DNA from: Dyella lutea
Lineage (GTDB): Bacteria; Pseudomonadota; Gammaproteobacteria; Xanthomonadales; Rhodanobacteraceae
Length of the DNA stretch: 64,000 nt
Assembly (NCBI RefSeq): GCF_024158035.1
Contig: NZ_JAMZEK010000001.1
Coordinates: forward strand, 1,220,001-1,284,000
Direction of reading: 5' to 3'
Part shown: in pieces, positions 1 to 64,000 of the stretch
Numbering within the stretch: the first letter of the stretch is position 1
Layout: each line of letters opens with the position of its first letter
Notes under the pieces: model-generated
The model's input: only the letters and a program-made list of their open reading frames with translations
Database searches by the model: none
What the model was told of the DNA's origin: nothing
Translations under genes and position numbers: made by a program

Positions 1-2
1 CG

Positions 3-1526
3 GGCTTCATCGAAGGCCACGGTCACCTGCTCGGCACCGGCACCGTGCTTACCGAACTCGACCTGGGCAAGGCGCCGGACTGGGACGGCATCGTGGCGAT
101 GGTGAAGGCCGCGGTGGCCAAGGCGAAGCCGGGTCAGTGGATCGTCGGGTCGGGCTGGCAGCAGAGCAAGTGGACGCATGCGCCGCAGCCGAACATCGAC
201 GGCCTGCCGCTGCGCGCCAGCCTGGATGCGGTATCGCCGGACAACCCGGTGCTGCTGGAACACGTCAGCGGCCACGCCGTGTTCGCCAATGGCGCGGCGC
301 TGAAGCTGGCCGGCATCGGCCACGACACGCCGGACCCGGCCGGCGGCACCATCGTGCGCGACAAGCAGGGCAATGCCATCGGCATGCTGCGCGACACCGC
401 CGATGCGCCCGTCTACGCCGCCTACCAGCACCACGTCGAATCACTGCCGCCGACGTTGCAGGCCGCGCGGCGCGAGCACGCGCTCAAGCTCGCGATGCAG
501 AACGAGGTCAGCAAGGGCATCACCAGCTTCGTCGACATGGGCGAGGACTTCGCCACGGTGGACTGGCTCAAGCAGCAGGCGGCCAAGGGCATTCCGCTGC
601 GTCTGTACGTGAACATCGCCGAGGAGCCGGTGGCGGCGCTCGATGCAAAGCTGGCGAGTTACCGCAGCATTGATGACGCCGACGGCCACTTCACCGTGCG
701 CGGCATCGGCGAGATCCTCTCCGACGGTGCGCTGGGCACGCACAGCGCGTGGTTCCTCAAGCCCTACAACGACGACCCCGGCATCACCGGCAAGAACGTC
801 GTCTCGATGGCGGAGGTCCGGCAGATCGCCGAGATCGCCGCGCGCGACGGCTTCCAGCTCTCCGTGCACGCCATCGGCGACCGCGCCAACCGCGAGGTGC
901 TGGACACCTTCCAGGACATCTTCACCCAGGATCCCGCCGCGCATGCGCTGCGCTGGCGCATCGAGCATGCGCAGCACCTGGATCCGGCCGACATCCCGCG
1001 CTTCGCGCAGCTGGGCGTGATCGCCTCGATGCAGTCCATCCACGCCTGCTCCGATGCGCCGTTCGTGGTACAGCACCTGGGCGAGCAGCGGGCCCGTGAA
1101 GGCGCCTACGTGTGGCACACGCTGATCGAAAGCGGCGCCATCGTGCTGGACGGCAGCGACACCCCGGTGGAGGACACCAACCCGATCGCCGGCTTCTATT
1201 GCGCGGTGACCCGTCGCGAAGGCAACGGCACCGCGTTCTTCCCCGCCCAGGCGAAGACGCGCCTCGAAGCCCTGCGCTCCTACACCTTGAACAATGCCTA
1301 CGCCATTTTCGAAGACCACCAGCTGGGCTCGCTCAGCCCCGGCAAGCGCGCCGACCTGGCGGTGTTCTCCGGCAATCTGCTGACCATGCCGGCCGACCGG
1401 ATCCTGCGCACGCGCGTGCTGTACACCGTCGTGGGTGGGCAGGTGGTCTACCAGCGCCCCGGCGCGCAGGCATGGAAGCACGGCGAGCTGTTCGCGCCGA
1501 TGCCGGAGTTCGATCACGTGAACTGA
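3..1526 (+). CDS. Amidohydrolase family protein (YtcJ/amidohydrolase_3 type), 5' end outside window
   Basis: Metal-dependent hydrolase of the amidohydrolase_3 (YtcJ-like) family, whose members hydrolyse C-N bonds, for example N-substituted formamides. The reading frame is open from base 3 and begins GFIEGHGHL, the first-strand HxH metal-binding motif of the superfamily, so the true start lies upstream and 507 C-terminal residues are visible. Later motifs match the family: SVHAIGDRANREVLD with its metal-ligand His, RIEHAQHLDPADI, and a terminal SDTPVEDTNP followed by SPGKRADLAVF, which is the typical return to the small beta-sandwich. Substrate cannot be assigned. The GTG at position 45 is only an internal codon. 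A hairpin follows the stop codon. Family assignment is firm; the exact activity is unknown. Confidence 0.9.
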   Translation, partial: GFIEGHGHLLGTGTVLTELDLGKAPDWDGIVAMVKAAVAKAKPGQWIVGSGWQQSKWTHAPQPNIDGLPLRASLDAVSPDNPVLLEHVSGHAVFANGAALKLAGIGHDTPDPAGGTIVRDKQGNAIGMLRDTADAPVYAAYQHHVESLPPTLQAARREHALKLAMQNEVSKGITSFVDMGEDFATVDWLKQQAAKGIPLRLYVNIAEEPVAALDAKLASYRSIDDADGHFTVRGIGEILSDGALGTHSAWFLKPYNDDPGITGKNVVSMAEVRQIAEIAARDGFQLSVHAIGDRANREVLDTFQDIFTQDPAAHALRWRIEHAQHLDPADIPRFAQLGVIASMQSIHACSDAPFVVQHLGEQRAREGAYVWHTLIESGAIVLDGSDTPVEDTNPIAGFYCAVTRREGNGTAFFPAQAKTRLEALRSYTLNNAYAIFEDHQLGSLSPGKRADLAVFSGNLLTMPADRILRTRVLYTVVGGQVVYQRPGAQAWKHGELFAPMPEFDHVN

Positions 1527-1542
1527 GCGGCGGCGGGTGGCA

Positions 1543-1567
1543 CGTGTCCGGCAATCGCGCGGACACG
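1543..1567. terminator. Hairpin after the amidohydrolase gene, possible terminator
   Basis: Perfect 8-bp stem CGTGTCCG / CGGACACG with a 9-nt loop, starting 16 nt after the stop codon. No T-run follows, so an intrinsic terminator is only a possibility. Confidence 0.3.
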
Positions 1568-1718
1568 GCTGTCTCCCGATTGCGCGATCAAATGCGTGGC
1601 GCCCATGAAGCCGAGGTCGGTCTCCGACCTCGGTTACATCGTCAGGCACTGCGCGGACCGTGTCGCGGATCCGAACATCCGCATACATGGCCGGGGCGCG
1701 ATATCCGCGCCCCGCCTC

Positions 1719-2516
1719 TCAGATCGGGCGACCGTGGCTCGTGTCCACGGCGTTCCAGTACCAGTAGAAGTAGCCGTGCTTGAGCTGCAGCAGGGTGTGG
1801 GTCTGGACGCTGTCGTGCTCGATGTCGCCCCAGCAGGCGCGCGCCGAATTGCGGTTGTTGTGCAGGTCGATGCACTCCGGATCGGGCAGCTCAGGCTTGG
1901 GCGGGATGTACAGCGCCGAGCCCTGCGGCACCCACAGGTCGGCCAGACGGATCCGGCCGAGTTTCGGCCAGTAACGCCCCACCGAGATCACCAGCGGAAA
2001 GCGCGGGTCGGTGGAGGCGAACACGTGGGGAAAGTCGTGGTGTTCCAGGTCGGTGCAGACCACCGACAGCAGCCGGTTGCCGGTGTTCTGGTAAGGCGAC
2101 CAGTGCCCGGCGAACACGCCGTACTCGTATTCCACCTGATCGAGCTGCTCGACCGGGCAGCTCATGCGCACCGCCTGACCCTTCTCCACCAGGGTGATGC
2201 CGAACGCGGCGGCGACGTCGCGGGTGGCCCACAGCGGCTGGTAGGACACCTTCTCGGCCACGAAACGCAGCTGGGTCTCCACGCCGTAGGGCGCGTTGGG
2301 CTTCACGCCGATGACCTGCGAGACGATGTGCTCATGACCCATCGCCATCTGCGGGTTGGTCGGTGCGACCTCCAGCGGCGTGACGCCCTTCGGTGGCCTG
2401 GCCAGGTAACGGGGCTTGCCCTTGTCGTTGAAGAAGAAGGGGGTCTTGGTCAGCGAGACTTTCTGCGTCGACTTGCTGATTTCGAACAAGGGTGGATCGA
2501 GGTACCCCTTGGGCAT
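1719..2516 (-). CDS. Hypothetical protein, 265 aa (duplicated locally as a remnant)
   Basis: A 265-residue protein I do not recognise. The start at 2516 gives MPKGYLDPPLFEISKST. It is preferred over a 121-codon longer frame because the nearby degenerate copy (5909-6121) conserves the coding pattern from this point on (GYLDPPLFEVSKFTHKVSL), whereas upstream similarity is only at DNA level. No signal peptide or membrane segment is evident. The sequence is rich in aromatic residues and His, with motifs such as QLKHGYFYWYWNAVDTSHGRP at the C-terminus, which suggests a compact globular cytosolic protein. It lies on the opposite strand to both neighbours and is followed by no operon partner. No function is proposed. 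Confidence 0.7.
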   Translation of the reverse strand: MPKGYLDPPLFEISKSTQKVSLTKTPFFFNDKGKPRYLARPPKGVTPLEVAPTNPQMAMGHEHIVSQVIGVKPNAPYGVETQLRFVAEKVSYQPLWATRDVAAAFGITLVEKGQAVRMSCPVEQLDQVEYEYGVFAGHWSPYQNTGNRLLSVVCTDLEHHDFPHVFASTDPRFPLVISVGRYWPKLGRIRLADLWVPQGSALYIPPKPELPDPECIDLHNNRNSARACWGDIEHDSVQTHTLLQLKHGYFYWYWNAVDTSHGRPI

Positions 2517-2927
2517 CGCGCAGCTCCATGGACTCGGGAATGGTGGTTGCGTGTGGGTGAGGCTGGGTCGGGAAGCCCCATGCTTCGGTCGATGGTAGAC
2601 GGGGCCGATGCGCGCTACCAGACGCTTCGAATCGCGACGCAGGTTGCTACGGATATAGGGCGCATGCCGGCCCGGATCACCGCCCTGTCCAGCCAAAAGC
2701 CCGGTGCCTGGCGCCCGGTTGATTCCCTCCGTCCCTTTATCCGCCGGTGCCGCTGTGCCACGGAGAGCGTGTGACCATATTGCCCCACGCTCTGCGCACT
2801 CTCGATCAGGGGGCATGCCCGTCGATCCGGGCGGGAGAGTTGTCGCTTCTGGAGCGGGAGCGGCGTGTGCCGCACCCAACGATCCATGGAATGAACCCGA
2901 GGCGTCGGGACGTTAGGGAGTCGCGGC
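2517..2927. other. Divergent intergenic region with DNA similar to 6122-6355
   Basis: This 411-bp stretch holds no convincing gene. Much of it aligns by eye with the DNA upstream of the degenerate second copy of the 1719-2516 gene. Examples are TTCGGTCGATGGTAGACGG here against TGGTCGACGGTAGATGG near 6203, and CTCCGTCCCTTTAT against CTCCGTCCCATTAAT. It must carry the promoters of the two divergent hypothetical genes, but I see no clear -35/-10 pair. Confidence 0.5.
2717..2740. repeat. Short interspersed repeat variant (CTCCGTCCC type)
   Basis: GGTTGATTCCCTCCGTCCCTTTAT is a diverged copy of the element at 6328-6355 and more distantly of those at 4210 and 5884. It marks the 5' limit of the similarity between the two copies of the hypothetical gene. 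Confidence 0.4.
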
Positions 2928-4151
2928 ATGTTCAATACCTGCTTGATCCGCTTCGCGGTAAACCAATCCAACGACAACAACGAGATCGCCAAGGAGCTGC
3001 AGACGACGCTGCGGCGCGAGGCGCCCGCGCCGGTGTTCGTCATCGGAAGCTGGCAGACCGGTGATTTCTGCCACATCTATGCGGCCATCGTGCGGCACTT
3101 CTCCGAAACCCCGCATTCGCCATGCAGCATCCTCGTGCTCTGCGCCGAAGGATTTTCCGCGCGGTTCCTTCTCGCCGACATCGAATTCGCCATAAAGCCC
3201 TTGTGCGACAGCGTCGGCGGACATTTCACGCTGTACCACACCGACGTTCTCAGCAAAAACAGGCTCATCGAAGCGATGGGTCGGCTGATGAGGACGGAGC
3301 GCAACGCGAAGGAACCCTTCGACGCGACGTTCCTGGCGTCCGACCTGGTCAAGGGCATGCGGGCGGGCCAGCCGTTGACGCCGATATGGGCGGCCGTGAC
3401 GCGGAAGGCCGAGTCCAGCCACTACCGGGACTACTCCGGTGTCTGCGCCTCGTTCATGGAGGAGTACGTGCAGAAGTTTGGCCTCTCTTCCGGGCGAGAG
3501 CGCTTCGTCTGCCTGTGGGGACGTACCTCGGGCATGCCGACGGAAGCCAGGAAGCTGGGCGGCGCCAATCCCCAGTACGACTCGTCGGAGGACGGCAATC
3601 AGCAATTGTGCCTGGCGCTGAAATACAACATCCCCGCAATCAAGGCGATCTTCACCGTTGGCGACGGATTCAACGACGCGACCAGGCGGCTGCCGCACGT
3701 ATTCGATCTGGGCGAGTTCTGGCGGCGCATGCAGGTGGTCAAGGGGCGCTTCCAGGAGAATGGCTTTTTCGACTACATGACCGCATTCTTCGATTGCGAC
3801 GTGGTGCACCTGGGGATGAAGAGCGGTGGGATGGACTCGCTGGGCGTCTGGGGCCAGAAGGTCGTCTTCATCGATTCAGTCCGTTCCCCCGCGATCACGG
3901 CCAGCCGCGTCCGCGCGTGGGAGACGCCGTCCATCGTTCCGGTGCCGATCGGCGCCATGCCCACCTCGCTGGGCAAGGCGATCGAAAGCGCACGCGAGGA
4001 AGACCCGAAGTCTTTCAAGACGACCTTCGCTTCGGCCAAGAAGGTCACGGAAATGCGCGACAGGGCAGCGCGGGCAGGCCACGACAACCTGTTCGAGAAC
4101 GACGACCTGGCGGCGATCGTCGCGGCGGTCCGGAAGATGTTCGGAAATTAA
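2928..4151 (+). CDS. Hypothetical protein, 407 aa, possibly GT-B-like
   Basis: Orphan 407-residue protein with no recognised signature. The start MFNTCLIRF is preceded by TTAGGGAG at a suitable distance. The first 60 residues contain VFVIGSWQTGDFCHIYAAI, and the C-terminal third has VVHLGMKSGGMDSLGVWGQKVVFIDS. That glycine-rich turn followed by a hydrophobic strand resembles the nucleotide-sugar-binding half of GT-B glycosyltransferases, but the resemblance is weak. No signal peptide or transmembrane segment is visible, so a cytosolic protein is likely. It stands alone: the upstream gene is divergent, and a GC-rich hairpin and an interspersed repeat follow. Glycosyltransferase activity is only a hypothesis. 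Confidence 0.7.
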   Translation: MFNTCLIRFAVNQSNDNNEIAKELQTTLRREAPAPVFVIGSWQTGDFCHIYAAIVRHFSETPHSPCSILVLCAEGFSARFLLADIEFAIKPLCDSVGGHFTLYHTDVLSKNRLIEAMGRLMRTERNAKEPFDATFLASDLVKGMRAGQPLTPIWAAVTRKAESSHYRDYSGVCASFMEEYVQKFGLSSGRERFVCLWGRTSGMPTEARKLGGANPQYDSSEDGNQQLCLALKYNIPAIKAIFTVGDGFNDATRRLPHVFDLGEFWRRMQVVKGRFQENGFFDYMTAFFDCDVVHLGMKSGGMDSLGVWGQKVVFIDSVRSPAITASRVRAWETPSIVPVPIGAMPTSLGKAIESAREEDPKSFKTTFASAKKVTEMRDRAARAGHDNLFENDDLAAIVAAVRKMFGN

Positions 4152-4153
4152 AG

Positions 4154-4178
4154 GGGCGCGTCCAGCTGGACGGGCGCG
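4154..4178. terminator. GC-rich hairpin after the 407-aa gene
   Basis: GCGCGTCCAGCTGGACGGGCGC, centred on the perfect palindrome CGTCCAGCTGGACG, begins a few bases after the stop codon at 4151. Only TTT follows shortly after, so a terminator role is tentative. Confidence 0.35.
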
Positions 4179-4209
4179 TCGTTTGGCGGGGTGCGATCGC
4201 ATGCTCACC

Positions 4210-4233
4210 TAAATTGGCCACGGCCCCTTTTCT
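4210..4233. repeat. Short interspersed repeat (AATTGGCCACG-CCCC-TTTTCT)
   Basis: TAAATTGGCCACGGCCCCTTTTCT matches 5884-5912 except for a few substitutions and one indel. Both are intergenic. The pattern resembles short sequences often found near REP-associated or IS200-like transposase remnants, which is an inference by resemblance. Confidence 0.4.
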
Positions 4234-4340
4234 CCGAAGCATGGGGGCATCGACGCCGCGCATGCCCCTGGCCCGGAAGCTCCGCCCGAGAGCGCACCTT
4301 GACCCCTGCCTTGGCGAGTCTTCCGTCGAAGTCGAAGGAT

Positions 4341-4778
4341 CTAGGCGGCCACAACAGGAACCTTGCCAACGAACAGCATGCTTGCCGGTGACCAGTAGAT
4401 CACCGTCAACAACCACATGTGGACAAAGCCAGTCAGGCCACCGACGAACAGACTCAATGGCCCGAACACGGCCTCGCCGCGTAGTGGGGCAGCAAGTAAT
4501 GCCAGCAACAATGCGACAGCCAGGAGGTGCCGCCCCCAGGTCCTGAGCATGAATGTGCCCACGATGCCAAGCGTCAGCAGGGCAAGCTGAGCCAGCGCGA
4601 CGATCTCCAGCAGCCACACTGGAACGAGCAAACCCTGATAGTTCCAGGTGCTGGCACGGTGTGCGACGGAGCCGAGGTAGCCGTGTCGTTCAGCCCATAT
4701 CGACAGCATGGTCGCTGCGCAAAGTATGCCGAGCGCTACGCAGGTCGTGCGGATCTGGGTGCGTGTGACCGTGAGCAT
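4341..4778 (-). CDS. Small integral membrane protein, 145 aa, unknown function
   Basis: A 145-residue protein with four predicted membrane segments: about residues 11-28 (TTCVALGILCAATMLSIWA), 50-75, 80-100 and 110-130. The short first loop (ERHGYLGSVAHRASTWNYQG) is predicted to face the periplasm. The start follows AAGGA about 12 nt upstream in the coding sense. No family was recognised. It stands between an interspersed repeat and a convergent/divergent set of small genes and has no obvious operon partner. The hydrophobic pattern makes it a real gene, but its role is open. Confidence 0.65.
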   Translation of the reverse strand: MLTVTRTQIRTTCVALGILCAATMLSIWAERHGYLGSVAHRASTWNYQGLLVPVWLLEIVALAQLALLTLGIVGTFMLRTWGRHLLAVALLLALLAAPLRGEAVFGPLSLFVGGLTGFVHMWLLTVIYWSPASMLFVGKVPVVAA

Positions 4779-4946
4779 GGAGATCCCATCCTTGGAGGTG
4801 GCGCTTCGACGATAACGCCGAGCATCGGGGGCAGGAAAAGCGGCCCAGAGCGCACGTGCTCATGACCGGGAAAAGTGCGAAGTCGACTCTGGACCCATTT
4901 GGGGTCGCTGCATTCGAGTCGCGCGACAGGACGGGCTGCTGCCGGA

Positions 4947-5138
4947 TCAGTCCTTGACCATCGCCTGGAACAGGTAGTGGTGCGAGCCGCCCTTGAACCC
5001 CTCCACGGCCACGCCACCCTGGGGCCGCCATCCCTCGCGCATGGCGCGGTTGATCTGTTCGGCCAGGTCCCTGGTGGCCTGCTCCACATCGGTCCCGAGG
5101 AATTTCGTCGCGTTGACCCGCAATATCTGGTGCTGCAT
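4947..5138 (-). CDS. DUF1737-like small protein, 63 aa
   Basis: A short 63-residue protein with the pattern of the DUF1737 family: an N-terminal strand, a helix with regularly spaced acidic residues (VEQATRDLAEQINRAM), then REGWRPQGGVAVEG and a C-terminal strand YLFQAMVKD. The GW-P-GG turn and the final QAMVK are the family's most constant elements. The start at 5138 is preceded by GGATGAGG in the coding sense. The family has no established biochemical function; members are usually free-standing cytosolic proteins, as here. Confidence 0.75.
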   Translation of the reverse strand: MQHQILRVNATKFLGTDVEQATRDLAEQINRAMREGWRPQGGVAVEGFKGGSHHYLFQAMVKD

Positions 5139-5356
5139 GCCTCATCCCTTCTGCCAATGCGTGAGCGCCCACGCCACGGATTCAAGTGGCGGTGCCGTCC
5201 AGTCTAGCCGCACGGAGCAACGCCTCTTTGCCGCGATGGTCCGCTTGCGCGATGGCGTGCCGGCACGCGCCTGGAGCGGATCCGGTTGGACGACCGCCAG
5301 GCCAGGCTGCGATCCGTGGCCGTCGGCCCGATCGCGAGCGACCGTCCGAGGCCGAA

Positions 5357-5806
5357 TCAGCGGCCTTCGTCCCGTTGGACGGGCGAGTTCTTGACGAAGC
5401 GGCGCTCGTCGATGGCGTATCCGACCGCCTGATAGAACGCATGTGCCGCCGGTCGGTGGTCGCCACTGGTGACCTCGATCCGTCTTGCCCCGGCACCCCA
5501 CGCCCACGCCTCGACAGCCTTCACCAGCAGGCGGCCGAGGCCGGCTCTCTGCGCGGCCTTGCTGACGGCAAGCGCGGTGATGCGGACGAGGTAACCGCTG
5601 ACGTGGAAGAGCGGCAGGCGGTGCGCGCTGGCAACGCCCATAACCCGACCGTGGGCATCTTCGGCGACGAATACCTTGTCGTTGGCAGCGGTGGAGAAAT
5701 CCCGCAAACGTTCGAGCACCAGCTCCTCAGCTGTGTCGTATCCCAGTTCTGCCAGGCACGAAGCGATAGCCGCTGCGTCGTCAGGAACTGCTATCCGTAC
5801 ATGCAT
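5357..5806 (-). CDS. GNAT family N-acetyltransferase
   Basis: A 149-residue GCN5-related acetyltransferase that transfers acetyl from acetyl-CoA to an amine; the substrate is unknown. The start MHVRIAVPDD is chosen because GGAGAA lies 4 nt upstream of it; two further upstream ATGs lack such a site. The fold order is clear: N-terminal strand-helix (RIAVPDDAAAIASCLAELGY), motif D/A strands VFVAEDAHGRVMGVASAHRL and LVRITALAVS, and the acetyl-CoA-binding loop AAQRAGLGRLLVKAVEAWA, a Q/R-x-x-G-x-G/A variant. Motif B follows (ARRIEVTSGDHRPAAHAFYQAVGY). A single-domain cytosolic enzyme with no operon partner. Confidence 0.85.
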   Translation of the reverse strand: MHVRIAVPDDAAAIASCLAELGYDTAEELVLERLRDFSTAANDKVFVAEDAHGRVMGVASAHRLPLFHVSGYLVRITALAVSKAAQRAGLGRLLVKAVEAWAWGAGARRIEVTSGDHRPAAHAFYQAVGYAIDERRFVKNSPVQRDEGR

Positions 5807-5883
5807 CGGCTTCTCCGGGAACATCGTCAGATCCACTTCGACGGGTCGGACAAGTGCTCACGACCCACGTGATGACGGCGGAA

Positions 5884-5912
5884 TTTAATTGGCCACGTCC
5901 CCATTTTCTTAG
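5884..5912. repeat. Short interspersed repeat flanking the degenerate gene copy
   Basis: TTTAATTGGCCACGTCCCCATTTTCTTAG is similar to 4210-4233 and, with gaps, to 6328-6355. Together with the latter it brackets the pseudogene at 5909-6121 in direct orientation. Confidence 0.4.
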
Positions 5913-6121
5913 CCGGTGGGGCGGCCGTGGCTCGTGTCCGGCGCGTTCGACGAGAACAGGGTCAGATTTACTTTCCGCGGGTCAGATAAGCGAACCTAAC
6001 CCCGTTGTCGATAGATGGGATTGCCGCCGTCGTTGTAGAAGTAGGGCGTATCCGCCAGCGACACCTTATGGGTGAACTTGCTGACTTCGAACAAAGGCGG
6101 ATCAAGGTATCCGTTGGCCAC
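5909..6121 (-). pseudogene. Internally deleted copy of the 1719-2516 hypothetical gene
   Basis: The segment 5996-6121 encodes 41 codons (start GTG, then ANGYLDPPLFEVSKFTHKV) clearly homologous to the first 40 residues of the gene at 1719-2516, then hits a TAG. The segment 5909-5947, in the same orientation, encodes NAPDTSHGRPTG plus a TAA, matching the other gene's C-terminal NAVDTSHGRPI plus stop. About 200 internal codons are missing. They are replaced by roughly 50 bp (5951-6002) that contain a direct repeat GGGTCAGAT at 5959 and 5979. Upstream DNA similarity extends to about 6355. The copy cannot make a full product. Confidence 0.75.
5951..6002. other. Scar sequence inside the deleted gene copy
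   Basis: About 50 bp with no counterpart in the intact gene. It contains GGGTCAGAT twice (5959-5967 and 5979-5987), separated by TTACTTTCCGC. AGGGTCAGATTTACTTT-like strings are commonly found beside REP-associated transposase remnants, so a former small mobile insertion is a reasonable inference. Confidence 0.4.
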
Positions 6122-6327
6122 TGCGCGGCTCCGTGGAATGAATCGGGATCGAAGAGGTTGCGAAGGCAAGGCTCGATCCGGAAGCCTCGTCCACTGGTCG
6201 ACGGTAGATGGCGTGTATGTCTGCCTCCAGAGACGACGGAGCGTTGCGCAGGTTGTTGCGGGCTGAGCAATTTGCTCCAGTCTCTGGCTTTCGCTTGCGT
6301 CCGGCCAAGGTGTGGCTGTCCTGGGTC

Positions 6328-6355
6328 GAATTAATTGCCTCCGTCCCATTAATTT
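6328..6355. repeat. Short interspersed repeat (AATTGCCTCCGTCCC type)
   Basis: GAATTAATTGCCTCCGTCCC followed by ATTAATTT. It overlaps the 3' limit of the DUF2971 gene's neighbourhood and marks the far end of the duplicated segment; 2717-2740 holds the matching end of the intact copy. Confidence 0.4.
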
Positions 6356-6357
6356 CG

Positions 6358-7062
6358 CTAATAGATATGTTCGTCATAAAGTGACGACCTTGTTACTGCT
6401 GCCGAAAGATCAAACCGTCGGCAGACATCTTGTAACGATTCAGTAAGCCATGATGGTGATATGTAGAGATTCTCAATGAGGGTGTTTGGGTCGATTGTAA
6501 GGGCATGATTATCTGCGATAATTGAAGAGCGGGCAGCCTGCGACGCGTCTGGGGCTTGCCAATACATAACCCTAATCTCACGCTCGTGTTCGAAGCTCTT
6601 TCGCTTCAGGAATGGCGGAACTAAGACGTTCAGCTCGGGAGTTGGTTCAGTGTCAAAGTCTATGTACTTTACCTTGCCTATGTAATAACTCTTTTCGTCA
6701 GATATGGATCTTTGCAACGCCCCGACGGTTGACTGAATGGCCACCCCCGATTTCCCCGAGTAAAGGTCCCACAGTGCCGCTGATTCATGCTGACTAGAGT
6801 GCCAGCAACTCACATATATAGAGGATCTGATTTGGCTAGACAATTCGAGAAAACCGTCCACTTGTCCGGCAGGCCAGTTCGTTCTCGCAGCTTCCACGAC
6901 TCGCCTGGGCCATGAGCCTTCCCATGGATCTCTGAACGCGTCGAGTCTGCATAAAAAAAGCGATCGTTTATGGAGTAGAGATAGGAGCTTCTCCAAATCT
7001 ATGTAGCGCCAGATTGTTGTTTCCAGCGCGGGATTTTCAATGTGTGGATGGCTTGAAAGCAT
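6358..7062 (-). CDS. DUF2971 domain protein, 234 aa, probably acquired
   Basis: A 234-residue protein with the DUF2971 pattern: an N-terminal IWRYIDLEKLLSLLHKRSLFLCRLDAFRDPWEGSW, then the central YVSCWHSSQHESAALWDLYSGKSGVAIQSTV, then KSFEHEREIRVMYW. The aromatic/WxxY plus E-x-ALW core is the family hallmark; no biochemical activity is established. Its base composition is visibly AT-richer than its neighbours (TTA and ATA codons, A/T-rich wobble positions), which suggests horizontal acquisition. It lies alone between the degenerate gene copy and the GTPase cluster. DUF2971 genes are sometimes seen in accessory and defence-rich regions, but no defence partner is present here. Confidence 0.8.
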   Translation of the reverse strand: MLSSHPHIENPALETTIWRYIDLEKLLSLLHKRSLFLCRLDAFRDPWEGSWPRRVVEAARTNWPAGQVDGFLELSSQIRSSIYVSCWHSSQHESAALWDLYSGKSGVAIQSTVGALQRSISDEKSYYIGKVKYIDFDTEPTPELNVLVPPFLKRKSFEHEREIRVMYWQAPDASQAARSSIIADNHALTIDPNTLIENLYISPSWLTESLQDVCRRFDLSAAVTRSSLYDEHIY

Positions 7063-7174
7063 AGATGTGGGCCTATTAAGAAGGTATGAGCAAGGTCAAA
7101 AGCCTGGTCAGAGTGCACTTTCGAGTGTCTGCTTCGGGTAAGCGGTCGTCTACTTTGGTCCGGCTATTCGTGGC

Positions 7175-8515
7175 TCAAGCGCTCCGAGCTTTCAGGCGCT
7201 TGAAAATCTCCTCCCGCGCCTCCCGCAAAATCGAATCCCGGTCCAGGCTCTCCACCACATCCGCAACAGCGCGTTTGGCCCCGAGCGCGCCCCAGGACTT
7301 GCCCGCGACGAGGTAGCGTTCGGCGGCGCGGCCGATCAGCACGGTGGCGTAGTAGCCCATGGCGCCCTGCGCAGCGGCGGTGACGAGGACGGAGAGGCCG
7401 GCGCTGACGCCCTTGAGCGCGGAGGCGACCAGTTGCATGCCCCAGATCGCACCCATCAGGGCGATCAGTTGCGCGGAGATGGTGGCGACCAGTCGGCCGG
7501 ATTCGGCGCGGGTGAGCGGCAGGCCGTAGACGCGGGAGAGCTGCACCACCATCGCGGCGTCCAGGCCGGCGGCGGCGAGCAGGTCGGCGACCGGCACTGG
7601 ATTGAGCGCGACGGCGAGGCCCTTGGCCAGCGCGTAGTTGCGGATGAGTTGGGCGGCGACGCTGCGGCGCGTTTCGGCGATGCGCGCGCTGACCTGGTCG
7701 GTGAGGCGGCTGGCGTGCAGGCCAGCGTTGAGCGCGGTAAGCGTGCGGCCTTCGCGTTCGGCGATGGCGCGCAGGCGTTCGCGCAGGGCGGCGACCTGCG
7801 GCGGGATCGGTTCCAGTCGCTCGCCCTGTGTGTCGACCACGCGCCTGGGCGCGGGACGTGCGGCGACGGCGAGCACGTCGTCCGGCGCGACCAGGCCGGC
7901 GACCTTGCCGCGCAGGTGTTCCAGCAGGTCGGTGCGTTCGCCCTCGCCGTAGCGGTCGGCCTTGTTCAGCGCCAGCAGCAGCGGGCGCTGGGTGGCGGCG
8001 AGCGTGCGCAGGGCGTCCAGTTCGTCGCGGGTGAGGTCGCCGTCGCAGACGAACACCACCAGGTCGCTGATCTCGGCGACCTCGAAGGCGAGGCGCTCGC
8101 GCGCTTCGCCGTCCAGTTCGTTGATGCCGGGGGTGTCGACCAGCACAAGGCCGTCGGCGGCCGCCTCGTCCAGCGGCGCCTGCGCCGCTTCGGTGGTGGT
8201 GCCGTGGAGCACGCCGACCGCGAACGCCTCGCGGCCGAGCAGGGCATTGCCCAGCGCGGACTTGCCGGCGGAGACGCGGCCGAATACGGCGACGTGCAGC
8301 TCGCCGTGCTCCAGCCGTTTCAGCATCGCCTCGACGCGGGCGAAGTCGGCGGCCATCGCCTCGCGCACGCTGGGCGGGATCTGCGGATCGTCCAGCAGGT
8401 GGCGCAGGCTGTCGGCGACGCGATCGGGTGCGTCACCGCTCGCGCGCGGCGCTGGCGCATCGGCCCGGACCGGCGTGAACCGGTCGCGCAGGCGTTGCCA
8501 CCAGCCGCCGTGCAT
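7175..8515 (-). CDS. Dynamin/Era-like GTPase with hydrophobic C-terminal region
   Basis: A 446-residue P-loop GTPase. G1 is GRVSAGKS at residues 79-86, a Thr cluster (HGTTTE) provides G2, DTPG at 127-130 is G3, and NKAD at 184-187 is G4. The C-terminal half (about 270-420) is helical with hydrophobic stretches (LIALMGAIWGMQLVASAL, AAQGAMGYYATVLIG), as in DUF697/YcjF-type membrane-associated GTPases. The start MHGGWWQRLRD lies 8 nt downstream of the stop of the YceI gene, so it is translated from the same minus-strand transcript. A second GTPase of related architecture sits at the other end of this cluster. Role unknown; membrane or envelope stress is a guess. Confidence 0.8.
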   Translation of the reverse strand: MHGGWWQRLRDRFTPVRADAPAPRASGDAPDRVADSLRHLLDDPQIPPSVREAMAADFARVEAMLKRLEHGELHVAVFGRVSAGKSALGNALLGREAFAVGVLHGTTTEAAQAPLDEAAADGLVLVDTPGINELDGEARERLAFEVAEISDLVVFVCDGDLTRDELDALRTLAATQRPLLLALNKADRYGEGERTDLLEHLRGKVAGLVAPDDVLAVAARPAPRRVVDTQGERLEPIPPQVAALRERLRAIAEREGRTLTALNAGLHASRLTDQVSARIAETRRSVAAQLIRNYALAKGLAVALNPVPVADLLAAAGLDAAMVVQLSRVYGLPLTRAESGRLVATISAQLIALMGAIWGMQLVASALKGVSAGLSVLVTAAAQGAMGYYATVLIGRAAERYLVAGKSWGALGAKRAVADVVESLDRDSILREAREEIFKRLKARSA

Positions 8516-8522
8516 GGCGGGC

Positions 8523-9071
8523 TTACTTGGCGACGAGGTTGAGGTGCGCGGTGACCGTCACGTCGTTGGCGATCACCGAGGTGTCGGCGTAGTCGCCGCC
8601 ACCCACGCCGAAGTCCAGCCGCTTCACCGTGCCCTTCACGTCCAGCGTGGCGGCCTTGCCGCTCGGGGCGAAGTTCACGGTCAGGCTCACCGGCTTGGTC
8701 ACTCCGCGCAGCGTGAGCGTGCCGTCGGCGGTGACCGTGCCGCCGTTCTGGTGGAACGCGGTGGTGACGAAGTGCGCCTTGGGAAACTTGGCCACGTCGA
8801 AGAAGTCGCTGCCGGGCAGGGCGCCATCGCGGTCGCTGTCGCCGGTCCTGGCGGTGGCGAGGTCGACGGTGACGTCGAACGTCGAGGCGTCGAGATGGGC
8901 CGGGTCGTAGGCGATGGCCGCATCGAACTTCTCGAAGTGGCCGTCGAAGCCGGCGCCCTGGAAGCTGCCGTGGAAGGCCAGCGTGCTGCCGGCGGGCTGC
9001 ACGGTGTAGTCGGTGGCGCTGGCCAGTGCCGGCAGCGTCAGGGCGAGGAAGACAAGGGCGAGACGTTTCAT
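8523..9071 (-). CDS. YceI family periplasmic protein (downstream copy)
   Basis: A 182-residue YceI-family lipocalin-like protein; structures of the family bind polyprenoid or amphipathic molecules. Residues 1-19 (MKRLALVFLALTLPALASA) form a signal peptide, so the product is periplasmic. The mature part begins TDYTVQPAGSTLAFHGSF, and the family motifs follow: FEKFDAAIAYDPAHLDASTFDVTVDLA, SDFFDVAKFPKAHF and GTLTLRGVTKPVSLTVNF. The gene follows cytochrome b561 by 20 nt on the minus strand and precedes a GTPase gene by 7 nt. Compared with the other YceI protein at the far side of the b561 gene it is shorter and divergent, so this is an old duplication. Confidence 0.9.
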   Translation of the reverse strand: MKRLALVFLALTLPALASATDYTVQPAGSTLAFHGSFQGAGFDGHFEKFDAAIAYDPAHLDASTFDVTVDLATARTGDSDRDGALPGSDFFDVAKFPKAHFVTTAFHQNGGTVTADGTLTLRGVTKPVSLTVNFAPSGKAATLDVKGTVKRLDFGVGGGDYADTSVIANDVTVTAHLNLVAK

Positions 9072-9091
9072 GTGGGGCTCCTTTCGGGGAT

Positions 9092-9646
9092 TCAGTCGCG
9101 CGGACGGCCGAACGGCAGCATCCGGCGCAGCACGTTGTCGTTGTCGAACACGTGGTGCTTGAGCGCGGCGCCCACATGCGCCACCAGCACCAGCAGTAGC
9201 GCCCAGAACAGCAGCTCGTGCGCTTCGTGCGCGACCTTGGCGAGGTCTTCGTTCTTGGCGGCGATGGCCGGCAGGTTGAACAGCTTGAAGTACTGCAGCG
9301 GGAAGCCGCGCAGCGAGTTGAACCACCAGCCGGTGAGCGGCAGCGCCACGATCATCAGGTACAGCACACCGTGCACCGCGTGCGCGGCGAGCTGCTGCCA
9401 GCGCGGACCGGGCTCGTCCTTCGGGCGGCGGTCGAACGCGCGCCACACCAGGCGGAGCAGGAACAGCGCCAGCACGGTGAGGCCGATCGACTTGTGCCAG
9501 GCGTACACGCTGATCTTGCTCATCGACGGCGTCATGTCGGTCATCAGCAGGCCCCACACGCCGTTGACCAGGATCGCCAGCGCCATGATCCAGTGGAAGA
9601 ACTTGGCGACGACGCCCCACTGGCGGTCGGTGCTGCGAAGGCTCAT
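9092..9646 (-). CDS. Cytochrome b561
   Basis: A 184-residue, four-helix diheme cytochrome of the bacterial b561 (CybB-like) family, which moves electrons from quinol in the inner membrane. Predicted helices are near residues 13-35, 47-66, 88-108 and 143-163. Candidate heme-ligand His residues are in VAKFFHWIMALAI, YAWHKSIGL, AAHAVHGVLYL and VLVAHVGAALKHHVF. The start MSLRSTDRQW overlaps the stop of the upstream YceI gene by 4 nt (ATGA), so the two are translationally coupled. b561-YceI pairing is widespread; here the b561 gene is flanked by YceI genes on both sides. Confidence 0.92.
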   Translation of the reverse strand: MSLRSTDRQWGVVAKFFHWIMALAILVNGVWGLLMTDMTPSMSKISVYAWHKSIGLTVLALFLLRLVWRAFDRRPKDEPGPRWQQLAAHAVHGVLYLMIVALPLTGWWFNSLRGFPLQYFKLFNLPAIAAKNEDLAKVAHEAHELLFWALLLVLVAHVGAALKHHVFDNDNVLRRMLPFGRPRD

Positions 9647-10272
9647 GGCGTGTCCTTGGAGAAGGTGGCGGAAGCAGGGATGGCGCGGTCGTCGCGGATC
9701 GCCTCGATCTCCAGCCGCACCAGCACCTGGTCGCCGATGGAGTGCTTGAACGCGGTGATCCCGAAGTCGCGGCGATCCAGCGCGGCGGTGGCGGAGAAGC
9801 CGGCGACGGTATGCAGGCCGAAGATGGTGCGGGCCAGCCGGTTGAACTGGAACGTCACGTCCACTGGCTTGGTGATGCCGCGCAGGGTGATCTGGCCGTG
9901 GATCACGCCGTGGCTGGCGTCGGTGCGCTCCACCGAGGTGCTGGCGAAGTGCGCGTAGCGCTGGCCGGCGGCGTCGAGCAGGGAGGGTTTCAGCACCGCC
10001 TTGTTCCAGTCGGCGTCGCCCATGTCCAGGCTGTCCAGGTCGATGTCCAGCGCGGTGGACGAGCGGTCCCAGTGGTCCGGGTCGAAGCGCAGCCAGCCGC
10101 GGGCGATGTGGAAGCGCCCCCACGGCCGCGAGTAGCCGTCGTGGGTGATGTTGAAGAGCACCTGGCTGTGCACGGTGTCGAAGCGGTAGCTGTCGGTACC
10201 GGCACGCGCCGGAGCGGCGAAGGCCAGGGCGAGGCCGGCGAGCAGTATCGGGGCGGTCAGGCGCGGAGACAT
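9643..10272 (-). CDS. YceI family periplasmic protein (upstream copy)
   Basis: A 209-residue YceI-family protein. Residues 1-24 (ending AAPARA) form a signal peptide, and the mature chain starts GTDSYRFDTVHSQVLFNITH. Conserved family elements are YSRPWGRFHIARGWLRFDPDHWDRSSTALDIDLDSLDMG, AAGQRYAHFASTSVERTD and HGQITLRGITKPVDVTFQFN. It is the first gene of the b561 group: its stop overlaps the b561 start by 4 nt. The start at 10272 is chosen because the signal peptide begins there; a 32-codon N-terminal extension is uncharged, lacks a ribosome site and would bury the signal sequence. It probably binds an amphipathic ligand such as an isoprenoid quinone. Confidence 0.9.
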   Translation of the reverse strand: MSPRLTAPILLAGLALAFAAPARAGTDSYRFDTVHSQVLFNITHDGYSRPWGRFHIARGWLRFDPDHWDRSSTALDIDLDSLDMGDADWNKAVLKPSLLDAAGQRYAHFASTSVERTDASHGVIHGQITLRGITKPVDVTFQFNRLARTIFGLHTVAGFSATAALDRRDFGITAFKHSIGDQVLVRLEIEAIRDDRAIPASATFSKDTP

Positions 10273-10367
10273 GCGGCGAGTCTGGATGAAGTCACATGAC
10301 GGTGCCAGCGCGCTGGCGGGAACAGTTTGTCTCCCTGTGGGCGACGTTGGTTCCGTGGCCGCGGGCA

Positions 10368-11846
10368 TCAGTCGATCGTGTCGCGATCCCGGTCGCGCTC
10401 GCGCCAGGCTTCCAGCGTGAGCGCGGCCATGCGTTGCAGCCGGCTGCTGCTTGCGTCGGCCAGCATCGATTTCAGCCGCTCGCCGGCGTCGTGCTGGTCC
10501 AGCGCGTGGCGCTCGGCCAGCGAGCCGGCCAGTGCGCGTCCCATCGCATCGAAGATCAGCGCGTAGGCGAAGGCGTGCAGCACACCGCCGCCCAGCGTGC
10601 CCAGGCCGGGGAAGGCCTTCAGCGCGTTGCCGGCGATGGCCAGCACGATGGAGCTGCCGGTGCGCACGGTGAGTTTGGCCTGGCGCACGAAGTCGTCGAT
10701 CTGCACCTCGCTGACGCGCACGCCATACAGCGCCGCCAGCTCGCGGGTGAGCGCGGTGGCCAGCGCGCCCTGGATCAGCAGATCGCTGCCGGGAGCCACC
10801 GCCGCCATTGCGCCGACCACGGCACGGCGGGCGTAGCGTCTGACGATGCGTTCAGCCGCCTCGGCGCGGGTGCTCGCCTCCAGCGTGCCGGTGCGCTGGT
10901 GCAGTTCGGCCAGCACGGCGTTGGCACGGTCGCCTTCCAGCGCCTCGGCGCCAGGCGCGGTGAGCCGCGAAAGTGACTCGAGCAGCGGCGCGATGGCCGG
11001 TGCGCGGGCGCGTTCCACCTGCTCGCTGCCGCCGTCGGGAAGGGCGCGCACGAAGCGCTCGCGGCCGCCGGCGCTGATCGCTACCACGGCCGCGGCGGCG
11101 CCGTCGGCGGTGCGGCGCAGGCGCGCGAGCAGCGCCTGCAGGTCGTCCGCCGGCCACTGGTCGGCCTTGTTCAATGCCAGCACCAGCGGCTTGCCGAAAT
11201 GCGCCAGCCAGCGCACCTCCTCGGCCTGGCTGCGGGTGAGGTCGCCGGCGCAGAGGTAGATCACCGCATGGGCGCGCAGCGCTTCGGCGCGGGCCAGCGC
11301 CTCGTGTGCCTCGCCACCCGCCTCGCGGCTGCCGGGCACGTCGGCCAGCACCAGCGCGCGGCCGTCGGGCAGGTTGCCGTCGACATGCTGCACCTGGCGC
11401 GTGGTGCCGCCGCGCACGTCGCTGGCCGCATCGGCATGCGGCGCCAGCGCGCGCAGCAGGCTGGACTTGCCGGTGGAGATCTCGCCGAACAGCGCCACGT
11501 AGACGCGCCCGCCGGCGCGGCGACGGTCCAGCTCGCCCAGTTCGGCGCGCAGTGCGCCGGTGTCGGCGCCGCGTTCGTCCAGGGTGGCGATGCGCTGCTC
11601 CAGGCTGGCGCGGTCCGGCGCGGCGACCGGGCGTCGCTTGCGCGGTGGCCGCAGCAGCCACCACAGCACGGCGGCGCCGAGCAGGGCGAAGAACACCAGT
11701 ACTGCACCCAGCGTCCACTGCAGCCAGGTCGGCAGGGCGAGAAAGCGCTGCGCCAGTGCCAGCGCGCGTTCGGCGGCGCCGAACAGCAGCCACAGCAGGG
11801 CGGCGACGGCGAGGGCGGACAGCAGCAGGCGCAGGCGGCGTGACAT
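10368..11846 (-). CDS. Membrane-anchored dynamin/Era-like GTPase
   Basis: A 492-residue GTPase with two N-terminal membrane helices (about residues 5-22 and 41-64), then an arginine-rich linker. The G domain has GEISTGKS at 121-128, GGTTR at 146-150, DVPG at 169-172 and NKAD at 226-229. The C-terminal half resembles the DUF697/YcjF-like region of the GTPase at 7175-8515 (RYARRAVVGAMAAVAPGSDLLIQ, LKAFPGLGTLGGGVLHAFAYALIFDAMG). The start at 11846 is the ATG before the first hydrophobic helix; a longer frame upstream is low-complexity and unlike coding sequence. It is separated from the YceI gene by 95 nt, so it may head the same minus-strand operon. Confidence 0.8.
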   Translation of the reverse strand: MSRRLRLLLSALAVAALLWLLFGAAERALALAQRFLALPTWLQWTLGAVLVFFALLGAAVLWWLLRPPRKRRPVAAPDRASLEQRIATLDERGADTGALRAELGELDRRRAGGRVYVALFGEISTGKSSLLRALAPHADAASDVRGGTTRQVQHVDGNLPDGRALVLADVPGSREAGGEAHEALARAEALRAHAVIYLCAGDLTRSQAEEVRWLAHFGKPLVLALNKADQWPADDLQALLARLRRTADGAAAAVVAISAGGRERFVRALPDGGSEQVERARAPAIAPLLESLSRLTAPGAEALEGDRANAVLAELHQRTGTLEASTRAEAAERIVRRYARRAVVGAMAAVAPGSDLLIQGALATALTRELAALYGVRVSEVQIDDFVRQAKLTVRTGSSIVLAIAGNALKAFPGLGTLGGGVLHAFAYALIFDAMGRALAGSLAERHALDQHDAGERLKSMLADASSSRLQRMAALTLEAWRERDRDRDTID

Positions 11847-12015
11847 GATGCCGATTCTAGGCGCAGCGGCTGCGGAACTGCCGGCGCGCGCCCTGCGTTG
11901 AGGTGGGCATCGGCGTTTTTTGGCATCATCCGGGTCCTGCGCCGGTGATGGTGCGCGGCGCGGCCGCGCTGCCGGGAGGGGGCCGGGAGGCACCGCGCGA
12001 CAGCAGGGGAAGCTC

Positions 12016-15000
12016 ATGGTGTCGTTGTTGTTCGGATGGATGTTCGCCCTGGCTGCGACCGCGGGAGGCGCGCCAGCCACTGCCCACCCCGCGGCCCCGC
12101 CGCTGGCCACGCCGCAGTTCCGCCGCTACGGCATCGCCGATGGCTTGCCGGGCGCGGCGGTGAACGCGGTGATGCAGGACCGCGAGGGCATGATGTGGTT
12201 TGGGGGCTCCGGCGGCGTCAGCCGCTATGACGGGGCCGGCTTTACCACCTGGGTGCACGAGCCGGACGACCCGGCATCGCTGGGCAGCCAGGACGTCACG
12301 CAACTGATGGACGCGGGCGACGGCACGGTGTGGATCGGTACTGGAGACGCTGGCGTGGACCGGCTCGATCCGGCCACCGGGCGCGTGCGGCACTGGCGTC
12401 ACGACGACAAGCGCGCGGACAGCCTGTCCGACGACGTCGTCTATTCCCTCGCGCTGGCGCCGGACCGCAGCCTGTGGATCGGCACCGCGGCGGGACTCGA
12501 CCACCTGTCGGCCGACGGCCGCACGCTCGCCCACGTGCCGTACCTGGCGGCCTTCGGGGGCAAGCCGGGCACCCGCGACACCGTGGTCGGCGCGCTGCGC
12601 GCCGAGGCGGACGGCACGCTGTGGATCGGCACCTGGTCCGGCGTGCTGCTGAAGCGCTTGTCCGACGGGCACATCGAGCGCGTGCCGGTGCGCAACGTCA
12701 GCGACAAGCCGAACCAGATCTGGCGCATCGAGGGCAGCGGTGCCGACCTGCGCATCGGCACCAAGTTCGGCCTGTACCGGATCGTCGACGGCGTGGCGCA
12801 GCCGGCCTATACCGCGGCGCAGATGTCACCCGGCTACGTGTTCGCCAGCACGCGTGACCGCGCCGGCCGCCTGTGGATGGCCACCCTGCATGGCGTGGTG
12901 CTGGACGATCCGCGCAGCGGGCTGCACGCGTTCCACCGCCAGCCGCTGCTGGTCGGCGGCCTGCCCGGCGAGTGGACCTGGCGCGTGCTGGCCGATCGCG
13001 AAGGCGGCGTGTGGCTGACCTTCTACGACGGTGGCGTGGCCTACCTGCCGCCGAACTGGCAGAACTTCGCCCGCTTCACCCACGTGCCGGACGACCCGGG
13101 CAGCCTCAGCGACAGCATGGCCTCCGGCGTGGCGCCGGCGGCCGACGGCACACTTTGGATCGGCGAGCCCGGGCGTATCGACCGGCTCGATCCGGTCACC
13201 GGCAAGGTCGAACACGTGCTGTCGGACCTGAAGACCGATCCCGTCGCGATGGTCGAGCAGGACGGCGCCCTGTGGTTCACCCTGCGCGGCCTGCTCGAGC
13301 GCTATGCAGACGGCCGCAAGCAGACAGTCGACCCGCAACGGCGATGGCTGAAGCGGCCTGAGATCCTCGCCAGCGGCGGCCCGGGTGTGCTGTATGCCAC
13401 GGTGTCCGGTGCGGCGATCGTGCGCATCGACACCCGGACGCAGGCGATCACGCCGGTGCCGATGCCGCCGGACGCGAACCAGCCGGACCTGCGCCCGGCC
13501 GCGCTGGGCCTGGCCGACGGCGTGCTCTGGTACGCCAACCACGAGGGCGTGATGCACTGGGATTCGGCGCTGGGACGGTTGGCTTTCGTGCCAGGAGTGC
13601 CGCGCGGCGAGGATGTGCTGGGCGTGTCGTTCGACGCGGCGGGCTTCTGGCTGATCCGGCAGGACCGGCTCGAGCATTACCGCTGGAACGATCACCGCGC
13701 CACCCGCGACCGCGTGGTCGATGCGTCGAACGGCTGGCGAGCACCCGTGGTGCGCGACCTGTACGAGGACGCCAAGGGCGCGCTGTGGATCTTCACCGAG
13801 ACCGGCCTGTGGCGACTGGAACCCGGCGCGACCCGGTTGCATCGACTGGGCGCCGAGGACGGCCTGATGAACAGCGAATTCCTCGGCGGCGTCGCACAGC
13901 CGGTGTCCGGCGGGCCGGTATACGCGCCCACGCACGGCGGCGTGGTCGGCTTCGATCCGGAGCAACTGGACGAGCGCGGCGTGCCAACGCGGGCGCCGCC
14001 GGTATCGCTGGCGGCGATCAGCGTGCGCGGGCGGGATGCGCGCACGCTTTCCGGCGAGGGCCTGCGGCAGCTCGACCTGGGCTGGCGCGACCGCGACCTG
14101 CGGGTGAAGGCGCGGGTCGCCTCGTTCGTGAATCCGGCGGGTAACCGCTATCGCTTCCGCCTGGTCGGGCTGGACCACGACTGGGTGGATCTTGGCGCGC
14201 ACGGCGAGCGCGAATTCGCCGGCCTGCGTCCGGGCGACTACACCCTGCAGGTGATGGCCGCCGGGCCGGACGGGCCGTGGGGCCAGCTCGCCGTGCCGCT
14301 GGCGATCCATGTGCAGGCCCCGCCCTGGGACCGATGGTGGGCCTGGGCCGGCTATGCCCTCGTCGCGGTGGCTACGGCGGCCGCGCTGGCACTGGCGTGG
14401 CGGCGGCGCGAGGCGCAGCGGCACCGCATGCAGATGGCCGAACAGCAGCGCCTGCTCGCCGAGCAGGCAAATGCGGCCAAGACGCAGTTCCTGGCCACGC
14501 TGAGCCACGAGATCCGCACGCCGATGACCGGCGTGATCGGTATGGCCGAGCTGCTGCTGGCCACGCCGTTGCAACCCGGCCAGCGCGAGTACGCGCAGGC
14601 CATGCAACGCTCGGGCACGATGCTGTTGAAGCTGCTCAACGACGCGCTGGATCTGGCCCGGATCGAGGCCGGCCGCTTTGAGCTCGAGCCGGCACCCTTC
14701 GCGCCGCGCCAGTTGCTGGACGACGTGGCGCGACTGGTCGACGGACAGGCGCGCGCCAAGGGCATCGATTTCCGGCTGGAGATCGCCGCCGACCTGCCGG
14801 TGTCTTTGATGGGCGACATGCTGCGCATCGAGCAGATCCTGCTGAACCTGGCGACCAACGCGGTGAAATTCACCGAGCACGGCAGCATCACGCTGTGCGG
14901 ACAGCGCATCCCCGGCGGCGTGATGTTCAGCGTCAGCGATACCGGTCCGGGCATTCCCGAGGCCAGCCAGTCGCGCCTGTTCGGTCGCTTCGAGCAGGCC

Positions 15001-15573
15001 GAGGGGCCGCAGCGCCGGGCGGGCAGCGGGCTGGGCCTGGCGATCTGCCGTGAGCTGGTGACCCTGATGGGCGGCTCGATCGAGCTGGAGTCGCGGTTGG
15101 GTCAGGGCAGCACGTTCCGCGTGCGTCTGCCGCTGGCCGAGCTGGCGCCGGTGGCGGCCGCGCTTCCGGCGACGGCATCGCCGTCCCCGGCATGGCAGGT
15201 CCTGCTGGTCGAAGACGACATCACCGTGGCCGCCGTGATCCGCGGACTGCTGGAGCGGCAGGGGCATGCCGTGGTGCATGTGGCGAATGGTCTGTCCGCG
15301 CTGGCCGAGCTCGAGCGCGGCCCGCCCGACGTGCTGCTGCTGGATCTGGACCTGCCCGGCCTCGACGGCTTCCAGCTGGCACGGCTGATCCGTCAGCGCG
15401 AGTGCGGCCGGGAGCACCTGGCGATCGTGGCGATCACCGCCCGTTCCGGCGGCGACGAGGAGCTGCGCGCACGGCAGGCCGGGATGGACGGATTCCTGCG
15501 CAAGCCGCTGTCCGGCGCGCAACTGGCAAGGGCGATGGAAGCGGCGATGGCCAGCGCGGCCGTGCCGGCCTGA
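12016..15573 (+). CDS. Hybrid sensor kinase/response regulator with beta-propeller sensor (copy 1)
   Basis: A 1185-residue one-protein phosphorelay. A signal-like hydrophobic N-terminus (residues 1-20) is followed by about 650 residues of two-component-regulator propeller repeats ([38 protein letters not shown]), then a Y_Y_Y immunoglobulin-like domain near 700-775. One membrane helix follows ([21 protein letters not shown]), then HisKA with the phospho-accepting His at 831 ([11 protein letters not shown]). HATPase has N, G1 and G2 boxes ([24 protein letters not shown]). The C-terminal receiver domain has Asp at 1110 ([12 protein letters not shown]) and Lys in FLRKPLSG. There is no DNA-binding output domain, so a separate partner must act. 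Start chosen by AGGGGAAG upstream. Confidence 0.92.
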
Positions 15574-15653
15574 TCCGCGGGGCGCGGGTAAGGGAGCGCG
15601 CAATTTGGCATGATCGCGGTTGCGCCCGGTTGTCCGGTGCGCAAGGGGATCGC

Positions 15654-18600
15654 ATGTTTTTGTCGTTGCTGATGTCGATCGGTCTGCTCGCCGGTGGGGG
15701 TGTCGCGCCAGCGTACGCGGCCGCGCCGGAGACATCGGTCGACGCCGGCGGTGCGCTGCCCACCCCGCAGTTCCGTCGTTTCGGTACCGCCGACGGCCTG
15801 CCGAGCAGCAGCGTGTACGCGGTCGTGCAGGACCATGACGGCGCGATGTGGTTCGGCACCAAGGGCGGGCTGGCGCGGTACGACGGTGTCGGCTTCCGGG
15901 TGTTCCACCACGTCGCCGGCGACCCGACCTCGTTGCCGGACAACACCGTGGGCGCGCTGCTGGTGGACCATGCCGGCCGATTGTGGACCAGCGGCCTGGA
16001 GGCGGGACTCAACCGCTACGACCCCGCCACCGGCGGCTTCGTGCACTGGCGGCACGATCCGGCCGATCCGGCCAGCCTGTCGATCGACAAGGTGTGGACC
16101 ATCGCCGAATGCTCCGGCGGCACGATCTGGGTCGGCACCGAGGCGGGGCTGGACCGCATGCGTGCGGACGGACGCCATTTCGACCACATCCTTCCGCCGG
16201 AGGTCGACGGCCATCCCGGCAGGTTCGGCGCGGTGGGCGCGCTGTACGTGGATCGCCACGACCGGTTGTGGATCGGCAGCGCGAACGGCGTGTTCCGGCG
16301 CGATCCGGACGGCCGCATCCGCGCCATCAAAGGCGTGGATCCGGGACTGCTGATCGATGCCTGGGCGATCGAGGGCGATGCCGACGACGACGAGATTCGC
16401 ATTTCCTCGACCCACGGCCTGTTCTTCGTCGGTGACGACGACGTGGCGCGTCCGCTCGACGTGCCGGGTCTGCCCGACACCAACATCATGACCAGCGCGC
16501 GCGACCGCGCCGGCCGCCTGTGGATCGGCACGCAGAAAGGGCTGTTCCTGCAGCCGGCACCGCACCAGCCGCTGGTGCCGGTGATCGACCGGCCGGTGAT
16601 GTACGGCAACCTGCCCGGCAGCTGGGTGTGGAAGATCCTGCCCGACCGCGAGGGCGGGTTGTGGTTCGCGCTGTACGACGGCGGTGTCGGCTACCTGGCA
16701 CCGGGCTGGTCCGGCATGAGCCGCTACACGCACATTCCGGACGATCCGGACAGCCTGCGCGACTCAATGGCCACGGCGATGGCGCATGCACGCGACGAGC
16801 AGGTGTGGGTGGGCGAGCGTGGCGGCCGGGTGGACAAGCTCGATCCGTCCACCGGACGGGTGCAGCACGTGATCACCGGCCTGCATGGCGACGTGGTCGG
16901 CATGACCGAGGATGCCGATCACAACCTGTGGATCGCCACCAAGGGCTCGTTCTACCGCTATCGCGACGGTCACGTCGACCAGGTCGACCCGCAGCAGCGC
17001 GTCCTCAGGAATCCGCTGGAGGTGGAGGCTGGACCGGATGGCCGCCTGTACGTGCGCACTTTCAACCAGGGCCTGTTCCGCATCGATCCGAAGACGCTGG
17101 CGGTCAGCCCGGTGGCGATCGTCGGCGGCGACGACCGCGCGCGCTGGGGCAGCCAGATGACCCTGCGCTTCGGGGTGTTCTGGTACGCGGGCGACGGCGG
17201 TCTGTACCGTCTCGATGCCAGCCATGATCACTTCGAGCCCGTGCCCGGCGTGGACAACAGCCAGGCGGTGAACGCCTTTGACACCTCGCCCGACGGCTTC
17301 TGGCTGGCCCGGCCCGACGGACTGGAGCACTACCAGCTGGCCCGCGACGGCCTGCGGCTGGACCGGCGCGTGCTGGCAGACCAGGGCTGGCCCTCGATCA
17401 ACGTGGTGGACCTGCGCATCGACGCGCATCGCCGCGTGTGGATCTTCGGCAGCGACGGACTGTGGCGCTACACCCCCGACACCGGTCGTTTCCGCCAGAT
17501 GGGCTTGCAGGATGGGCTGGCCAACGGCGAGTTCTTCCGCGGCTACAGCCGTCTGGCTGATGGCACCATCTACGCGCCGACCTTCGGCGGCGTGGTGGGA
17601 TTCAACCCCGACCGCATCACCGAGCAGGATGGCGACGCACCGCTGGAGATCACCGGGGTGCACGTGCGCCGCAACGGCCGCCTGGTCGAACTGCCGGTGT
17701 CGGGCGTACTCCACGTGGGCTGGCACGACCGCGAGCTCGGCGTGGTCGCGCGGCTGTATTCCTATATCGATCCGGCGGCCAACCATTACCGCTTCCGCCT
17801 GTCAGGGCTGGATGGCAGCTGGGTCGACGTGGGCAACCGCGGCGAGCGCGAGTTTGCCGCGCTGGAGCCGGGCAGCTACACGCTGGACGTGATGGGCGCC
17901 GGGGCGAACGGCCGCTGGACCGAGCTGTCCGCGCCCCTGGACATCCGGGTCGATGCTCCGCCGTGGGAGCGCTGGTGGGCCTGGTTCGGCTATGCGATCG
18001 GATTGCTGCTGCTGGCGATGCTGGCGCTGAAGCTGTGGCAGCGCCGTGTGGACCAGCGCCATCGGCTGGACCTCTCCGAACAGCAACGTCAGCTGGCCGA
18101 GCAGGCCAGCGCGGCGAAGACCCGCTTCCTCGCCACGCTGAGTCACGAGATCCGCACGCCGATGACCGGGGTGATGGGCATGGCCGAGCTGCTGCTGTCC
18201 ACGCCGTTGCGACCCGAGCAGAGCGAGTACGCCCAGGCCATGCAGCGCTCGGGCGCGATGCTGCTGAAGCTGCTCAACGACGCGCTGGACCTGGCGCGCA
18301 TCGAGGCCGGACGGCTGGAGCTGGAGCTGGCGCCGTTCGACCCCTACGAGCTGTTGCAGGACGTGGCCCGCATGACCGCGGCGCAGGCGCGCGGCAAGGG
18401 TATCGGCTTCACCCTGGAGGCGGCGGCGGGTTTGCCGGGTCGCCTGGTGGGCGATGCCATGCGGATCAAGCAGATCCTGCTCAACCTCACCGGCAACGCG
18501 GTGAAGTTCACCGAACGTGGGCGCGTCACGCTGGCCGCGCGACCGCTGCCCGGCGGCGTGGAATTCAGCGTGCGCGATACCGGCCCCGGTATTCCCGAGG

Positions 18601-19244
18601 CCAGCCAGTCGCGGCTGTTCCAGCGCTTCGAGCAGGCCGAGGGGCCGCTGCGCCGTGCCGGCAGCGGGCTGGGCCTGGCGATCTGCCGCGAACTGGTCAC
18701 CCTGATGGGCGGCGCCATCGATCTCGAGTCGCGGCTGACCATCGGCAGTGTGTTCAGCGTGCGGCTGCCGCTGCCGTTGCCCGAGGATGAACTGCCGGAG
18801 CCGGCGGTGCCAGCGGTCGACGCCGGCGGCCGGCCGTCCTGCCGGGTGTTGCTGGTGGAGGACGATGCGATCGTCGCGTCGGTGATACGTGGCCTGCTCG
18901 AAGCGCAAGGTCACCGCGTGACCGGTGTGGCGCACGGCCTTGCCGCGCTGGCCGAGCTGAGCACGGCCAGCTTCGACCTGATGCTGCTCGACCTGGACCT
19001 GCCCGGCGTCGACGGTTTCCAGGTGGCCCGGCTGGTGCGCCAGCGCGAGCTGGTCGGCACCCATCTTCCGATCGTGGCGATCACTGCACGTTCGGTTGCC
19101 GGCGACGAGGCACGTACGCGCGCGGCGGGCATGGACGGATTCGTGCGCAAGCCGGTGTCCGGCGCGCAGCTGGCGCGGGCCATCGAGGACACCCTGGCAG
19201 CGGTGGACCTGCGCGCGGGTCGCGCCGACCAGCCGACCGCCTGA
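15654..19244 (+). CDS. Hybrid sensor kinase/response regulator with beta-propeller sensor (copy 2)
   Basis: A 1196-residue paralogue of the preceding gene with identical architecture. It has a signal-like segment at 1-24, a periplasmic propeller from about 45 (DGAMWFGTKGGLARYDG) to 690, a Y_Y_Y domain, and one membrane helix (WAWFGYAIGLLLLAMLALKLW). The HisKA His is at 831 ([14 protein letters not shown]), followed by HATPase ([24 protein letters not shown]) and a receiver with Asp at 1113 ([12 protein letters not shown]) and Lys in FVRKPVSG. Cytoplasmic parts are nearly identical to copy 1, while the propellers are much more divergent, which suggests different ligands feeding similar signalling halves. 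The start is preceded by AAGGGGA. The 80-bp gap to copy 1 contains TTTGGCATGATC, similar to a string upstream of copy 1. Confidence 0.92.
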   Translation: MFLSLLMSIGLLAGGGVAPAYAAAPETSVDAGGALPTPQFRRFGTADGLPSSSVYAVVQDHDGAMWFGTKGGLARYDGVGFRVFHHVAGDPTSLPDNTVGALLVDHAGRLWTSGLEAGLNRYDPATGGFVHWRHDPADPASLSIDKVWTIAECSGGTIWVGTEAGLDRMRADGRHFDHILPPEVDGHPGRFGAVGALYVDRHDRLWIGSANGVFRRDPDGRIRAIKGVDPGLLIDAWAIEGDADDDEIRISSTHGLFFVGDDDVARPLDVPGLPDTNIMTSARDRAGRLWIGTQKGLFLQPAPHQPLVPVIDRPVMYGNLPGSWVWKILPDREGGLWFALYDGGVGYLAPGWSGMSRYTHIPDDPDSLRDSMATAMAHARDEQVWVGERGGRVDKLDPSTGRVQHVITGLHGDVVGMTEDADHNLWIATKGSFYRYRDGHVDQVDPQQRVLRNPLEVEAGPDGRLYVRTFNQGLFRIDPKTLAVSPVAIVGGDDRARWGSQMTLRFGVFWYAGDGGLYRLDASHDHFEPVPGVDNSQAVNAFDTSPDGFWLARPDGLEHYQLARDGLRLDRRVLADQGWPSINVVDLRIDAHRRVWIFGSDGLWRYTPDTGRFRQMGLQDGLANGEFFRGYSRLADGTIYAPTFGGVVGFNPDRITEQDGDAPLEITGVHVRRNGRLVELPVSGVLHVGWHDRELGVVARLYSYIDPAANHYRFRLSGLDGSWVDVGNRGEREFAALEPGSYTLDVMGAGANGRWTELSAPLDIRVDAPPWERWWAWFGYAIGLLLLAMLALKLWQRRVDQRHRLDLSEQQRQLAEQASAAKTRFLATLSHEIRTPMTGVMGMAELLLSTPLRPEQSEYAQAMQRSGAMLLKLLNDALDLARIEAGRLELELAPFDPYELLQDVARMTAAQARGKGIGFTLEAAAGLPGRLVGDAMRIKQILLNLTGNAVKFTERGRVTLAARPLPGGVEFSVRDTGPGIPEASQSRLFQRFEQAEGPLRRAGSGLGLAICRELVTLMGGAIDLESRLTIGSVFSVRLPLPLPEDELPEPAVPAVDAGGRPSCRVLLVEDDAIVASVIRGLLEAQGHRVTGVAHGLAALAELSTASFDLMLLDLDLPGVDGFQVARLVRQRELVGTHLPIVAITARSVAGDEARTRAAGMDGFVRKPVSGAQLARAIEDTLAAVDLRAGRADQPTA

Positions 19245-19257
19245 GGCGGCCGGCCGG

Positions 19258-19680
19258 TTACATGTCGAACTTGTTGACCGTGAAACCCAGCCCGGCGTAC
19301 TCGCGCCAGCGCCGCCGCGATCCCTCGCGCTCGGCCGGGTCGGCAGCCACCACTTCCAGCACGCGCTCGTAGCGCCCTTCCGGACGCTGCTCGCGCAGGT
19401 TGATCAGCAGCGGGCGGTCCGGTGTCTCGATACCCGGCGGCACCAGCAGCACCGCTGTCTGCGCGTCATCGTCGTCGCCCGCGAGCTGGTGCGGGATGAA
19501 CGCGTCCTCGTCGAAATCCCACAGCAGCTCGTCCAGCGCCTCGGCCTGCTCGAAGTCGCGGCACAGCACCAGCGTCGGCTGCTGCGCCGCGTACGCGCGC
19601 TTGGCCAGCTCGCAGGCCAGCAGCAGCGGCTGCTCGCGGAAGCGCGGCTTGTCGATCAGGTAGAAGTCGGCGCGGGGCAT
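19258..19680 (-). CDS. holC: DNA polymerase III chi subunit
   Basis: A 140-residue chi subunit of the DNA polymerase III clamp-loader accessory pair, which links the holoenzyme to SSB through psi. The N-terminus MPRADFYLIDKPRFREQPLLLACELAKRAY matches HolC (ADFYLL plus a long helix). TLVLCRDFEQAEALDELLWDFDEDAFIPHQLA contains the typical LWxFxxxxFIPHxLAG motif, and PPLLINL-type and RYRxYRxxGF-like elements (RRRWREYAGLGF) follow. The start at 19680 gives the canonical family N-terminus. It follows pepA on the minus strand, as in many gammaproteobacteria, but 221 bp with an inverted repeat separate them here. Normal family length. Confidence 0.95.
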   Translation of the reverse strand: MPRADFYLIDKPRFREQPLLLACELAKRAYAAQQPTLVLCRDFEQAEALDELLWDFDEDAFIPHQLAGDDDDAQTAVLLVPPGIETPDRPLLINLREQRPEGRYERVLEVVAADPAEREGSRRRWREYAGLGFTVNKFDM

Positions 19681-19901
19681 GAAGCGAGGAGTGAGTAGAG
19701 AGGAGTGAGAAGTGAGAAGTGAGAGAAGGGCGGAGGCGGAGAGGTTGAGGTGGCTTGCGCAAAGGCTGCCGGTTGGTCGCCGCCTTTTACGGCTTTGTTC
19801 CGGTCGCGCGCTACTTGCGGGTATCCGAGGGGTGGGGAGTGACAGGGAAGGTCGTGTGGCGACAGGCCCGACGCTTTCTCTCACTTCTCACTCATCCTCC
19901 C
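19681..19901. repeat. Inverted purine/pyrimidine repeats between pepA and holC
   Basis: GTGAGAAGTGAGAGAA (19712-19727) recurs inverted as TTCTCTCACTTCTCAC (19876-19891). Each arm extends into further imperfect GTGAGAA-like units (AGTGAGTAGAGAGGAGTGAG; TCCCTCACTTCTCGC). No ORF in the 221 bp looks like a gene. Such arms would form a large hairpin in the pepA-holC transcript. Confidence 0.6.
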
Positions 19902-21404
19902 TCACTTCTCGCTCGACGCGCTTCGATCGATCAGCCACTGCGCCAGCAGCGGCACCGGGCGGCCGGTGGCCAGGCCCTTGCGGCCCTCGTCCCAGGCGGT
20001 GCCGGCGATGTCCAGGTGGGCCCAGCGCTGGCCTTCGGTGAAGCGCGAGAGGAAGCAACCGGCGGTGATCGCGCCGGCGCTCTTGCCGCCGATGTTGGCG
20101 ACATCGGCGAAGCCGGACTCGAGCTGGGTCTGGTAGTCGTCCCACAGCGGCAGGCGCCACGCGCGGTCGAGCGTGGCCTCGCCGGCGGCGAGCAGTTCGG
20201 TGGCGAGGTCGTCGTGCTTGCTCATCAGGCCGGTGGCGTGCTTGCCCAGCGCGATCACGCAGGCGCCGGTGAGCGTGGCGGCGTCGACGATCGCCTGCGG
20301 CTGGTAGGTCTGCACGGTCCAGGTCAGCGCGTCGCAGAGGATCAGGCGGCCCTCGGCGTCGGTGTTGAGCACCTCGATGGTGAGGCCGGACAGGCTGGTC
20401 AGCACGTCGCTGGGACGGTAGCTGTCGCCGTCGGGCATGTTCTCCGCGGCGGGCACCACGCAGACCAGGTTGAGCTTCACGCCCAGCTTCACCGCCGCGA
20501 CGAAGCTGCCGAGCACGCCAGCGGCGCCGCCCATGTCGAACTTCATCTCCTCCATGCCGGCACCGGGCTTGAGGCTGATGCCGCCGGAGTCGAAGGTGAT
20601 GCCCTTGCCGACGAACGCGTAGGGCTTGTCGCCCTCGGCGCCGCCGGTGTACTCCAGCGCCACCAGCTTGGGCCGGTTGGCCGAGCCGCGGCCCACGGCC
20701 AGCAGCGAGCCGAAACCGAGCTTCTCCATCTCCTCGTGGTCGAGCACGCGGCAGCTCACGGTGTCGGCGTGTTCGGCGGCAAACGCCCGTGCCTGCTCGG
20801 CGATATAGGCCGGATTGCAGATGTTCGGCGGCAGGTTGGCCAGCTCGCGGGCGAAGCGGACGCCCTCGGCGATGGCCACGCCCTGGTCCAGGCCGGCCTG
20901 CAGCTCGGCGCCGCCGGCGAAGGCCACGCTGGCCAGCTCCGGCTGCGCGCTCTTCTCGCGCGGCTTGAACGTCGCGGTGTAGCGGTAGCTGGCATGATCG
21001 GTGGCGAGCACGGCGGTGCGCAGGCGCCAGGCCGCGTCGCGACCGGGCACGTCGATCTCGCTCAGGTAGGACACCGCGCTGTCCACCGGCAGTCGGCCCA
21101 GTGCGCGGGCGGCGTCGGCGTGGACGCGCTGGAAGCGGGCTGCATCGAAGGCCTTCTGCTGGCCCAGGCCAATCACCAGCACGCGCCGCGCGGTCACGCC
21201 GGCCGGAGCGAACAGCACCGCGGCACTGCCGCCCTTGCCGGTGATGTCGCCGCTCTCCACCTGCCGCTTGATCGCACCCTCCGCCGCGCTGTCGATGCGC
21301 GCCGCGGCGCTGGTGAGCACGCCACCCTCGTATACGCCTACCACCACGCAGGCGGTTTCGACGGCTTCGGGGGAGGCGGAGGCAAGGCTGAACTGGAGCG
21401 TCAT
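19902..21404 (-). CDS. pepA: Leucyl aminopeptidase (M17 family)
   Basis: A 500-residue M17 aminopeptidase, the di-metal hexameric enzyme that removes N-terminal residues; in E. coli it also serves as a DNA-binding architectural protein. The C-terminal catalytic domain shows the signature [16 protein letters not shown], and the metal and active-site residues fall in [53 protein letters not shown] and [11 protein letters not shown] are further constant segments. The N-terminal domain (1-170) is divergent, as usual. Full family length. It is divergently transcribed from lptF with 98 bp between the starts, an arrangement conserved in many gammaproteobacteria. Confidence 0.96.
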
Positions 21405-21502
21405 GTAAGGGTCCTGCAGTAGGCGCCGGCATGGCCGGACAGGCTAGACTTGCGGTTTGCCGACGCCCCGAGGGACCCGGCGCAAGCCCCTGATTCTATC
21501 GC

Positions 21503-22618
21503 ATGCTGAGCATCCTCGACCGTTACTTCCTGCGCGAGCTGGGCCAGACCATGGCGGCCACCGCCATCGTGCTGGTCACGGTGCTGGCCGGCAGCACCTT
21601 CGCCCACGTGCTGCAGCAGGTCGCCAACGGCAGCTATCCGGCCAGCGTGATGTTCCAGGTGCTGGGGCTGAACATGCTCGACGGCCTGTCCAACCTGCTG
21701 CCGCTGTCCGGCTACGTCGGCGCGCTGTGGGCGATGGGGCGGATGTATCGCGAGAGCGAGATGCACGTGCTGGCCTCCTCCGGCATGGGCGCGCGCGGCC
21801 TGTTCCGTCCGGTGGCGATGCTCGCCGTCGGCATCGCGCTGGCGGTGGGCGTGGTGTCGCTGTGGCTGGGGCCGTGGGCCTCCAGCACGTCCGCCGCGCT
21901 GATCGATGCGGCCAACCGCTCCGTGATCGCCGCCGGCCTCGACGCAGGACGTTTCACCGAACTGCCGGGCAAGGACGGGGTGATCTTCGTCGATTCGCTC
22001 AGCCGCGACGGCAGCCAGCTCGGTCGCACCTTCATCGCCACCGAACGCAAGTCCGGCGACGGCACCGTTCACCTGCGCCTGATCACCGGCAAGCACGGCC
22101 AGCTGTTCCAGGAGAGCGACGGCGAAGGCCGCTTCCTCGGCCTGCGCGACGGCTGGCAGTACGACGTGCCATTGGGCGGCGACAACTGGCGGCGCATCCG
22201 TTACCAGGGCAACGACGCCTCGCTGAGCAACGTGCAGGACGACGGCGACGACAACAACCCGATCCACAACGTGGACACGCTGGCGCTGACCCGCACCGAC
22301 TCCAACGAGGCGCGGGCGGAACTGGCCTGGCGGGTGGGTTCGCCGGTGATGGCGCTGGTGCTGATGATGCTGTCGCTGCCGTTGGCCAGGCAGAACCCGC
22401 GCGAGGCGCGCTACGGCCGGCTGCTGCTGGCGGTGCTGGCGTTCTTCCTCTACTACAACCTGCTGGCGCTGTGTAACGGGCAGATCAGCAAGGGGCACTG
22501 GCACGGCTCCGGCCCCATGTGGCTGGTCAGCCTGGTGGCCTTCGGCATCGGGGCGTGGATGTTCCGCAACCAGTATCAGCCGCGTCGCGTGCGTGCGGCC
22601 GCGGGGGCATCGGCATGA
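21503..22618 (+). CDS. lptF: LPS export ABC transporter permease LptF
   Basis: A 371-residue inner-membrane permease that pairs with LptG and the LptB ATPase to extract LPS and pass it to LptC. The N-terminus MLSILDRYFLRELGQTMAATAIVLVTVLAG is the canonical LptF start, with helix 1 at about 16-36. The periplasmic beta-jellyroll spans roughly 125-265 (VIFVDSLSRDGSQLGRTFIATER). The last three helices include SPVMALVLMMLSLPLARQNPREARYGRLLLAVLAFFLYYNLL, a family signature. Its stop overlaps the lptG start (ATGA), which implies coupled translation. Confidence 0.96.
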   Translation: MLSILDRYFLRELGQTMAATAIVLVTVLAGSTFAHVLQQVANGSYPASVMFQVLGLNMLDGLSNLLPLSGYVGALWAMGRMYRESEMHVLASSGMGARGLFRPVAMLAVGIALAVGVVSLWLGPWASSTSAALIDAANRSVIAAGLDAGRFTELPGKDGVIFVDSLSRDGSQLGRTFIATERKSGDGTVHLRLITGKHGQLFQESDGEGRFLGLRDGWQYDVPLGGDNWRRIRYQGNDASLSNVQDDGDDNNPIHNVDTLALTRTDSNEARAELAWRVGSPVMALVLMMLSLPLARQNPREARYGRLLLAVLAFFLYYNLLALCNGQISKGHWHGSGPMWLVSLVAFGIGAWMFRNQYQPRRVRAAAGASA

Positions 22619-23715
22619 GGGCGCTGCGGCTGCGCCGGGTCGACTGGCTGATCGGCACCACGGTGCTCGGCTCGCTGTTGACGGTGTGGATCCTGATCGC
22701 CGGCCTGGACGCGCTGCTGCAGTTCCTGCGCCAGCTCGGCCACGTCGGCAAGAACGGCTTTACCGTGGCCGATGCGGCACTGTACGTGCTGGTGACCTTC
22801 CCACGTCGTCTCTACGAGAACTTCGGCTACGCCACGGTGATCGGCGGTCTGCTTGGCCTGGGCAGCCTGGCCGGCAGCGGCGAGCTGACCGCGCTGCGTG
22901 CCGCAGGCATGTCGCAGCTGCGCATCGCCGCCTCCGCGGCCGGCGTGGTGGCGGTGCTGATCGTCGGCGTGGTGATCCTCGGCGAGACGGCCGCGCCGTG
23001 GGGCGACCAGAAGGCCCAGGCGATGCAGCTGGCGCAGCGTTCTGGCGGACTCGGCATGGCCGGCTCCACCGGACTGTGGGCGCGCGACGGCGACCGTGTC
23101 ATCAACGCCAAGCGCAGCCTGCTCAAGGAAGTGGACGGGCACAACCAGGTGGAACTGGCCGACGTGCGCGTCTTCACTTTCACCCCGGATGGGCAGCTCA
23201 CCCGTTTCGACTGGGCGAAGAGCGCGACCCACGACGGTCGTCAGTGGACCCTGTCGCAAGTGCGCAGCACCACGCTGGACGCCACCGGTACCCACAGCAC
23301 CACGGTGGCCAGCGAGCCATGGAGCGTGAGGCTCAACCCGCGCGTGCTGGAGCAGTCGCTGGTGCAGCCGCAGTACCTGCCGATGCGCGACCTGCGGCGC
23401 AACATGCGCTATCTGGAGGCGAACGGACAGAGTCCGGGCGTCTATGCCGTGGCGTTCTGGACCCGTGCGCTGTACCCGCTGAACGTGCTGGTGCTGGTGC
23501 TGTGCGCGATGCCGTTCGCCTTCGGCAGCCTGCGCTCGGGCGGCCTGGGCAAGCGCATCTTCATCGGCATCCTGATGGCCATCGCCTGGTACTTCCTGCA
23601 GCAGGCGCTGATCAATTTCGGCACCGTCTACGGCGTGCCGCCGATGCTGGCCAACCTGCTGCCAGCCCTGGTGCTTGCGTCGATCGCCTGGTTCTACTTC
23701 CGCCGGCATCGCTGA
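22615..23715 (+). CDS. lptG: LPS export ABC transporter permease LptG
   Basis: A 366-residue partner of LptF. The start MRALRLRRVDWLIGTTVLGSLL overlaps the lptF stop by 4 nt; a longer in-frame ORF would run inside lptF and is rejected. Helix 1 is at about 11-33, the cytoplasmic-proximal helices at 60-85 (VIGGLLGLGSLAGSGELTALRAAGMS, the coupling region facing LptB) and 95-115, the periplasmic jellyroll at about 125-260, and C-terminal helices at 285-360 (YPLNVLVLVLCAMPFAFGSLRSGGLGKRIFIGILMAIAWYF). Family-typical length and topology. Confidence 0.96.
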   Translation: MRALRLRRVDWLIGTTVLGSLLTVWILIAGLDALLQFLRQLGHVGKNGFTVADAALYVLVTFPRRLYENFGYATVIGGLLGLGSLAGSGELTALRAAGMSQLRIAASAAGVVAVLIVGVVILGETAAPWGDQKAQAMQLAQRSGGLGMAGSTGLWARDGDRVINAKRSLLKEVDGHNQVELADVRVFTFTPDGQLTRFDWAKSATHDGRQWTLSQVRSTTLDATGTHSTTVASEPWSVRLNPRVLEQSLVQPQYLPMRDLRRNMRYLEANGQSPGVYAVAFWTRALYPLNVLVLVLCAMPFAFGSLRSGGLGKRIFIGILMAIAWYFLQQALINFGTVYGVPPMLANLLPALVLASIAWFYFRRHR

Positions 23716-23814
23716 GGTCTGCGTCGTCCCGCCACGCCGGGGCGTCTTGCAGCGGGGCCGCAGCCGTGGCCATGATGGCTGGGCGCGGCTTTTCGCCGAT
23801 GCCGAGGACACGCC

Positions 23815-24216
23815 ATGCAGACGCCGCTGATCGGTCGCTCGTTCTCCCTCATCGAAAAGGTCGGCCTGCTGGCCATCCTGGCGGCGACGCTGTTCGCCGG
23901 TTTCAGCGAGGTAAAACAGATGGTCCGGGCCGGCCACGCCGGCGTCAGCGACCTGCTGCTGCTGTTCATGTACCTCGAGCTGGTCTCGATGGTCGAGGTG
24001 TACTGGACGGCGGGCAAGCTGCCCGTGCGCATGCCGCTGTACATCGCGATGGTGGCCCTGGCGCGGCACATGCTGGTGGACCAGCAGTTGCCCGCGCTCG
24101 ATCTGCTGGGCACGGCGGTGGCGATCCTGCTGCTGGCGGTGGCCGTGGTCGTGGTGCGCTACGGCCACCTGAAACTGCCGTACCGCGATGCGATCGACTC
24201 GCGCCACCTGAGCTGA
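23815..24216 (+). CDS. PsiE-like phosphate-starvation-inducible membrane protein
   Basis: A 133-residue inner-membrane protein of the PsiE family, named from an E. coli phosphate-starvation-inducible gene of unknown mechanism. Four helices are predicted at about 16-33, 45-63 (VSDLLLLFMYLELVSMVEVYW), 75-92 and 99-120. The MYLELVSMVEVYWT...MPLYIAMVALARHMLVD segment is the conserved core. It stands alone on the plus strand after lptG with a 99-bp gap that shows no obvious Pho box. Assignment to the family is good; the function remains unknown. Confidence 0.85.
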   Translation: MQTPLIGRSFSLIEKVGLLAILAATLFAGFSEVKQMVRAGHAGVSDLLLLFMYLELVSMVEVYWTAGKLPVRMPLYIAMVALARHMLVDQQLPALDLLGTAVAILLLAVAVVVVRYGHLKLPYRDAIDSRHLS

Positions 24217-24282
24217 CCGTCGCCTTGTTCGCCCGATCGGTTCCAGGTCGACGCGCACAACGGTGACGGTGCCGGAGCCCGG

Positions 24283-25258
24283 CTAGTGCGTCAGGGTGTT
24301 CTGCTTGCCCAGGACGTCGCGCCGCCGCTGCCACGTCTCGGGCGTCTGCGGCTTTACGAACAGCGCCGCCAGTTCCGGATGGTTGGTCTTGGCCCGTCGC
24401 TCGATGCGCCCGATGCAGGCCTCGATATCCGGCGTGGCAAGTCGGTCCTCGAACTCCGCGCTCAAGGCGGCCACCACCCGATCCGGCCCCATCTGCACGG
24501 TGAAGACGCCGTTGGCGCTGCGCACGCCCGGGTCCGTCGAAGCGATGTCCATCAGCGAGCGGGCGACCGCCGGGCGGGCGGCTTCGCCAATCAGCAGCCC
24601 CTTGGTTTCGCGCGCAAGCACGAATGCCGACGCCGCGAGGATCGCACCGATTGCCAGCGATGCGATGCCGTCAAGCGCCGGCATTTCCAGCCAGTGGGAC
24701 AGGCCCACCCCGGCCAGGGCGGCGGCCAGCCCGCTCAAGGCAGCGGTGTCTTCGAGCAGTACCGTGAAGATACTGGGGTCCTTACTCTGACGGACCGCCT
24801 CCAGATATCCCTGCGTTCCCTTGCGGGCGACGGAACTCGCGTAGCGCGATGATCCAGGTCGAGCCCTCGAACAGCGCCGAGACACCGAGCACCACGAGGC
24901 TGGTCACGAGATGTTCGGTGGGCTCGGGTGATCGCAGGTGCACCACGCCCTGGTAGAACGACACGCCTGCACCCATGGCCAGGATCAGTAGCGAAACGAT
25001 GAAGCTCCAGAAGTAGAGCTCGCGCCCGTGACCGAAGGGGTGCTCGTCGTCCGCCGGCTGGCGCGAGCGATGCAGGCCGTACAGCAACAGCAGCTCGTTC
25101 GTCGTGTCGACCAACGAATGCACCCCTTCACTGAGCATCGCCGAGCTGCCGGACAGGGCGGCGGCGGCGAACTTGGCGACGGCGATGGCGAAATTGCCGG
25201 CGAGCGCGGCGATAACCACCATGGTGGACGCGCCGGAATGGCCGGTACGGTGGGACAT
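24283..25258 (-). pseudogene. Cation diffusion facilitator (CDF) transporter with a frameshift
   Basis: Reads as a CDF metal/proton antiporter split across two frames. From a strong SD (AGGAGGAGG) and start at 25258 the first part encodes MSHRTGHSGASTMVVIAALAGNF, helices 1-2, GVHSLVDTTNELLLLYG (CDF signature with a metal-site Asp in HSLVD) and helix 3-4 regions, as far as IIALREFR. The frame then shifts. The remainder (RKGTQGYLEAVRQSKDPS, LLEDTAALSGL, then a cytoplasmic C-terminal domain) continues in the frame ending at 24283. Removing one base near 24829 (the G in GGGCGACGG) restores an uninterrupted 324-codon gene. Either a recent inactivation or a sequencing error; the rest of the gene looks intact. 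Confidence 0.8.
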
Positions 25259-25401
25259 GTGCCTCCTCCTACACAGGTGGGGCGAAGGGTGCCGCGCCGT
25301 ACGTCGATCCACTGTGGAAGCGATGGCATCCCGCGCATGCTTGTGGCGCGACGGAGCGCGCGGCATGCTCGCGGTTTCCACGGAACTGACGAGAGCACGC
25401 G

Positions 25402-26418
<1,017 letters not shown>

Positions 26419-26484
26419 GGTGATGGACGGCTTCGGTGCGCCGGTTATGCTGGGCCGTCGTTCTTCATGGAAGAGGAGTTCCTG

Positions 26485-27612
26485 ATGCGACACCTGCGCA
26501 TCCTCTGGCTCGGTGCAGCCGTGATGCTGACCGCCTGCCAGCGACCGGGCGATGCCCCGGCCGGGCCGCAGCAGGCGAGCCTGTTGCCGCCCGATCAGGC
26601 ATCCGCCCACGTGATCGCGGCAGCCCCGCCCGCCGCGCATACCGCCGCCTCCGTTGCAGGTTCGCTGCCTGCGCCGCTGGCGCCGATCCGTGCGGTGGGG
26701 ACGGACGAAGCAATCAAGCCGTTCGACTTCGCTGGAACCTCCGGCGGCATCGGCCCGGCCGTGTGTCGTTTCGACGGGCTGCAGTTGCCCCCGGGCACCA
26801 AGGTCTACGCCGCCGGTGGTTACGGTGGCGCGGCGCAGGCGTTCCAGATCGACCAGAGCGGCCATCAGGCCACCCGCATGGACGTGGCGGTGAACCAGCC
26901 ATCGGCGCCCGTCGTACTGATGCTCGGCAGCTACGAGCCCACCGTGTGGAACGTGGGCTGGTCACCGGGCACGCGCATCCTCGCGGTGCTGGTCAGTGGC
27001 TACCACCGGCAGGTGATCAACGGCCTGCCATCGGGCGTGCCACGCATCGTCAGCACCCGCGACAACCACGGCGCCTGTCCGTCGTTCTCGCTGTCCGGCG
27101 ATCGTCTCGACTCGCTCAATTCGGCGGCCCGGCTGGTGTTCGGGCGCAACGTCGACATGGTGTTCCCCGCGCGCAGCGGCAAAGTGCTGGTCAGCGAGAG
27201 TGGCGCCGAGGCGGGCCGCTGGGTGACCGACCGCGCAGCGCAGGCCGCCGAGTCGTTCCGCCTGGCCGATGCGCCGCTGGCCGGTGAAGCTGGACTGGAG
27301 GAAGCCGTGCGCAAGGGCTATCTGCGCGAGGCGACGCCTGCGGATGTACGCGATTGGCAGATGGCCGCCGCCGCGGCTCGCGGGCCGGGCGATGTGCCGC
27401 CGGTCTACGGCGGCACGAAGCCCCGGCCGATCGGGATGTATCACGCCTACGTGGTGCTGAAGCCGTTCACCCTGCCGGCTGGCCTGTACGGCGCCCACAG
27501 CGCCACGTTCTTCGTGCCGAAGGGCCTGCCGCGCCCGAAGGGCACGCTGGGGCACTCCACCCTGTACGACTTCAACACGCTCAGTTGTGCCGGTGTGGCG
27601 TGCTGGCATTAG
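26485..27612 (+). CDS. Putative lipoprotein, 375 aa, unknown function
   Basis: A secreted lipoprotein of 375 residues. The start MRHLRILWLGAAVMLTACQ is chosen over an ATG 18 nt upstream because AAGAGGAG lies 6 nt before it. The lipobox MLTAC places the acylated Cys at residue 18. A low-complexity Ala/Pro linker (to about 65) leads into a globular domain with many small-residue strands (VYAAGGYGGAAQAFQIDQS, VVLMLGSYEPTVWNVGWSPGTRILAVLVSGYHRQVI). The lack of a charged +2 residue suggests outer-membrane sorting. No family is recognised. The C-terminus holds a Cys pair (LSCAGVACWH) that could form a disulfide. Confidence 0.8.
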   Translation: MRHLRILWLGAAVMLTACQRPGDAPAGPQQASLLPPDQASAHVIAAAPPAAHTAASVAGSLPAPLAPIRAVGTDEAIKPFDFAGTSGGIGPAVCRFDGLQLPPGTKVYAAGGYGGAAQAFQIDQSGHQATRMDVAVNQPSAPVVLMLGSYEPTVWNVGWSPGTRILAVLVSGYHRQVINGLPSGVPRIVSTRDNHGACPSFSLSGDRLDSLNSAARLVFGRNVDMVFPARSGKVLVSESGAEAGRWVTDRAAQAAESFRLADAPLAGEAGLEEAVRKGYLREATPADVRDWQMAAAAARGPGDVPPVYGGTKPRPIGMYHAYVVLKPFTLPAGLYGAHSATFFVPKGLPRPKGTLGHSTLYDFNTLSCAGVACWH

Positions 27613-27684
27613 GCGAGCCGGTCAGCGATAGCGCTGACGAACAAGCCGCGCGGCGGTGGACTGCCTCGTGCCAGCGCCGACCGA

Positions 27685-28608
27685 TCAGAAAATCGACAGC
27701 CCGGTCAGGCTGGTGAAGCGCTCCAACGCCAGGCTGCCTGCCAGCGAGTTGCCCTTGGCGTTGAGCGCCGGCGACCACACCGCCACCGCCAGCTTGCCGG
27801 GGATCACTCCGACGATGCCGCCGCCGACGCCGCTCTTGGCCGGCATGCCCACGTGGTAGGCGAAGTCGCCCGCCGCGTCGTAGGTGCCGCAGGTGAGCAT
27901 CAGCGCGTTGATGCGCTTGGCCAGGTCCGGCGACAGCAGCGCCTTGCCCGACCACGGGCAGCGGCCCTGATTGGCCAGGAACAGGAAGCCGCGCGCCAGG
28001 TCGGTGCAGCTCATCGCCAGCGAGCACTGATAGAAGTAGAAATCCAGCACCGCCTCGATCGGCTGCTCGAGGTTGTCGAAGCTGCGGATGAAGTTGGCCA
28101 GCGCGGCGTTGCGGTAGCCGTGCGACTTCTCCGACGCGGCCACTTCCGGGTCGTCGCGCAGCGCGGGATTGGCCGCGCAGCCACGCACCGCAGCCAGCAG
28201 CTCGGCGCGCGCGTCGGCGCGGCTCCCCAGCACCACGTCGGCCACCACCAGCGCGCCGGCGTTGATGAACGGGTTGCGCGGCACGCCGTGTTCCACTTCC
28301 AGCTGCACCAGCGAGTTGAATGCGCTGCCGGAGGGCTCGCGGCCGACCCGCTCCCACAGCCGCTCGCCGACCGCCTGCAGGGCGAGGGTGAGCGTGTAGA
28401 CCTTGGAGATGCTCTGGATCGAGAACGGCTCGTCGGCGTCGCCGGTGCGGTACAGCTGGCCATCCAGCGTGACCACCGCCATGCCGAACTTCCCGCGCGG
28501 CACACTGGCGAGGCGCGGGATGTAGTCGGCCACTGCGCCCTGCGCCAGCACCGGACGCAGCTCGTCGCGGATCGCGTCGAGGACGCGCTGGTAATCCGGC
28601 GCGCTCAT
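27685..28608 (-). CDS. glsA: Glutaminase A
   Basis: A 307-residue serine-dependent glutaminase converting L-glutamine to glutamate and ammonia. The beta-lactamase-like fold has its nucleophile pair S66 and K69 in FSIQSISKVYTL. Further family elements are EPSGSAFNSLVQLE, PRNPFINAGALVV, EKSHGYRNAALANFI, YFYQCSLAMSCTDLARG, MLTCGTYDAAGDFAYHVGMPAKSGVGGGIVGVIPG. The start at 28608 gives the canonical N-terminal helix; the frame extends further but overlaps the phaZ gene and lacks a ribosome site. Cytosolic, normal length. It lies 34 nt downstream of the PHA depolymerase stop and may be co-transcribed with it. Confidence 0.96.
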   Translation of the reverse strand: MSAPDYQRVLDAIRDELRPVLAQGAVADYIPRLASVPRGKFGMAVVTLDGQLYRTGDADEPFSIQSISKVYTLTLALQAVGERLWERVGREPSGSAFNSLVQLEVEHGVPRNPFINAGALVVADVVLGSRADARAELLAAVRGCAANPALRDDPEVAASEKSHGYRNAALANFIRSFDNLEQPIEAVLDFYFYQCSLAMSCTDLARGFLFLANQGRCPWSGKALLSPDLAKRINALMLTCGTYDAAGDFAYHVGMPAKSGVGGGIVGVIPGKLAVAVWSPALNAKGNSLAGSLALERFTSLTGLSIF

Positions 28609-28642
28609 GCGCGTCGGGCCGTGCCGTGCGGACGATGGAGCA

Positions 28643-29896
28643 TCACGCCTTGCGCTGGTCGAACTGCCGGATGAAGTCGCGCACCTGCGGGTAGACCGTC
28701 TCGCGCCAGCGGCGGCCGCTGAAGATGCCGTAGTGGCCGGCACCCTCGATCACGCGGTGCATGCGCGAGCGGGCCGGGATGCCGGTGCACAGGTCGTGTG
28801 CCGCCTCGGTCTGGCCCAGGCCGGAGATGTCGTCCAGCTCGCCTTCCACGGTAAGCAGCGCGGTGTGCTTGATCGCCGACGGATCGACCCGCTCGCCCGC
28901 CACGTCCCACACGCCGCGCGGCAGCAGGAACTGCTGGAACACCTTGGCGATGGTGTCGAGATAGAACTGCGCCGGCATGTCGAGCACGGCGTTGTACTCG
29001 TCGTAGAACTTGCGATGCGACTCGGCGTCGTCGAGGTCGCCGCGCACCAGGTCCTGGTAGAAATCCCAGTGCGAGTTGAGGTGGCGGCTGGGGTTCATCG
29101 CGATGAAGCCGGCATGCTGCAGGAAGCCCGGGTAGACCTCGCGGCCGGCACCCGGATAGTTGCTCGGCACGGTGTGGATCACGTTGCCCTTGAACCACGA
29201 CAGCGGCTGGCGCGTGGCCAGGTTGTTGACGCTGGTGGGGCTGCGACGCGGGTCGATCGGGCCGCCCATCATGGTCATCGAGCGCGGCGTGGTCTCGCCG
29301 CGCGAGGCCATCAGCGAGATCGCGGCCAGCACCGGCACGGTCGGCTGGCACACCGAGATCACGTGCAGCGAGTCGGCGCCGATGTGGCGGATGAACTCCT
29401 GCACGTAGGCGACGTAATCGTCCAGGCCGAACGAGCCCGCGCTGGCCGGGATCATGCGCGCATCGACCCAGTCGGTGATGTAGACCTTGTGATCGCGCAG
29501 CAGGGTGCGCACGGTGTCGCGCAGCAGCGTCGAGTGATGCCCCGACAGCGGCGCCACCACCAGCACCACCGGGTCGTTCTTCATCTTCTCGATGGTGTCC
29601 GGGTCGTCGCTGAAGCGCTTGAACCGCTTGAGCTGGCAGAACGGCTTGTCCAGCGCCACGCGCTCGACGATGGCGATCTCATGGTCGTGCGCGATCGCCT
29701 GGTGGATGTCGAATTCCGGCTTCTCGTAATCCTTGCCGATGCGGTGCATCAGCTCGAACCCCGCCGCCCAGCGCTCGATGCCCGGCCACTGCGCGAGCGG
29801 GCTGGAGGGATCGTTGAGCATCTTGGCGTTGGCGTCGGCAAAGTGGCTCAGGGGGCCGAGGAAGGCACGCTGCCACTCGTGAATCTGGTAAAGCAT
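28643..29896 (-). CDS. phaZ: Intracellular polyhydroxyalkanoate depolymerase
   Basis: A 417-residue intracellular PHB depolymerase that mobilises storage polyester granules. The N-terminus MLYQIHEWQRAFLGPLSHFA is typical of PhaZ1-type enzymes. As in those enzymes, the nucleophile is a cysteine, C183 in ISVCQPTVPVL, instead of a lipase-box serine. NYPGAGREVYPGFLQHAGFIAMNP, LTVEGELDDISGLGQTEAAHDLC (catalytic Asp region) and HRVIEGAGHYGIFSGRRWRETVYP (catalytic His) follow. The enzyme starts at 29896; a TTG six bases upstream is less likely. It implies that the organism stores PHB, although no synthase gene is in the window. Confidence 0.94.
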   Translation of the reverse strand: MLYQIHEWQRAFLGPLSHFADANAKMLNDPSSPLAQWPGIERWAAGFELMHRIGKDYEKPEFDIHQAIAHDHEIAIVERVALDKPFCQLKRFKRFSDDPDTIEKMKNDPVVLVVAPLSGHHSTLLRDTVRTLLRDHKVYITDWVDARMIPASAGSFGLDDYVAYVQEFIRHIGADSLHVISVCQPTVPVLAAISLMASRGETTPRSMTMMGGPIDPRRSPTSVNNLATRQPLSWFKGNVIHTVPSNYPGAGREVYPGFLQHAGFIAMNPSRHLNSHWDFYQDLVRGDLDDAESHRKFYDEYNAVLDMPAQFYLDTIAKVFQQFLLPRGVWDVAGERVDPSAIKHTALLTVEGELDDISGLGQTEAAHDLCTGIPARSRMHRVIEGAGHYGIFSGRRWRETVYPQVRDFIRQFDQRKA

Positions 29897-29996
29897 AGGC
29901 AAGACCGTCGAACTCTAAAGTCCTGATCTTAGTTCCTTTCAAGTTGAATTGTGTTGCGGTGCCGCAAGAATTTGCACAGACCGCCGGCGCACAGGC

Positions 29997-30491
29997 TCAG
30001 CCGGCGCGGCGGACCTCGGTACCGGCGACGAGATCGTGCAGGGCGCGGCGGCGCGGGTCGACCAGGGCGACCGCGAACCAGACTGTCCAGGTCGCCAGCA
30101 TCGCCAGTGCGGCCTCCCGCAGGCCGATCATCGGCGACAGGCCCAGTGCCAGCAGCGGCAGTGCGGCGACGGCCAGGCGCAGCAGCAGGCGCGCCGTTGG
30201 TACCGTGGCGCCGCTGGCGGACACCACGCGCAGGCGCCACGGACGCATGCCCACGGTCTGCCCGCCGCGCCGCCAGGACGCCACGAAATAGCCGCCCACG
30301 CAGGCCGCCTCGAAGAACGGGAACCACCACGCCCTCAGGTGCTGGTGCTCGTCGAGCAGATGGCCGCCGGTCAGGGCCAGGCCGACCATGTTGGCCACCA
30401 GCATGATCGCCACCACGATCAGCAGGTCGTAGACCAGGGCGATGAGGCGGAGCCAGAGCGGGGCGGGGAGCGAAGCGGTCGTGTCGGTCAT
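29997..30491 (-). CDS. RDD family membrane protein
   Basis: A 164-residue membrane protein of the RDD family. The usual first motif residues appear as LWLRLIALVYDLLIVVAIMLVANMVG, with Arg then Asp around helix 1 (about 15-40). Helix 2 is at about 55-72 (PFFEAACVGGYFVASW), then GQTVGMRPWRLRVVSASG, the conserved G-x-T-x-G-K/R segment, and helix 3 near 105-135. It ends ALVDPRRRALHDLVAGTEV, the conserved HDxxxGT tail. The family is linked to transport or ion homeostasis without a general mechanism. The gene is divergent from xerD, with 43 bp between the starts, so they share a very compact promoter region. Confidence 0.88.
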   Translation of the reverse strand: MTDTTASLPAPLWLRLIALVYDLLIVVAIMLVANMVGLALTGGHLLDEHQHLRAWWFPFFEAACVGGYFVASWRRGGQTVGMRPWRLRVVSASGATVPTARLLLRLAVAALPLLALGLSPMIGLREAALAMLATWTVWFAVALVDPRRRALHDLVAGTEVRRAG

Positions 30492-30534
30492 CGGCGGCTT
30501 GCGTGAGGCGCGCGCCACGCCGAGCATGGTGCGC

Positions 30535-31452
30535 ATGAGAGAGAACGAATCGCCCGGCAGTATCGCCGAAGCCGACCAGCGCAGCATCGCCACTTTCCTG
30601 GAGGGGGTGTGGTCGGAGGACGGTCTGTCCGATCGCACGCTCGACGCCTACCGCCGCGACCTGGAGGGCCTGGCGCGCTGGCTGGCGACGCGCGGGCGCA
30701 GCCTGCGCGATGCCCGGCGCGAGGACCTTTCCGCCTACCACGGCGCGCAGCCGGTGGCGGTGCGCTCGCTGGCGCGGCGGCAATCGGCGTTCCGCCGCTT
30801 CTACGGCCACCTCACCCGGCACGAGCCGGGTTTCGAGGATCCGACCCGGCTGATCGAGCGACCGAAGATGCCGCGCAGCCTGCCCAAGGCGCTGGCCGAA
30901 CGAGAGATCGAGGCGCTGCTGGAGGCGCCGGACACCGGCACCACGCTGGGCCTGCGCGACAAGGCGATGCTGGAGCTGATGTACGCCTGCGGCCTGCGCG
31001 TGTCCGAACTGGTGGAGCTGCCACTGGCCGGGCTGAACCCTCGGCAGGGCGTGTTGCGGGTCACCGGCAAGGGCGGAAAGGACCGGCTGGTGCCGGTCGG
31101 CGAGATGGCGCTGGAGCGCATCGAGGCCTACCTGCGCGAGGCGCGACCGGTGCTCGCGCGCGGGCGCCAGCCGGCGGCGTTGTTTCTCAGCCGACGCGGC
31201 GAAGGCATGACCCGGCAGATGTTCTGGACCCTGGTCAAGCGCTACGCCGTGCGGGTCGGCATCACGCCCAAGCGCATCTCGCCGCACGTGCTCAGGCACT
31301 CCTTCGCCACCCACCTGCTCAACCACGGCGCCGACCTGCGCGCCTTGCAGATGCTGCTCGGCCACAGTGCACTGAGCACCACGCAGATCTACACCCTGGT
31401 GGCCAAGGAAGGACTCAAGCGCCTGCACGCGCAGCACCATCCGCGAGGGTGA
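30535..31452 (+). CDS. xerD: Site-specific tyrosine recombinase XerD
   Basis: A 305-residue XerD recombinase, which with XerC resolves chromosome dimers at dif under FtsK control. The core-binding domain spans residues 10-105. All catalytic residues are present: R155 (CGLRVSEL), K179 (TGKGGKDR), H251 and R254 (HVLRHSFATHLL), H277 (LGHSALSTTQIY) and nucleophile Y286. The PKMPRSLPKAL linker and the C-terminal HAQHHPRG match XerD better than XerC. The start at 30535 is used; an ATG nine bases upstream is equally possible. The dsbC gene follows, as in many gammaproteobacteria. Confidence 0.95.
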   Translation: MRENESPGSIAEADQRSIATFLEGVWSEDGLSDRTLDAYRRDLEGLARWLATRGRSLRDARREDLSAYHGAQPVAVRSLARRQSAFRRFYGHLTRHEPGFEDPTRLIERPKMPRSLPKALAEREIEALLEAPDTGTTLGLRDKAMLELMYACGLRVSELVELPLAGLNPRQGVLRVTGKGGKDRLVPVGEMALERIEAYLREARPVLARGRQPAALFLSRRGEGMTRQMFWTLVKRYAVRVGITPKRISPHVLRHSFATHLLNHGADLRALQMLLGHSALSTTQIYTLVAKEGLKRLHAQHHPRG

Positions 31453-31565
31453 CGAGGCGGCCTGCCGCATGACGCGGTCGCCGGAACGGTTCAGGCGGCT
31501 GTGCCAGAATCCTGGCTCTTTCGGCGGCACATCGGGGCCGCCGCACGCATGACGAGGTTGGCGCG

Positions 31566-32339
31566 ATGTGGAAACAGCTGGTCCTGGCCCTGGTCCTGGG
31601 GGCGATGTCGGTGGCGGTCGCGGCGGCCGACGGCGGTCGTGACAACGGCGTGTCGCCGGGGGCCGAGCGCGCGGTTCGTGCGGCGATCGCCAGTTTCGGG
31701 CCGGGCGTGAAGATCGAGCGCATCGCGCCGGCGGAGGTCCCCGGCTTCTACCGCGTGATCGCCGCCGGCCAGATGGTCTACGTCAGCGACGACGGCAAGT
31801 ACATGCTCAACGGCGACCTGGTGCAGGTCGACGGCCACAAGAGCCTGGGTGATGCCGCCTGGGCCAGTTTCCGCAAGGCCCAACTGGCCTCGGTGCCGGC
31901 GTCGCAGCGGATCGTCTTCGCGCCGCCGCACCCGAAAACCACGCTGACCGTGTTCACCGACGTCAACTGCGGCTTTTGCCGCCAGCTGCACGAGCACATC
32001 GGGGACTTCATGAAAGCCGGCATCGCGGTCGAATACCTGGCCTGGCCGCGAGAGGGTGTCGCCACCACCGCGGGGCGGCCCACGCCGACTTATACCGAGA
32101 TGGTCTCGGTCTGGTGCGCGGCCGACCGCAAGCAGGCGTTCGCCGAGGCCAAGGAAGGGCACGAGCCCAAGCCCGCCACCTGCAACAACCCGGTCAAGGC
32201 CCAGTACGAGCTTGGCCAGCGGATCGGGGTCAGCGGCACGCCCGCGATCTTCACCCCGGACGGCCGCGAGCTGGGTGGTTACGTCACCGCCCAGCAGGTG
32301 CTGGACGACCTCGCCAGGCACCCCGGTTCGGGCAGCTGA
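31566..32339 (+). CDS. dsbC: Thiol:disulfide interchange protein DsbC
   Basis: A 257-residue periplasmic disulfide isomerase. The signal peptide covers residues 1-20 (MWKQLVLALVLGAMSVAVAA). The N-terminal dimerisation domain spans about 28-95 (ERIAPAEVPGFYRVIAAGQMVYVSDDGKYMLNGDLVQVD is characteristic). The thioredoxin-like catalytic domain has the active site C135-GF-C138 (VFTDVNCGFCRQLHEHI; most family members have CGYC), and GVSGTPAIFTPDG carries the cis-proline. A second Cys pair (WCAADRKQ..., PATCNN) matches the structural disulfide of DsbC. A 113-bp gap separates it from xerD. Confidence 0.94.
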   Translation: MWKQLVLALVLGAMSVAVAAADGGRDNGVSPGAERAVRAAIASFGPGVKIERIAPAEVPGFYRVIAAGQMVYVSDDGKYMLNGDLVQVDGHKSLGDAAWASFRKAQLASVPASQRIVFAPPHPKTTLTVFTDVNCGFCRQLHEHIGDFMKAGIAVEYLAWPREGVATTAGRPTPTYTEMVSVWCAADRKQAFAEAKEGHEPKPATCNNPVKAQYELGQRIGVSGTPAIFTPDGRELGGYVTAQQVLDDLARHPGSGS

Positions 32340-32426
32340 TCCGGGGCAGGCCCGGGGGCAGGGCGATGCGGTGGTGCAGCATCGGGTAGAATGGCGGTTT
32401 TCCCGTACAGCGCCATTCCCCCTCGC

Positions 32427-35400
32427 ATGATCGCTTTCGACGGGCAAAACGCCCTTTCGCCGTTCCGCCTCGACCGTCTCAACGCCCGCCTCGATGTGCT
32501 GCATCGCGGTGCTCGTGTGCAGGCGTCCTGGTTCGTTTACTTCCTCGATGCCGACCGCGTGCCCGAAGGCGAGCAGCGCAAGCGCCTGCTCGAGGTGCTC
32601 GAGGCGAAGGATGCCGAGCCGGAGGAAGCCACGCTGTGGGTCGTACCGCGGCTGGGCACCATCTCGCCGTGGTCGAGCAAGGCCACCGACATCCTGCATG
32701 GCGCCGGCTTCGACGTGCGCCGCGTCGAACGCGGCATGGCGTGGCTGGCGGTGGGTCTGCCCGAGGCCGGTGCCCCTGACCACGAAGCAGTGATGGGCGT
32801 GCTGCACGACGCGATGACGCAGTCGGTGCTGACCGACCTTTCCCGGGCGCAGGGCCTGTTCCTCGCCGGTACCCCGGGCGACCTGGTGCACATCCCCCTG
32901 GGCAGCGACCCGCTGGCGGCGCTGGCCGAGGCCAATGCGCGGCTTGGCCTGGCGCTGGCCGAGGACGAGATCGAATACCTGGCCGCCCGCTACGGCGACC
33001 TGGGCCGCGACCCGACCGACGCCGAGCTGTTCATGTTTGCTCAGGCCAATTCGGAGCACTGCCGCCACAAGGTGTTCAACGCCAGCTGGACGGTCGACGG
33101 CGAAGAGCAGGACAAGAGCCTGTTCGCCATGATCAAGAACACCCACCAGCACGCACCCGCGCACACGCTGTCGGCCTACAAGGACAACGCGGCGGTGATC
33201 GAGGGCAGCGAAGGCAAGCGCTTCTTCACCGACGACGACGGCACCTGGCGCGCGCACAGCGAGCGCATCGACTACGCGATCAAGGTCGAGACGCACAACC
33301 ATCCCACCGCGATCGCGCCGTGGCCCGGTGCCGCCACCGGTGCCGGCGGCGAGATCCGCGACGAGGGCGCGACCGGCCGCGGCGCCAAGCCCAAGGCCGG
33401 CCTGACCGGCTTCTCGGTATCCGACCTGCGCATCCCCGGCCACTGGCAGCCGTGGGAGGTGGAGCGTCCGCTGCCGCCGCGCATGGCCACCGCGTTCGAG
33501 ATCATGCGCGACGGCCCGCTCGGTGCCGCGGCGTTCAACAACGAATTCGGTCGTCCCTGCCTGGGCGGCTACTTCCGCACCTACGAGAACGAGCTGCCCG
33601 GTCAGGTCGGCTTCCGCCGCGGCTACGACAAGCCAATCATGATCGCCGGCGGCCTGGCCAACATCCGCGCCGACCACGTGCAGAAGCGCGAACTCAAGCC
33701 CGGTCACAAGGTGATCGTGCTGGGCGGCCCGGCCATGCTGATCGGCCTGGGCGGCGGCGCCGCCTCGTCGGTGGCCTCGGGTACCTCCAGCGCCGAGCTC
33801 GATTTCGCCTCGGTGCAGCGCGACAACGCCGAGATGGAGCGCCGCTGCCAGCAGGTGATCGACGCCTGCTGGGCGCGCGGCGACCACAATCCGATCGTCA
33901 GCGTCCACGACGTCGGCGCCGGCGGCCTGTCCAACGCGATTCCCGAGCTGCTCAACGATGCCGGTGTCGGCGGCGAGATCGACCTGTCCAAGGTGCCGTG
34001 CGACGACCCCTCGCTGTCGCCGATGCAGGTGTGGAGCAACGAGTCTCAGGAGCGCTACGTGCTCGGCATCGCCGAGGCCGACCTGGCCGAGTTCGAGGCC
34101 TACTGCGCCCGCGAGCGCTGTCCCTACGCGGTGGTCGGAACGGCGACCGAAGCACGCGTGCTGCGCGTGACCGATCCGCGTCGCGCGCTCACCGTGATCG
34201 ACCTGCCGATGGATGTGCTGTTCGGCAAGCCGCCGCGCATGCATCGCGACGCCAGGCGCATCAAGGCGCGCATCGACCTGGTGCCCGACCTGTCCGGCGT
34301 GGGCATGGACGAGGCGGTGCTGCGCGTGCTGCGCCTGCCGACGGTGGGCTCGAAGAACTTCCTCATCACCATTGGCGACCGCACCGTCGGTGGCCTCAAC
34401 CATCGCGATCCGATGGTCGGTCCGTGGCAGGTGCCGGTGGCCGACTGTGCGGTGACCATCGCCGACTTCGACGGCTATGCCGGCGAGGCGATGGCGATGG
34501 CCGAGCGCGCCCCGGTGGCGCTGCTCAACAGCGCAGACGCCGCGCGGCTGGCGGTGGGCGAGGCGATCACCAACCTGGCCGCCGCGGCGATCGATTCGCT
34601 GGGCGAAGTGCGCCTGTCGGCGAACTGGATGGCCGCGGTGAACACGCCGGGCGAGGACGCTGCGCTGTTCGACGCGGTCAAGGCGGTGGGCATGGAGCTG
34701 TGCCCGACGCTGGACATCTCGATCCCGGTCGGCAAGGACTCGCTGTCGATGCAGACGGTGTGGATGGACGGCGAGCAGCGCCAGTCCACCGTGTCGCCGG
34801 TGTCGCTGGTGATCACCGGCTTCGCCCGCGTCAGCGACGTGCGCCGCACGCTCACCCCGCAGCTCAAGCTCGACCGCGGTCCATCCGACCTGTGGCTGGT
34901 CGACCTCGGTGGCGGCCGCGACCGCCTCGGCGGTTCGGCGCTGACCCAGGTGTTCAACCGCGCCGGTGGCGTGCCGCCGGACCTGGAAGACCCCAAGCGC
35001 CTGAAGGGCCTGTTCGAGCTGGTGCAGGAAGCGAACCGCGCCGGCCTGCTGCTGGCCTATCATGACCGTTCCGACGGCGGCGTCATCACCACGCTGCTGG
35101 AGATGGCCTTCGCCGGTCACTGCGGCCTGGAGATCCACCTGGACGGCTGGGCCGAGGCCACGCTGCGCGCGCTCTTCAACGAGGAACTCGGCGCCGTGCT
35201 GCAGGTGGCCGAGGCCAACCGCGAGGCGTTCGAGGCGCTGCTGGTCAAGCACGGGCTGGCCGGGCTGAGCCATCGCATCGGCCGGCCCAAGGAAAAGCTC
35301 GGCATCAAGCTCTACCTCGGCAACGAGGCCACCTTCAAATGGCACTGGAGCACGCTGTTCAAGGCGTGGAACGAGACCAGCCACGCCATGCAGCGGTTGC

Positions 35401-36293
35401 GCGACAACCCGCTCAGCGCCGACGCCGAGCTGGAGTGGCGGCTGGACGACGCCGACCCGGGCATCACGCCGAAGCTCACCTTCGACATCACCAAGGACGT
35501 CGCCTCGCCGTACCTCGCCAGCGGCGCACCACGCCCGCGCGTGGCGATCCTGCGCGAGCAGGGCGTCAATGGCCAGGTGGAGATGGCCGCCGCGTTCACC
35601 CGCGCCGGCTTCGACGCGGTGGACGTGCACATGTCCGACCTGGCCTCGGGCCGGGTGAAGCTGGCCGACTTCCGCGGCTTTGCCGCCTGCGGCGGCTTCT
35701 CCTACGGCGACGTGCTCGGCGCGGGCCGCGGCTGGGCCACGTCGATCCTCTACAACGAAGACCTGCGCGCGCAGTTCGAGGCGTTCTTTGGCGATCCGTC
35801 GAAGTTCGCCCTCGGCGTGTGCAACGGCTGCCAGATGCTCAGCCAGCTCAAGGACATCATCCCCGGCGCGCAGCACTGGCCGAAGTTCCTGCGCAACGCC
35901 TCCGAGCAGTACGAGGCGCGCGTGGCGACGCTGGAGATCCTCGACTCGCCCAGCCTGTTCTTCAAGGGCATGACCGGATCGCGGATCCCGGTGGCGGTGG
36001 CGCACGGCGAAGGCCGCGTGCACTTCCCCAGCGTGTGCAGCCCGTCCAAGGCGCAGGCGGCGGTGCGTTTCGTCGACAACCGCGGCAAGCCGACCGAGAA
36101 CTATCCGCTGAATCCGAATGGCTCGCCCGGCGGCCTGGCCGGCTTCACCGCCGCCGACGGCCGCGTGACCATCCTGATGCCGCATCCCGAGCGGGTGTTC
36201 CGCAGCGCCCAGCTGAGCTGGTGCCCGGACAGCTGGGGCGAGGATTCGCCGTGGATGCGCATGTTCCGCAACGCGCGGGCATGGTGCGGCTGA
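32427..36293 (+). CDS. purL: Phosphoribosylformylglycinamidine synthase (large single-chain form)
   Basis: A 1288-residue FGAM synthase catalysing the fourth step of purine biosynthesis (FGAR + Gln + ATP). Domains in order: PurS-like N-terminal domain (1-140), linker with MFAQANSEHCRHKVFNASW (substrate His near 215), the FGAM synthetase AIR-synthase-like halves (VETHNHPTAIAPWPGAATGAGGEIRDEGATGRG; NPIVSVHDVGAGGLSNAIPEL), and a C-terminal class I glutaminase domain from about 1035. That domain has Cys in LGVCNGCQM and the His/Glu pair in MPHPERVFR. Typical length for the proteobacterial single-chain enzyme. Start MIAFDGQNALSPFRL chosen over an ATG 36 nt upstream. Confidence 0.97.
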   Translation: MIAFDGQNALSPFRLDRLNARLDVLHRGARVQASWFVYFLDADRVPEGEQRKRLLEVLEAKDAEPEEATLWVVPRLGTISPWSSKATDILHGAGFDVRRVERGMAWLAVGLPEAGAPDHEAVMGVLHDAMTQSVLTDLSRAQGLFLAGTPGDLVHIPLGSDPLAALAEANARLGLALAEDEIEYLAARYGDLGRDPTDAELFMFAQANSEHCRHKVFNASWTVDGEEQDKSLFAMIKNTHQHAPAHTLSAYKDNAAVIEGSEGKRFFTDDDGTWRAHSERIDYAIKVETHNHPTAIAPWPGAATGAGGEIRDEGATGRGAKPKAGLTGFSVSDLRIPGHWQPWEVERPLPPRMATAFEIMRDGPLGAAAFNNEFGRPCLGGYFRTYENELPGQVGFRRGYDKPIMIAGGLANIRADHVQKRELKPGHKVIVLGGPAMLIGLGGGAASSVASGTSSAELDFASVQRDNAEMERRCQQVIDACWARGDHNPIVSVHDVGAGGLSNAIPELLNDAGVGGEIDLSKVPCDDPSLSPMQVWSNESQERYVLGIAEADLAEFEAYCARERCPYAVVGTATEARVLRVTDPRRALTVIDLPMDVLFGKPPRMHRDARRIKARIDLVPDLSGVGMDEAVLRVLRLPTVGSKNFLITIGDRTVGGLNHRDPMVGPWQVPVADCAVTIADFDGYAGEAMAMAERAPVALLNSADAARLAVGEAITNLAAAAIDSLGEVRLSANWMAAVNTPGEDAALFDAVKAVGMELCPTLDISIPVGKDSLSMQTVWMDGEQRQSTVSPVSLVITGFARVSDVRRTLTPQLKLDRGPSDLWLVDLGGGRDRLGGSALTQVFNRAGGVPPDLEDPKRLKGLFELVQEANRAGLLLAYHDRSDGGVITTLLEMAFAGHCGLEIHLDGWAEATLRALFNEELGAVLQVAEANREAFEALLVKHGLAGLSHRIGRPKEKLGIKLYLGNEATFKWHWSTLFKAWNETSHAMQRLRDNPLSADAELEWRLDDADPGITPKLTFDITKDVASPYLASGAPRPRVAILREQGVNGQVEMAAAFTRAGFDAVDVHMSDLASGRVKLADFRGFAACGGFSYGDVLGAGRGWATSILYNEDLRAQFEAFFGDPSKFALGVCNGCQMLSQLKDIIPGAQHWPKFLRNASEQYEARVATLEILDSPSLFFKGMTGSRIPVAVAHGEGRVHFPSVCSPSKAQAAVRFVDNRGKPTENYPLNPNGSPGGLAGFTAADGRVTILMPHPERVFRSAQLSWCPDSWGEDSPWMRMFRNARAWCG

Positions 36294-36340
36294 GCGGCAG
36301 CGGATCTCCCCGCGCCGCCGCGATCCGCGGCGGCTGAGTC

Positions 36341-37090
36341 ATGCGCGGCCTCGCCCTGCGCCGCAGCTGGCCATACGCGCTCTGGCTGATCGCGCTGGCG
36401 CTGGTGCCGTGGTGGCTGGGTCTGCCGCTGTTGCTCGGTACCGCCGCGGCACTCCTGGTGCCGGTCGAACGCCTGCATGCCTGGCAAGGACGTCTGCGGC
36501 TGTCGCTGCGCTGGGGCTTGCCCGGCGTATCGCTCGCGCTCGGTCACCGCTTCGCCGAGGCGGCGCTCGGCTGGACCGTGGCGGCGGTGGCCGCACTGGC
36601 AGGATTCACCCTGCTGGCCGGACTCGAGGCCTGGCTGGACCGCCATCGTCGTGCGGATCGGGAGCTCGCCGTGACACCATCCGCAGGCGAAGAATGGCCG
36701 GAGCGTGTGTTGGCGCCGCCGCCGGTGGGCCACGGCATCATCGAGTTGGCGCCGCCCGACTGGCATGTCTGCGCGGCAGGATCGCCTGCGGGCCCGCCCG
36801 GCGGGCAAGTGCGTTACGTGCAGGAGGCGGGCTTTGCCGGCTTCCGTTTCGATGACGGCAGCCGCGTCGAGGCACCGCCCGGACGTTGCGCGATCGATCC
36901 CGGCGGCGGCTGGCTGGCGGTGGAGATTCGGCCGGGCGTCCTGCTCTGGGATCGCCGGAGCGGACGCGTGCACCGGCTGCGTCGGCGCGGCCTGTGCGGC
37001 TGGTATGCGGGCCATCCCTGGCTGCAGTCGAGCCCGGGCGAGATGCCGGTGCCGCTGGACGAGGCGCTGCGTCGCGAGCCGGCCGACTGA
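36341..37090 (+). CDS. Hypothetical membrane protein, 249 aa
   Basis: Unrecognised 249-residue protein. N-terminal hydrophobic segments lie at about 13-40 (ALWLIALALVPWWLGLPLLLGTAAALLV) and 78-97 (LGWTVAAVAALAGFTLLAGL). A charged linker and a soluble C-terminal domain of about 130 residues follow (PPDWHVCAAG, VRYVQEAGFAGFRFDDGSRVEAPPGRCAIDPGGGWLAVEIRPGVLLWDRRSGRVHRL), apparently beta-rich. It begins 47 bp after purL and ends 40 bp before a glycosyltransferase gene, so the downstream three genes could form one transcript. Codon usage fits the neighbours and the frame is uninterrupted, which supports a real gene; no function proposed. Confidence 0.65.
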   Translation: MRGLALRRSWPYALWLIALALVPWWLGLPLLLGTAAALLVPVERLHAWQGRLRLSLRWGLPGVSLALGHRFAEAALGWTVAAVAALAGFTLLAGLEAWLDRHRRADRELAVTPSAGEEWPERVLAPPPVGHGIIELAPPDWHVCAAGSPAGPPGGQVRYVQEAGFAGFRFDDGSRVEAPPGRCAIDPGGGWLAVEIRPGVLLWDRRSGRVHRLRRRGLCGWYAGHPWLQSSPGEMPVPLDEALRREPAD

Positions 37091-37130
37091 GTCGTTTTCC
37101 AATCGCCGCCGCGCGCGCATACTTGTGCCG

Positions 37131-38036
37131 GTGAGCACCCCTTCTTCCCCTCCTGCGCTTGCCGCGGGCGTGCCCGACGTCAGTGTCATCGTGGTCTCGG
37201 CCGACAGTGGCCCGGGGCTGCACGAATGCGTGCGGCGCGCGCTGGCCTGCCCCGGCGTGCGCGAGGTGCTGCTGATCGACAACGGCTCGCGCGACGGGAT
37301 GCCCGAGGCCATTGCCCGTGCGCACGAGCAGGACCTGCGGCTCACCCTCATCTACAACCACGCCAACCTCGGCTTCGGGCCGGCGGTGAACCGCGCGGCG
37401 AAACGTTCGAGTGGACAGCGGCTGCTGATACTCAACCCGGATTGCCTGCTCGATCCGGACACGGTGCCGCGGCTGGTCGCCGCCTTCGACGCACAGTCGC
37501 GCACCGGCCTGGTCGGTGCGGTGGTCTGCGACGCGCAGGGCCATCCCGACCCGGCCTCGTACCGCCGCGACCCGCTGCTCGCGCGCTCGCTCAACACGTT
37601 GCTGGATCGTCCCGGCGAGGGCGTGAACATCGAAGGGCCGATCCCCGACCACGCGGTCGAGGCGGAGGCCGTGTCCGGTGCGCTGATGCTGGTTTCGCGC
37701 CGCGTGTTCGAGTATCTCGGCGGTTTCGACGAAGGCTACTTCCTGCACTGCGAAGACCTCGACCTGTGCCGCCGGGTGCGCGATGCGGGCTACCGCGTGA
37801 TGCTCGCCGGCGACGTGCGCGTGCTGCACGGCAAGGGCGGCTCCAGCCGCCACCGACCGGTTTTCGTCAGCCGGCACAAGCATCGTGGCATGTGGCGCTG
37901 GTTCCGCAAGTTCGATCCGGCGGCGCGCAAGCCGCACGTGGCCGCGCTGGTCTGGCTGGGCATCTGGGCGCATTTCGCGCTGCAGGTGCCCGGGCAGCTG
38001 CTGCGGCGGCGCACCTCCCTCACGGACCCCGCATGA
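37131..38036 (+). CDS. Family 2 glycosyltransferase (rhamnosyltransferase-like)
   Basis: A 301-residue GT-A-fold inverting glycosyltransferase. The N-terminal Rossmann-like half has VSVIVVSADSG, then VREVLLIDNGSRDG (nucleotide-binding Asp), YNHANLGFGPAVNRAAK, and the metal-binding region LILNPDCLLDPD. The acceptor half has VSGALMLVSRRVFEYLGGFDEGYFLHCEDLDLCRRVRDAGYRVML with the catalytic ED. The C-terminal 60 residues (HKHRGMWRWFRKFDP, WLGIWAHFALQVPGQLL) suggest membrane attachment. Likely works in LPS or exopolysaccharide glycan assembly. The start is a GTG; positions 37125 and 37131 are both possible. The stop overlaps the start of the EamA gene. Confidence 0.88.
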   Translation: MSTPSSPPALAAGVPDVSVIVVSADSGPGLHECVRRALACPGVREVLLIDNGSRDGMPEAIARAHEQDLRLTLIYNHANLGFGPAVNRAAKRSSGQRLLILNPDCLLDPDTVPRLVAAFDAQSRTGLVGAVVCDAQGHPDPASYRRDPLLARSLNTLLDRPGEGVNIEGPIPDHAVEAEAVSGALMLVSRRVFEYLGGFDEGYFLHCEDLDLCRRVRDAGYRVMLAGDVRVLHGKGGSSRHRPVFVSRHKHRGMWRWFRKFDPAARKPHVAALVWLGIWAHFALQVPGQLLRRRTSLTDPA

Positions 38037-38947
38037 GTACTTCCCCCGCGCGCACCGGCGCGCTCGCCACCTTCGCGCTGGTCGTGGTGACCGCGGTGTG
38101 GGGGTCCACCTTTTTTCTCATCAAGGACGTCGTGCAGCGCGTGGCGGTGGCCGACTTCCTGGCCGTGCGCTTCGTGATCGCTGCGCTGGCGATGGCGCTG
38201 ATGTTCGCCCGTCCGCTGATGCGCCTGCCGCGCCGGCAGTGGCTGCAGGGCCTGGCGCTGGGTGCGCTGTACGGCATCGCCCAGCTGCTGCAGACCACCG
38301 GGCAGATCTACGCCTCGGCCAGCGTCAGCGGCTTCGTCACCGGCATGTATGTGGTGTTCACCCCGCTGCTCGGCACGGTGCTGCTGCGCCAGCGCATGCC
38401 ACCGGTCACCTGGATCGCGGTGCTGCTGGCCACCGGCGGGCTGGCGCTGCTGTCGCTGCAGGGCTTCAGCGTGAACAAGGGTGTGGTGCTGGTGCTGATT
38501 TCCGCGGCGTTGTACGGACTGCACATCGTCGGGCTCGGCCAGTGGTCGCGGCCAGGCGACGCGTTCGCGCTGTCCACCGTACAGATGCTGGCGATCGCCG
38601 TCGTCTGCCTGCTGGCCACGTTGCCGCACGGGCCGAAGCTGCCGCCGGACCGCGGCGTGTGGATCGCGCTGATCTACATGGCGCTGGCTGCCGGCGCCGG
38701 CGCCATGCTGGTGCAGACTTGGGCGCAGGCGCACATGCCGGCGACCCGCGCGGCGATCGTGATGACGCTGGAGCCGGTGTTCGCCGCCGGCTTCGCGGTG
38801 GCCTTCGGCGGCGAATCGCTGACCTGGCGCATGCTCGGCGGCGGCGCGCTGGTGCTGGCGGCGATGTACCTGGTGGAACTGGCGCCGCGGCGCAGCACAC
38901 GCAAGGCCGAGGCGATGCCGGCCGAGGCGATCCACCACGAGGTGTGA
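38033..38947 (+). CDS. EamA/DMT-family transporter
   Basis: A 304-residue drug/metabolite transporter with ten predicted helices arranged as two EamA repeats. The first repeat opens with FALVVVTAVWGSTFFLIKDVVQRV and the second with GVVLVLISAALYGLHIVGLGQWS; the conserved Pro-Glu motif is TLEPVFAAGFAVAFGGE. The start at 38033 overlaps the glycosyltransferase stop (ATGA), implying translational coupling. Substrate unknown; members export amino acids or metabolites. The gene is followed by REP-like DNA before the convergent aroB. Confidence 0.9.
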   Translation: MSTSPARTGALATFALVVVTAVWGSTFFLIKDVVQRVAVADFLAVRFVIAALAMALMFARPLMRLPRRQWLQGLALGALYGIAQLLQTTGQIYASASVSGFVTGMYVVFTPLLGTVLLRQRMPPVTWIAVLLATGGLALLSLQGFSVNKGVVLVLISAALYGLHIVGLGQWSRPGDAFALSTVQMLAIAVVCLLATLPHGPKLPPDRGVWIALIYMALAAGAGAMLVQTWAQAHMPATRAAIVMTLEPVFAAGFAVAFGGESLTWRMLGGGALVLAAMYLVELAPRRSTRKAEAMPAEAIHHEV

Positions 38948-39209
38948 CGGACAACCGGCGTAGGAGCCCGCATGAGGCATGGTGAGCAAGTCTCCACGCC
39001 GCCGCTGGCGGCCGATGTTCGCGGTGGCCTCTCGGTGAGGCCGTGAGCATGCTCGCCGGCGGCGGTGCATCTGACGGAACTTGCAACGCGCGTCCTGCGT
39101 TCGACGCGATCCATCAGCAACCGTGACCGGAACCTGAGAGCCCGCTCGCGGGCGATGCTCCTCGCCCTGAATCGGGATCGAAGCGAAAGGCATCGCCCGC
39201 GAGCGGTAT
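38948..39209. other. Intergenic region with REP elements between eamA and aroB
   Basis: 262 bp with no convincing gene. It holds one partial REP-like unit (GTAGGAGCCCGCATGAGGC, 38960-38978) and a facing REP pair near the aroB end. Confidence 0.5.
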
Positions 39210-39213
39210 CTAC
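39136..39213. repeat. Inverted REP pair at the aroB 3' end
   Basis: GAGAGCCCGCTCGCGGGCGA (39136 onward) faces GCATCGCCCGCGAGCGG (39191 onward). Each core, CCCGCTCGCGGG or CCCGCGAGCGG, is itself palindromic. The second unit runs into the stop codon of aroB (39210-39212). The same sequence pair occurs at 56099-56178. Typical of REP/BIME elements in Xanthomonads and Pseudomonads. Confidence 0.75.
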
Positions 39214-40301
39214 ACGGCCGCTTGCAGCACGGCGAGCACGTCGGCCTCGTTCACTCCTGCGACGATCTCCGCCCGGCCGATGCCGCGCCACAGGATCAAC
39301 CGCAACGTGCCGGCGGTGTTCTTCTTGTCCAGCCGCATCAGGGCGAGCAACTGCTGCGGGTCCATGCCCTCGGGAATGTCGGTGGGCAGGCCGAGGGTGT
39401 CGAGCAGGCGTTGCAGGCGCAGGGTGTCGTCCAGCGCGGCCATGCCGAGCTGCTGCGAGAGCTGTGCCGCCAGCACCATGCCGACCGCCACCGCCTCGCC
39501 GTGCAGCAGGCTGGTGTAGCGGCCGGCGGTCTCCAGCGCGTGGCCGAAAGTGTGGCCGAGGTTGAGCAGGGCGCGCTCGCCCTGTTCGGTCTCGTCGCGG
39601 GCGACCACGCCGGCCTTGTAGGCGACCTTGCGCGCGATCGCCTCGGTGACCACCGCCGGCTCGCGCGCCGCCAGTGCATCGGCGTGCGCCTCCAGCCAGG
39701 CGAAGAAGTCCGCATCGCCGATCGCCGCGCCCTTCACCACCTCGGCCAGGCCGGCGCGAAACTCGCGTTCGGGCAGGGTGGCCAGGGTGCCGATGTCGGC
39801 GAACACGCCGCGCGGCTGGTGGAACGCACCGACCAGGTTCTTGCCGGCCGGCAGGTTCACGCCGGTCTTGCCGCCGACCGAGGAGTCGACCATCGCCAGC
39901 AGCGTGGTCGGCAGCTGGATGAAGTCGATGCCGCGCATCCAGCAGGCCGCGGTGAAACCGGCCAGATCGCCGACGACGCCGCCGCCCAGCGCGATGATGC
40001 AGGCGTCACGGGTGGCGCCGAGCTTCGCCAGCGCGGCCAGCGCGCGGCCGACGTTGTCGAAGGTCTTGTGGGCCTCGCCGTCGTCGATCAGGAAACTCGC
40101 CCAGTGGAGGCCCTCCAGCCCCTTCGCCACCGTGTCCAGATACAGCGGCGCCACCGTGGTGTTGCTGATCACCAGCACGTGGCGACCGCGGATCGCGGCG
40201 CGCCAGGCGGTGCTGTCGGAGAGCAGGCCCGGGCCGATGCGCACCGCGTAGCTGCGGAGGCCGAGGGCGACGTCGATGGAGCGTGGGGCAGGGGCGTTCA
40301 T
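39210..40301 (-). CDS. aroB: 3-dehydroquinate synthase
   Basis: A 363-residue NAD- and metal-dependent enzyme of the shikimate pathway, converting DAHP to 3-dehydroquinate. Segments [60 protein letters not shown] form the NAD/phosphate-binding core and contain [23 protein letters not shown] and [10 protein letters not shown] supply metal-ligand residues (His and Glu). The start at 40301 ([20 protein letters not shown]) overlaps the aroK stop by 4 nt, so the longer open frame running through aroK is rejected. Classic aroK-aroB operon on the minus strand. Confidence 0.97.
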
Positions 40302-40837
40302 GCGGCTCGGGTGCGGTTCCAGTGGGTGTCGATCAGGGCGATGGCGCGCTGGGTGGCGGCGTGCACGCTCTCGTGCTCGTCCGGCAGCACCAGGTCGGCC
40401 AGTTCGCGGTACAGCGGTTCGCGCGCCTCGCGCATCGCAGCGAGCTTCGCGCGCCGATCCTCGCCGGCCAGCAGCGGCCGCTTGGTGTCGCGGGCGAGCC
40501 GCTCGAGCTGCTGCTCGATGCCGGCCTGCAGCCACAGCACGTAGCCGCGCGCGGCCAGCCGCTGGCGATTGACCGGATCGAGCACCGCACCGGCGCCGGT
40601 GGCCAGCACGATGCCTTGCGGCTGCGTGCAGAGGTCGAGCATGTCGCTCTCGCGCCGGCGGAAGCCGGCCTCGCCTTCCAGCTCGAACACCGTACCCACC
40701 GGCACGCCGCAGTGAAGCTCGATCTCGTAGTCGAGGTCGACGAAGGCGAGCTGGTAATGTTCGGCGAGGCGCCGGCCGATCGAGGTCTTGCCGGCTCCGG
40801 TCGGTCCGACGATGAACAGGTTGCACGACGGATTCAT
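40298..40837 (-). CDS. aroK: Shikimate kinase
   Basis: A 179-residue P-loop kinase phosphorylating shikimate. The N-terminus [28 protein letters not shown] contains Walker A (GPTGAGKT, 11-18). The shikimate-binding DYEIE region ([10 protein letters not shown]), the [11 protein letters not shown] loop (GGG motif variant) and the Arg-rich lid ([13 protein letters not shown]) all follow. Normal length. Its stop overlaps the aroB start (ATGA). It is divergent from the epimerase-like gene at 40888 with 50 bp between starts. Confidence 0.96.
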
Positions 40838-40887
40838 GCGCGCATGCTAGCAGGGCCGATCCGGCGTCAGAGGGGAATTCCAGGGCC

Positions 40888-41736
40888 ATGAGCGAGCGTG
40901 TGCTGCTGTCCGGATGCGGCGATCTGGGCATGCGTGTGGCCCGATGCCTGCAGGCCCGCGGCGACTCGGTTTTCGCGCTGCGCCGGCATCCGCCGGAAGG
41001 CGAGGCGGAGGGCATCGCCTGGATGGCCGGCGACCTGACGCGCGACGACGGGCTGCCGCCGCTGCCGCCCGGTATCACGCAGCTGGTGCATCTGCCGACG
41101 CCCGGCGCGCGCGAAGAGGCGGCGTACCGCGCCGTGTTCGTCGACGGCCTGCGCCGGGTGCTGGCGGCACTGGACCGGGCGAGCCTGCGTCGCGTGCTGT
41201 TCGTCTCCTCCAGCGCCGTCCATGGCGACCACGACGGCGGTTGGGTCGATGAGCACACGCCGCCGGATCCGCCGGGTTTCAATGGCGCCGTGCTGCTCGA
41301 GGCCGAGCGCTGGCTGGCTGAGCATCCGGTGACGTCGATCGCATTGCGCCTGGCCGGACTCTACGGGCCGGGGCGCCTGCAGCTGCTCGATCGCCTGCGC
41401 GCCGGGGCGGCCCGCGTACCGCGCGGACACCCGCACTGGGCCAACCGCATCCATGTCGACGACGCAGCCGGGGCGATCGCGCACCTGCTCGCCGTGAACG
41501 ATCCGCAACCGGTGTACCTCGGCGCCGACGACACGCCGCTGCCGCTGGACGTGCTGTACGACCATCTCGCCACGCTGGTCGGCGCGCCGCCGCCGGCAGA
41601 CGGCCCGGCACCGGCCGGCGTCGGCAGCAAGCGCCTGTCCAATGCGCGCCTGCGTGCCAGCGGCTGGGTGCCGCGCTGGCCGGATGCCCGCACCGGCTAC
41701 GCAGCGTTGTGGGACGATGCCGAACCGCGGTCTTGA
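40888..41736 (+). CDS. NAD(P)-dependent epimerase/dehydratase-like SDR protein
   Basis: A 282-residue extended short-chain dehydrogenase-like protein resembling the YeeZ group. The N-terminal Rossmann motif is [16 protein letters not shown], a GxGxxG variant, followed by SVFALRR. The centre has [21 protein letters not shown], with Ser of the catalytic triad; the YxxxK motif is replaced by [10 protein letters not shown], so catalysis may differ or be lost. [16 protein letters not shown] is the conserved second-half motif. Substrate unknown. It is transcribed divergently from aroK. Confidence 0.8.
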
Positions 41737-41778
41737 ACCGGTTGCCGTCGCGCAGCCACTTACCTCCAGGAGCCCGTC

Positions 41779-42123
41779 ATGCCCACCCCGGTTTCCCGCC
41801 ACATGGTCAGCACCACCAACGACGTTCCCGGTTATCGCGTGGTGCGCCCGCTCGGCATCGTGCGCGGCATCACGGTGCGCTCGCGCAGCATCGTCGGCAA
41901 CGTCGGCGCGGCGCTGCAGACCCTGGTCGGCGGCAACATCACGCTCTACACCGAACTGTGCGAAAAGGCGCGTGTCGAGGCGTTCGAACTGATGCTCGAC
42001 CACGCCGCGGCGCTCGGTGCGAACGCCGTGATCGGCATGCGCTACGACGCCAACGAAGTGGCGCAGGGAGTTACCGAGGTGCTCGCCTATGGCACCGCCG
42101 TGCAGGTCGAACCGGGCGGCTGA
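41779..42123 (+). CDS. YbjQ family (UPF0145) protein
   Basis: A 114-residue protein with the YbjQ (DUF74) pattern: [56 protein letters not shown] at residues 8-63, then [19 protein letters not shown] and a terminal [10 protein letters not shown]. The family forms pentameric beta-structures of unknown function. The start at 41779 follows CCAGGAG; a start at MVSTTND is possible too. It stands alone after the SDR gene and converges on the kinase gene on the other strand. Confidence 0.85.
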
Positions 42124-42140
42124 GCTCGGGTGATCGGACG

Positions 42141-42980
42141 TCAGTTGTGGTTGAGTCCGGTCACGTGGCGCTCGGTGTCGTACTCGACCCAGCTGTCGGC
42201 GAGGTTCGGCAGGGTGGCCAGGGCGTGGCGGCTGAGCCGCTCGAAGTGCGCCAGGAAACGTTCCATGGCTTCACCGTCCATCGCCAGTGGGGCATGGCGG
42301 GCGATCAGCAATTGCTCCTGTTCGCTGCGCCAGCGGCGCACCACGTCCCAGTGCGGGGCCTGCAGCACGATCAGGGCGTCGAGCTTGCGCCACAGCGGCT
42401 GGTAGCCGCGCAGCTGCTTGTTGACCCAGCGACGCCAGGCGCCGTCGGGATCTTCCTTGCGCTCCAGTTCGTTCACCGGCGCGTTCAACGCGGCGGCCGA
42501 CTGCGGGCGGATGCCCAGCGCCCAGCCCTCCAGGATGATCAGCTTCGGCGGCCGGGTGACCTTGGGCCAGCGCGACGGCGGCAGCCGCGTATCGCGACCC
42601 TTGTCGAAGCGCGGGTAGGGCACCGGCAATTTGTCCGACGCCCTGGGCAGGCCGGCAAGCACCGACATCAGCAGCTCGATCTCGTGCGTGCCGGGCACGC
42701 CGCGGGTGCGCAGCAGCGGGTGGATCTCGCGCGCCATCAGCTCGCGGTCCGAACGCGAATAGTAGAAGTCGTCCAGCGACAGCACTTCGGTGGGGATGCC
42801 TCGTGATTGGGCCTGCGTCCGGATGACGCGGGCGAGCGTGCTCTTGCCGCTGCCCTGCAGGCCGGACAGGCCCATCAGGTAGGTGCGCCGTGCCCGTGCG
42901 ATGCGACCGGCGTAATGGTCGAGCAGGAGCACGGCCAGCGCCTGATTCTGCGTGCTAGGATCATTGTTCATCCGCGCCAT
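42141..42980 (-). CDS. D-glycerate 3-kinase-like P-loop kinase
   Basis: A 279-residue P-loop kinase of the glycerate/uridine kinase-like group. Walker A is in MGLSGLQGSGKSTLA (residues 36-50), followed by VLSLDDFYYSRSDRELMAREIHPLLRTRGVPGTHEIELL, the substrate-loop region with GVPGTHE. KLIILEGWALGIRPQ (Walker B-like) and VNKQLRGYQPLWRKLDALIVLQAP come next. This pattern matches bacterial/yeast-type D-glycerate 3-kinase homologues. Starts at 42980 or nine bases downstream are both plausible. Divergent from pdxH with only 31 bp between starts. Specific substrate is inferred from family resemblance. Confidence 0.8.
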   Translation of the reverse strand: MARMNNDPSTQNQALAVLLLDHYAGRIARARRTYLMGLSGLQGSGKSTLARVIRTQAQSRGIPTEVLSLDDFYYSRSDRELMAREIHPLLRTRGVPGTHEIELLMSVLAGLPRASDKLPVPYPRFDKGRDTRLPPSRWPKVTRPPKLIILEGWALGIRPQSAAALNAPVNELERKEDPDGAWRRWVNKQLRGYQPLWRKLDALIVLQAPHWDVVRRWRSEQEQLLIARHAPLAMDGEAMERFLAHFERLSRHALATLPNLADSWVEYDTERHVTGLNHN

Positions 42981-43011
42981 GATGACGCGCCCCGGCCACG
43001 ATTCAAGACCT

Positions 43012-43599
43012 ATGCTCAATCGCGAGATTCTGGACACCTTCACGCAGCTGCTGGAGGAGGCCAAGGCCAGCGGCGACCGCGAACCCACGGCCATGAACCT
43101 GGCCACCGTGGACGCAGCCGGGCGGGTGAGCTCCCGCGTGGTGCTGCTGAAGGATGTGGAGGAGCGCGGTTTCCGCTTCTTCACCAACTACCAGAGCGAT
43201 AAGGGCAGCCAGATCGAGGCGCATCCGCAGGTGGCGCTCAATTTCCACTGGAAAGGGGTGCGCGAGGGCGTGCAGGTGCGCATCGAGGGCGTGGCGCGCA
43301 AGCTGATGCCGGAGGAATCCGACGCCTATTTCGCCACCCGGCCGCGCGGCAGCCAGGTCGGTGCCTGGGCCTCGCTGCAGTCGCAGACGCTGCCGGACCG
43401 CGAGACCTTCGAGCAGCGCGTGGCGCGCTACGAGCAGGAGTTCGAAGGGCGCGACGTGCCGCGCCCGCCGCACTGGGGCGGCTACGTGGTCGAGCCGGAC
43501 ATGGTGGAGTTCTGGTACGGCGCGCAGTTCCGGCTGCACGAGCGTGTGCGCTGGAGCCGCCACGGCCAGACCTGGACCCGTCGCCTGCTGTATCCCTGA
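43012..43599 (+). CDS. pdxH: Pyridoxamine/pyridoxine 5'-phosphate oxidase
   Basis: A 195-residue FMN enzyme oxidising PNP or PMP to PLP. The start MLNREILDTFTQLLEEAKAS gives the usual short N-terminal helix before EPTAMNLATVDAAGRVSSRVVLLKDV. FMN and substrate contacts are in FFTNYQSDKGSQIEAHPQVALNFHW, ATRPRGSQVGAWASLQSQ, PRPPHWGGYVVEPDMVEFWYG and RLHERVRWSR, with the C-terminal RRLLYP. Normal size. YjbQ-like gene follows 13 nt after its stop. Confidence 0.96.
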   Translation: MLNREILDTFTQLLEEAKASGDREPTAMNLATVDAAGRVSSRVVLLKDVEERGFRFFTNYQSDKGSQIEAHPQVALNFHWKGVREGVQVRIEGVARKLMPEESDAYFATRPRGSQVGAWASLQSQTLPDRETFEQRVARYEQEFEGRDVPRPPHWGGYVVEPDMVEFWYGAQFRLHERVRWSRHGQTWTRRLLYP

Positions 43600-43612
43600 G
43601 GAGAGCGCCGAG

Positions 43613-44053
43613 GTGCGTCGCCAGGCCGTCGACCATGTTGCCCAGGGCGGGTTCACCGTGCACACGCGCGGTCGCGGCTTCAGCGAGATCACCGACGAGG
43701 TGGCCAACGCCATCGCAGCCAGCGGCGTGCAGACCGGGCTGGCGCACGTGTTCACCGCACACACCAGCTGCTCGCTGCTGATCGGCGAGAACGCCGATCC
43801 GACCGTGCGCGAGGATCTGGAGCGATGGTTCGCCCGTGCGGTTCCCGATGGCGACCCGTTGTTCCGCCACAACGATGAAGGACCGGACGACATGCCGGCC
43901 CACGTGCGCTCCACCCTCACCGGTGTCAGCCTCACCGTGCCGGTGCACGGCGGTCGCCTGGCGCTCGGCACGTGGCAAGGGCTGTACCTGTGGGAGCACC
44001 GTACCGATGCGCACCAGCGCAAGGTGCAGGTGACGGTGATCGGCGCCGGCTGA
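43613..44053 (+). CDS. YjbQ family (UPF0047) protein
   Basis: A 146-residue protein of the YjbQ/UPF0047 family, some members of which have been linked to weak thiamine-phosphate synthase activity. GFTVHTRGRGFSEITDEV and LAHVFTAHTSCSLLIGENADPTVREDLERWF contain the conserved H-T-S/T and N-x-D-P motif. Later the histidines HNDEGPDDMPAHVRSTL complete the metal-binding site. The start is a GTG preceded by GAGGAGAG overlapping the pdxH stop, so both genes are probably one operon. Confidence 0.88.
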   Translation: MRRQAVDHVAQGGFTVHTRGRGFSEITDEVANAIAASGVQTGLAHVFTAHTSCSLLIGENADPTVREDLERWFARAVPDGDPLFRHNDEGPDDMPAHVRSTLTGVSLTVPVHGGRLALGTWQGLYLWEHRTDAHQRKVQVTVIGAG

Positions 44054-44097
44054 GCGCGCCGCTACCATGGGCGATTCCGTTCCAGTGATCGCCCACC

Positions 44098-44895
44098 GTG
44101 ACCGACGCCTTCCCCCAGCGCATCGTCTGCCTCACCGAAGAACCGACCGAAGTGCTCTACGCGCTGGGCGAGGAGCACCGCATCGTCGGCATCTCCGGAT
44201 TCACCGTGCGCCCGTCTCGCGCGCGCAGGGAAAAACCCAAGGTGTCGGCCTTCACCAGCGCGAAGATCGGCGAGATCCTCGCGCTCAAGCCCGATCTGGC
44301 GATCGGCTTCTCCGACATCCAGGCGGACATCGCGCGCGAGCTGATCAAGGCGGGCGTGGAGGTGTGGATCTCCAACCATCGCAGCGTCGAGGGCATCGTC
44401 GCCTACATCCGCCGGCTCGGTGCAATGGTCGGCGCGCACGATGAGGCCGAGGCCTACGCGCAACGCGCCGAGGCGCACATCGCCGCCGTGCGTGAGGCCG
44501 CCGCCGCGCTGCCGCGCCGGCCCAGGGTGTATTTCGAGGAATGGGACGAACCGCTGATCACCGGCATCCGCTGGGTCGCCGAGCTGATCAACATTGCCGG
44601 CGGCGACGATATTTTTCCCGAACTGGCGCGCGAGCCGCTGGCGAAACAGCGCATTCTCACCGACGGTGCGCCGGTGATCGCGCGGGCACCGGACATCATC
44701 CTGGGCTCCTGGTGCGGCAAGCGCTTCCGGCCGGAGAAGGTCGCGGCGCGGCCGGGATGGGCGTCGATTCCCGCGGTCCGTGACGGCGAGCTGCACGAGG
44801 TGAAGTCGCCGATCATCCTGCAGCCGGGACCGGCCGCGCTGTTCGATGGCCTCGACGCGCTGCACCGGGTCATCGCCGCCTGGGCCGCACGGTGA
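44098..44895 (+). CDS. Cobalamin-binding/BtuF-like protein without a signal peptide
   Basis: A 265-residue type III periplasmic-binding-protein fold resembling BtuF/HutB substrate-binding proteins: RIVCLTEEPTEVLYALGEEHRIVGIS, LKPDLAIGFSDIQADIARELIKAGVEVWI, a long inter-lobe helix (HDEAEAYAQRAEAHIAAVREAAA), then PRVYFEEWDEPLIT, WVAELINIAGGDDIF, PDIILGSWCGK. Such proteins normally carry a signal peptide; here there is none. An in-frame TGA at 44086, four codons upstream of the GTG start, excludes an extension. It therefore appears cytosolic. No permease or ATPase partner is adjacent. The ligand is uncertain. Confidence 0.8.
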   Translation: MTDAFPQRIVCLTEEPTEVLYALGEEHRIVGISGFTVRPSRARREKPKVSAFTSAKIGEILALKPDLAIGFSDIQADIARELIKAGVEVWISNHRSVEGIVAYIRRLGAMVGAHDEAEAYAQRAEAHIAAVREAAAALPRRPRVYFEEWDEPLITGIRWVAELINIAGGDDIFPELAREPLAKQRILTDGAPVIARAPDIILGSWCGKRFRPEKVAARPGWASIPAVRDGELHEVKSPIILQPGPAALFDGLDALHRVIAAWAAR

Positions 44896-44928
44896 CTTGG
44901 GGGAGAGGCAGGGGCGTTGACTTGGAAA

Positions 44929-44943
44929 TGAGAATGCTTATCA
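44929..44943 (+). promoter_or_regulatory. Putative Fur box upstream of hemP
   Basis: TGAGAATGCTTATCA matches the 7-1-7 Fur consensus TGATAATNATTATCA at 12 of 14 specified positions and lies 33 bp before the hemP start, which fits iron repression. Confidence 0.7.
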
Positions 44944-44976
44944 TCTGAGTCGTAACCCTTTGTGGAGAAAGCCGTG

Positions 44977-45180
44977 ATGAATCGACCCCTGCACATGACT
45001 TCGGCCGAGGCGACGGCCCGACCCGTCGGCAGCCTGAGCCTGCCGCTGGCTGCGCGAGAGGTCCCCAGCGTGAGCAGCGACGCCCTGTTGCGGGGCGCCC
45101 GCGAGCTGGTGATCCGCCATCAGGGAGGCGAGTACCGCCTGCGCCTGACGCGCAACGACAAGCTGATCCTCACCAAGTGA
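44977..45180 (+). CDS. hemP: Hemin uptake protein HemP
   Basis: A 67-residue HemP-family protein. The C-terminal half (ALLRGARELVIRHQGGEYRLRLTRNDKLILTK) is the family signature; members are small, Fur-controlled proteins linked to heme uptake, and in some bacteria they act as activators of the heme receptor gene. The start ATG at 44977 has GGAGAAAG 5 nt upstream. The preceding Fur box supports iron control. No TonB-dependent heme receptor follows here, unlike many heme-uptake loci; an unrecognised gene lies 103 nt downstream. Confidence 0.92.
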   Translation: MNRPLHMTSAEATARPVGSLSLPLAAREVPSVSSDALLRGARELVIRHQGGEYRLRLTRNDKLILTK

Positions 45181-45283
45181 TTCCCGGGGCGCTGCTGCCG
45201 TCGCCGCGCTCTTCCCCCCACCGGCCCACCGCCAGCACCGTCCCGCACGGTCAGTCAGGCCCCACCGCAATGGAGGCATGGTC

Positions 45284-45829
45284 ATGCCGTTGCCGAGTGC
45301 GCGTTTTCTGGTCGCCGCAAACCCTGTCGAAACACCGCCCCGCTGGCTCTCCCCCGATCCGCGATGCTTCGCCCGCGACCTGGCTGCCCTGGGGCCGGTG
45401 TTCTGTGCCTGGACGGGACCGGCCGCCGGCCTGTCCGAAGGAGCGTCGGACATCGCCCCGGGTAGCCCGGACGGGCTGGTGCTGGCGCATCCCGGGCCGC
45501 TCGCTCATGCCTGCGCCGTCACGATCGACGGACCACGCGAATGGATCACCGTGCACGATGGCGCAGGCGTGCCCCGCTGTCGCCTTTACCTGCTGCCGGA
45601 TACCGACTATCTCGCCTGGGACGCCTTGCTGGCCCACGCCGCTGCGACAGCGGCACCCGCGGCGCGGCCGAACTGGCGGGCCCGCCGCGGGCGTCGTCTG
45701 CGCTTCGAGGTGGCGTCGATCGGGCCATGGTCGCTGGTGTGCACCAGCTCGGCGCTGCCGGACTGCGTGCTGAGCTGGCGGACGGTGCGCGAGCTGGTAC
45801 GCACCGAGGGCGTGGCGCTGGTCGCCTGA
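45284..45829 (+). CDS. Hypothetical protein downstream of hemP
   Basis: Unrecognised 181-residue protein, probably cytosolic, with no signal or membrane segment. The start at 45284 is preferred to the ATG six bases upstream because TGGAGG then lies at proper spacing. The sequence has a Trp/Pro-rich N-terminus (ETPPRWLSPDPRCFARDLAALG), the segment ITVHDGAGVPRCRLYLLPDTDYLAWDALLAHA, and ends RRLRFEVASIGPWSLVCTSSALPDCVLSWRTVRELV. Its position just after Fur-controlled hemP suggests a role in heme or iron use, possibly on the same transcript, but that is contextual only. Confidence 0.6.
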   Translation: MPLPSARFLVAANPVETPPRWLSPDPRCFARDLAALGPVFCAWTGPAAGLSEGASDIAPGSPDGLVLAHPGPLAHACAVTIDGPREWITVHDGAGVPRCRLYLLPDTDYLAWDALLAHAAATAAPAARPNWRARRGRRLRFEVASIGPWSLVCTSSALPDCVLSWRTVRELVRTEGVALVA

Positions 45830-45835
45830 CCGCCG

Positions 45836-45880
45836 TGTCCGGGGTCTTGTCCGGCTGTCCGTCCGGGTGTCCGCGGACAC
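45836..45880 (+). promoter_or_regulatory. Putative upstream activator sites: TGTCCG cluster with 14-bp palindrome
   Basis: TGTCCG occurs at 45836, 45848, 45856 and 45868. The last is part of the perfect palindrome GTGTCCGCGGACAC (45867-45880). Its centre is about 100 bp upstream of the transcription start predicted from the sigma-54 promoter, the usual distance for an enhancer-binding protein. Confidence 0.65.
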
Positions 45881-45947
45881 CGTCCGGCAACAGACAGGGT
45901 TTCTGTACATCATTGTTATAAATGCATTTTTGAGCGATATCCGGCAT

Positions 45948-45963
45948 TGGCACGGCCATTGCT
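45948..45963 (+). promoter_or_regulatory. Sigma-54 (RpoN) promoter of the transporter array
   Basis: TGGCAC-GGCCA-TTGCT matches the -24/-12 consensus TGGCAC-N5-TTGCW at every position. It lies 48 bp before the start codon of the adaptor gene. Confidence 0.85.
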
Positions 45964-46011
45964 GAAAGGTCTACGTGGCTGCACCTGTCCGCAGCCGTTG
46001 GGGACCGATCG

Positions 46012-47283
46012 ATGATCCGTGACACCTCCGCCCAAGACCGACTGGTCGAGGTCAAATCCAACCGCAAGCGCCGGGTGCTGCTGATCGGCGCGGGCGTTGC
46101 CGTGGTCGCCGTGCTGGCGCTGGCGATGCCCGGGGTGATGCGGATGTTCTCCGCCGACGCCTCGGTCAGCGCCTCGCGTCTGGCCTTCGCCACGGTGACC
46201 CGCGGTCCGTTCGTGCGCGACATCGCCGCCGAGGGCAAGGTGGTGGCGGCGAACAGCCCCACGCTCTACGCCACGTCCGGCGGCGCGGTCACGCTGAAGG
46301 TGCATGCCGGCGACACGGTGAAGCAGGGCCAGGTGCTGGCGACCATCGTGAGCCCGGAGCTGACCAACAAGCTGGCGCAGGAGCAGTCCAACGCCGATGC
46401 GATGGAGGTCGACTACAAACGCGCCCAGATCGACGCCAAGAAACAGCGCGCGGCGCTGCAACAGGCCTACGACAATGCGCAGATCGACGCCCAGGCGGCC
46501 AAGCGCACGGTCGAACGCAACGAGGCCGCCTACGCCAAGGGCGCCGTGTCCAAGACCGATGTCGATACCGCCCACGATACCCTGGAGAAGGCGCAGATCG
46601 CCGAGCGCCATGCCAAGGCCAACCTCGGCCTGGACAACGACAGCCTGAACTTCAACATCGAATCGAAGAAGCTCGCCTATGAGCGGCAGAGCCTGCTGGT
46701 GCAGGACCTGCAGCGCCAGGTGGACGACCTCAACGTGAAGTCGCCGGTAGACGGCCAGGTCGGCCAGTTGTTCATCGCCGAACGCGCCACCGTGGCCAAG
46801 GACGCCCAACTGCTCAGCGTGATCGACCTGACCGCGCTGCAGGTGGAGATGCAGGTGCCGGAGAGCTTCGCCCGCGACTTGGGCATCGGCATGCCCGGCG
46901 AAATCACCGGCAACGGCCAGACCTGGCATGGCAAGGTCAGCGCGATCTCGCCGGAAGTGGTCAATGGCGAGGTCGCCGCGCGGCTGGCCTTCGACGGCGC
47001 CACGCCCAAGCAGTTGCGCCAGAGCCAGCGCCTGTCGGTGCGCGTGCTGCTGGACAAGCGGGACAACGTGTTGACCGTGCAGCGCGGCTCGTTCGTCGAC
47101 GAGTCCGGCGGCAACTATGCCTACGTGGTGCGCGACGGTATCGCGGTGAAGACGCCGATCCGCGTGGGCGCCAGCAGCATCGACAAGGTGGAGATCCTCG
47201 ACGGCCTGAAGGAAGGCGACAAGATCGTGATCTCCGGTACCGACAGCTTCAAGGGCGCCCAGCGCGTCGCCATCAGCAGTTGA
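46012..47283 (+). CDS. Periplasmic adaptor (HlyD/MacA-like) of the permease array
   Basis: A 423-residue membrane-fusion protein linking an inner-membrane transporter to the periplasm and, in tripartite pumps, to an outer-membrane channel. A single N-terminal helix (about residues 20-40) anchors it. GAVTLKVHAGDTVKQGQVLATI and later VKSPVDGQVGQLFIAERATVAKDAQLLSVIDL form the split lipoyl domain, and a long Ala/Gln/Lys-rich coiled coil lies between them (about 115-225). Beta-barrel and membrane-proximal domains follow (QVEMQVPESFARDLGIGMPG; GGNYAYVVRDGIAVKTPIRVGASSIDKVEILDGLKEGDKIVIS). First gene after the sigma-54 promoter, followed by the ATPase gene after 182 bp. Confidence 0.92.
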   Translation: MIRDTSAQDRLVEVKSNRKRRVLLIGAGVAVVAVLALAMPGVMRMFSADASVSASRLAFATVTRGPFVRDIAAEGKVVAANSPTLYATSGGAVTLKVHAGDTVKQGQVLATIVSPELTNKLAQEQSNADAMEVDYKRAQIDAKKQRAALQQAYDNAQIDAQAAKRTVERNEAAYAKGAVSKTDVDTAHDTLEKAQIAERHAKANLGLDNDSLNFNIESKKLAYERQSLLVQDLQRQVDDLNVKSPVDGQVGQLFIAERATVAKDAQLLSVIDLTALQVEMQVPESFARDLGIGMPGEITGNGQTWHGKVSAISPEVVNGEVAARLAFDGATPKQLRQSQRLSVRVLLDKRDNVLTVQRGSFVDESGGNYAYVVRDGIAVKTPIRVGASSIDKVEILDGLKEGDKIVISGTDSFKGAQRVAISS

Positions 47284-47294
47284 AGGCGCGCGGG

Positions 47295-47423
47295 GAACGG
47301 GGAATGGAGGGTCGGGAGATCAGAACCGCCGCCGCAGTTTGCCGTGACTGCCGGACGACGGGACCGCAAGGTGCTCTCCCCAGATCAGCGAATGCGGTGC
47401 TCCCGACTCTCCATTCCCCGTTC
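47295..47423. repeat. Long inverted repeat between adaptor and ATPase genes
   Basis: GAACGGGGAATGGAGGGTCG followed by GGAG (47295-47318) returns inverted at 47400-47423 with one mismatch over 24 bp; an 81-bp loop separates the arms. Similar GGGGAATGG-type intergenic repeats are common in Xanthomonad genomes. In the operon's RNA it would form a large hairpin. Confidence 0.75.
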
Positions 47424-47465
47424 TCCGCCGCCACCCTCCAGACCACCACCGAGTAAGGAAAAACC

Positions 47466-48191
47466 ATGCTCAAGATGACCCACCTGTCCAAGGTCTACCG
47501 CACCGAAGTGGTGGAGACCTACGCGCTGCGCGATTTCAACATCGACGTGAAGGAAGGCGAGTTCGTGGCCGTCACCGGCCCGTCCGGCTCGGGCAAGACC
47601 ACCTTCCTCACCATCGCCGGCCTGCTGGAAACCTTCACCGGCGGCACCTATCACCTGGACAACATCGAGGTGAGCCAGCTCGACGACAACGCCCGCTCGA
47701 AGATCCGCAACGAGAAGATCGGCTTCATCTTCCAGGCGTTCAACCTGATTCCCGACCTCAACGTGTTCGACAACGTCGAAGTGCCGCTGCGCTACCGCGG
47801 GATGAAGGCGCCCGAGCGCAAGGAGCGGATCATGGGCGCGCTCGAGCGCGTCGGCCTGGCCTCGCGCGCCAAGCACTATCCGGCGGAACTGTCCGGCGGC
47901 CAGCAGCAGCGCGTGGCGATCGCCCGCGCGCTGGCCGGCTCGCCGCGCCTGCTGCTGGCGGACGAACCGACCGGCAACCTGGACACCCAGATGGCCCGCG
48001 GCGTGATGGAGCTGCTGGAGGAGATCCACCGCGAGGGCGCCACCATCGTGATGGTGACGCACGATCCGGAGCTGGCCGCACGCGCCCAGCGCAACGTGCA
48101 CATCATCGACGGCCAGGTGGTCGACCTCGCCGAAGACCCGCGTTTCCACGCGCACGTCGTCGAGGCCCGCCAGGGGCAGGGACGCAGCTGA
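47466..48191 (+). CDS. MacB/LolD-type ABC transporter ATPase
   Basis: A 241-residue ATP-binding subunit of the MacB/LolD class, which drives mechanotransmission-type export. Walker A is GPSGSGKT (38-45), Q-loop [15 protein letters not shown] (86-100), ABC signature LSGGQQQ (142-148) and Walker [14 protein letters not shown] with catalytic Glu 167. The H-loop is [12 protein letters not shown]. The FQxFNLIPxLxVxxNVxxPL segment is diagnostic for this class. It is the only ATPase gene in the array, although twelve complete permease genes follow, which implies sharing. Start supported by GTAAGGA upstream. Confidence 0.95.
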
Positions 48192-48197
48192 GCGTCT

Positions 48198-48217
48198 GCG
48201 GCGGCCACGGCCGCCGC
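48198..48217. other. Perfect 20-bp palindrome after the ATPase gene
   Basis: GCGGCGGCC-AC-GGCCGCCGC begins 7 nt after the ATPase stop codon. It would form a strong RNA hairpin between the ATPase and the first permease and could protect the 5' message or reduce read-through. Confidence 0.6.
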
Positions 48218-48291
48218 GTCATGCAGGGGGAAGGTCCGCGGCAGCGATGCCGCGCGCCCCCGGTCGTGCAAGTCACCCCGAGGATCGGCTC

Positions 48292-49608
48292 ATGTTTGCC
48301 TACTATTTCGAACTGGCGTTGCGAAGCCTCAAGCGCAGCCGCGGCCTGACCCTGCTGATGGTGCTGGCGATCGGCTTCGGCGTTGCCGCGTCGATGACCA
48401 CCTATTCCGTATTCCGCGCGGTGTCGGGTGATCCGATCCCGTGGAAGTCGTCCAAGCTGTTCGTGCCGCAGATCGACATGTGGGGCCCGAAGGCGCGCGA
48501 TCCGAACGGCGACCCACCGGACGCGATGGACTACGCCGACGCCATGGCACTGATGCGCGCGCACCGCGCCAGGTACCAGTCGGCGATGTACCAGATCTCG
48601 CCGTCGGTGGTTCCGGCCGATGCCAGCAAGCATCCGATCAACGTCAGCGGGCATGCAGTGTTCAGCGAGTTTTTCCCGATGGTCGACGTGCCGTTCAAGT
48701 ACGGCGCCGGCTGGACGGCGGACGACGATACCCAGCGCTCCGCCGTGGTGGTGATCAGCAGCAAGCTCAACGACAAGCTGTTCGGTGGGCAAAACAGCGT
48801 CGGCCGCACGCTGGACATCGAAGGCAAGGACTACCGCGTGGTCGGCGTGACCGATCACTGGAACCCGCAGCCGCGCTTCTTCGACGTCGTCAATACCGGC
48901 GGCTTCACCGACGGCGCCGAGGACGTGCTCCTGCCATTCAACCGCGCCATCGACGTGGGCATGCCGAACAACGGCAACACCAACTGCAATGAAGTGCCGA
49001 AGGAGTCCGGCTTCGTCGGCCTGCAGCATTCCAGCTGCGTGTGGATGGCCTACATGGTGCAGCTGGACGATGCCGCGGCGGTGCAGGCCTATCGCGAGTA
49101 CCTGGACGGCTACGCGCGGGACCAGCAGAAGGCCGGGCGTTTCGGCTGGGCACCCAACAATCGCCTGCGCGACGTGCCGGCCTGGCTCGACGCCGAGCAC
49201 GTGGTGCCCAGCGACACCAAGGTCTCGCTGCTGGTCGCCCTGGGGCTGCTGGTGGTCTGCCTGGTCAACACCGCCGGCCTGCTGCTGGCCAAGTTCCTGC
49301 GTCGCAGCAGCGAGATCGGCGTGCGCCGCGCCCTGGGCGCCCAGCGCAGCGCGATCTACGCGCAGTTCCTCACCGAGGCCGGCATCGTGGGCCTGGCCGG
49401 CGGCGTGCTGGGACTGCTGCTGACGGGTGTCGGCGTGGCCAGCGTGGGCTGGGTGATGCCCAAGGACATCGCCTCGCTGGCGCGGCTGGACGTCTCGCTG
49501 CTGGCCATCACCCTGCTGGTCGCCGTGGTCGCCACGATGCTGGCCGGCCTCTATCCCACCTTCCGGGCCTCGCGCGTGCAGCCCGCCTGGCAGCTGAAGT
49601 CGAACTGA
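48292..49608 (+). CDS. Permease A1 (MacB/FtsX-type)
   Basis: A 438-residue half-permease with the MacB/FtsX plan: one N-terminal helix (about 18-42), a large periplasmic domain (43-310), then three helices near 312-336, 362-385 and 402-422. A cytoplasmic coupling segment EIGVRRALGA lies between helices 2 and 3. N-terminal YYFELALRSLKRSRGLTLL is the array's A signature. Periplasmic motifs include FGGQNSVGRTLDIEG and WNPQPRFFDV. Cysteines 232 and 249 flank a 16-residue loop. Ends PAWQLKSN. With A2 it shares IGFGVAASMTTY in helix 1, unlike A3-A6. B1 follows after 10 nt. Confidence 0.93.
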   Translation: MFAYYFELALRSLKRSRGLTLLMVLAIGFGVAASMTTYSVFRAVSGDPIPWKSSKLFVPQIDMWGPKARDPNGDPPDAMDYADAMALMRAHRARYQSAMYQISPSVVPADASKHPINVSGHAVFSEFFPMVDVPFKYGAGWTADDDTQRSAVVVISSKLNDKLFGGQNSVGRTLDIEGKDYRVVGVTDHWNPQPRFFDVVNTGGFTDGAEDVLLPFNRAIDVGMPNNGNTNCNEVPKESGFVGLQHSSCVWMAYMVQLDDAAAVQAYREYLDGYARDQQKAGRFGWAPNNRLRDVPAWLDAEHVVPSDTKVSLLVALGLLVVCLVNTAGLLLAKFLRRSSEIGVRRALGAQRSAIYAQFLTEAGIVGLAGGVLGLLLTGVGVASVGWVMPKDIASLARLDVSLLAITLLVAVVATMLAGLYPTFRASRVQPAWQLKSN

Positions 49609-49618
49609 GGATCACGCC

Positions 49619-50872
49619 ATGAAGCTCCATCCCATGATCGCGGCCCTGCGCCGGCACAAGGCAGGCGTGGTGCTGATCGCCCTGCAGATCGCGCTGACCC
49701 TGGCCATCGTCTGCAACGCGGTGTTCATCATCGGTCAGCGCATCGAGCGCGTGAACCGGCCCACCGGCCTGGTGGAAGACAACCTGATGCTGGTTTCCCA
49801 GGGCTGGGTCGGCGCACCCAGCGGCGATCAGCCCGGAGACGTGGAGAAGCTCGACAGCCTGCTGCAGGCCGACCTCGCCGCGCTGCGCGCGATGCCGGAC
49901 GTGGAATCGGTGGTGCCGATCAACTCGCTGCCGCTGCTCAACTCGTCGTGGACCGGGTCGGTGGCGCTCAAGCCCGGCAGCGACCTGCGCGCGGGCAACG
50001 CGCGCAGCGTCTATTACTTCGGCGACGAGCACCTGCTCAAGACGCTGGGCCTGAAGCTGGTGGCCGGGCGCGGCTTCACCGCGGCCGACGTGCAGAATCG
50101 CGGATTCCGCGACAGCGGCACGCCGGCGGTGATCATCGTGACCAAGGCACTGGCCGACAAGCTGTATCCGAAAGGCGACGCGCTGGGCAAGGCGATCTAC
50201 CTGGACGGCGGCAGCTCGCCCAGCACCATCATCGGCGAGGTGGAGCGCCTGCAGGCTCCGGCCACCGGCAGCTGGGTCAACGGTTTCCTCTGGAACGCGA
50301 CGATCGAGCCGTTCCGCCTGAACGCCAACTTCTCGCGCTACGCGATCCGCACCAGGCCGGGGCGGCTGCAGGCGGTGATGCACGCGGTGCCCAACGTGCT
50401 GTACGGGGTGAGCCGCATGCGCGTGCTCGACGACGACAGCGTCAAGTCGTTCGCGCAGATCCGCCAGGAGGCCTACCGCTCCGACGTCGGCATGGCGGTC
50501 CTGATGGGCGTGGTCTGCCTGATCCTGCTGGGCGTGACCGCCGCTGGCATCGTCGGCCTGACCAGCTTCTGGGTCGGCCAGCGCCACCGCCAGATCGGCG
50601 TGCGCCGCGCCCTGGGTGCGCGAAAGATCGACATCCTGCACTACTTCCAGATGGAGAACCTGCTGATCTCCGGTGCCGGCGCGGTGATCGGGTTGGGCCT
50701 GGCCATCGGTCTGAACATGCTGCTGATGAAGCGTTTCGAGATGGACCGCTTGCCGGTGCTGTACGTGCTGGCCGGCATCGTGGCGGTGATGGCGCTGGGC
50801 CAGGGGGCGGTATTCGCACCGGCGCGGCGCGCTTCCAACGTGCCGCCGGTGGTGGCGACGCGCAGCGTGTGA
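49619..50872 (+). CDS. Permease B1 (MacB/FtsX-type)
   Basis: A 417-residue half-permease, partner of A1. The N-terminal cytoplasmic MKLHPMIAALRRHKAG is followed by helix 1 (16-40) with the B-family signature AIVCNAVFIIGQR (Cys 32). The periplasmic domain (41-288) lacks cysteine and holds VYYFGDEHLLKTLGLKLVAGRGF. Helices 2-4 lie near 290-317, 346-370 and 380-402. The coupling region SFWVGQRHRQIGVRRALGARKIDILHYFQMEN is close to B2's. Ends VPPVVATRSV. Unlike A permeases, helix 2 carries the AGIVGLTSFW motif. Confidence 0.93.
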   Translation: MKLHPMIAALRRHKAGVVLIALQIALTLAIVCNAVFIIGQRIERVNRPTGLVEDNLMLVSQGWVGAPSGDQPGDVEKLDSLLQADLAALRAMPDVESVVPINSLPLLNSSWTGSVALKPGSDLRAGNARSVYYFGDEHLLKTLGLKLVAGRGFTAADVQNRGFRDSGTPAVIIVTKALADKLYPKGDALGKAIYLDGGSSPSTIIGEVERLQAPATGSWVNGFLWNATIEPFRLNANFSRYAIRTRPGRLQAVMHAVPNVLYGVSRMRVLDDDSVKSFAQIRQEAYRSDVGMAVLMGVVCLILLGVTAAGIVGLTSFWVGQRHRQIGVRRALGARKIDILHYFQMENLLISGAGAVIGLGLAIGLNMLLMKRFEMDRLPVLYVLAGIVAVMALGQGAVFAPARRASNVPPVVATRSV

Positions 50873-50876
50873 TCTC

Positions 50877-50905
50877 GCCCCCTCGCCTTCCAGGGGCGAG
50901 GGGGC
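50877..50905. other. Strong hairpin between B1 and A2
   Basis: GCCCCCTCGCC / GGCGAGGGGGC, an 11-bp perfect stem with a 7-nt loop, starts 5 nt after the B1 stop. No T-run follows, so mRNA processing or attenuation is likelier than full termination. Confidence 0.6.
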
Positions 50906-50922
50906 AGCTCTGGGAGCTATGA

Positions 50923-52236
50923 ATGTTCGGCTACTACTTTCAGCTCGGCCTGCGGAGCCTGCGCCGCAACCCGGCGCTTACCGCATTGATGGTCATGGCG
51001 ATCGGCTTCGGCGTGGCCGCTTCGATGACCACCTACGCGGTGTTCCGTGCGGTATCGGGCAACCCCATCCCGGACCGGTCGGCGCGGCTGTTCACGCCGC
51101 AGATCGATGCCTGGGGACCGCAGCAGAACCTGAAGGGCGGCGAGCCGGCGGAAGCGCTCGGCTATGTCGACGCCATGGCGCTGATGCGCGCAAACGAGGC
51201 GAAGCGCCAGACACTGCTGTATCCCGTGCAACTCTCGGTGATCCCGCAGGGCAATCGCGACCTGCCTCTGAACGCCAACGGTTACGCGGTTACCAGCGAT
51301 TTCTTCGCCATGTTCGAGGTGCCGTTCCGGTACGGCAGCGGCTGGAGCGGGCAGGACGACGCTGCGCGCACCGCCGATGTCGTGATCAGTGACGAGCTCG
51401 ACCAGAAGCTGTTCGGCGGAGCCGACAGCGTGGGGCAAACGCTCAACCTCGGCGGCCACGATTACCGCATCGTGGGAGTGGCCAGCCACTGGAACCCGCG
51501 TCCGCGCTTCTACGATCTGTTCAGCACCGGCGGCTTTGCCGACGAACCGGACATCTACATGGTGTTCAACCGCGCCCTAGATCTGCAGATGCGCACCGGT
51601 GGTCGCAACAGCTGCCGCGGCTCGCTCAGCTTCACCACCTGGCAGGAGTATCTGCAGAGCAACTGCGTGTGGATCACTCCGTGGGTGGAGCTGGACAGTT
51701 CCGTCGACGTCGCTGGTTATCGTCGGTTCCTTACCAACTACGCCGCCGAGCAGCAGCATGCCGGCCGCTTCAACTGGGCGCCGAACGTACGGCTGCGTGA
51801 CGTGATGCAGTGGATGGACCAGGAACAGGTGGTGCCGCCGGAGAGCCGCATTTCGCTGGCGGTGGCGCTGGGCTTTTTCGTGATCTGCCTGGTCAACACC
51901 ATCGGCCTGCTGTTGGCGAAGTTCATGCGGCGCGCCGGAGAGATCGGCGTGCGCCGCGCCCTGGGGGCGACGCGCGGCGAGATCTATGCGCAATACCTGA
52001 TCGAGGCCGGCACGGTGGGCCTGACCGGTGGTCTGGTGGGCCTGCTGCTCACCGCAGTGGGCGTCGGGGGCGTGAGCGTGCTGTTCCGGCCGGAGATCGC
52101 GAAGCTGGCCCGGCTCGATCCGTCGCTGGTGGCGCTCACGCTTGCCGTCGCCATCGTCGCCACCGTGATGGCCGCGTTCTACCCGGCGTGGCGCGCGGCG
52201 CACGTGCAGCCGGCCTGGCAACTGAAATCGAGCTGA
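50923..52236 (+). CDS. Permease A2 (MacB/FtsX-type)
   Basis: A 437-residue A-family permease, the closest relative of A1 in the window. Shared features are IGFGVAASMTTYAVFRAVSGNPIP, VDAMALMRANEA, DDAARTADVVISDEL, FGGADSVGQTLNL, HWNPRPRFYDL, and terminal PAWQLKSS. The periplasmic Cys pair is 231/248, again 16 residues apart, but the loop sequence (RGSLSFTTWQEYLQSN) has nothing in common with A1's. Helices are near 18-42, 311-335, 361-384 and 401-421. The start has GGAGCT upstream. Separated from B1 by 50 nt containing a hairpin, and followed by B2 after 10 nt. Confidence 0.93.
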   Translation: MFGYYFQLGLRSLRRNPALTALMVMAIGFGVAASMTTYAVFRAVSGNPIPDRSARLFTPQIDAWGPQQNLKGGEPAEALGYVDAMALMRANEAKRQTLLYPVQLSVIPQGNRDLPLNANGYAVTSDFFAMFEVPFRYGSGWSGQDDAARTADVVISDELDQKLFGGADSVGQTLNLGGHDYRIVGVASHWNPRPRFYDLFSTGGFADEPDIYMVFNRALDLQMRTGGRNSCRGSLSFTTWQEYLQSNCVWITPWVELDSSVDVAGYRRFLTNYAAEQQHAGRFNWAPNVRLRDVMQWMDQEQVVPPESRISLAVALGFFVICLVNTIGLLLAKFMRRAGEIGVRRALGATRGEIYAQYLIEAGTVGLTGGLVGLLLTAVGVGGVSVLFRPEIAKLARLDPSLVALTLAVAIVATVMAAFYPAWRAAHVQPAWQLKSS

Positions 52237-52246
52237 GGAGAAAGCC

Positions 52247-53488
52247 ATGGATATCCAGATCAGGCCCATCCTCGTCGCGCTGCGCCGGCACAAGGCGGGC
52301 ACCTTGCTGATCGCGCTGCAGATCGCGCTGACACTCGCCATCGTCTGCAACGCGTTTTTCATCATCCACCAGCGACTGGCCAATTTGTCGCAGGCCAGCG
52401 GCGTGGACGAGGGGGACGTGTTCGTCATCGCCAACTATTGGGCCGACGTGAATCGCTCGACAGAGCAGGTCGATGCGCAAGTGCGCGCCGATCTGATTGC
52501 CTTGCGGCAATTGCCCGCCGTGCTCGATACCACGCCTGCCAGCGGTTATCCGCTGCGGGGCGGAGGGTGGGACAATTTCGTCACCATGACGCCCGACCAG
52601 GTCAAGCCGACCACGGATGCGGCGGTATACACCGGCGACGAACATTTCATCGACACGCTGGGCCTGAATCTCGTCGCGGGGCGCAACTTCCGCCCCGACG
52701 AAGTGACGGCCATGGGCACGCAGCAGGCGATCACTCCGTCGACCGCGATCGTGAGCAAGGCGCTGGCCGAGCGTCTCTTCCCCGGTGGCAACGCCCTCGG
52801 CAAGAGCTTCTACGCGATGGGTACTACGCCAAGCACCATCATCGGCATCGTCGATCCGCTGCATCGGCAGGGTGTGGATTCGTGGAGCAACAGCTACGCC
52901 GGCCAGGCGCTGATCTGGCCGTTGCGGGCGGATGACTCGAAAGGCATCTACTACATCGTGCGTGCCAGACCCGGACAGCTTGCTGCCGCGATGCGCGACG
53001 CACCCAAGGCTCTGTATGCACAAAACCGCATGCGCATCATCGATCCGAAGGACGGCATCCAGAGCTATGCCGAGATCCGCCACCGTGTCTACGACAGCGA
53101 CCGCGGCATGGTCATCCTGATGAGTGTGATCAGCGTGGTGCTGCTGGCCATCACCGCCGCCGGCATCGTGGGCCTGACCAGTTTCTGGGTGGGGCAGCGG
53201 CGCAAGCAGATCGGGGTGCGCCGGGCGCTGGGTGCGCGTCAGCGCGACATCCTGAGCTACTTCCTCACCGAAAACCTGCTGATCACCGGCGGCGGCGTGC
53301 TGCTCGGGTTGCTGCTGGCCATCGGCACGAACCTGTGGCTGATGCTGCGCTTCGCTTCCCAGCCGATGCCGATGGTCTATCTGGTCGTCGGTGTCCTGCT
53401 GCTGTTGCTGCTGGGGCAGGGCGCGGTTTTCGCGCCGGCGCTGAGGGCGTCGCGCGTGCCGCCAGTCGAGGCCACGCGTTCGGTGTAA
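52247..53488 (+). CDS. Permease B2 (MacB/FtsX-type)
   Basis: A 413-residue B-family permease. It has the N-terminal extension of two residues relative to the others (MDIQIRPILVALRRHKAG), which shifts the signature Cys to 34 (LAIVCNAFF). TPSTIIGIVDPLH, AAGIVGLTSFWVGQRRKQIGVRRALGARQRDILSYFLTEN and terminal VPPVEATRSV (Glu where other copies have Val) are distinctive. Periplasmic domain without cysteine. It pairs with A2 and resembles B1 more than B3-B6. A3 begins 44 nt after its stop. Confidence 0.93.
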   Translation: MDIQIRPILVALRRHKAGTLLIALQIALTLAIVCNAFFIIHQRLANLSQASGVDEGDVFVIANYWADVNRSTEQVDAQVRADLIALRQLPAVLDTTPASGYPLRGGGWDNFVTMTPDQVKPTTDAAVYTGDEHFIDTLGLNLVAGRNFRPDEVTAMGTQQAITPSTAIVSKALAERLFPGGNALGKSFYAMGTTPSTIIGIVDPLHRQGVDSWSNSYAGQALIWPLRADDSKGIYYIVRARPGQLAAAMRDAPKALYAQNRMRIIDPKDGIQSYAEIRHRVYDSDRGMVILMSVISVVLLAITAAGIVGLTSFWVGQRRKQIGVRRALGARQRDILSYFLTENLLITGGGVLLGLLLAIGTNLWLMLRFASQPMPMVYLVVGVLLLLLLGQGAVFAPALRASRVPPVEATRSV

Positions 53489-53532
53489 GTGCACGGTGGC
53501 GAAGCCGGGGCGTTCTTTCAAGGGGCAATCGG

Positions 53533-54837
53533 ATGTTGGTCTACTACCTCGATCTGGCAGTGCGCAGCCTGAAGCGCAACCGGGTGCTCACCATGCTGAT
53601 GGTGCTGGCGCTGGCGCTGGGCATCGGTGCGTCGATCACCACGCTCACCGTGCTGCGGCTGCTCTCGGGCGACCCACTGCCGCAGAAGAGCGCGCGATTG
53701 TTCTATCCGCAGCTCGATCCCAGTCCGAAGAACAGCGCCATCGACTCGAACGGCAGGCTGCCGCGGACGATGGGCTACGTGGATGCGATGAACCTGCTGC
53801 ACGCCCATCGCGCGACGCGCCAGGCGGTGATGGCGCTGACCCAGGCCAAGATCATGCCGCCGCAGGCCCATGCGCATCCGTTCTTCAGTGACGGCGTGAT
53901 GACCACCGCCGACTTCTTCGCGATGTTCGATGCCGGTTTCCAGTACGGCAGCGGCTGGAGCGCCACGGACGACGAGGGCGGCGCGCAGGTGGTGGTGATC
54001 GCCAGCTTCCTCAACGACAAGCTGTTCGATGGCGCCGACAGCGTGGGGCGGATGGTGCGCCTGAACGACCACGACTTCCGGGTGGTCGGCGTGCTCAAGC
54101 CGTGGGCGCCGCAGCCGCGCTTCTACACGCTGGGACTGGGTGGCGACCACTACGGCGACGGCGACGCGGTATTCCTGCCGCTCAAAGCCGCGCGTGCGCT
54201 GAAGATGGGTCCGCAGGACACCGAGTGCTACCAGGCCGTCGACGATTTCACCCATCTGGAATCGGCTCCCTGCGAGTGGCTCGGCCTGTGGGTCGAACTG
54301 GACGACTCCTCCGCCGTGGCTGGCTACCGCCGCTTCCTCGACGGCTATGTGAAGGAGCAGGTCGCCCTCGGCCGCTTTCAGCGCACCGATAGTTCCCTGC
54401 TCGACCTGATGGGCTGGCTGCGCGACCAGCACGTGGTGCCGGACGACGTGCGCCTGCAGGTCTATCTCGCCTTCGGCTTCCTGCTGATCTGCGTGGTGAA
54501 CACCGTGGGTCTGCTGTTGGCCAAGTGCCTGCGACGCTCGCAGGAAATCGGCGTGCGGCGCGCGCTCGGCGCCACGCGGCGCGAGATCTTCGTGCAGTTC
54601 ATGGTGGAGGCATCGATCATCGGCCTGGCCGGCGGGGTGCTCGGCTTGGCGTTAGCCGAGCTGGGGCTGTTTGGCATCCGCCACCAGCCGGCGCAGTACG
54701 CGCACCTGGCGCACCTGGATCCGGCGATGTTCGCATTCACGTTCGTGGTGGCATTGGTGGCCAGCCTGATCGCCGGTCTGCTGCCGGCCTGGCGCGCCTG
54801 CCTGCTGGCGCCCGCTCCCCAGCTCAAGGCGATGTGA
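53533..54837 (+). CDS. Permease A3 (MacB/FtsX-type)
   Basis: A 434-residue A-family permease, the first of the second subgroup: helix 1 reads ALGIGASITTLTVLRLLSGDPLP in place of the A1/A2 pattern. Periplasmic motifs are VDAMNLLHAHRATRQAVM, MTTADFFAMFDAGFQYGSGW and NDKLFDGADSVGRMVRL. The Cys pair 232/247 encloses 14 residues (YQAVDDFTHLESAP). The cytoplasmic EIGVRRALGATRREIFVQFMVEA is conserved. Ends APAPQLKAM. Frame also extends upstream into B2, but the start at 53533 gives the A signature YYLDLAVRSLKRN. B3 follows after 8 nt. Confidence 0.93.
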   Translation: MLVYYLDLAVRSLKRNRVLTMLMVLALALGIGASITTLTVLRLLSGDPLPQKSARLFYPQLDPSPKNSAIDSNGRLPRTMGYVDAMNLLHAHRATRQAVMALTQAKIMPPQAHAHPFFSDGVMTTADFFAMFDAGFQYGSGWSATDDEGGAQVVVIASFLNDKLFDGADSVGRMVRLNDHDFRVVGVLKPWAPQPRFYTLGLGGDHYGDGDAVFLPLKAARALKMGPQDTECYQAVDDFTHLESAPCEWLGLWVELDDSSAVAGYRRFLDGYVKEQVALGRFQRTDSSLLDLMGWLRDQHVVPDDVRLQVYLAFGFLLICVVNTVGLLLAKCLRRSQEIGVRRALGATRREIFVQFMVEASIIGLAGGVLGLALAELGLFGIRHQPAQYAHLAHLDPAMFAFTFVVALVASLIAGLLPAWRACLLAPAPQLKAM

Positions 54838-54845
54838 GACCGATC

Positions 54846-56075
54846 ATGGATATCCGCCCCATTCTTGCCAGCCTTCGCCGGCATCGCATTCCGGCCCTGC
54901 TGATCGTGCTGGAGATCGCGCTCGCCTGCGCGGTGCTGTGCAACGCCGTGTTCATGATCAGTCAGCGCGTGGCCTCGATCCACCTGCCCAACGCCATCGA
55001 CGAGGCCGGCATTGCCGAGGTCACGCTCAATGGCACCGACCCCGAACTGGCCGGCAGCGACATCCCGCGCAATCTGGCGGCCCTGCGCGGCCTGCCGGGC
55101 GTGCAGGCCGCCGCCGTGGTAAGCACGCTGCCGCTCAGCCAGAACAACTGGGGCTGGGGTTTCGGCACCAAGCCGGGCGACACGCTTACTGACCGCGGCA
55201 GCCGGAACGTGTCGATGTACTTCCTGGGCAGCGGTGGGGATGCGGCGCTCGGCTTGCAGGTGCTCGAGGGCCGCTCGTTCAACGACGGCGACTACGCCGA
55301 CAGCCGTTTCGACAAGTCGCCGCTGCCGGAAACCCATGTGGTGCTGGTCACCCGCAGCCTGGCCGCGAAAATGTGGCCGGGGCAGCCGGCCGTGGGCAAG
55401 ACGCTGTATGCCACGCCTCACTACTACACCGTGATCGGCGTGGTGGCGGACGTGCTGCGCCCGTACATCGGCGACGTGAACTCCCCTGCCAACTACGACG
55501 CGGCGTTCTTCCCGATGAGCGCGGCCGGCTCCAAGGGGGCGCTGTCCCACTACGTGGTGCGCAGCGCGCCACGCGACCGCGACCGGCTGGTGCGCGAAGC
55601 CGAGCAGAAGCTGGCCGACCTCAATCCCGGCGGCGTGGCGCACGGACGCGGCTACCCGGAGATCCGCCGCGGCTACTTCGCCGACATGAGCTCGATGGCC
55701 TGGATGCTGGTGCTGGTGTGCGTGGTGATGCTGGCGGTCACCGCCTTCGGCATCGTCGGCCTGACCAGCTTCTGGGTGAACCAGCGGCGCCGGCAGATCG
55801 GCATCCGCCGGGCGGTCGGCGCCACCCGCGGCCACATCCTGCAGTACTTCCAGACCGAGAACTTTGTGCTCAGCACCGGCGGCGTGGCGCTGGGCATGGC
55901 GCTCGCCTTCGGCATCAACGTGTACCTGATGCAACGCTACGAGATGGCCCGCATGCCCTGGTTCTATCTGCCCGCCGGCGCCATCGCACTGTGGCTGATC
56001 GGCCAGGCCTCGGTGCTCGGCCCGGCGCTTCGCGCCGCCGCGGTACCGCCGGTGGTGGCGACGAGGTCGGCATGA
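54846..56075 (+). CDS. Permease B3 (MacB/FtsX-type)
   Basis: A 409-residue B-family permease. N-terminus MDIRPILASLRRHRIPALLIVLEIALACAVLCNAVF has Cys 32. The periplasmic domain is divergent (VTLNGTDPELAGSDIPRNLAALRGLPG, GWGFGTKPGDTLTD, LEGRSFNDGDYADSRFDKSPLPETHVVLVTRSLAAKMWPG). Helix 2 and coupling region read AFGIVGLTSFWVNQRRRQIGIRRAVGATRGHILQYFQTENFVLST, an Ile/Val variant of the usual GVRRALGA. Ends VPPVVATRSA. A 135-bp gap with a REP pair separates it from A4. Confidence 0.93.
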   Translation: MDIRPILASLRRHRIPALLIVLEIALACAVLCNAVFMISQRVASIHLPNAIDEAGIAEVTLNGTDPELAGSDIPRNLAALRGLPGVQAAAVVSTLPLSQNNWGWGFGTKPGDTLTDRGSRNVSMYFLGSGGDAALGLQVLEGRSFNDGDYADSRFDKSPLPETHVVLVTRSLAAKMWPGQPAVGKTLYATPHYYTVIGVVADVLRPYIGDVNSPANYDAAFFPMSAAGSKGALSHYVVRSAPRDRDRLVREAEQKLADLNPGGVAHGRGYPEIRRGYFADMSSMAWMLVLVCVVMLAVTAFGIVGLTSFWVNQRRRQIGIRRAVGATRGHILQYFQTENFVLSTGGVALGMALAFGINVYLMQRYEMARMPWFYLPAGAIALWLIGQASVLGPALRAAAVPPVVATRSA

Positions 56076-56098
56076 CAGTCCCGATGACGAGCCTGCCC

Positions 56099-56178
56099 GT
56101 AAGAGCCCGCTCGCGGGCGATGCCTTTGCCCTGGTTTTGCATCGAACCCAAGCGCATCGCCCGCGAGCGGGCTCCTAC
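56099..56178. repeat. Inverted REP pair inside the permease array
   Basis: GTAAGAGCCCGCTCGCGGGC (56099 onward) faces GCATCGCCCGCGAGCGGGCT (56154 onward), ending CCTAC at 56178. It is the same REP type as at 39136-39213 and lies in the longest inter-pair gap of the array, between B3 and A4. Confidence 0.8.
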
Positions 56179-56210
56179 CGGAAATTCGACGATGAGCGCG
56201 GAGTAACTCC

Positions 56211-57518
56211 ATGTTCCAGTACTACCTCGATCTCGCCGCGCGCAGCCTCAGGCGCAACAAGGCGCTGACCGCGCTGATGGTGCTGGCGATCGCGCTGGGC
56301 ATCGGCGCCAGCATCACCACGCTGACCGTACTGCATGTGTTGTCAGGTGACCCGTTGCCGGGACGCAGCGGCGTGATCTACTACCCGCAGATCGATCCGC
56401 AGGACCTGCGTGGCATGTCGCCAAGCAAGGAGCCGCCCTCCCAGTTGACGCTGATCGATGGGATGAACCTGCTGCACGCAGCCCGGGCCGATCGCCAGGC
56501 CCTGATGAAGGGCGGTGAGGTGCCGATCCAGCCGGAGCAATCGGCGCTGGATCCCTTCTACGTGGATGCGCGCTACACCACCGCGGACTTCTTTGCGATG
56601 TTCGGCACGCCGTTCCGCTTCGGGCATGCCTGGAGCGCGGCGGACGACGAGGCCAAGGCCCGCCAGGTGGTGATCAGCCGCGATCTCGACGAGAAGCTGT
56701 TCGGCGGCGCCAACAGCGTGGGGCGGACCCTGCGCATTTCCGGCACCGCGTTCCAGATTGTCGGCGTGCTCGATCACTGGCAGCCCAATCCGCACTTCTA
56801 CGATCTCAATACGGGCTCCTATGCCGCCGGCGAACAGGTGTTCCTGCCGCTGCAGACGATGATCGACCTGCACCTGAGCCGCGACGGCTCGAACGACTGC
56901 TGGGGCAATGGCGGCGGTGGCACCGATACGCTGCTGCCGGCGGATACCTGTGTCTGGTTGCAGTTCTGGGTGCAGCTCGATTCCCCCGCGAAGGTCGAGG
57001 CGTACCGCCAGTTCCTCGTCCACTACTCGCAGGAGCAGAAGGCGCTGGGCCGCTTCCAGCGACCGCCGAACGTGCGCCTGCGCAGCCTGATGCAGTGGCT
57101 GGACTACAACGGCGTGGTGCCGGACGACGTGCGCCTGCAGACCTGGCTGGCGTTCGGCTTCCTCGCGGTGTGCCTGGTCAACACGGTGGGCCTGATGCTC
57201 GCCAAGTTCATGCGCCGGGCCGGCGAGCTGGGGGTGCGTCGGGCGCTCGGTGCCTCGCGCCGCTCGCTGTTCGCGCAGCTGCTGGTGGAAGCCGGCGTGG
57301 TCGGGCTCGTCGGCGGCGTCGGAGGCGCGGTGCTGGCCCTCGGCGGCCTCTGGCTGGTGCGCCAACGATCCTCGGACTACGCGTCGCTGGCGCACCTGGA
57401 CCCAAGCATGCTGCTCACGACGTTCGTGCTGGCCCTGGGCGCCACGCTGCTGGCCGGCCTGTTGCCGGCCTGGCGCGCCTGCCAGGTCGCACCCGCCCTC
57501 CAGCTGAAGAGCCACTGA
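56211..57518 (+). CDS. Permease A4 (MacB/FtsX-type)
   Basis: A 435-residue A-family permease of the second subgroup. The N-terminal YYLDLAARSLRRNKALTALMVLAIALGIGASITTLTV is typical, and the periplasmic part shares MNLLHAARADRQALM and YTTADFFAMFGTPFRFG. The Cys pair 230/247 brackets a Gly-rich 16-residue loop (WGNGGGGTDTLLPADT). Following ELGVRRALGASRRSLFAQLLVEAG replaces the usual EIG with ELG. Ends APALQLKSH. Its promoter region is interrupted by the REP pair, yet a ribosome site GGAGTAA lies just before the start. Confidence 0.93.
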   Translation: MFQYYLDLAARSLRRNKALTALMVLAIALGIGASITTLTVLHVLSGDPLPGRSGVIYYPQIDPQDLRGMSPSKEPPSQLTLIDGMNLLHAARADRQALMKGGEVPIQPEQSALDPFYVDARYTTADFFAMFGTPFRFGHAWSAADDEAKARQVVISRDLDEKLFGGANSVGRTLRISGTAFQIVGVLDHWQPNPHFYDLNTGSYAAGEQVFLPLQTMIDLHLSRDGSNDCWGNGGGGTDTLLPADTCVWLQFWVQLDSPAKVEAYRQFLVHYSQEQKALGRFQRPPNVRLRSLMQWLDYNGVVPDDVRLQTWLAFGFLAVCLVNTVGLMLAKFMRRAGELGVRRALGASRRSLFAQLLVEAGVVGLVGGVGGAVLALGGLWLVRQRSSDYASLAHLDPSMLLTTFVLALGATLLAGLLPAWRACQVAPALQLKSH

Positions 57519-57525
57519 GGCGACC

Positions 57526-58758
57526 ATGGACATTCTTCCGATTCTCTCCACGCTGCGTCGCCACAAGCTCACGGCCGGCCTGCTGGTCATGCAGATCGCG
57601 CTGACCTGCGCGATCGTCTGCAACGCGGTGTTCCTGATCGGCCAGCGGCTGCAGCGCATGGACTTGCCCAGCGGCGTCGCGGAGCACGAGCTGCTGCAGA
57701 TCCAGGTGGCCGACGTGGTCAAGTCCGGCAATCCCTATGCGCGCGTGCAGGAAGATCTGGCGCTGCTGCGCCAGGTGCCTGGCGTGCAGTCGGTGGCGTT
57801 CTCCAACCAGGTGCCGTTCGGTGGGTCGTCCTCCAATGGCAACGTGCTGCTCGACCCGAACCAGCCCCAGCGCACGCTCAACGCGACCACCTATTTTGGC
57901 CAGAACCTGGTGCCGACGATGGGCGTGCAAATGGTCGCCGGGCGCGACCTGCAGGACGACGATTTCGTCGACGTGGACACCGCGCTGAAGGGGCTGAAGA
58001 CCGGCGACACCAAGAGCCTGCCGCATGTCACGCTGATCACCCGCGACATGGCCGAACGCCTCTGGCCCGGACAGAACCCGCTGGGTCGACTGATCTACCT
58101 GACGCCGACGGTGGGGCTGCGGGTGGTCGGTGTCATGGCCAGCCTGGTGCGCCCCAATGCCTACGATGCGAACACGGCGCAATACACCATGGTGATCCCG
58201 CTGCGCATGGGGGCGGACCGGGGCATGAGCTACGTGATCCGCGCCCGGCCGCAGGATCGGGCCAGTGTGCTGGCGGCGGCGCTGGCCGCCCTGAGGAAGG
58301 CCGACCCCCAGCGTATCGTCACGACCCAACGCAGCTTCGACGAGGTGCGTCGTCACTTCTTCCGCGACGATCGAGCCATGGCCGGCATCCTGGTCGGGGT
58401 GATCGCGGCGCTGCTGGTGGTGACCGCCCTGGGCATCGTCGGGCTGGCCAGCTTCTGGGTGGCACAGCGTCGACGCACGATCGGCGTGCGCCGTGCGCTG
58501 GGGGCGACCCGCAGCGACGTGCTGCATTACTTCCAGACCGAAAACTTCCTGCTCGCCACCATCGGCATCGGTCTCGGCATGGTGCTGGCCTACGGCATCA
58601 ACCTGTTCCTGATGCAGCACTACGAGCTGCCCCGCCTGCCGGCGATCTACTTCCCGGTCGGTGCGGTCGCGCTGTGGCTGATCGGCCAGGTCGCCGTGCT
58701 GGGCCCGGCGCTGCGCGCCGCGGCGGTGCCGCCGGTGGTGGCGACGAGAGCAGGGTGA
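57526..58758 (+). CDS. Permease B4 (MacB/FtsX-type)
   Basis: A 410-residue B-family permease starting MDILPILSTLRRHKLTAGLLVMQIALTCAIVCNAVFLIGQR (Cys 32). It begins 7 nt after A4, the tightest junction of the array. Periplasmic region: FSNQVPFGGSSSNGNVLLDPNQPQRTLNATTYFGQNLVPTMGVQMVAGRDL, then LITRDMAERLWPGQNPLGRLIYL. Coupling region SFWVAQRRRTIGVRRALGATRSDVLHYFQTENFLLATIGIGLGMVLAYGINLFLM. Ends VPPVVATRAG. A 55-nt gap precedes A5. Confidence 0.93.
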   Translation: MDILPILSTLRRHKLTAGLLVMQIALTCAIVCNAVFLIGQRLQRMDLPSGVAEHELLQIQVADVVKSGNPYARVQEDLALLRQVPGVQSVAFSNQVPFGGSSSNGNVLLDPNQPQRTLNATTYFGQNLVPTMGVQMVAGRDLQDDDFVDVDTALKGLKTGDTKSLPHVTLITRDMAERLWPGQNPLGRLIYLTPTVGLRVVGVMASLVRPNAYDANTAQYTMVIPLRMGADRGMSYVIRARPQDRASVLAAALAALRKADPQRIVTTQRSFDEVRRHFFRDDRAMAGILVGVIAALLVVTALGIVGLASFWVAQRRRTIGVRRALGATRSDVLHYFQTENFLLATIGIGLGMVLAYGINLFLMQHYELPRLPAIYFPVGAVALWLIGQVAVLGPALRAAAVPPVVATRAG

Positions 58759-58813
58759 GGCGGCCCATGGTGATACGGGGGTTCGGCGAGTGCGTGGGAC
58801 GGGGCAGCCCGTG

Positions 58814-60106
58814 ATGATCGGCTACTACCTCGATCTGGCCATGCGCAGCCTGAAGCGCAACAAGGTGCTCACCGTGCTGATGGTGCTGGCCATCGCGGTG
58901 GGTATCGGCACCAGCATGACCACGTTGACCGTCATGCATGTGCTGTCGGGTGATCCGATCCCGCAGAAGAGTGCGGACCTGTTCCGTGTGGGCCTGAATG
59001 TGTTTCCGGACGACAATTTCAGGCCCGGCGAGGAAGTGCCGGACAACCTGACCCGTCGGGATGCCGAGGCGCTGCTGCGTGACGCCCGTGCCGATCGCCA
59101 GGCGATGATGTCGGCCGGCACCATGGTGGTGACGCCGGCACAGGGTGATCCGTTGAGCCTGGAGTCGCGCTACACCACCGCGGACTTCTTCACGATGTTC
59201 GCCGTGCCGTTCCGTTTCGGTCGCGCCTGGGACCGCGGCGACGACGGCAGTCATGCCCGTGTGGCGGTGATCTCGGCTGCGTTGAACGATCAGCTGTTCG
59301 GCGGTCGTGACAGCACCGGCTCGATGCTGCAGGTGGGAAGCCAGTCGCTGCGGATCGTCGGCGTGCTCGGCGACTGGAGCATGAATCCCCGCTTCTACGA
59401 TCTCAGCAACGGCCGCTTCGGCGACAGCGAACAGGTATTCGTCCCGCTCGCCACGGCGCTGGATCTGCATCTGGCGACCAGCGGCACGATGAACTGCTGG
59501 GGCAACAACTCCGATGAGCACGCCGCGGATGCGCCCTGCCTGTGGTTGCAGTACTGGGCCGAGCTCGACGCCCCATCGACACGAGTGGCTTACCGGCAAT
59601 ACCTGCACAACTACATGGCCCAGCAGCAACAGGCCGGGCGCTTCACCCATCCCGGACAGATCCGCCTGCTGGATGTGATGCAGTGGCTGGACGCCAAGGG
59701 TGTGGTGCCCTCGGACGTGCGGCTGCAGGTGTGGCTGGCCCTCGGCTTCCTCGGCATCTGTCTGCTCAACACCGTGGGTCTTTTGCTGGCCAAGTTCCTG
59801 CGTCGCAGCGGCGAGATCAGTGTGCGACGTGCCCTGGGTGCGTCGCGTCGCGCGATCTTCATGCAGTGCCTGGTCGAGGCCGGGGTGGTCGGTCTGGCTG
59901 GCGGCGTCTGCGGGCTGGCGCTGGCCGGCCTGGGCCTGGTGCTGGTGCGCCATCAGCCGACCGACTACGCCGGCTTGATCCGCATGGATCCGAGCATGCT
60001 GCTGGCGACCTTCGTGCTGGCTCTGCTGAGCAGCCTGCTGGCCGGACTCCTGCCCGCCTGGAGGGCGATGCACGTTGCCCCGGCCGTGGCCCTGAAGTCG
60101 AACTAG
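58814..60106 (+). CDS. Permease A5 (MacB/FtsX-type)
   Basis: A 430-residue A-family permease, the shortest complete A copy. The start is ATG at 58814 directly after a GTG, giving MIGYYLDLAMRSLKRNKVL. Helix 1 reads VGIGTSMTTLTVMHVLSGDPIP. Periplasmic motifs: ARADRQAMMSAGTM, RYTTADFFTMFAVPFRFGRAW, FGGRDSTGSMLQVGSQ. The Cys pair 228/242 encloses 13 residues (WGNNSDEHAADAP), the shortest of the array. The coupling region reads EISVRRALGASRRAIFMQCLVEAG (Ser for Gly). Ends APAVALKSN. B5 follows after 10 nt. Confidence 0.93.
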   Translation: MIGYYLDLAMRSLKRNKVLTVLMVLAIAVGIGTSMTTLTVMHVLSGDPIPQKSADLFRVGLNVFPDDNFRPGEEVPDNLTRRDAEALLRDARADRQAMMSAGTMVVTPAQGDPLSLESRYTTADFFTMFAVPFRFGRAWDRGDDGSHARVAVISAALNDQLFGGRDSTGSMLQVGSQSLRIVGVLGDWSMNPRFYDLSNGRFGDSEQVFVPLATALDLHLATSGTMNCWGNNSDEHAADAPCLWLQYWAELDAPSTRVAYRQYLHNYMAQQQQAGRFTHPGQIRLLDVMQWLDAKGVVPSDVRLQVWLALGFLGICLLNTVGLLLAKFLRRSGEISVRRALGASRRAIFMQCLVEAGVVGLAGGVCGLALAGLGLVLVRHQPTDYAGLIRMDPSMLLATFVLALLSSLLAGLLPAWRAMHVAPAVALKSN

Positions 60107-60116
60107 GACGCCCACG

Positions 60117-61340
60117 ATGCATCTACGCCACATTCTTCGTGCCCTGGGACGCCACCGGATCGCGGTGGGGCTGCTGGTGCTGGAGATTGCCTTCTCCTGT
60201 GCGGTGGTCTGCAACGCGCTGTTTCTCATCGGCACCCGGCTGGAGCGCATGCAGCGACCCACCGGCGTCGACGAGATGCACGTGGTCGAGGTGGGCGTGC
60301 GCAGCGTCACACCGGGTACGCCGGAGGCGACGATGGCGCAGACCCGCACCGATCTGGCACGCCTGCGCGCGCTGCCCGGCGTGAGCGACGCGGTGGTCGC
60401 CAACCCGACCCTGTTCGGTGATTCGGTGAGCTTCAGCAGCGTACGCCTGCGTGACGACGCGAAGGCACCGAGCCTGCCGGTGGCCCAGTATTTCGGCGGT
60501 GCTCCGCTGGCGCGCACGCTCGGCCTGAAGCTGGCGAGCGGCCGCTGGTTTCGACCCGACGAATTCGTCGGCTACGACGCGCTGCAGAACGACACGTCCG
60601 CCGTACCGGTGATCATCAGTCGCGCGCTGGCTCGGCATCTGTTTCCCGGGCAGGACGCCGCAGGCCAGACTATCTATGCCTTCGGTACCAACCGGGTGGT
60701 CGGCGTAGTCGACCGGCTGGTGCAGCCCATGGACTACGGCGCGGCCGGAGGCTACGACTACGCGATGATGTTCCCGGTCGATCTGCCGTATTCGCGCGGC
60801 ACCTACCTGATGCGGGTCGATGATCCGGCCCGTCGGCAGGCCGTGATCGGCCAGGCGTTGCAGGCACTGAAAGCCAATGGTCCGCTGCGGCTGATCGCGC
60901 CCCGGTACGCCACCACCCTGGAGGCGGCGCGCGCGAAGTACTACCGCAACGACCGCGCCATGGCCTGGCTGCTGGTCGGCGTGAGCCTGTTGCTGCTGCT
61001 GGTCACCGCGCTGGGCATTGTGGGGCTGAGCAGCTTCTGGGTGGGGCAGCGGCGCCGGCAGATCGGCATTCGCCGTGCCATCGGCGCCTCGCGCGCCGAT
61101 ATCCGGCGCTACTTCCAGGCCGAGAACTTCCTGATCGCCACCGGCGGCATCGCGCTTGGCATGGCGCTCGCCTACGGCATCAACCTGGTACTGATGCGGC
61201 ATTACGAGCTCGGCCGCCTGCCCGGCTACTACCTGCCGATCGGCTCGGTGGCGCTTTGGGTGCTGGGGCAACTGGCGGTGCTGGGACCGGCGCTGCGCGC
61301 AGCGGCGGTGCCGCCGGTGGTGGCGACGCGGGCGGCATGA
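60117..61340 (+). CDS. Permease B5 (MacB/FtsX-type)
   Basis: A 407-residue B-family permease: MHLRHILRALGRHRIAVGLLVLEIAFSCAVVCNALFLIGTR, Cys 32. The periplasmic domain has VEVGVRSVTPGTPEATMAQTRTDLARLRALPG, YFGGAPLARTLGLKLASGRWF and PVIISRALARHLFPGQDAAGQTIYAFG. The cytoplasmic segment SFWVGQRRRQIGIRRAIGASRADIRRYFQAENFLIATGGIALGMALAYGINLVLM follows. Ends VPPVVATRAA. Only 21 nt separate it from A6, the smallest inter-pair gap of the array. Confidence 0.93.
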   Translation: MHLRHILRALGRHRIAVGLLVLEIAFSCAVVCNALFLIGTRLERMQRPTGVDEMHVVEVGVRSVTPGTPEATMAQTRTDLARLRALPGVSDAVVANPTLFGDSVSFSSVRLRDDAKAPSLPVAQYFGGAPLARTLGLKLASGRWFRPDEFVGYDALQNDTSAVPVIISRALARHLFPGQDAAGQTIYAFGTNRVVGVVDRLVQPMDYGAAGGYDYAMMFPVDLPYSRGTYLMRVDDPARRQAVIGQALQALKANGPLRLIAPRYATTLEAARAKYYRNDRAMAWLLVGVSLLLLLVTALGIVGLSSFWVGQRRRQIGIRRAIGASRADIRRYFQAENFLIATGGIALGMALAYGINLVLMRHYELGRLPGYYLPIGSVALWVLGQLAVLGPALRAAAVPPVVATRAA

Positions 61341-61361
61341 GGCAGACGAGGAGCTAAGGAC

Positions 61362-62681
61362 ATGTTCACCTACTACTTCGACCTGGCCCTGCGCAGCCTC
61401 AAGCGCAACAAGGTTCTGACAGCGCTGATGGTGCTGGCCATCGCCGTAGGCATCGGCGCCAGCATGACCACGCTGACGGTGATGCATCTGCTTTCGGGCG
61501 ATCCGCTGCCCGGGCGCAGCGGTCATATCTACTACCCGCAGGTGGACGCCACGCCGGCCGGTTACACGAAGGGCGGGCCGTTGGACATGCTCGACTACCG
61601 ATCGGCAGTCGACCTGTGGAGCGCGCGTCGCGCCGACCGCCAGGCGTTGATCGCCGGCAGCGACGTCAAGGTGAGTGCGCCAGGATCCAACCAGCCGCCC
61701 GTGATGCGTCCGATGCTGGCGACTACGGCCGATTTCTTCCCGATGTTCGACGTGCCGTTCCGCTACGGAAGCAGCTGGACCACGGCAGACGATGCGGCCC
61801 GGGCGCGGGTGGCGGTGATCTCCGCCAGTCTCAACGACCGGCTTTTCGGCGGCCGCAACAGCGTTGGCAGGACGCTGCACCTGAAGGACAGCGACGTGCG
61901 CATCGTCGGCGTGCTGGATGCATGGCGGCCCTCCCCGCTGTTCTACGACGTGCGCGGCGGCCGCTTCGCCCAGGGTCAGACGGCCGGCTTCTACGGCAAG
62001 CCGGAAGATGTCTTCATGCCATTCTTCGGGGCCCTGGAGGTCAACGCCGGCAACTTCTGGCAGTTCACCTGCTGGGGAAAGGTGACCACGCCGGGTCGTC
62101 TGCAGAACCAGCCATGCGTCTGGGTCGGCCTGTGGGTGCAGCTGGAGAGCGCCTCCAGAGCTGCAGATTACCGAGCCTTCATCGCGAGCTATGCGAGGGA
62201 GCAGAAGGCGCTCGGCCGCTTTGCCGAAACCCGGGTAAGGATGATGCATCTGATGCAGTGGCTGGACTTCAACCACGTGGTCCCCAGCGACGTGAAGCTG
62301 CAGACCTGGCTGGCGTTCGCGTTCCTCGCCATCTGCCTGTTCAACACCATCGGACTGCTGCTGGCGAAGTTCCTGCGTCGCGGCGGCGAGATCGGCGTGC
62401 GGCGGGCGCTGGGCGCCAGCCGGCGGGCGGTGTTCGCGCAATGCCTGGTGGAGGCCGGTGTGGTTGGCCTGGTCGGCGGTATCGGTGGTTGGTTGCTGAC
62501 CCTGGCTGGCCTGTGGCTGGTGCGCCGGCAGCCCGTCGAGTACGCCGACATGGCGCATCTGGACCTGGGCATGTTCGGGGTGACGTTTGCGCTGGCCATC
62601 GCCGCCAGCCTGCTCGCCGGCGTATTGCCGGCGCTGCGTGCCAGTCGGGTCACCCCGGCACTGCAACTGAAGACGCTGTGA
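61362..62681 (+). CDS. Permease A6 (MacB/FtsX-type)
   Basis: A 439-residue A-family permease, the longest A copy. The N-terminal half (MFTYYFDLALRSLKRNKVLTALMVLAIAVGIGASMTTLTVMHLLSGDPLPGRSG) is closest to A4/A5. The periplasmic domain carries a five-residue-longer insertion before the Cys pair 237/252, which flanks 14 residues (WGKVTTPGRLQNQP). LFGGRNSVGRTLHLKDSDVRIVGVLDAWRPSPLFYDV is conserved. Coupling region EIGVRRALGASRRAVFAQCLVEAG. Ends TPALQLKTL. The start has GGAGCTAAGGAC upstream, and B6 begins 10 nt after the stop. Confidence 0.93.
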   Translation: MFTYYFDLALRSLKRNKVLTALMVLAIAVGIGASMTTLTVMHLLSGDPLPGRSGHIYYPQVDATPAGYTKGGPLDMLDYRSAVDLWSARRADRQALIAGSDVKVSAPGSNQPPVMRPMLATTADFFPMFDVPFRYGSSWTTADDAARARVAVISASLNDRLFGGRNSVGRTLHLKDSDVRIVGVLDAWRPSPLFYDVRGGRFAQGQTAGFYGKPEDVFMPFFGALEVNAGNFWQFTCWGKVTTPGRLQNQPCVWVGLWVQLESASRAADYRAFIASYAREQKALGRFAETRVRMMHLMQWLDFNHVVPSDVKLQTWLAFAFLAICLFNTIGLLLAKFLRRGGEIGVRRALGASRRAVFAQCLVEAGVVGLVGGIGGWLLTLAGLWLVRRQPVEYADMAHLDLGMFGVTFALAIAASLLAGVLPALRASRVTPALQLKTL

Positions 62682-62691
62682 GGAGCCGGAC

Positions 62692-63906
62692 ATGCAGATA
62701 GCGCCCATTCTCGCCGCGTTGCGCAAACATCGCCTGGCCACCGTGCTGATCGCGCTGGAGATCGCGCTGGCCTGCGCGGTGCTGTGCAACGCCTGTTTCA
62801 TTATTGCCAGCCGCCTCTCCGCGATGCATGTGGAGAGCGGCATCGACGAGCCTGCGCTGGCGACGGTGCAGCTGACCGGCTACGACCCCTCCCAATCCGT
62901 CGATGTCGACGCGCGCGCGCTGGCGGCGCTGCGTGCGGTACCCGGTGTGCAGTCGGTCACGTTGCTCAACTCCATCCCGTTCGGTGCCCGCCGCGGCACC
63001 GCGGGCATCACCACCGATGCGGAGAGGCAGCATTTCGGTGGCGTGATCGAGTTCTACGTCGGTGCGCCGGGTAGCTTGGACGCGCTCGGGTCCCGGATCG
63101 TCGCCGGCCGGGGACCGCGGCCGGAGGATTTCCAGCCGTTCACCGGCTTCATGCCCAACGAGGCCAACGTGCAGATCACCCAGGCCCTGGCCGACCACCT
63201 CTGGCCGGGTGTCGATCCGCTGGGCAAGGAGTTCTGGATGCTCAAGTCGCACTACCGCGTCGTCGGAGTGCTGAAAACCCTGGTCCGGCCGGATCCGCCC
63301 GGCTGGACGCCGCAGGAGCGGCTGTGGTCGGTATTCGTGCCGGCGCAGCCGGGGCCTTACCTTACCGGCAGTTACCTGCTGCGCGCTGATCCGAAGGAGA
63401 TGCCGCGGGTGATGCGCGACGCGCTGGCGGCCGTCGCCAGGGCCCTGCCCGAGGTGGTGATCGACCGGGACGCCAGCCAGACCCTAACCGACCTGCGGCA
63501 CGAGACCTTCAGGAACGACCGCATCATGGCCGGACTGATGCTCGGCGTGATCGCCGCCCTGCTGCTGGTGACCGCGCTGGGCATCGTCGGCCTGGCCAGC
63601 TTCTGGGTCGCCCAGCGCCGCAAGCAGATCGGCGTACGCCGTGCGCTGGGCGCCACCCGCGGCGACATCCTGCGTTACTTCCAGACCGAGAACTTCCTGA
63701 TCGTCAGCCTCGGCATCGCGCTGGGCATGCTGCTGGCTTATGCGCTGAACGTGGCGCTGATGCAGGTCTACGAGCTGCCGCGCCTGCCGCTGGCCTACCT
63801 GCCGGTCGGTGCGCTGGCGCTGTGGGTGCTGGGCCAGCTCTCGGTGCTGGCGCCGGCGCTGCGTGCCGCGGCGGTGCCGCCGGTGGTGGCGACACGGAGT
63901 GTCTAG
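62692..63906 (+). CDS. Permease B6 (MacB/FtsX-type)
   Basis: A 404-residue B-family permease, the shortest B copy: MQIAPILAALRKHRLATVLIALEIALACAVLCNACFIIASR, with Cys 32 and an extra Cys 35. The periplasmic domain has VQLTGYDPSQSVDVDARALAALRAVPGVQSV, then LNSIPFGARRGTAGITTDAERQHFGGVIEFYV. Helix 2 and coupling region: ALGIVGLASFWVAQRRKQIGVRRALGATRGDILRYFQTENFLIVSLGIALGMLLAYALNVALM. Ends VPPVVATRSV. A7 starts 47 nt after the stop. Confidence 0.93.
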   Translation: MQIAPILAALRKHRLATVLIALEIALACAVLCNACFIIASRLSAMHVESGIDEPALATVQLTGYDPSQSVDVDARALAALRAVPGVQSVTLLNSIPFGARRGTAGITTDAERQHFGGVIEFYVGAPGSLDALGSRIVAGRGPRPEDFQPFTGFMPNEANVQITQALADHLWPGVDPLGKEFWMLKSHYRVVGVLKTLVRPDPPGWTPQERLWSVFVPAQPGPYLTGSYLLRADPKEMPRVMRDALAAVARALPEVVIDRDASQTLTDLRHETFRNDRIMAGLMLGVIAALLLVTALGIVGLASFWVAQRRKQIGVRRALGATRGDILRYFQTENFLIVSLGIALGMLLAYALNVALMQVYELPRLPLAYLPVGALALWVLGQLSVLAPALRAAAVPPVVATRSV

Positions 63907-63953
63907 CTGGCCACGTGTGAGCGATCGCTTCATCTGGGAAAAGGAGATTCGCG

Positions 63954-64000
63954 ATGTTGATGTATTACCTCGGTCTGGCGCGGCGCAGCCTGCGCCGCAG
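63954..64000 (+). CDS. Permease A7, N-terminal fragment at the window edge
   Basis: The last 47 bases encode MLMYYLGLARRSLRR, matching the A-family N-terminal signature (YY-DLA-RSL-R). AAGGAGA lies 8 nt upstream. The gene continues beyond the window, so the array has at least seven A genes and its length is unknown. Confidence 0.85.
   Translation, partial: MLMYYLGLARRSLRR

Follow-up and report, generated by a model that had tools for sequence, protein, structure and literature searches.

Introduction

In MacB, the ATPase is fused to the permease and the protein functions as a homodimer. ADOP permeases form large paralogous families and owe the name 'orphan' to the frequent absence of an ATPase. 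A single energising subunit is common to many transport units in the MsmK sugar transporters and the group II ECF transporters. LolCDE has one permease pair and is not known to use an adaptor or TolC, and YbbAP-TesA has one permease and is not known to use an adaptor (general background; compare PMC8277102 and PMC12646458). The darobactin exporter DarBCD contains one fused permease, DarB (compare PMC9055067), and MceG is a shared energising subunit of importers (compare PMC9947336).

Here, we describe a permease array from Dyella lutea. The window is the whole 64,000-nucleotide stretch of DNA that was analysed (contig NZ_JAMZEK010000001.1, positions 1,220,001 to 1,284,000), and positions are counted from its first base. 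We consider it likely that one energising module, consisting of an ATPase and an adaptor, serves a replaceable repertoire of A-B permease pairs in this system.

Layout of the array

The array opens with a gene for a membrane-fusion (periplasmic adaptor) protein at 46012-47283 (423 aa; HlyD_D23/RND_mfp families) and a gene for an ABC ATPase of the MacB/LolD/DarD type at 47466-48191 (241 aa; ABC_tran), both on the + strand, as are all the array genes placed in the window. Eight intact permease pairs follow this single adaptor and single ATPase. The first consists of A1 (48292-49608, 438 aa) and B1 (49619-50872, 417 aa), each with MacB_PCD and FtsX domains. Open reading frames with a coupling motif then continue as A2 (50923-52236), B2 (52247-53488), A3 (53533-54837), B3 (54846-56075), A4 (56211-57518), B4 (57526-58758), A5 (58814-60106) and B5 (60117-61340), followed by A6 (61362-62681) and B6 (62692-63906), both of them open reading frames with a coupling motif that were also scanned with domain and family models. 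A7 starts at 63954, reaches the window end at 64000 and runs on to 65264; in the longer source stretch, B7 (65268-66500), A8 (about 66540-67886) and B8 (67894-69117) lie outside the window. With A7, B7, A8 and B8 beyond the window end, the total is eight pairs, the last ending at 69117.

The earlier note had described one adaptor, one ATPase and at least six alternating pairs, and this layout holds up: all of the genes from A1-B1 to A6-B6 and the start of A7 were found, all in frame, with junctions of 7-10 nt inside the six window pairs and 21-135 nt from pair to pair. The coupling motif RRA(L/V/I)GA is present in 16 of 16 array permeases, and following the contig past the window reaches the array end after eight pairs. 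Pfam matches downstream of B8 indicate a lipoprotein-like open reading frame, a DUF885 protein, an NtrC-type regulator and a histidine kinase.

The adaptor-ATPase-A-B-A-B order is found again at other loci (87 source stretches), so the array is not a chance arrangement. Two consecutive B genes show up in four of the 87 (L066 and L080, and apparently L031 and L070); the remaining stretches keep strict A-B alternation up to the stretch or contig limit.

A sigma-54 (-24/-12) promoter, TGGCACGGCCATTGCT, lies at 45948-45963 on the + strand, 48 nt upstream of the adaptor start; no other site in the 64 kb window is free of mismatches. At 80 of 82 loci, this one included, such a site, counted when it scores at least 13 of 14.5, is found 11-62 nt upstream of the adaptor. 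The description in the earlier note began at 45948, the first base of this promoter, which its text did not mention. Between 45700 and 64000, no sigma-70 promoter was found (1.9 expected in shuffles), and the five intrinsic terminators, versus 6.6 expected in shuffles, amount to no signal; RNA families had no match anywhere in the 64 kb window. We infer that an NtrC-type two-component system controls the array.

The same genome contains a second locus (L108) in which an adaptor and an ATPase are followed by three fused ADOPs, an NtrC-type regulator and a kinase. A one-mismatch site at L108:5761 was considered as the sigma-54 promoter of this fused locus and rejected, because it falls right on the adaptor start codon and such sites are no commoner than in shuffles.

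Permease pairs and their partners

A aligns to positions 7-401 and B to positions 411-801 of the 803-position ADOP model (TIGR03434). Since A thus corresponds to the N half and B to the C half of a fused ADOP, an A-B pair is a split ADOP. Each permease covers one half, and none of those scanned reaches the cutoff of 622.3 bits (A1 187.7, A6 158.6, B1 163.8 and B6 177.6); the fused permeases of L108 score 599, 611 and 644 bits with the same model. A1, B1, A6 and B6, the four permeases scanned with these models, all have PF02687 (FtsX) and PF12704 (MacB periplasmic core) above cutoff. A and B belong to different subfamilies, with 24-28% identity among the five best matches.

Structure models of A4 (mean pLDDT 84.4) and B4 (mean pLDDT 94.9) have a MacB-like fold, in which one helix and a large periplasmic domain precede three helices. 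The long helices span residues 17-45, 305-335, 350-385 and 398-424 in A4 and 14-45, 280-314, 329-366 and 375-399 in B4. The top PDB match of both models is MacB (5gko), and YbbAP-TesA (9ge6) is also among the fold matches. The pair is probably a heterodimer of the MacB fold. The heterodimers proposed in the earlier note gain support from the match to two halves of one fused protein and from the mirrored trees of A and B.

For the ATPase, the best NCBIfam model is DarD, at 253.5 bits versus a cutoff of 375, and the scores for LolD and YbbA are near; the adaptor matches the DarC model over its full length at 86 of 450 bits, below cutoff. The adaptor gene is present beside the ATPase in the loci read, contig and stretch ends excepted. 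A TolC-type gene sits between the ATPase and the first A in 21 of the 87 loci (with PF02321 in the copy of genome G053); this array has none, and OEP domains occur elsewhere in the same genome. A megablast search of the ATPase against plasmids gave no record covering 80% of it.

These partners bear on whether the array might be a lipoprotein or lipid trafficking machine, LolCDE- or YbbAP-like, rather than a TolC exporter. A heterodimeric permease whose ATPase is a protein of its own resembles LolCDE, and the closeness of the ATPase to LolD and YbbA points the same way. Against this stand the lolCE model, which gives A1 22.7 bits versus a cutoff of 362.45, the adaptor found beside the ATPase in the loci read, the TolC-type gene in the operon at 21 of the 87 loci and MacB as the best PDB match; we regard the trafficking role as very unlikely.

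Counts and divergence across genomes

The 58 family genomes contain 286 A, 294 B and 57 ATPase genes, with exactly one ATPase copy in 55 of them. The numbers of A and B genes are equal in 52 genomes and unequal in six; at L130, read directly, one A accompanies two B. At least three A genes are present in 38 of the 58, with a maximum of 15, so the array size that the earlier note called unusual in scale is usual within the family; G022 has 12 pairs. Its proposal of one ATPase for many pairs agrees with these counts and with the distant pairs that have no such ATPase nearby. Nor does each pair appear to have its own ATPase elsewhere, a situation the earlier note had named as contrary to its reading: this genome holds no second ATPase of the array type. 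It does have other ABC ATPases (57%, 46% and 44% identical). Across 101 order-level genomes, A and the ATPase occur together in 56 and are both absent from 44; the one mismatch is G131, where an A gene is present and no close ATPase was found. Whether the shared ATPase is under stronger constraint than single-pair ATPases gave a mixed result, which does not serve as proof here: multi-pair loci had the lower ATPase/MFP distance ratio at small distances only.

Partners are inherited together. For 207 pairs, the A and B distances correlate with r 0.926; when partners are shuffled inside arrays (500 shuffles), the mean r is 0.19 and the maximum 0.30. The tree comparison used only pairs with >90% coverage of both genes; L012, which shares its contig with G022, and L016, whose assembly is palindromic, had been removed. 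A and B share one pair as nearest foreign neighbour in just 107 of 167 cases. In the sister genome G029, the unit corresponding to A6-B6 is strongly divergent: its pair 6 has dS values of 1.01 (A) and 0.79 (B), versus 0.09-0.29 for the other G029 pairs. Between close relatives, replacement seems to affect whole pairs, and it may be the cause of this divergence.

The repeated pairs could instead have arisen by tandem duplication of a single exporter; they would overlap in substrate, provide dosage or redundancy and be kept by drift and recombination. They do stand head to tail behind one promoter, and a single A gene suffices in 16 of the 58 family genomes. We nevertheless find this explanation quite unlikely, given that the array's own copies are merely 34-57% (A) and 35-50% (B) identical to each other, that several of its pairs have close counterparts in genomes beyond the genus and that dN/dS, with whole genes compared, is at most 0.59.

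Pairs away from the ATPase

The unselected sample comprises all 120 A places of the 101 genomes, of which 19 are away from the ATPase. Among the 17 distant places read (with the reading of L119 taken from the hand-picked sample and the G131 gene left out), 14 are without adaptor and ATPase of the array type and three carry their own. In a hand-picked sample of satellite loci, chosen among the places listed, none of 15 has the ATPase; L124, where an array ends on a contig of 7.9 kb, was left out, and in L118 the A start was not properly located. The ATPase profile for the hand-picked loci was built from the array ATPases and that of L108, so L108 is no independent control. A satellite pair could also use another ABC ATPase of its genome, which counts against a shared ATPase.

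Several satellite pairs lie directly behind regulatory genes, namely LytS-LytTR (L114, L115, L118, L119 and L120) or BlaI-BlaR1 (L121, L125, L128, L129, L137 and L138). Fused peptide-exporter-type ABC genes are near the distant pairs L139 and L149, and the L123 pair is placed behind a gene for an AMP-binding enzyme.

In the 19 hand-picked satellite A genes, the consensus of the coupling motif equals that of array A, and the satellite B consensus differs from array B at two of 28 positions. The consensus leaves out the genes from which the motif was not extracted: 6 of the 207 A genes, 19 of the 207 B genes and, among the satellites, one of the 19 B genes. Among the fused ADOPs of this genome, F1 and F3 differ more in this motif, and F2 gave none. 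Within the array's own paralogues, conservation in A/B is 0.70/0.69 in the coupling region and 0.38/0.30 in the periplasmic part.

Permease-type sensors accompany sensor-regulator genes in Bce systems, and the position of some satellites behind such genes, together with the 'orphan' naming of ADOP, favours another view: the ATPase would energise only one or two of the array pairs, with the rest acting without ATP drive, for instance as ligand sensors or array regulators. Against this, the array's own copies are best conserved in the coupling region, where satellite A has the same consensus, and no internal stop was seen in any A gene among the 120 listed across the 101 order-level genomes, which also answers the earlier note's concern that most copies might be pseudogenes. 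We judge non-energised pairs unlikely.

Comparison with described systems

ADOP is matched half by half, A to its N half and B to its C half; here, however, the permease is divided over two genes that stand with those of an adaptor and an ATPase, and neither half reaches the cutoff alone. DarBCD (NF038007, NF038008 and NF038010) likewise has an adaptor, a separate ATPase and a double permease, but all scores here are under the curated cutoffs (17.4 of 700 bits for DarB on B6) and eight split pairs take the place of one fused permease. MacAB-TolC shares the permease fold and the adaptor, and probably the use of a TolC-type partner, and differs from the array, in which the ATPase is separate from the permease, the two halves are different and the pairs are many. 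LolCDE is alike in its heterodimeric permease and separate ATPase, and YbbAP-TesA in its double permease and separate ATPase. The MsmK, MceG and group II ECF systems also join one energising subunit to many membrane or substrate-binding units; they are importers of other kinds.

SmaCDEF of Stenotrophomonas maltophilia was rejected as a counterpart: around the site of one published primer, 16 kb of sequence showed neither A nor B homologues, apart from one match 91 residues long at 32 bits. That primer site (one mismatch) is in a channel gene (PF02321), and the other primer has no exact match. The ATPase near the site is 41% identical to that of the fused locus. Anti-phage defence was also rejected: PADLOC gave ATPase-domain matches for the ATPase, and one weak match for A4 (E 1e-5), whereas the adaptor, B4 and the DUF885 protein had none. 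The earlier note knew of no described system of this form, and among the papers listed from the open PMC library none describes such arrays in its title or in the opening of its abstract.

Discussion

From the counts, locations and coupling motifs, we infer that the ATPase is shared; the adaptor would likewise be common to many pairs. The array would then be a type VII (MacB/FtsX-type) tripartite exporter of modular build. A single ATPase dimer and a single adaptor would work together with an outer-membrane channel of the TolC type, whose gene lies elsewhere in this genome. The conserved coupling helices of each A-B pair would dock on the common ATPase, and the divergent periplasmic domains would select the substrate. 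The two-component system would turn the array on via its one sigma-54 promoter; gain, loss and replacement would affect whole pairs, and chromosomally dispersed pairs under private regulators would apparently be powered in trans by the same ATPase. Export is the presumed direction. The exporter probably acts against envelope-active compounds or antimicrobial peptides, as the ATPase and adaptor are DarBCD-like, L139 and L149 are near peptide-exporter-type genes and L123 is behind the AMP-binding enzyme.

We lean slightly towards a broader reading, a genome-wide 'power socket' of one ATPase and one adaptor into which many split-ADOP pairs plug as exchangeable cassettes. These would include dispersed pairs that neighbour peptide-exporter genes or have regulators of their own for sensing antibiotics or peptides. 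This would be the export counterpart of the shared-module importers and would explain how orphan ADOPs are energised.

If the ATPase is indeed shared, dozens of natural pairs that combine a constant ATPase interface with variable periplasmic domains would be suited to the mapping of substrate choice. Among the dispersed pairs, those with BlaR1 or LytTR regulators and those that neighbour peptide-exporter genes are candidate resistance or self-protection modules. If the shared-module reading is true, it points to a source of energy for the ADOP permeases, called orphans for want of an ATPase. MacB-type exporters would then not all be one pump with one permease; the repertoire would grow by adding or swapping pairs without new ATPases, an unusually economical way of keeping many exporters.

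Array layout and permease identity

On the 1.66 Mb contig that holds the window (positions 1220001-1284000; genome 4.4 Mb), the adaptor gene starts at 46012 on the plus strand (423 aa) and is followed by the ATPase gene (plus strand, 241 aa), whose closest relatives are found in Dyella and Rhodanobacter. Behind the ATPase, permease genes A and B strictly alternate on the same strand. Twelve complete permeases lie inside the window and four more past its end; the earlier note had counted at least six pairs, and extension along the contig brings the array to eight, the last one stopping at 69117. The longest gap between pairs (B3-A4, 135 nt) holds a weak terminator-like hairpin at 56115-56131 that is not above chance, and sigma-70 promoters and terminators gave no signal above chance within 45700-64000. 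Past the last pair lie a lipoprotein-like ORF (our reading only; no Pfam match), the gene of a DUF885 protein and two regulatory genes. Pfam assigns receiver, sigma-54 interaction and Fis domains to the first of these, a regulator, and a HATPase domain to the second, a histidine kinase, whose HAMP match falls slightly under cutoff. The DUF885 gene (window 69929-71731; 7929-9731 in L010, the stretch continuing the array), between array and regulator, is also present in genomes G029, G044, G003 and G051 and absent from the stretches of G022, G040, G053 and G009.

The four permeases scanned (A1, B1, A6 and B6) have MacB core and FtsX domains. Against the fused ADOP model (NCBIfam, 803 positions), A1 covers 7-401, A6 covers 7-400, and B1 and B6 cover 411-801, so that the pairs are related to ADOP through both halves. 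In AlphaFold models of A4 and B4 (mean pLDDT 84 and 95), a long helix is followed by a periplasmic domain and then three more helices; the top PDB match for both is MacB (5gko; query-normalised TM 0.64 and 0.66).

A second locus in the same genome (L108, C2, about 5777-18088) has the same plan with fused permeases in place of pairs: adaptor, ATPase (57% identical to that of the array), three fused ADOPs (599, 611 and 644 bits; cutoff 622), NtrC-type regulator and kinase, the last two similar to the array's own. Because the three sit behind one ATPase and adaptor, these ADOPs are not orphans. The matching halves and this same-plan locus together mark A-B as a split ADOP; since these relatives join both halves in one protein, A and B probably form a heterodimer.

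Occurrence across genomes

The 58 family genomes, each at least 90% complete and all used for every count, hold 286 A (0-15 per genome), 294 B and 57 ATPases. A and B are equal in number in 52, and 55 have exactly one array-type ATPase; G012 has two, and G023 and G055 have no A, B or ATPase. Counting pairs per genome, as the earlier note proposed, shows arrays to be usual in the family, since 38 of 58 genomes hold at least three A genes. G022 has the largest array read, with 12 pairs; eight further arrays, also read completely, have 11, 11, 9, 8 (the present one), 7, 7, 7 and 6. In the order-level sample of 101 genomes, A occurs in 57 and the ATPase in 56; the sole mismatch is G131, whose best ATPase is 45% identical. 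Positive genomes outside the family mostly carry a single A (32/43). That the copies might be pseudogenes in relatives finds no support: the 120 A genes listed from the 101 genomes are all free of internal stops.

One A and two B stand behind one adaptor and ATPase at L130:6062-12304, and gene counts alone give one A to 2-4 B in G004, G016 and G043; in some lineages B may vary on its own. L016, a palindrome around the ATPase and probably an assembly artefact, was left out.

Control of the array

A sigma-54 site, TGGCACGGCCATTGCT (45948-45963), is the sole zero-mismatch match in the 64 kb window. With up to two mismatches allowed, the window has 28 matches and shuffles average 33; weight therefore falls on the exact site and its conservation alone. 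In 80 of 82 loci scanned (all except L047 and L053), the adaptor is preceded by a site with a score of 13 or more out of 14.5; when the upstream stretch of each of these loci is shuffled, no more than 2% of the shuffles reach its score. In all nine arrays read at the downstream end, the regulator and kinase genes come next. Given this conservation and gene position, the array is most likely controlled by the two-component system encoded behind it.

Pairs as evolutionary units

Across 207 pairs, the tree distances of A are correlated with those of B (r = 0.926); partner shuffling within each array gives 0.19, and the highest of 500 shuffles 0.30. The strong agreement has its exceptions, because the nearest foreign neighbours of A and B belong to the same pair in only 107 of 167 cases. 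Compared with sister genome G029, dS is 0.09-0.29 for most pairs and 1.01 (A) and 0.79 (B) for pair 6; compared with G044, pairs 2, 4, 6 and 7 are jointly divergent (0.49-0.73) and the remaining genes lie at 0.15-0.24, except B5 at 0.43. In the two identity profiles (G029 pair 6 and G044 pair 4), identity falls close to where A begins and is regained around the end of B or where the next A begins. We read the divergent pairs as replacements by recombination; differential loss of old paralogues is the alternative source.

The comparison of periplasmic and membrane parts suggested in the earlier note gives higher periplasmic dN/dS in most genes of divergent pairs (0.61 and 0.22 in B4 of G044; A2 of G003 is an exception), with dN/dS below 1 everywhere. 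Among the eight copies of the array, identity is 0.70 (A) and 0.69 (B) in the coupling region and 0.38 and 0.30 in the periplasmic parts, which fits a common ATPase and varied substrates, a pattern that many permease families might match.

Pairs away from the ATPase

Of the 120 A genes in the full list from the 101 order-level genomes, 19 are distant: no ATPase lies within 45 kb of them on their contig. Eighteen were read, at 17 places (that of G131 was left out). Three places (L136, L143 and L144) have their own adaptor and ATPase and are a second complete system; the other 14 have neither of array type in the stretch, mostly about 7 kb each side. No B was seen at L146. In 15 hand-picked loci (L114-L123 and L125-L129; L119 is also in the unselected set), the ATPase profile gave no hit at E<1e-4 and detected 7/7 control loci, and the adaptor profile gave a single weak match (7e-5, L114). 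Array and distant pair share a contig, at least 0.2 Mb apart, in G029 (4.07 and 1.06 Mb), G024, G037 and G050. Nineteen satellite A's have the same coupling-motif consensus as the array; the motif was obtained from two of three fused ADOPs, and both differ from this consensus. Given the missing local ATPase and the common consensus of the A's, ATPase-less pairs are most likely powered in trans by the single ATPase; less probably, they run on another ATPase.

Other ABC genes occur at two of the 14 places, L139 and L149. L139 carries a bacteriocin-type ABC exporter with a C39 peptidase (3212-5440; its top model, NHLP bacteriocin export, scores under cutoff), a further ABC-domain fragment and an ATPase-less pair at 6432-8941, and is possibly a bacteriocin locus with its own protection pair. 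At L149 a fused ABC membrane-ATPase gene (9094-10713) lies directly upstream of the pair (6493-9035).

Histidine kinase and LytTR regulator genes lie directly upstream of the pair at L114, L115, L119 and L120 (PF06580 and PF04397 checked on L114 copies), and L118 has versions of 36-39% identity. BlaI and BlaR1-type M56 peptidase genes directly precede ATPase-less pairs at L121, L125, L128 and L129 (PF05569 run on L121 and L128, PF03965 on L121, L128 and L129; the L125 genes were assigned from homology and reading). Homology also places such genes upstream at L137 and L138 of the unselected set. Sigma-54 sites scoring at least 13 occur in 5 of 16 hand-picked pair groups (L115 second pair, L116, L122, L126 and L127); that of L117 scores 12.5. 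At L123 the pair lies behind an AMP-binding enzyme (PF00501, 10467-12308), a possible natural-product cluster.

Proposed working and role

In the working that we propose, one adaptor, one ATPase dimer and a TolC-type channel would form a constant module on which A-B pairs swap. Of 87 loci, 21 have a TolC-type gene between the ATPase and first A (the one copy tested matches PF02321); OEP domains are found elsewhere in the present genome, and the channel for its array would have to come from another place. A TolC-like gene (L141:1066-2535) is near two ATPase-less pairs of G022. The periplasmic domains of the pairs would catch different compounds, and ATP-driven movement would hand these to the adaptor, as MacB passes its substrate. 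The regulator would raise the entire array under some stress, and satellite pairs would be raised by their own signals.

The array would work much as MacAB-TolC and DarBCD do, but departs from each in defining features. Among importers, MsmK, MceG and group II ECF are known cases of a shared ATPase; the titles and abstract starts searched in the open literature described neither a type VII exporter with a shared ATPase nor an array of this kind. LytTR- and BlaI/BlaR1-type regulators typically take part in sensing antibiotics, peptides or the envelope. From these regulator types, the exporter neighbours and the resemblance to DarBCD, we propose that the system may act against envelope-active compounds or antimicrobial peptides.
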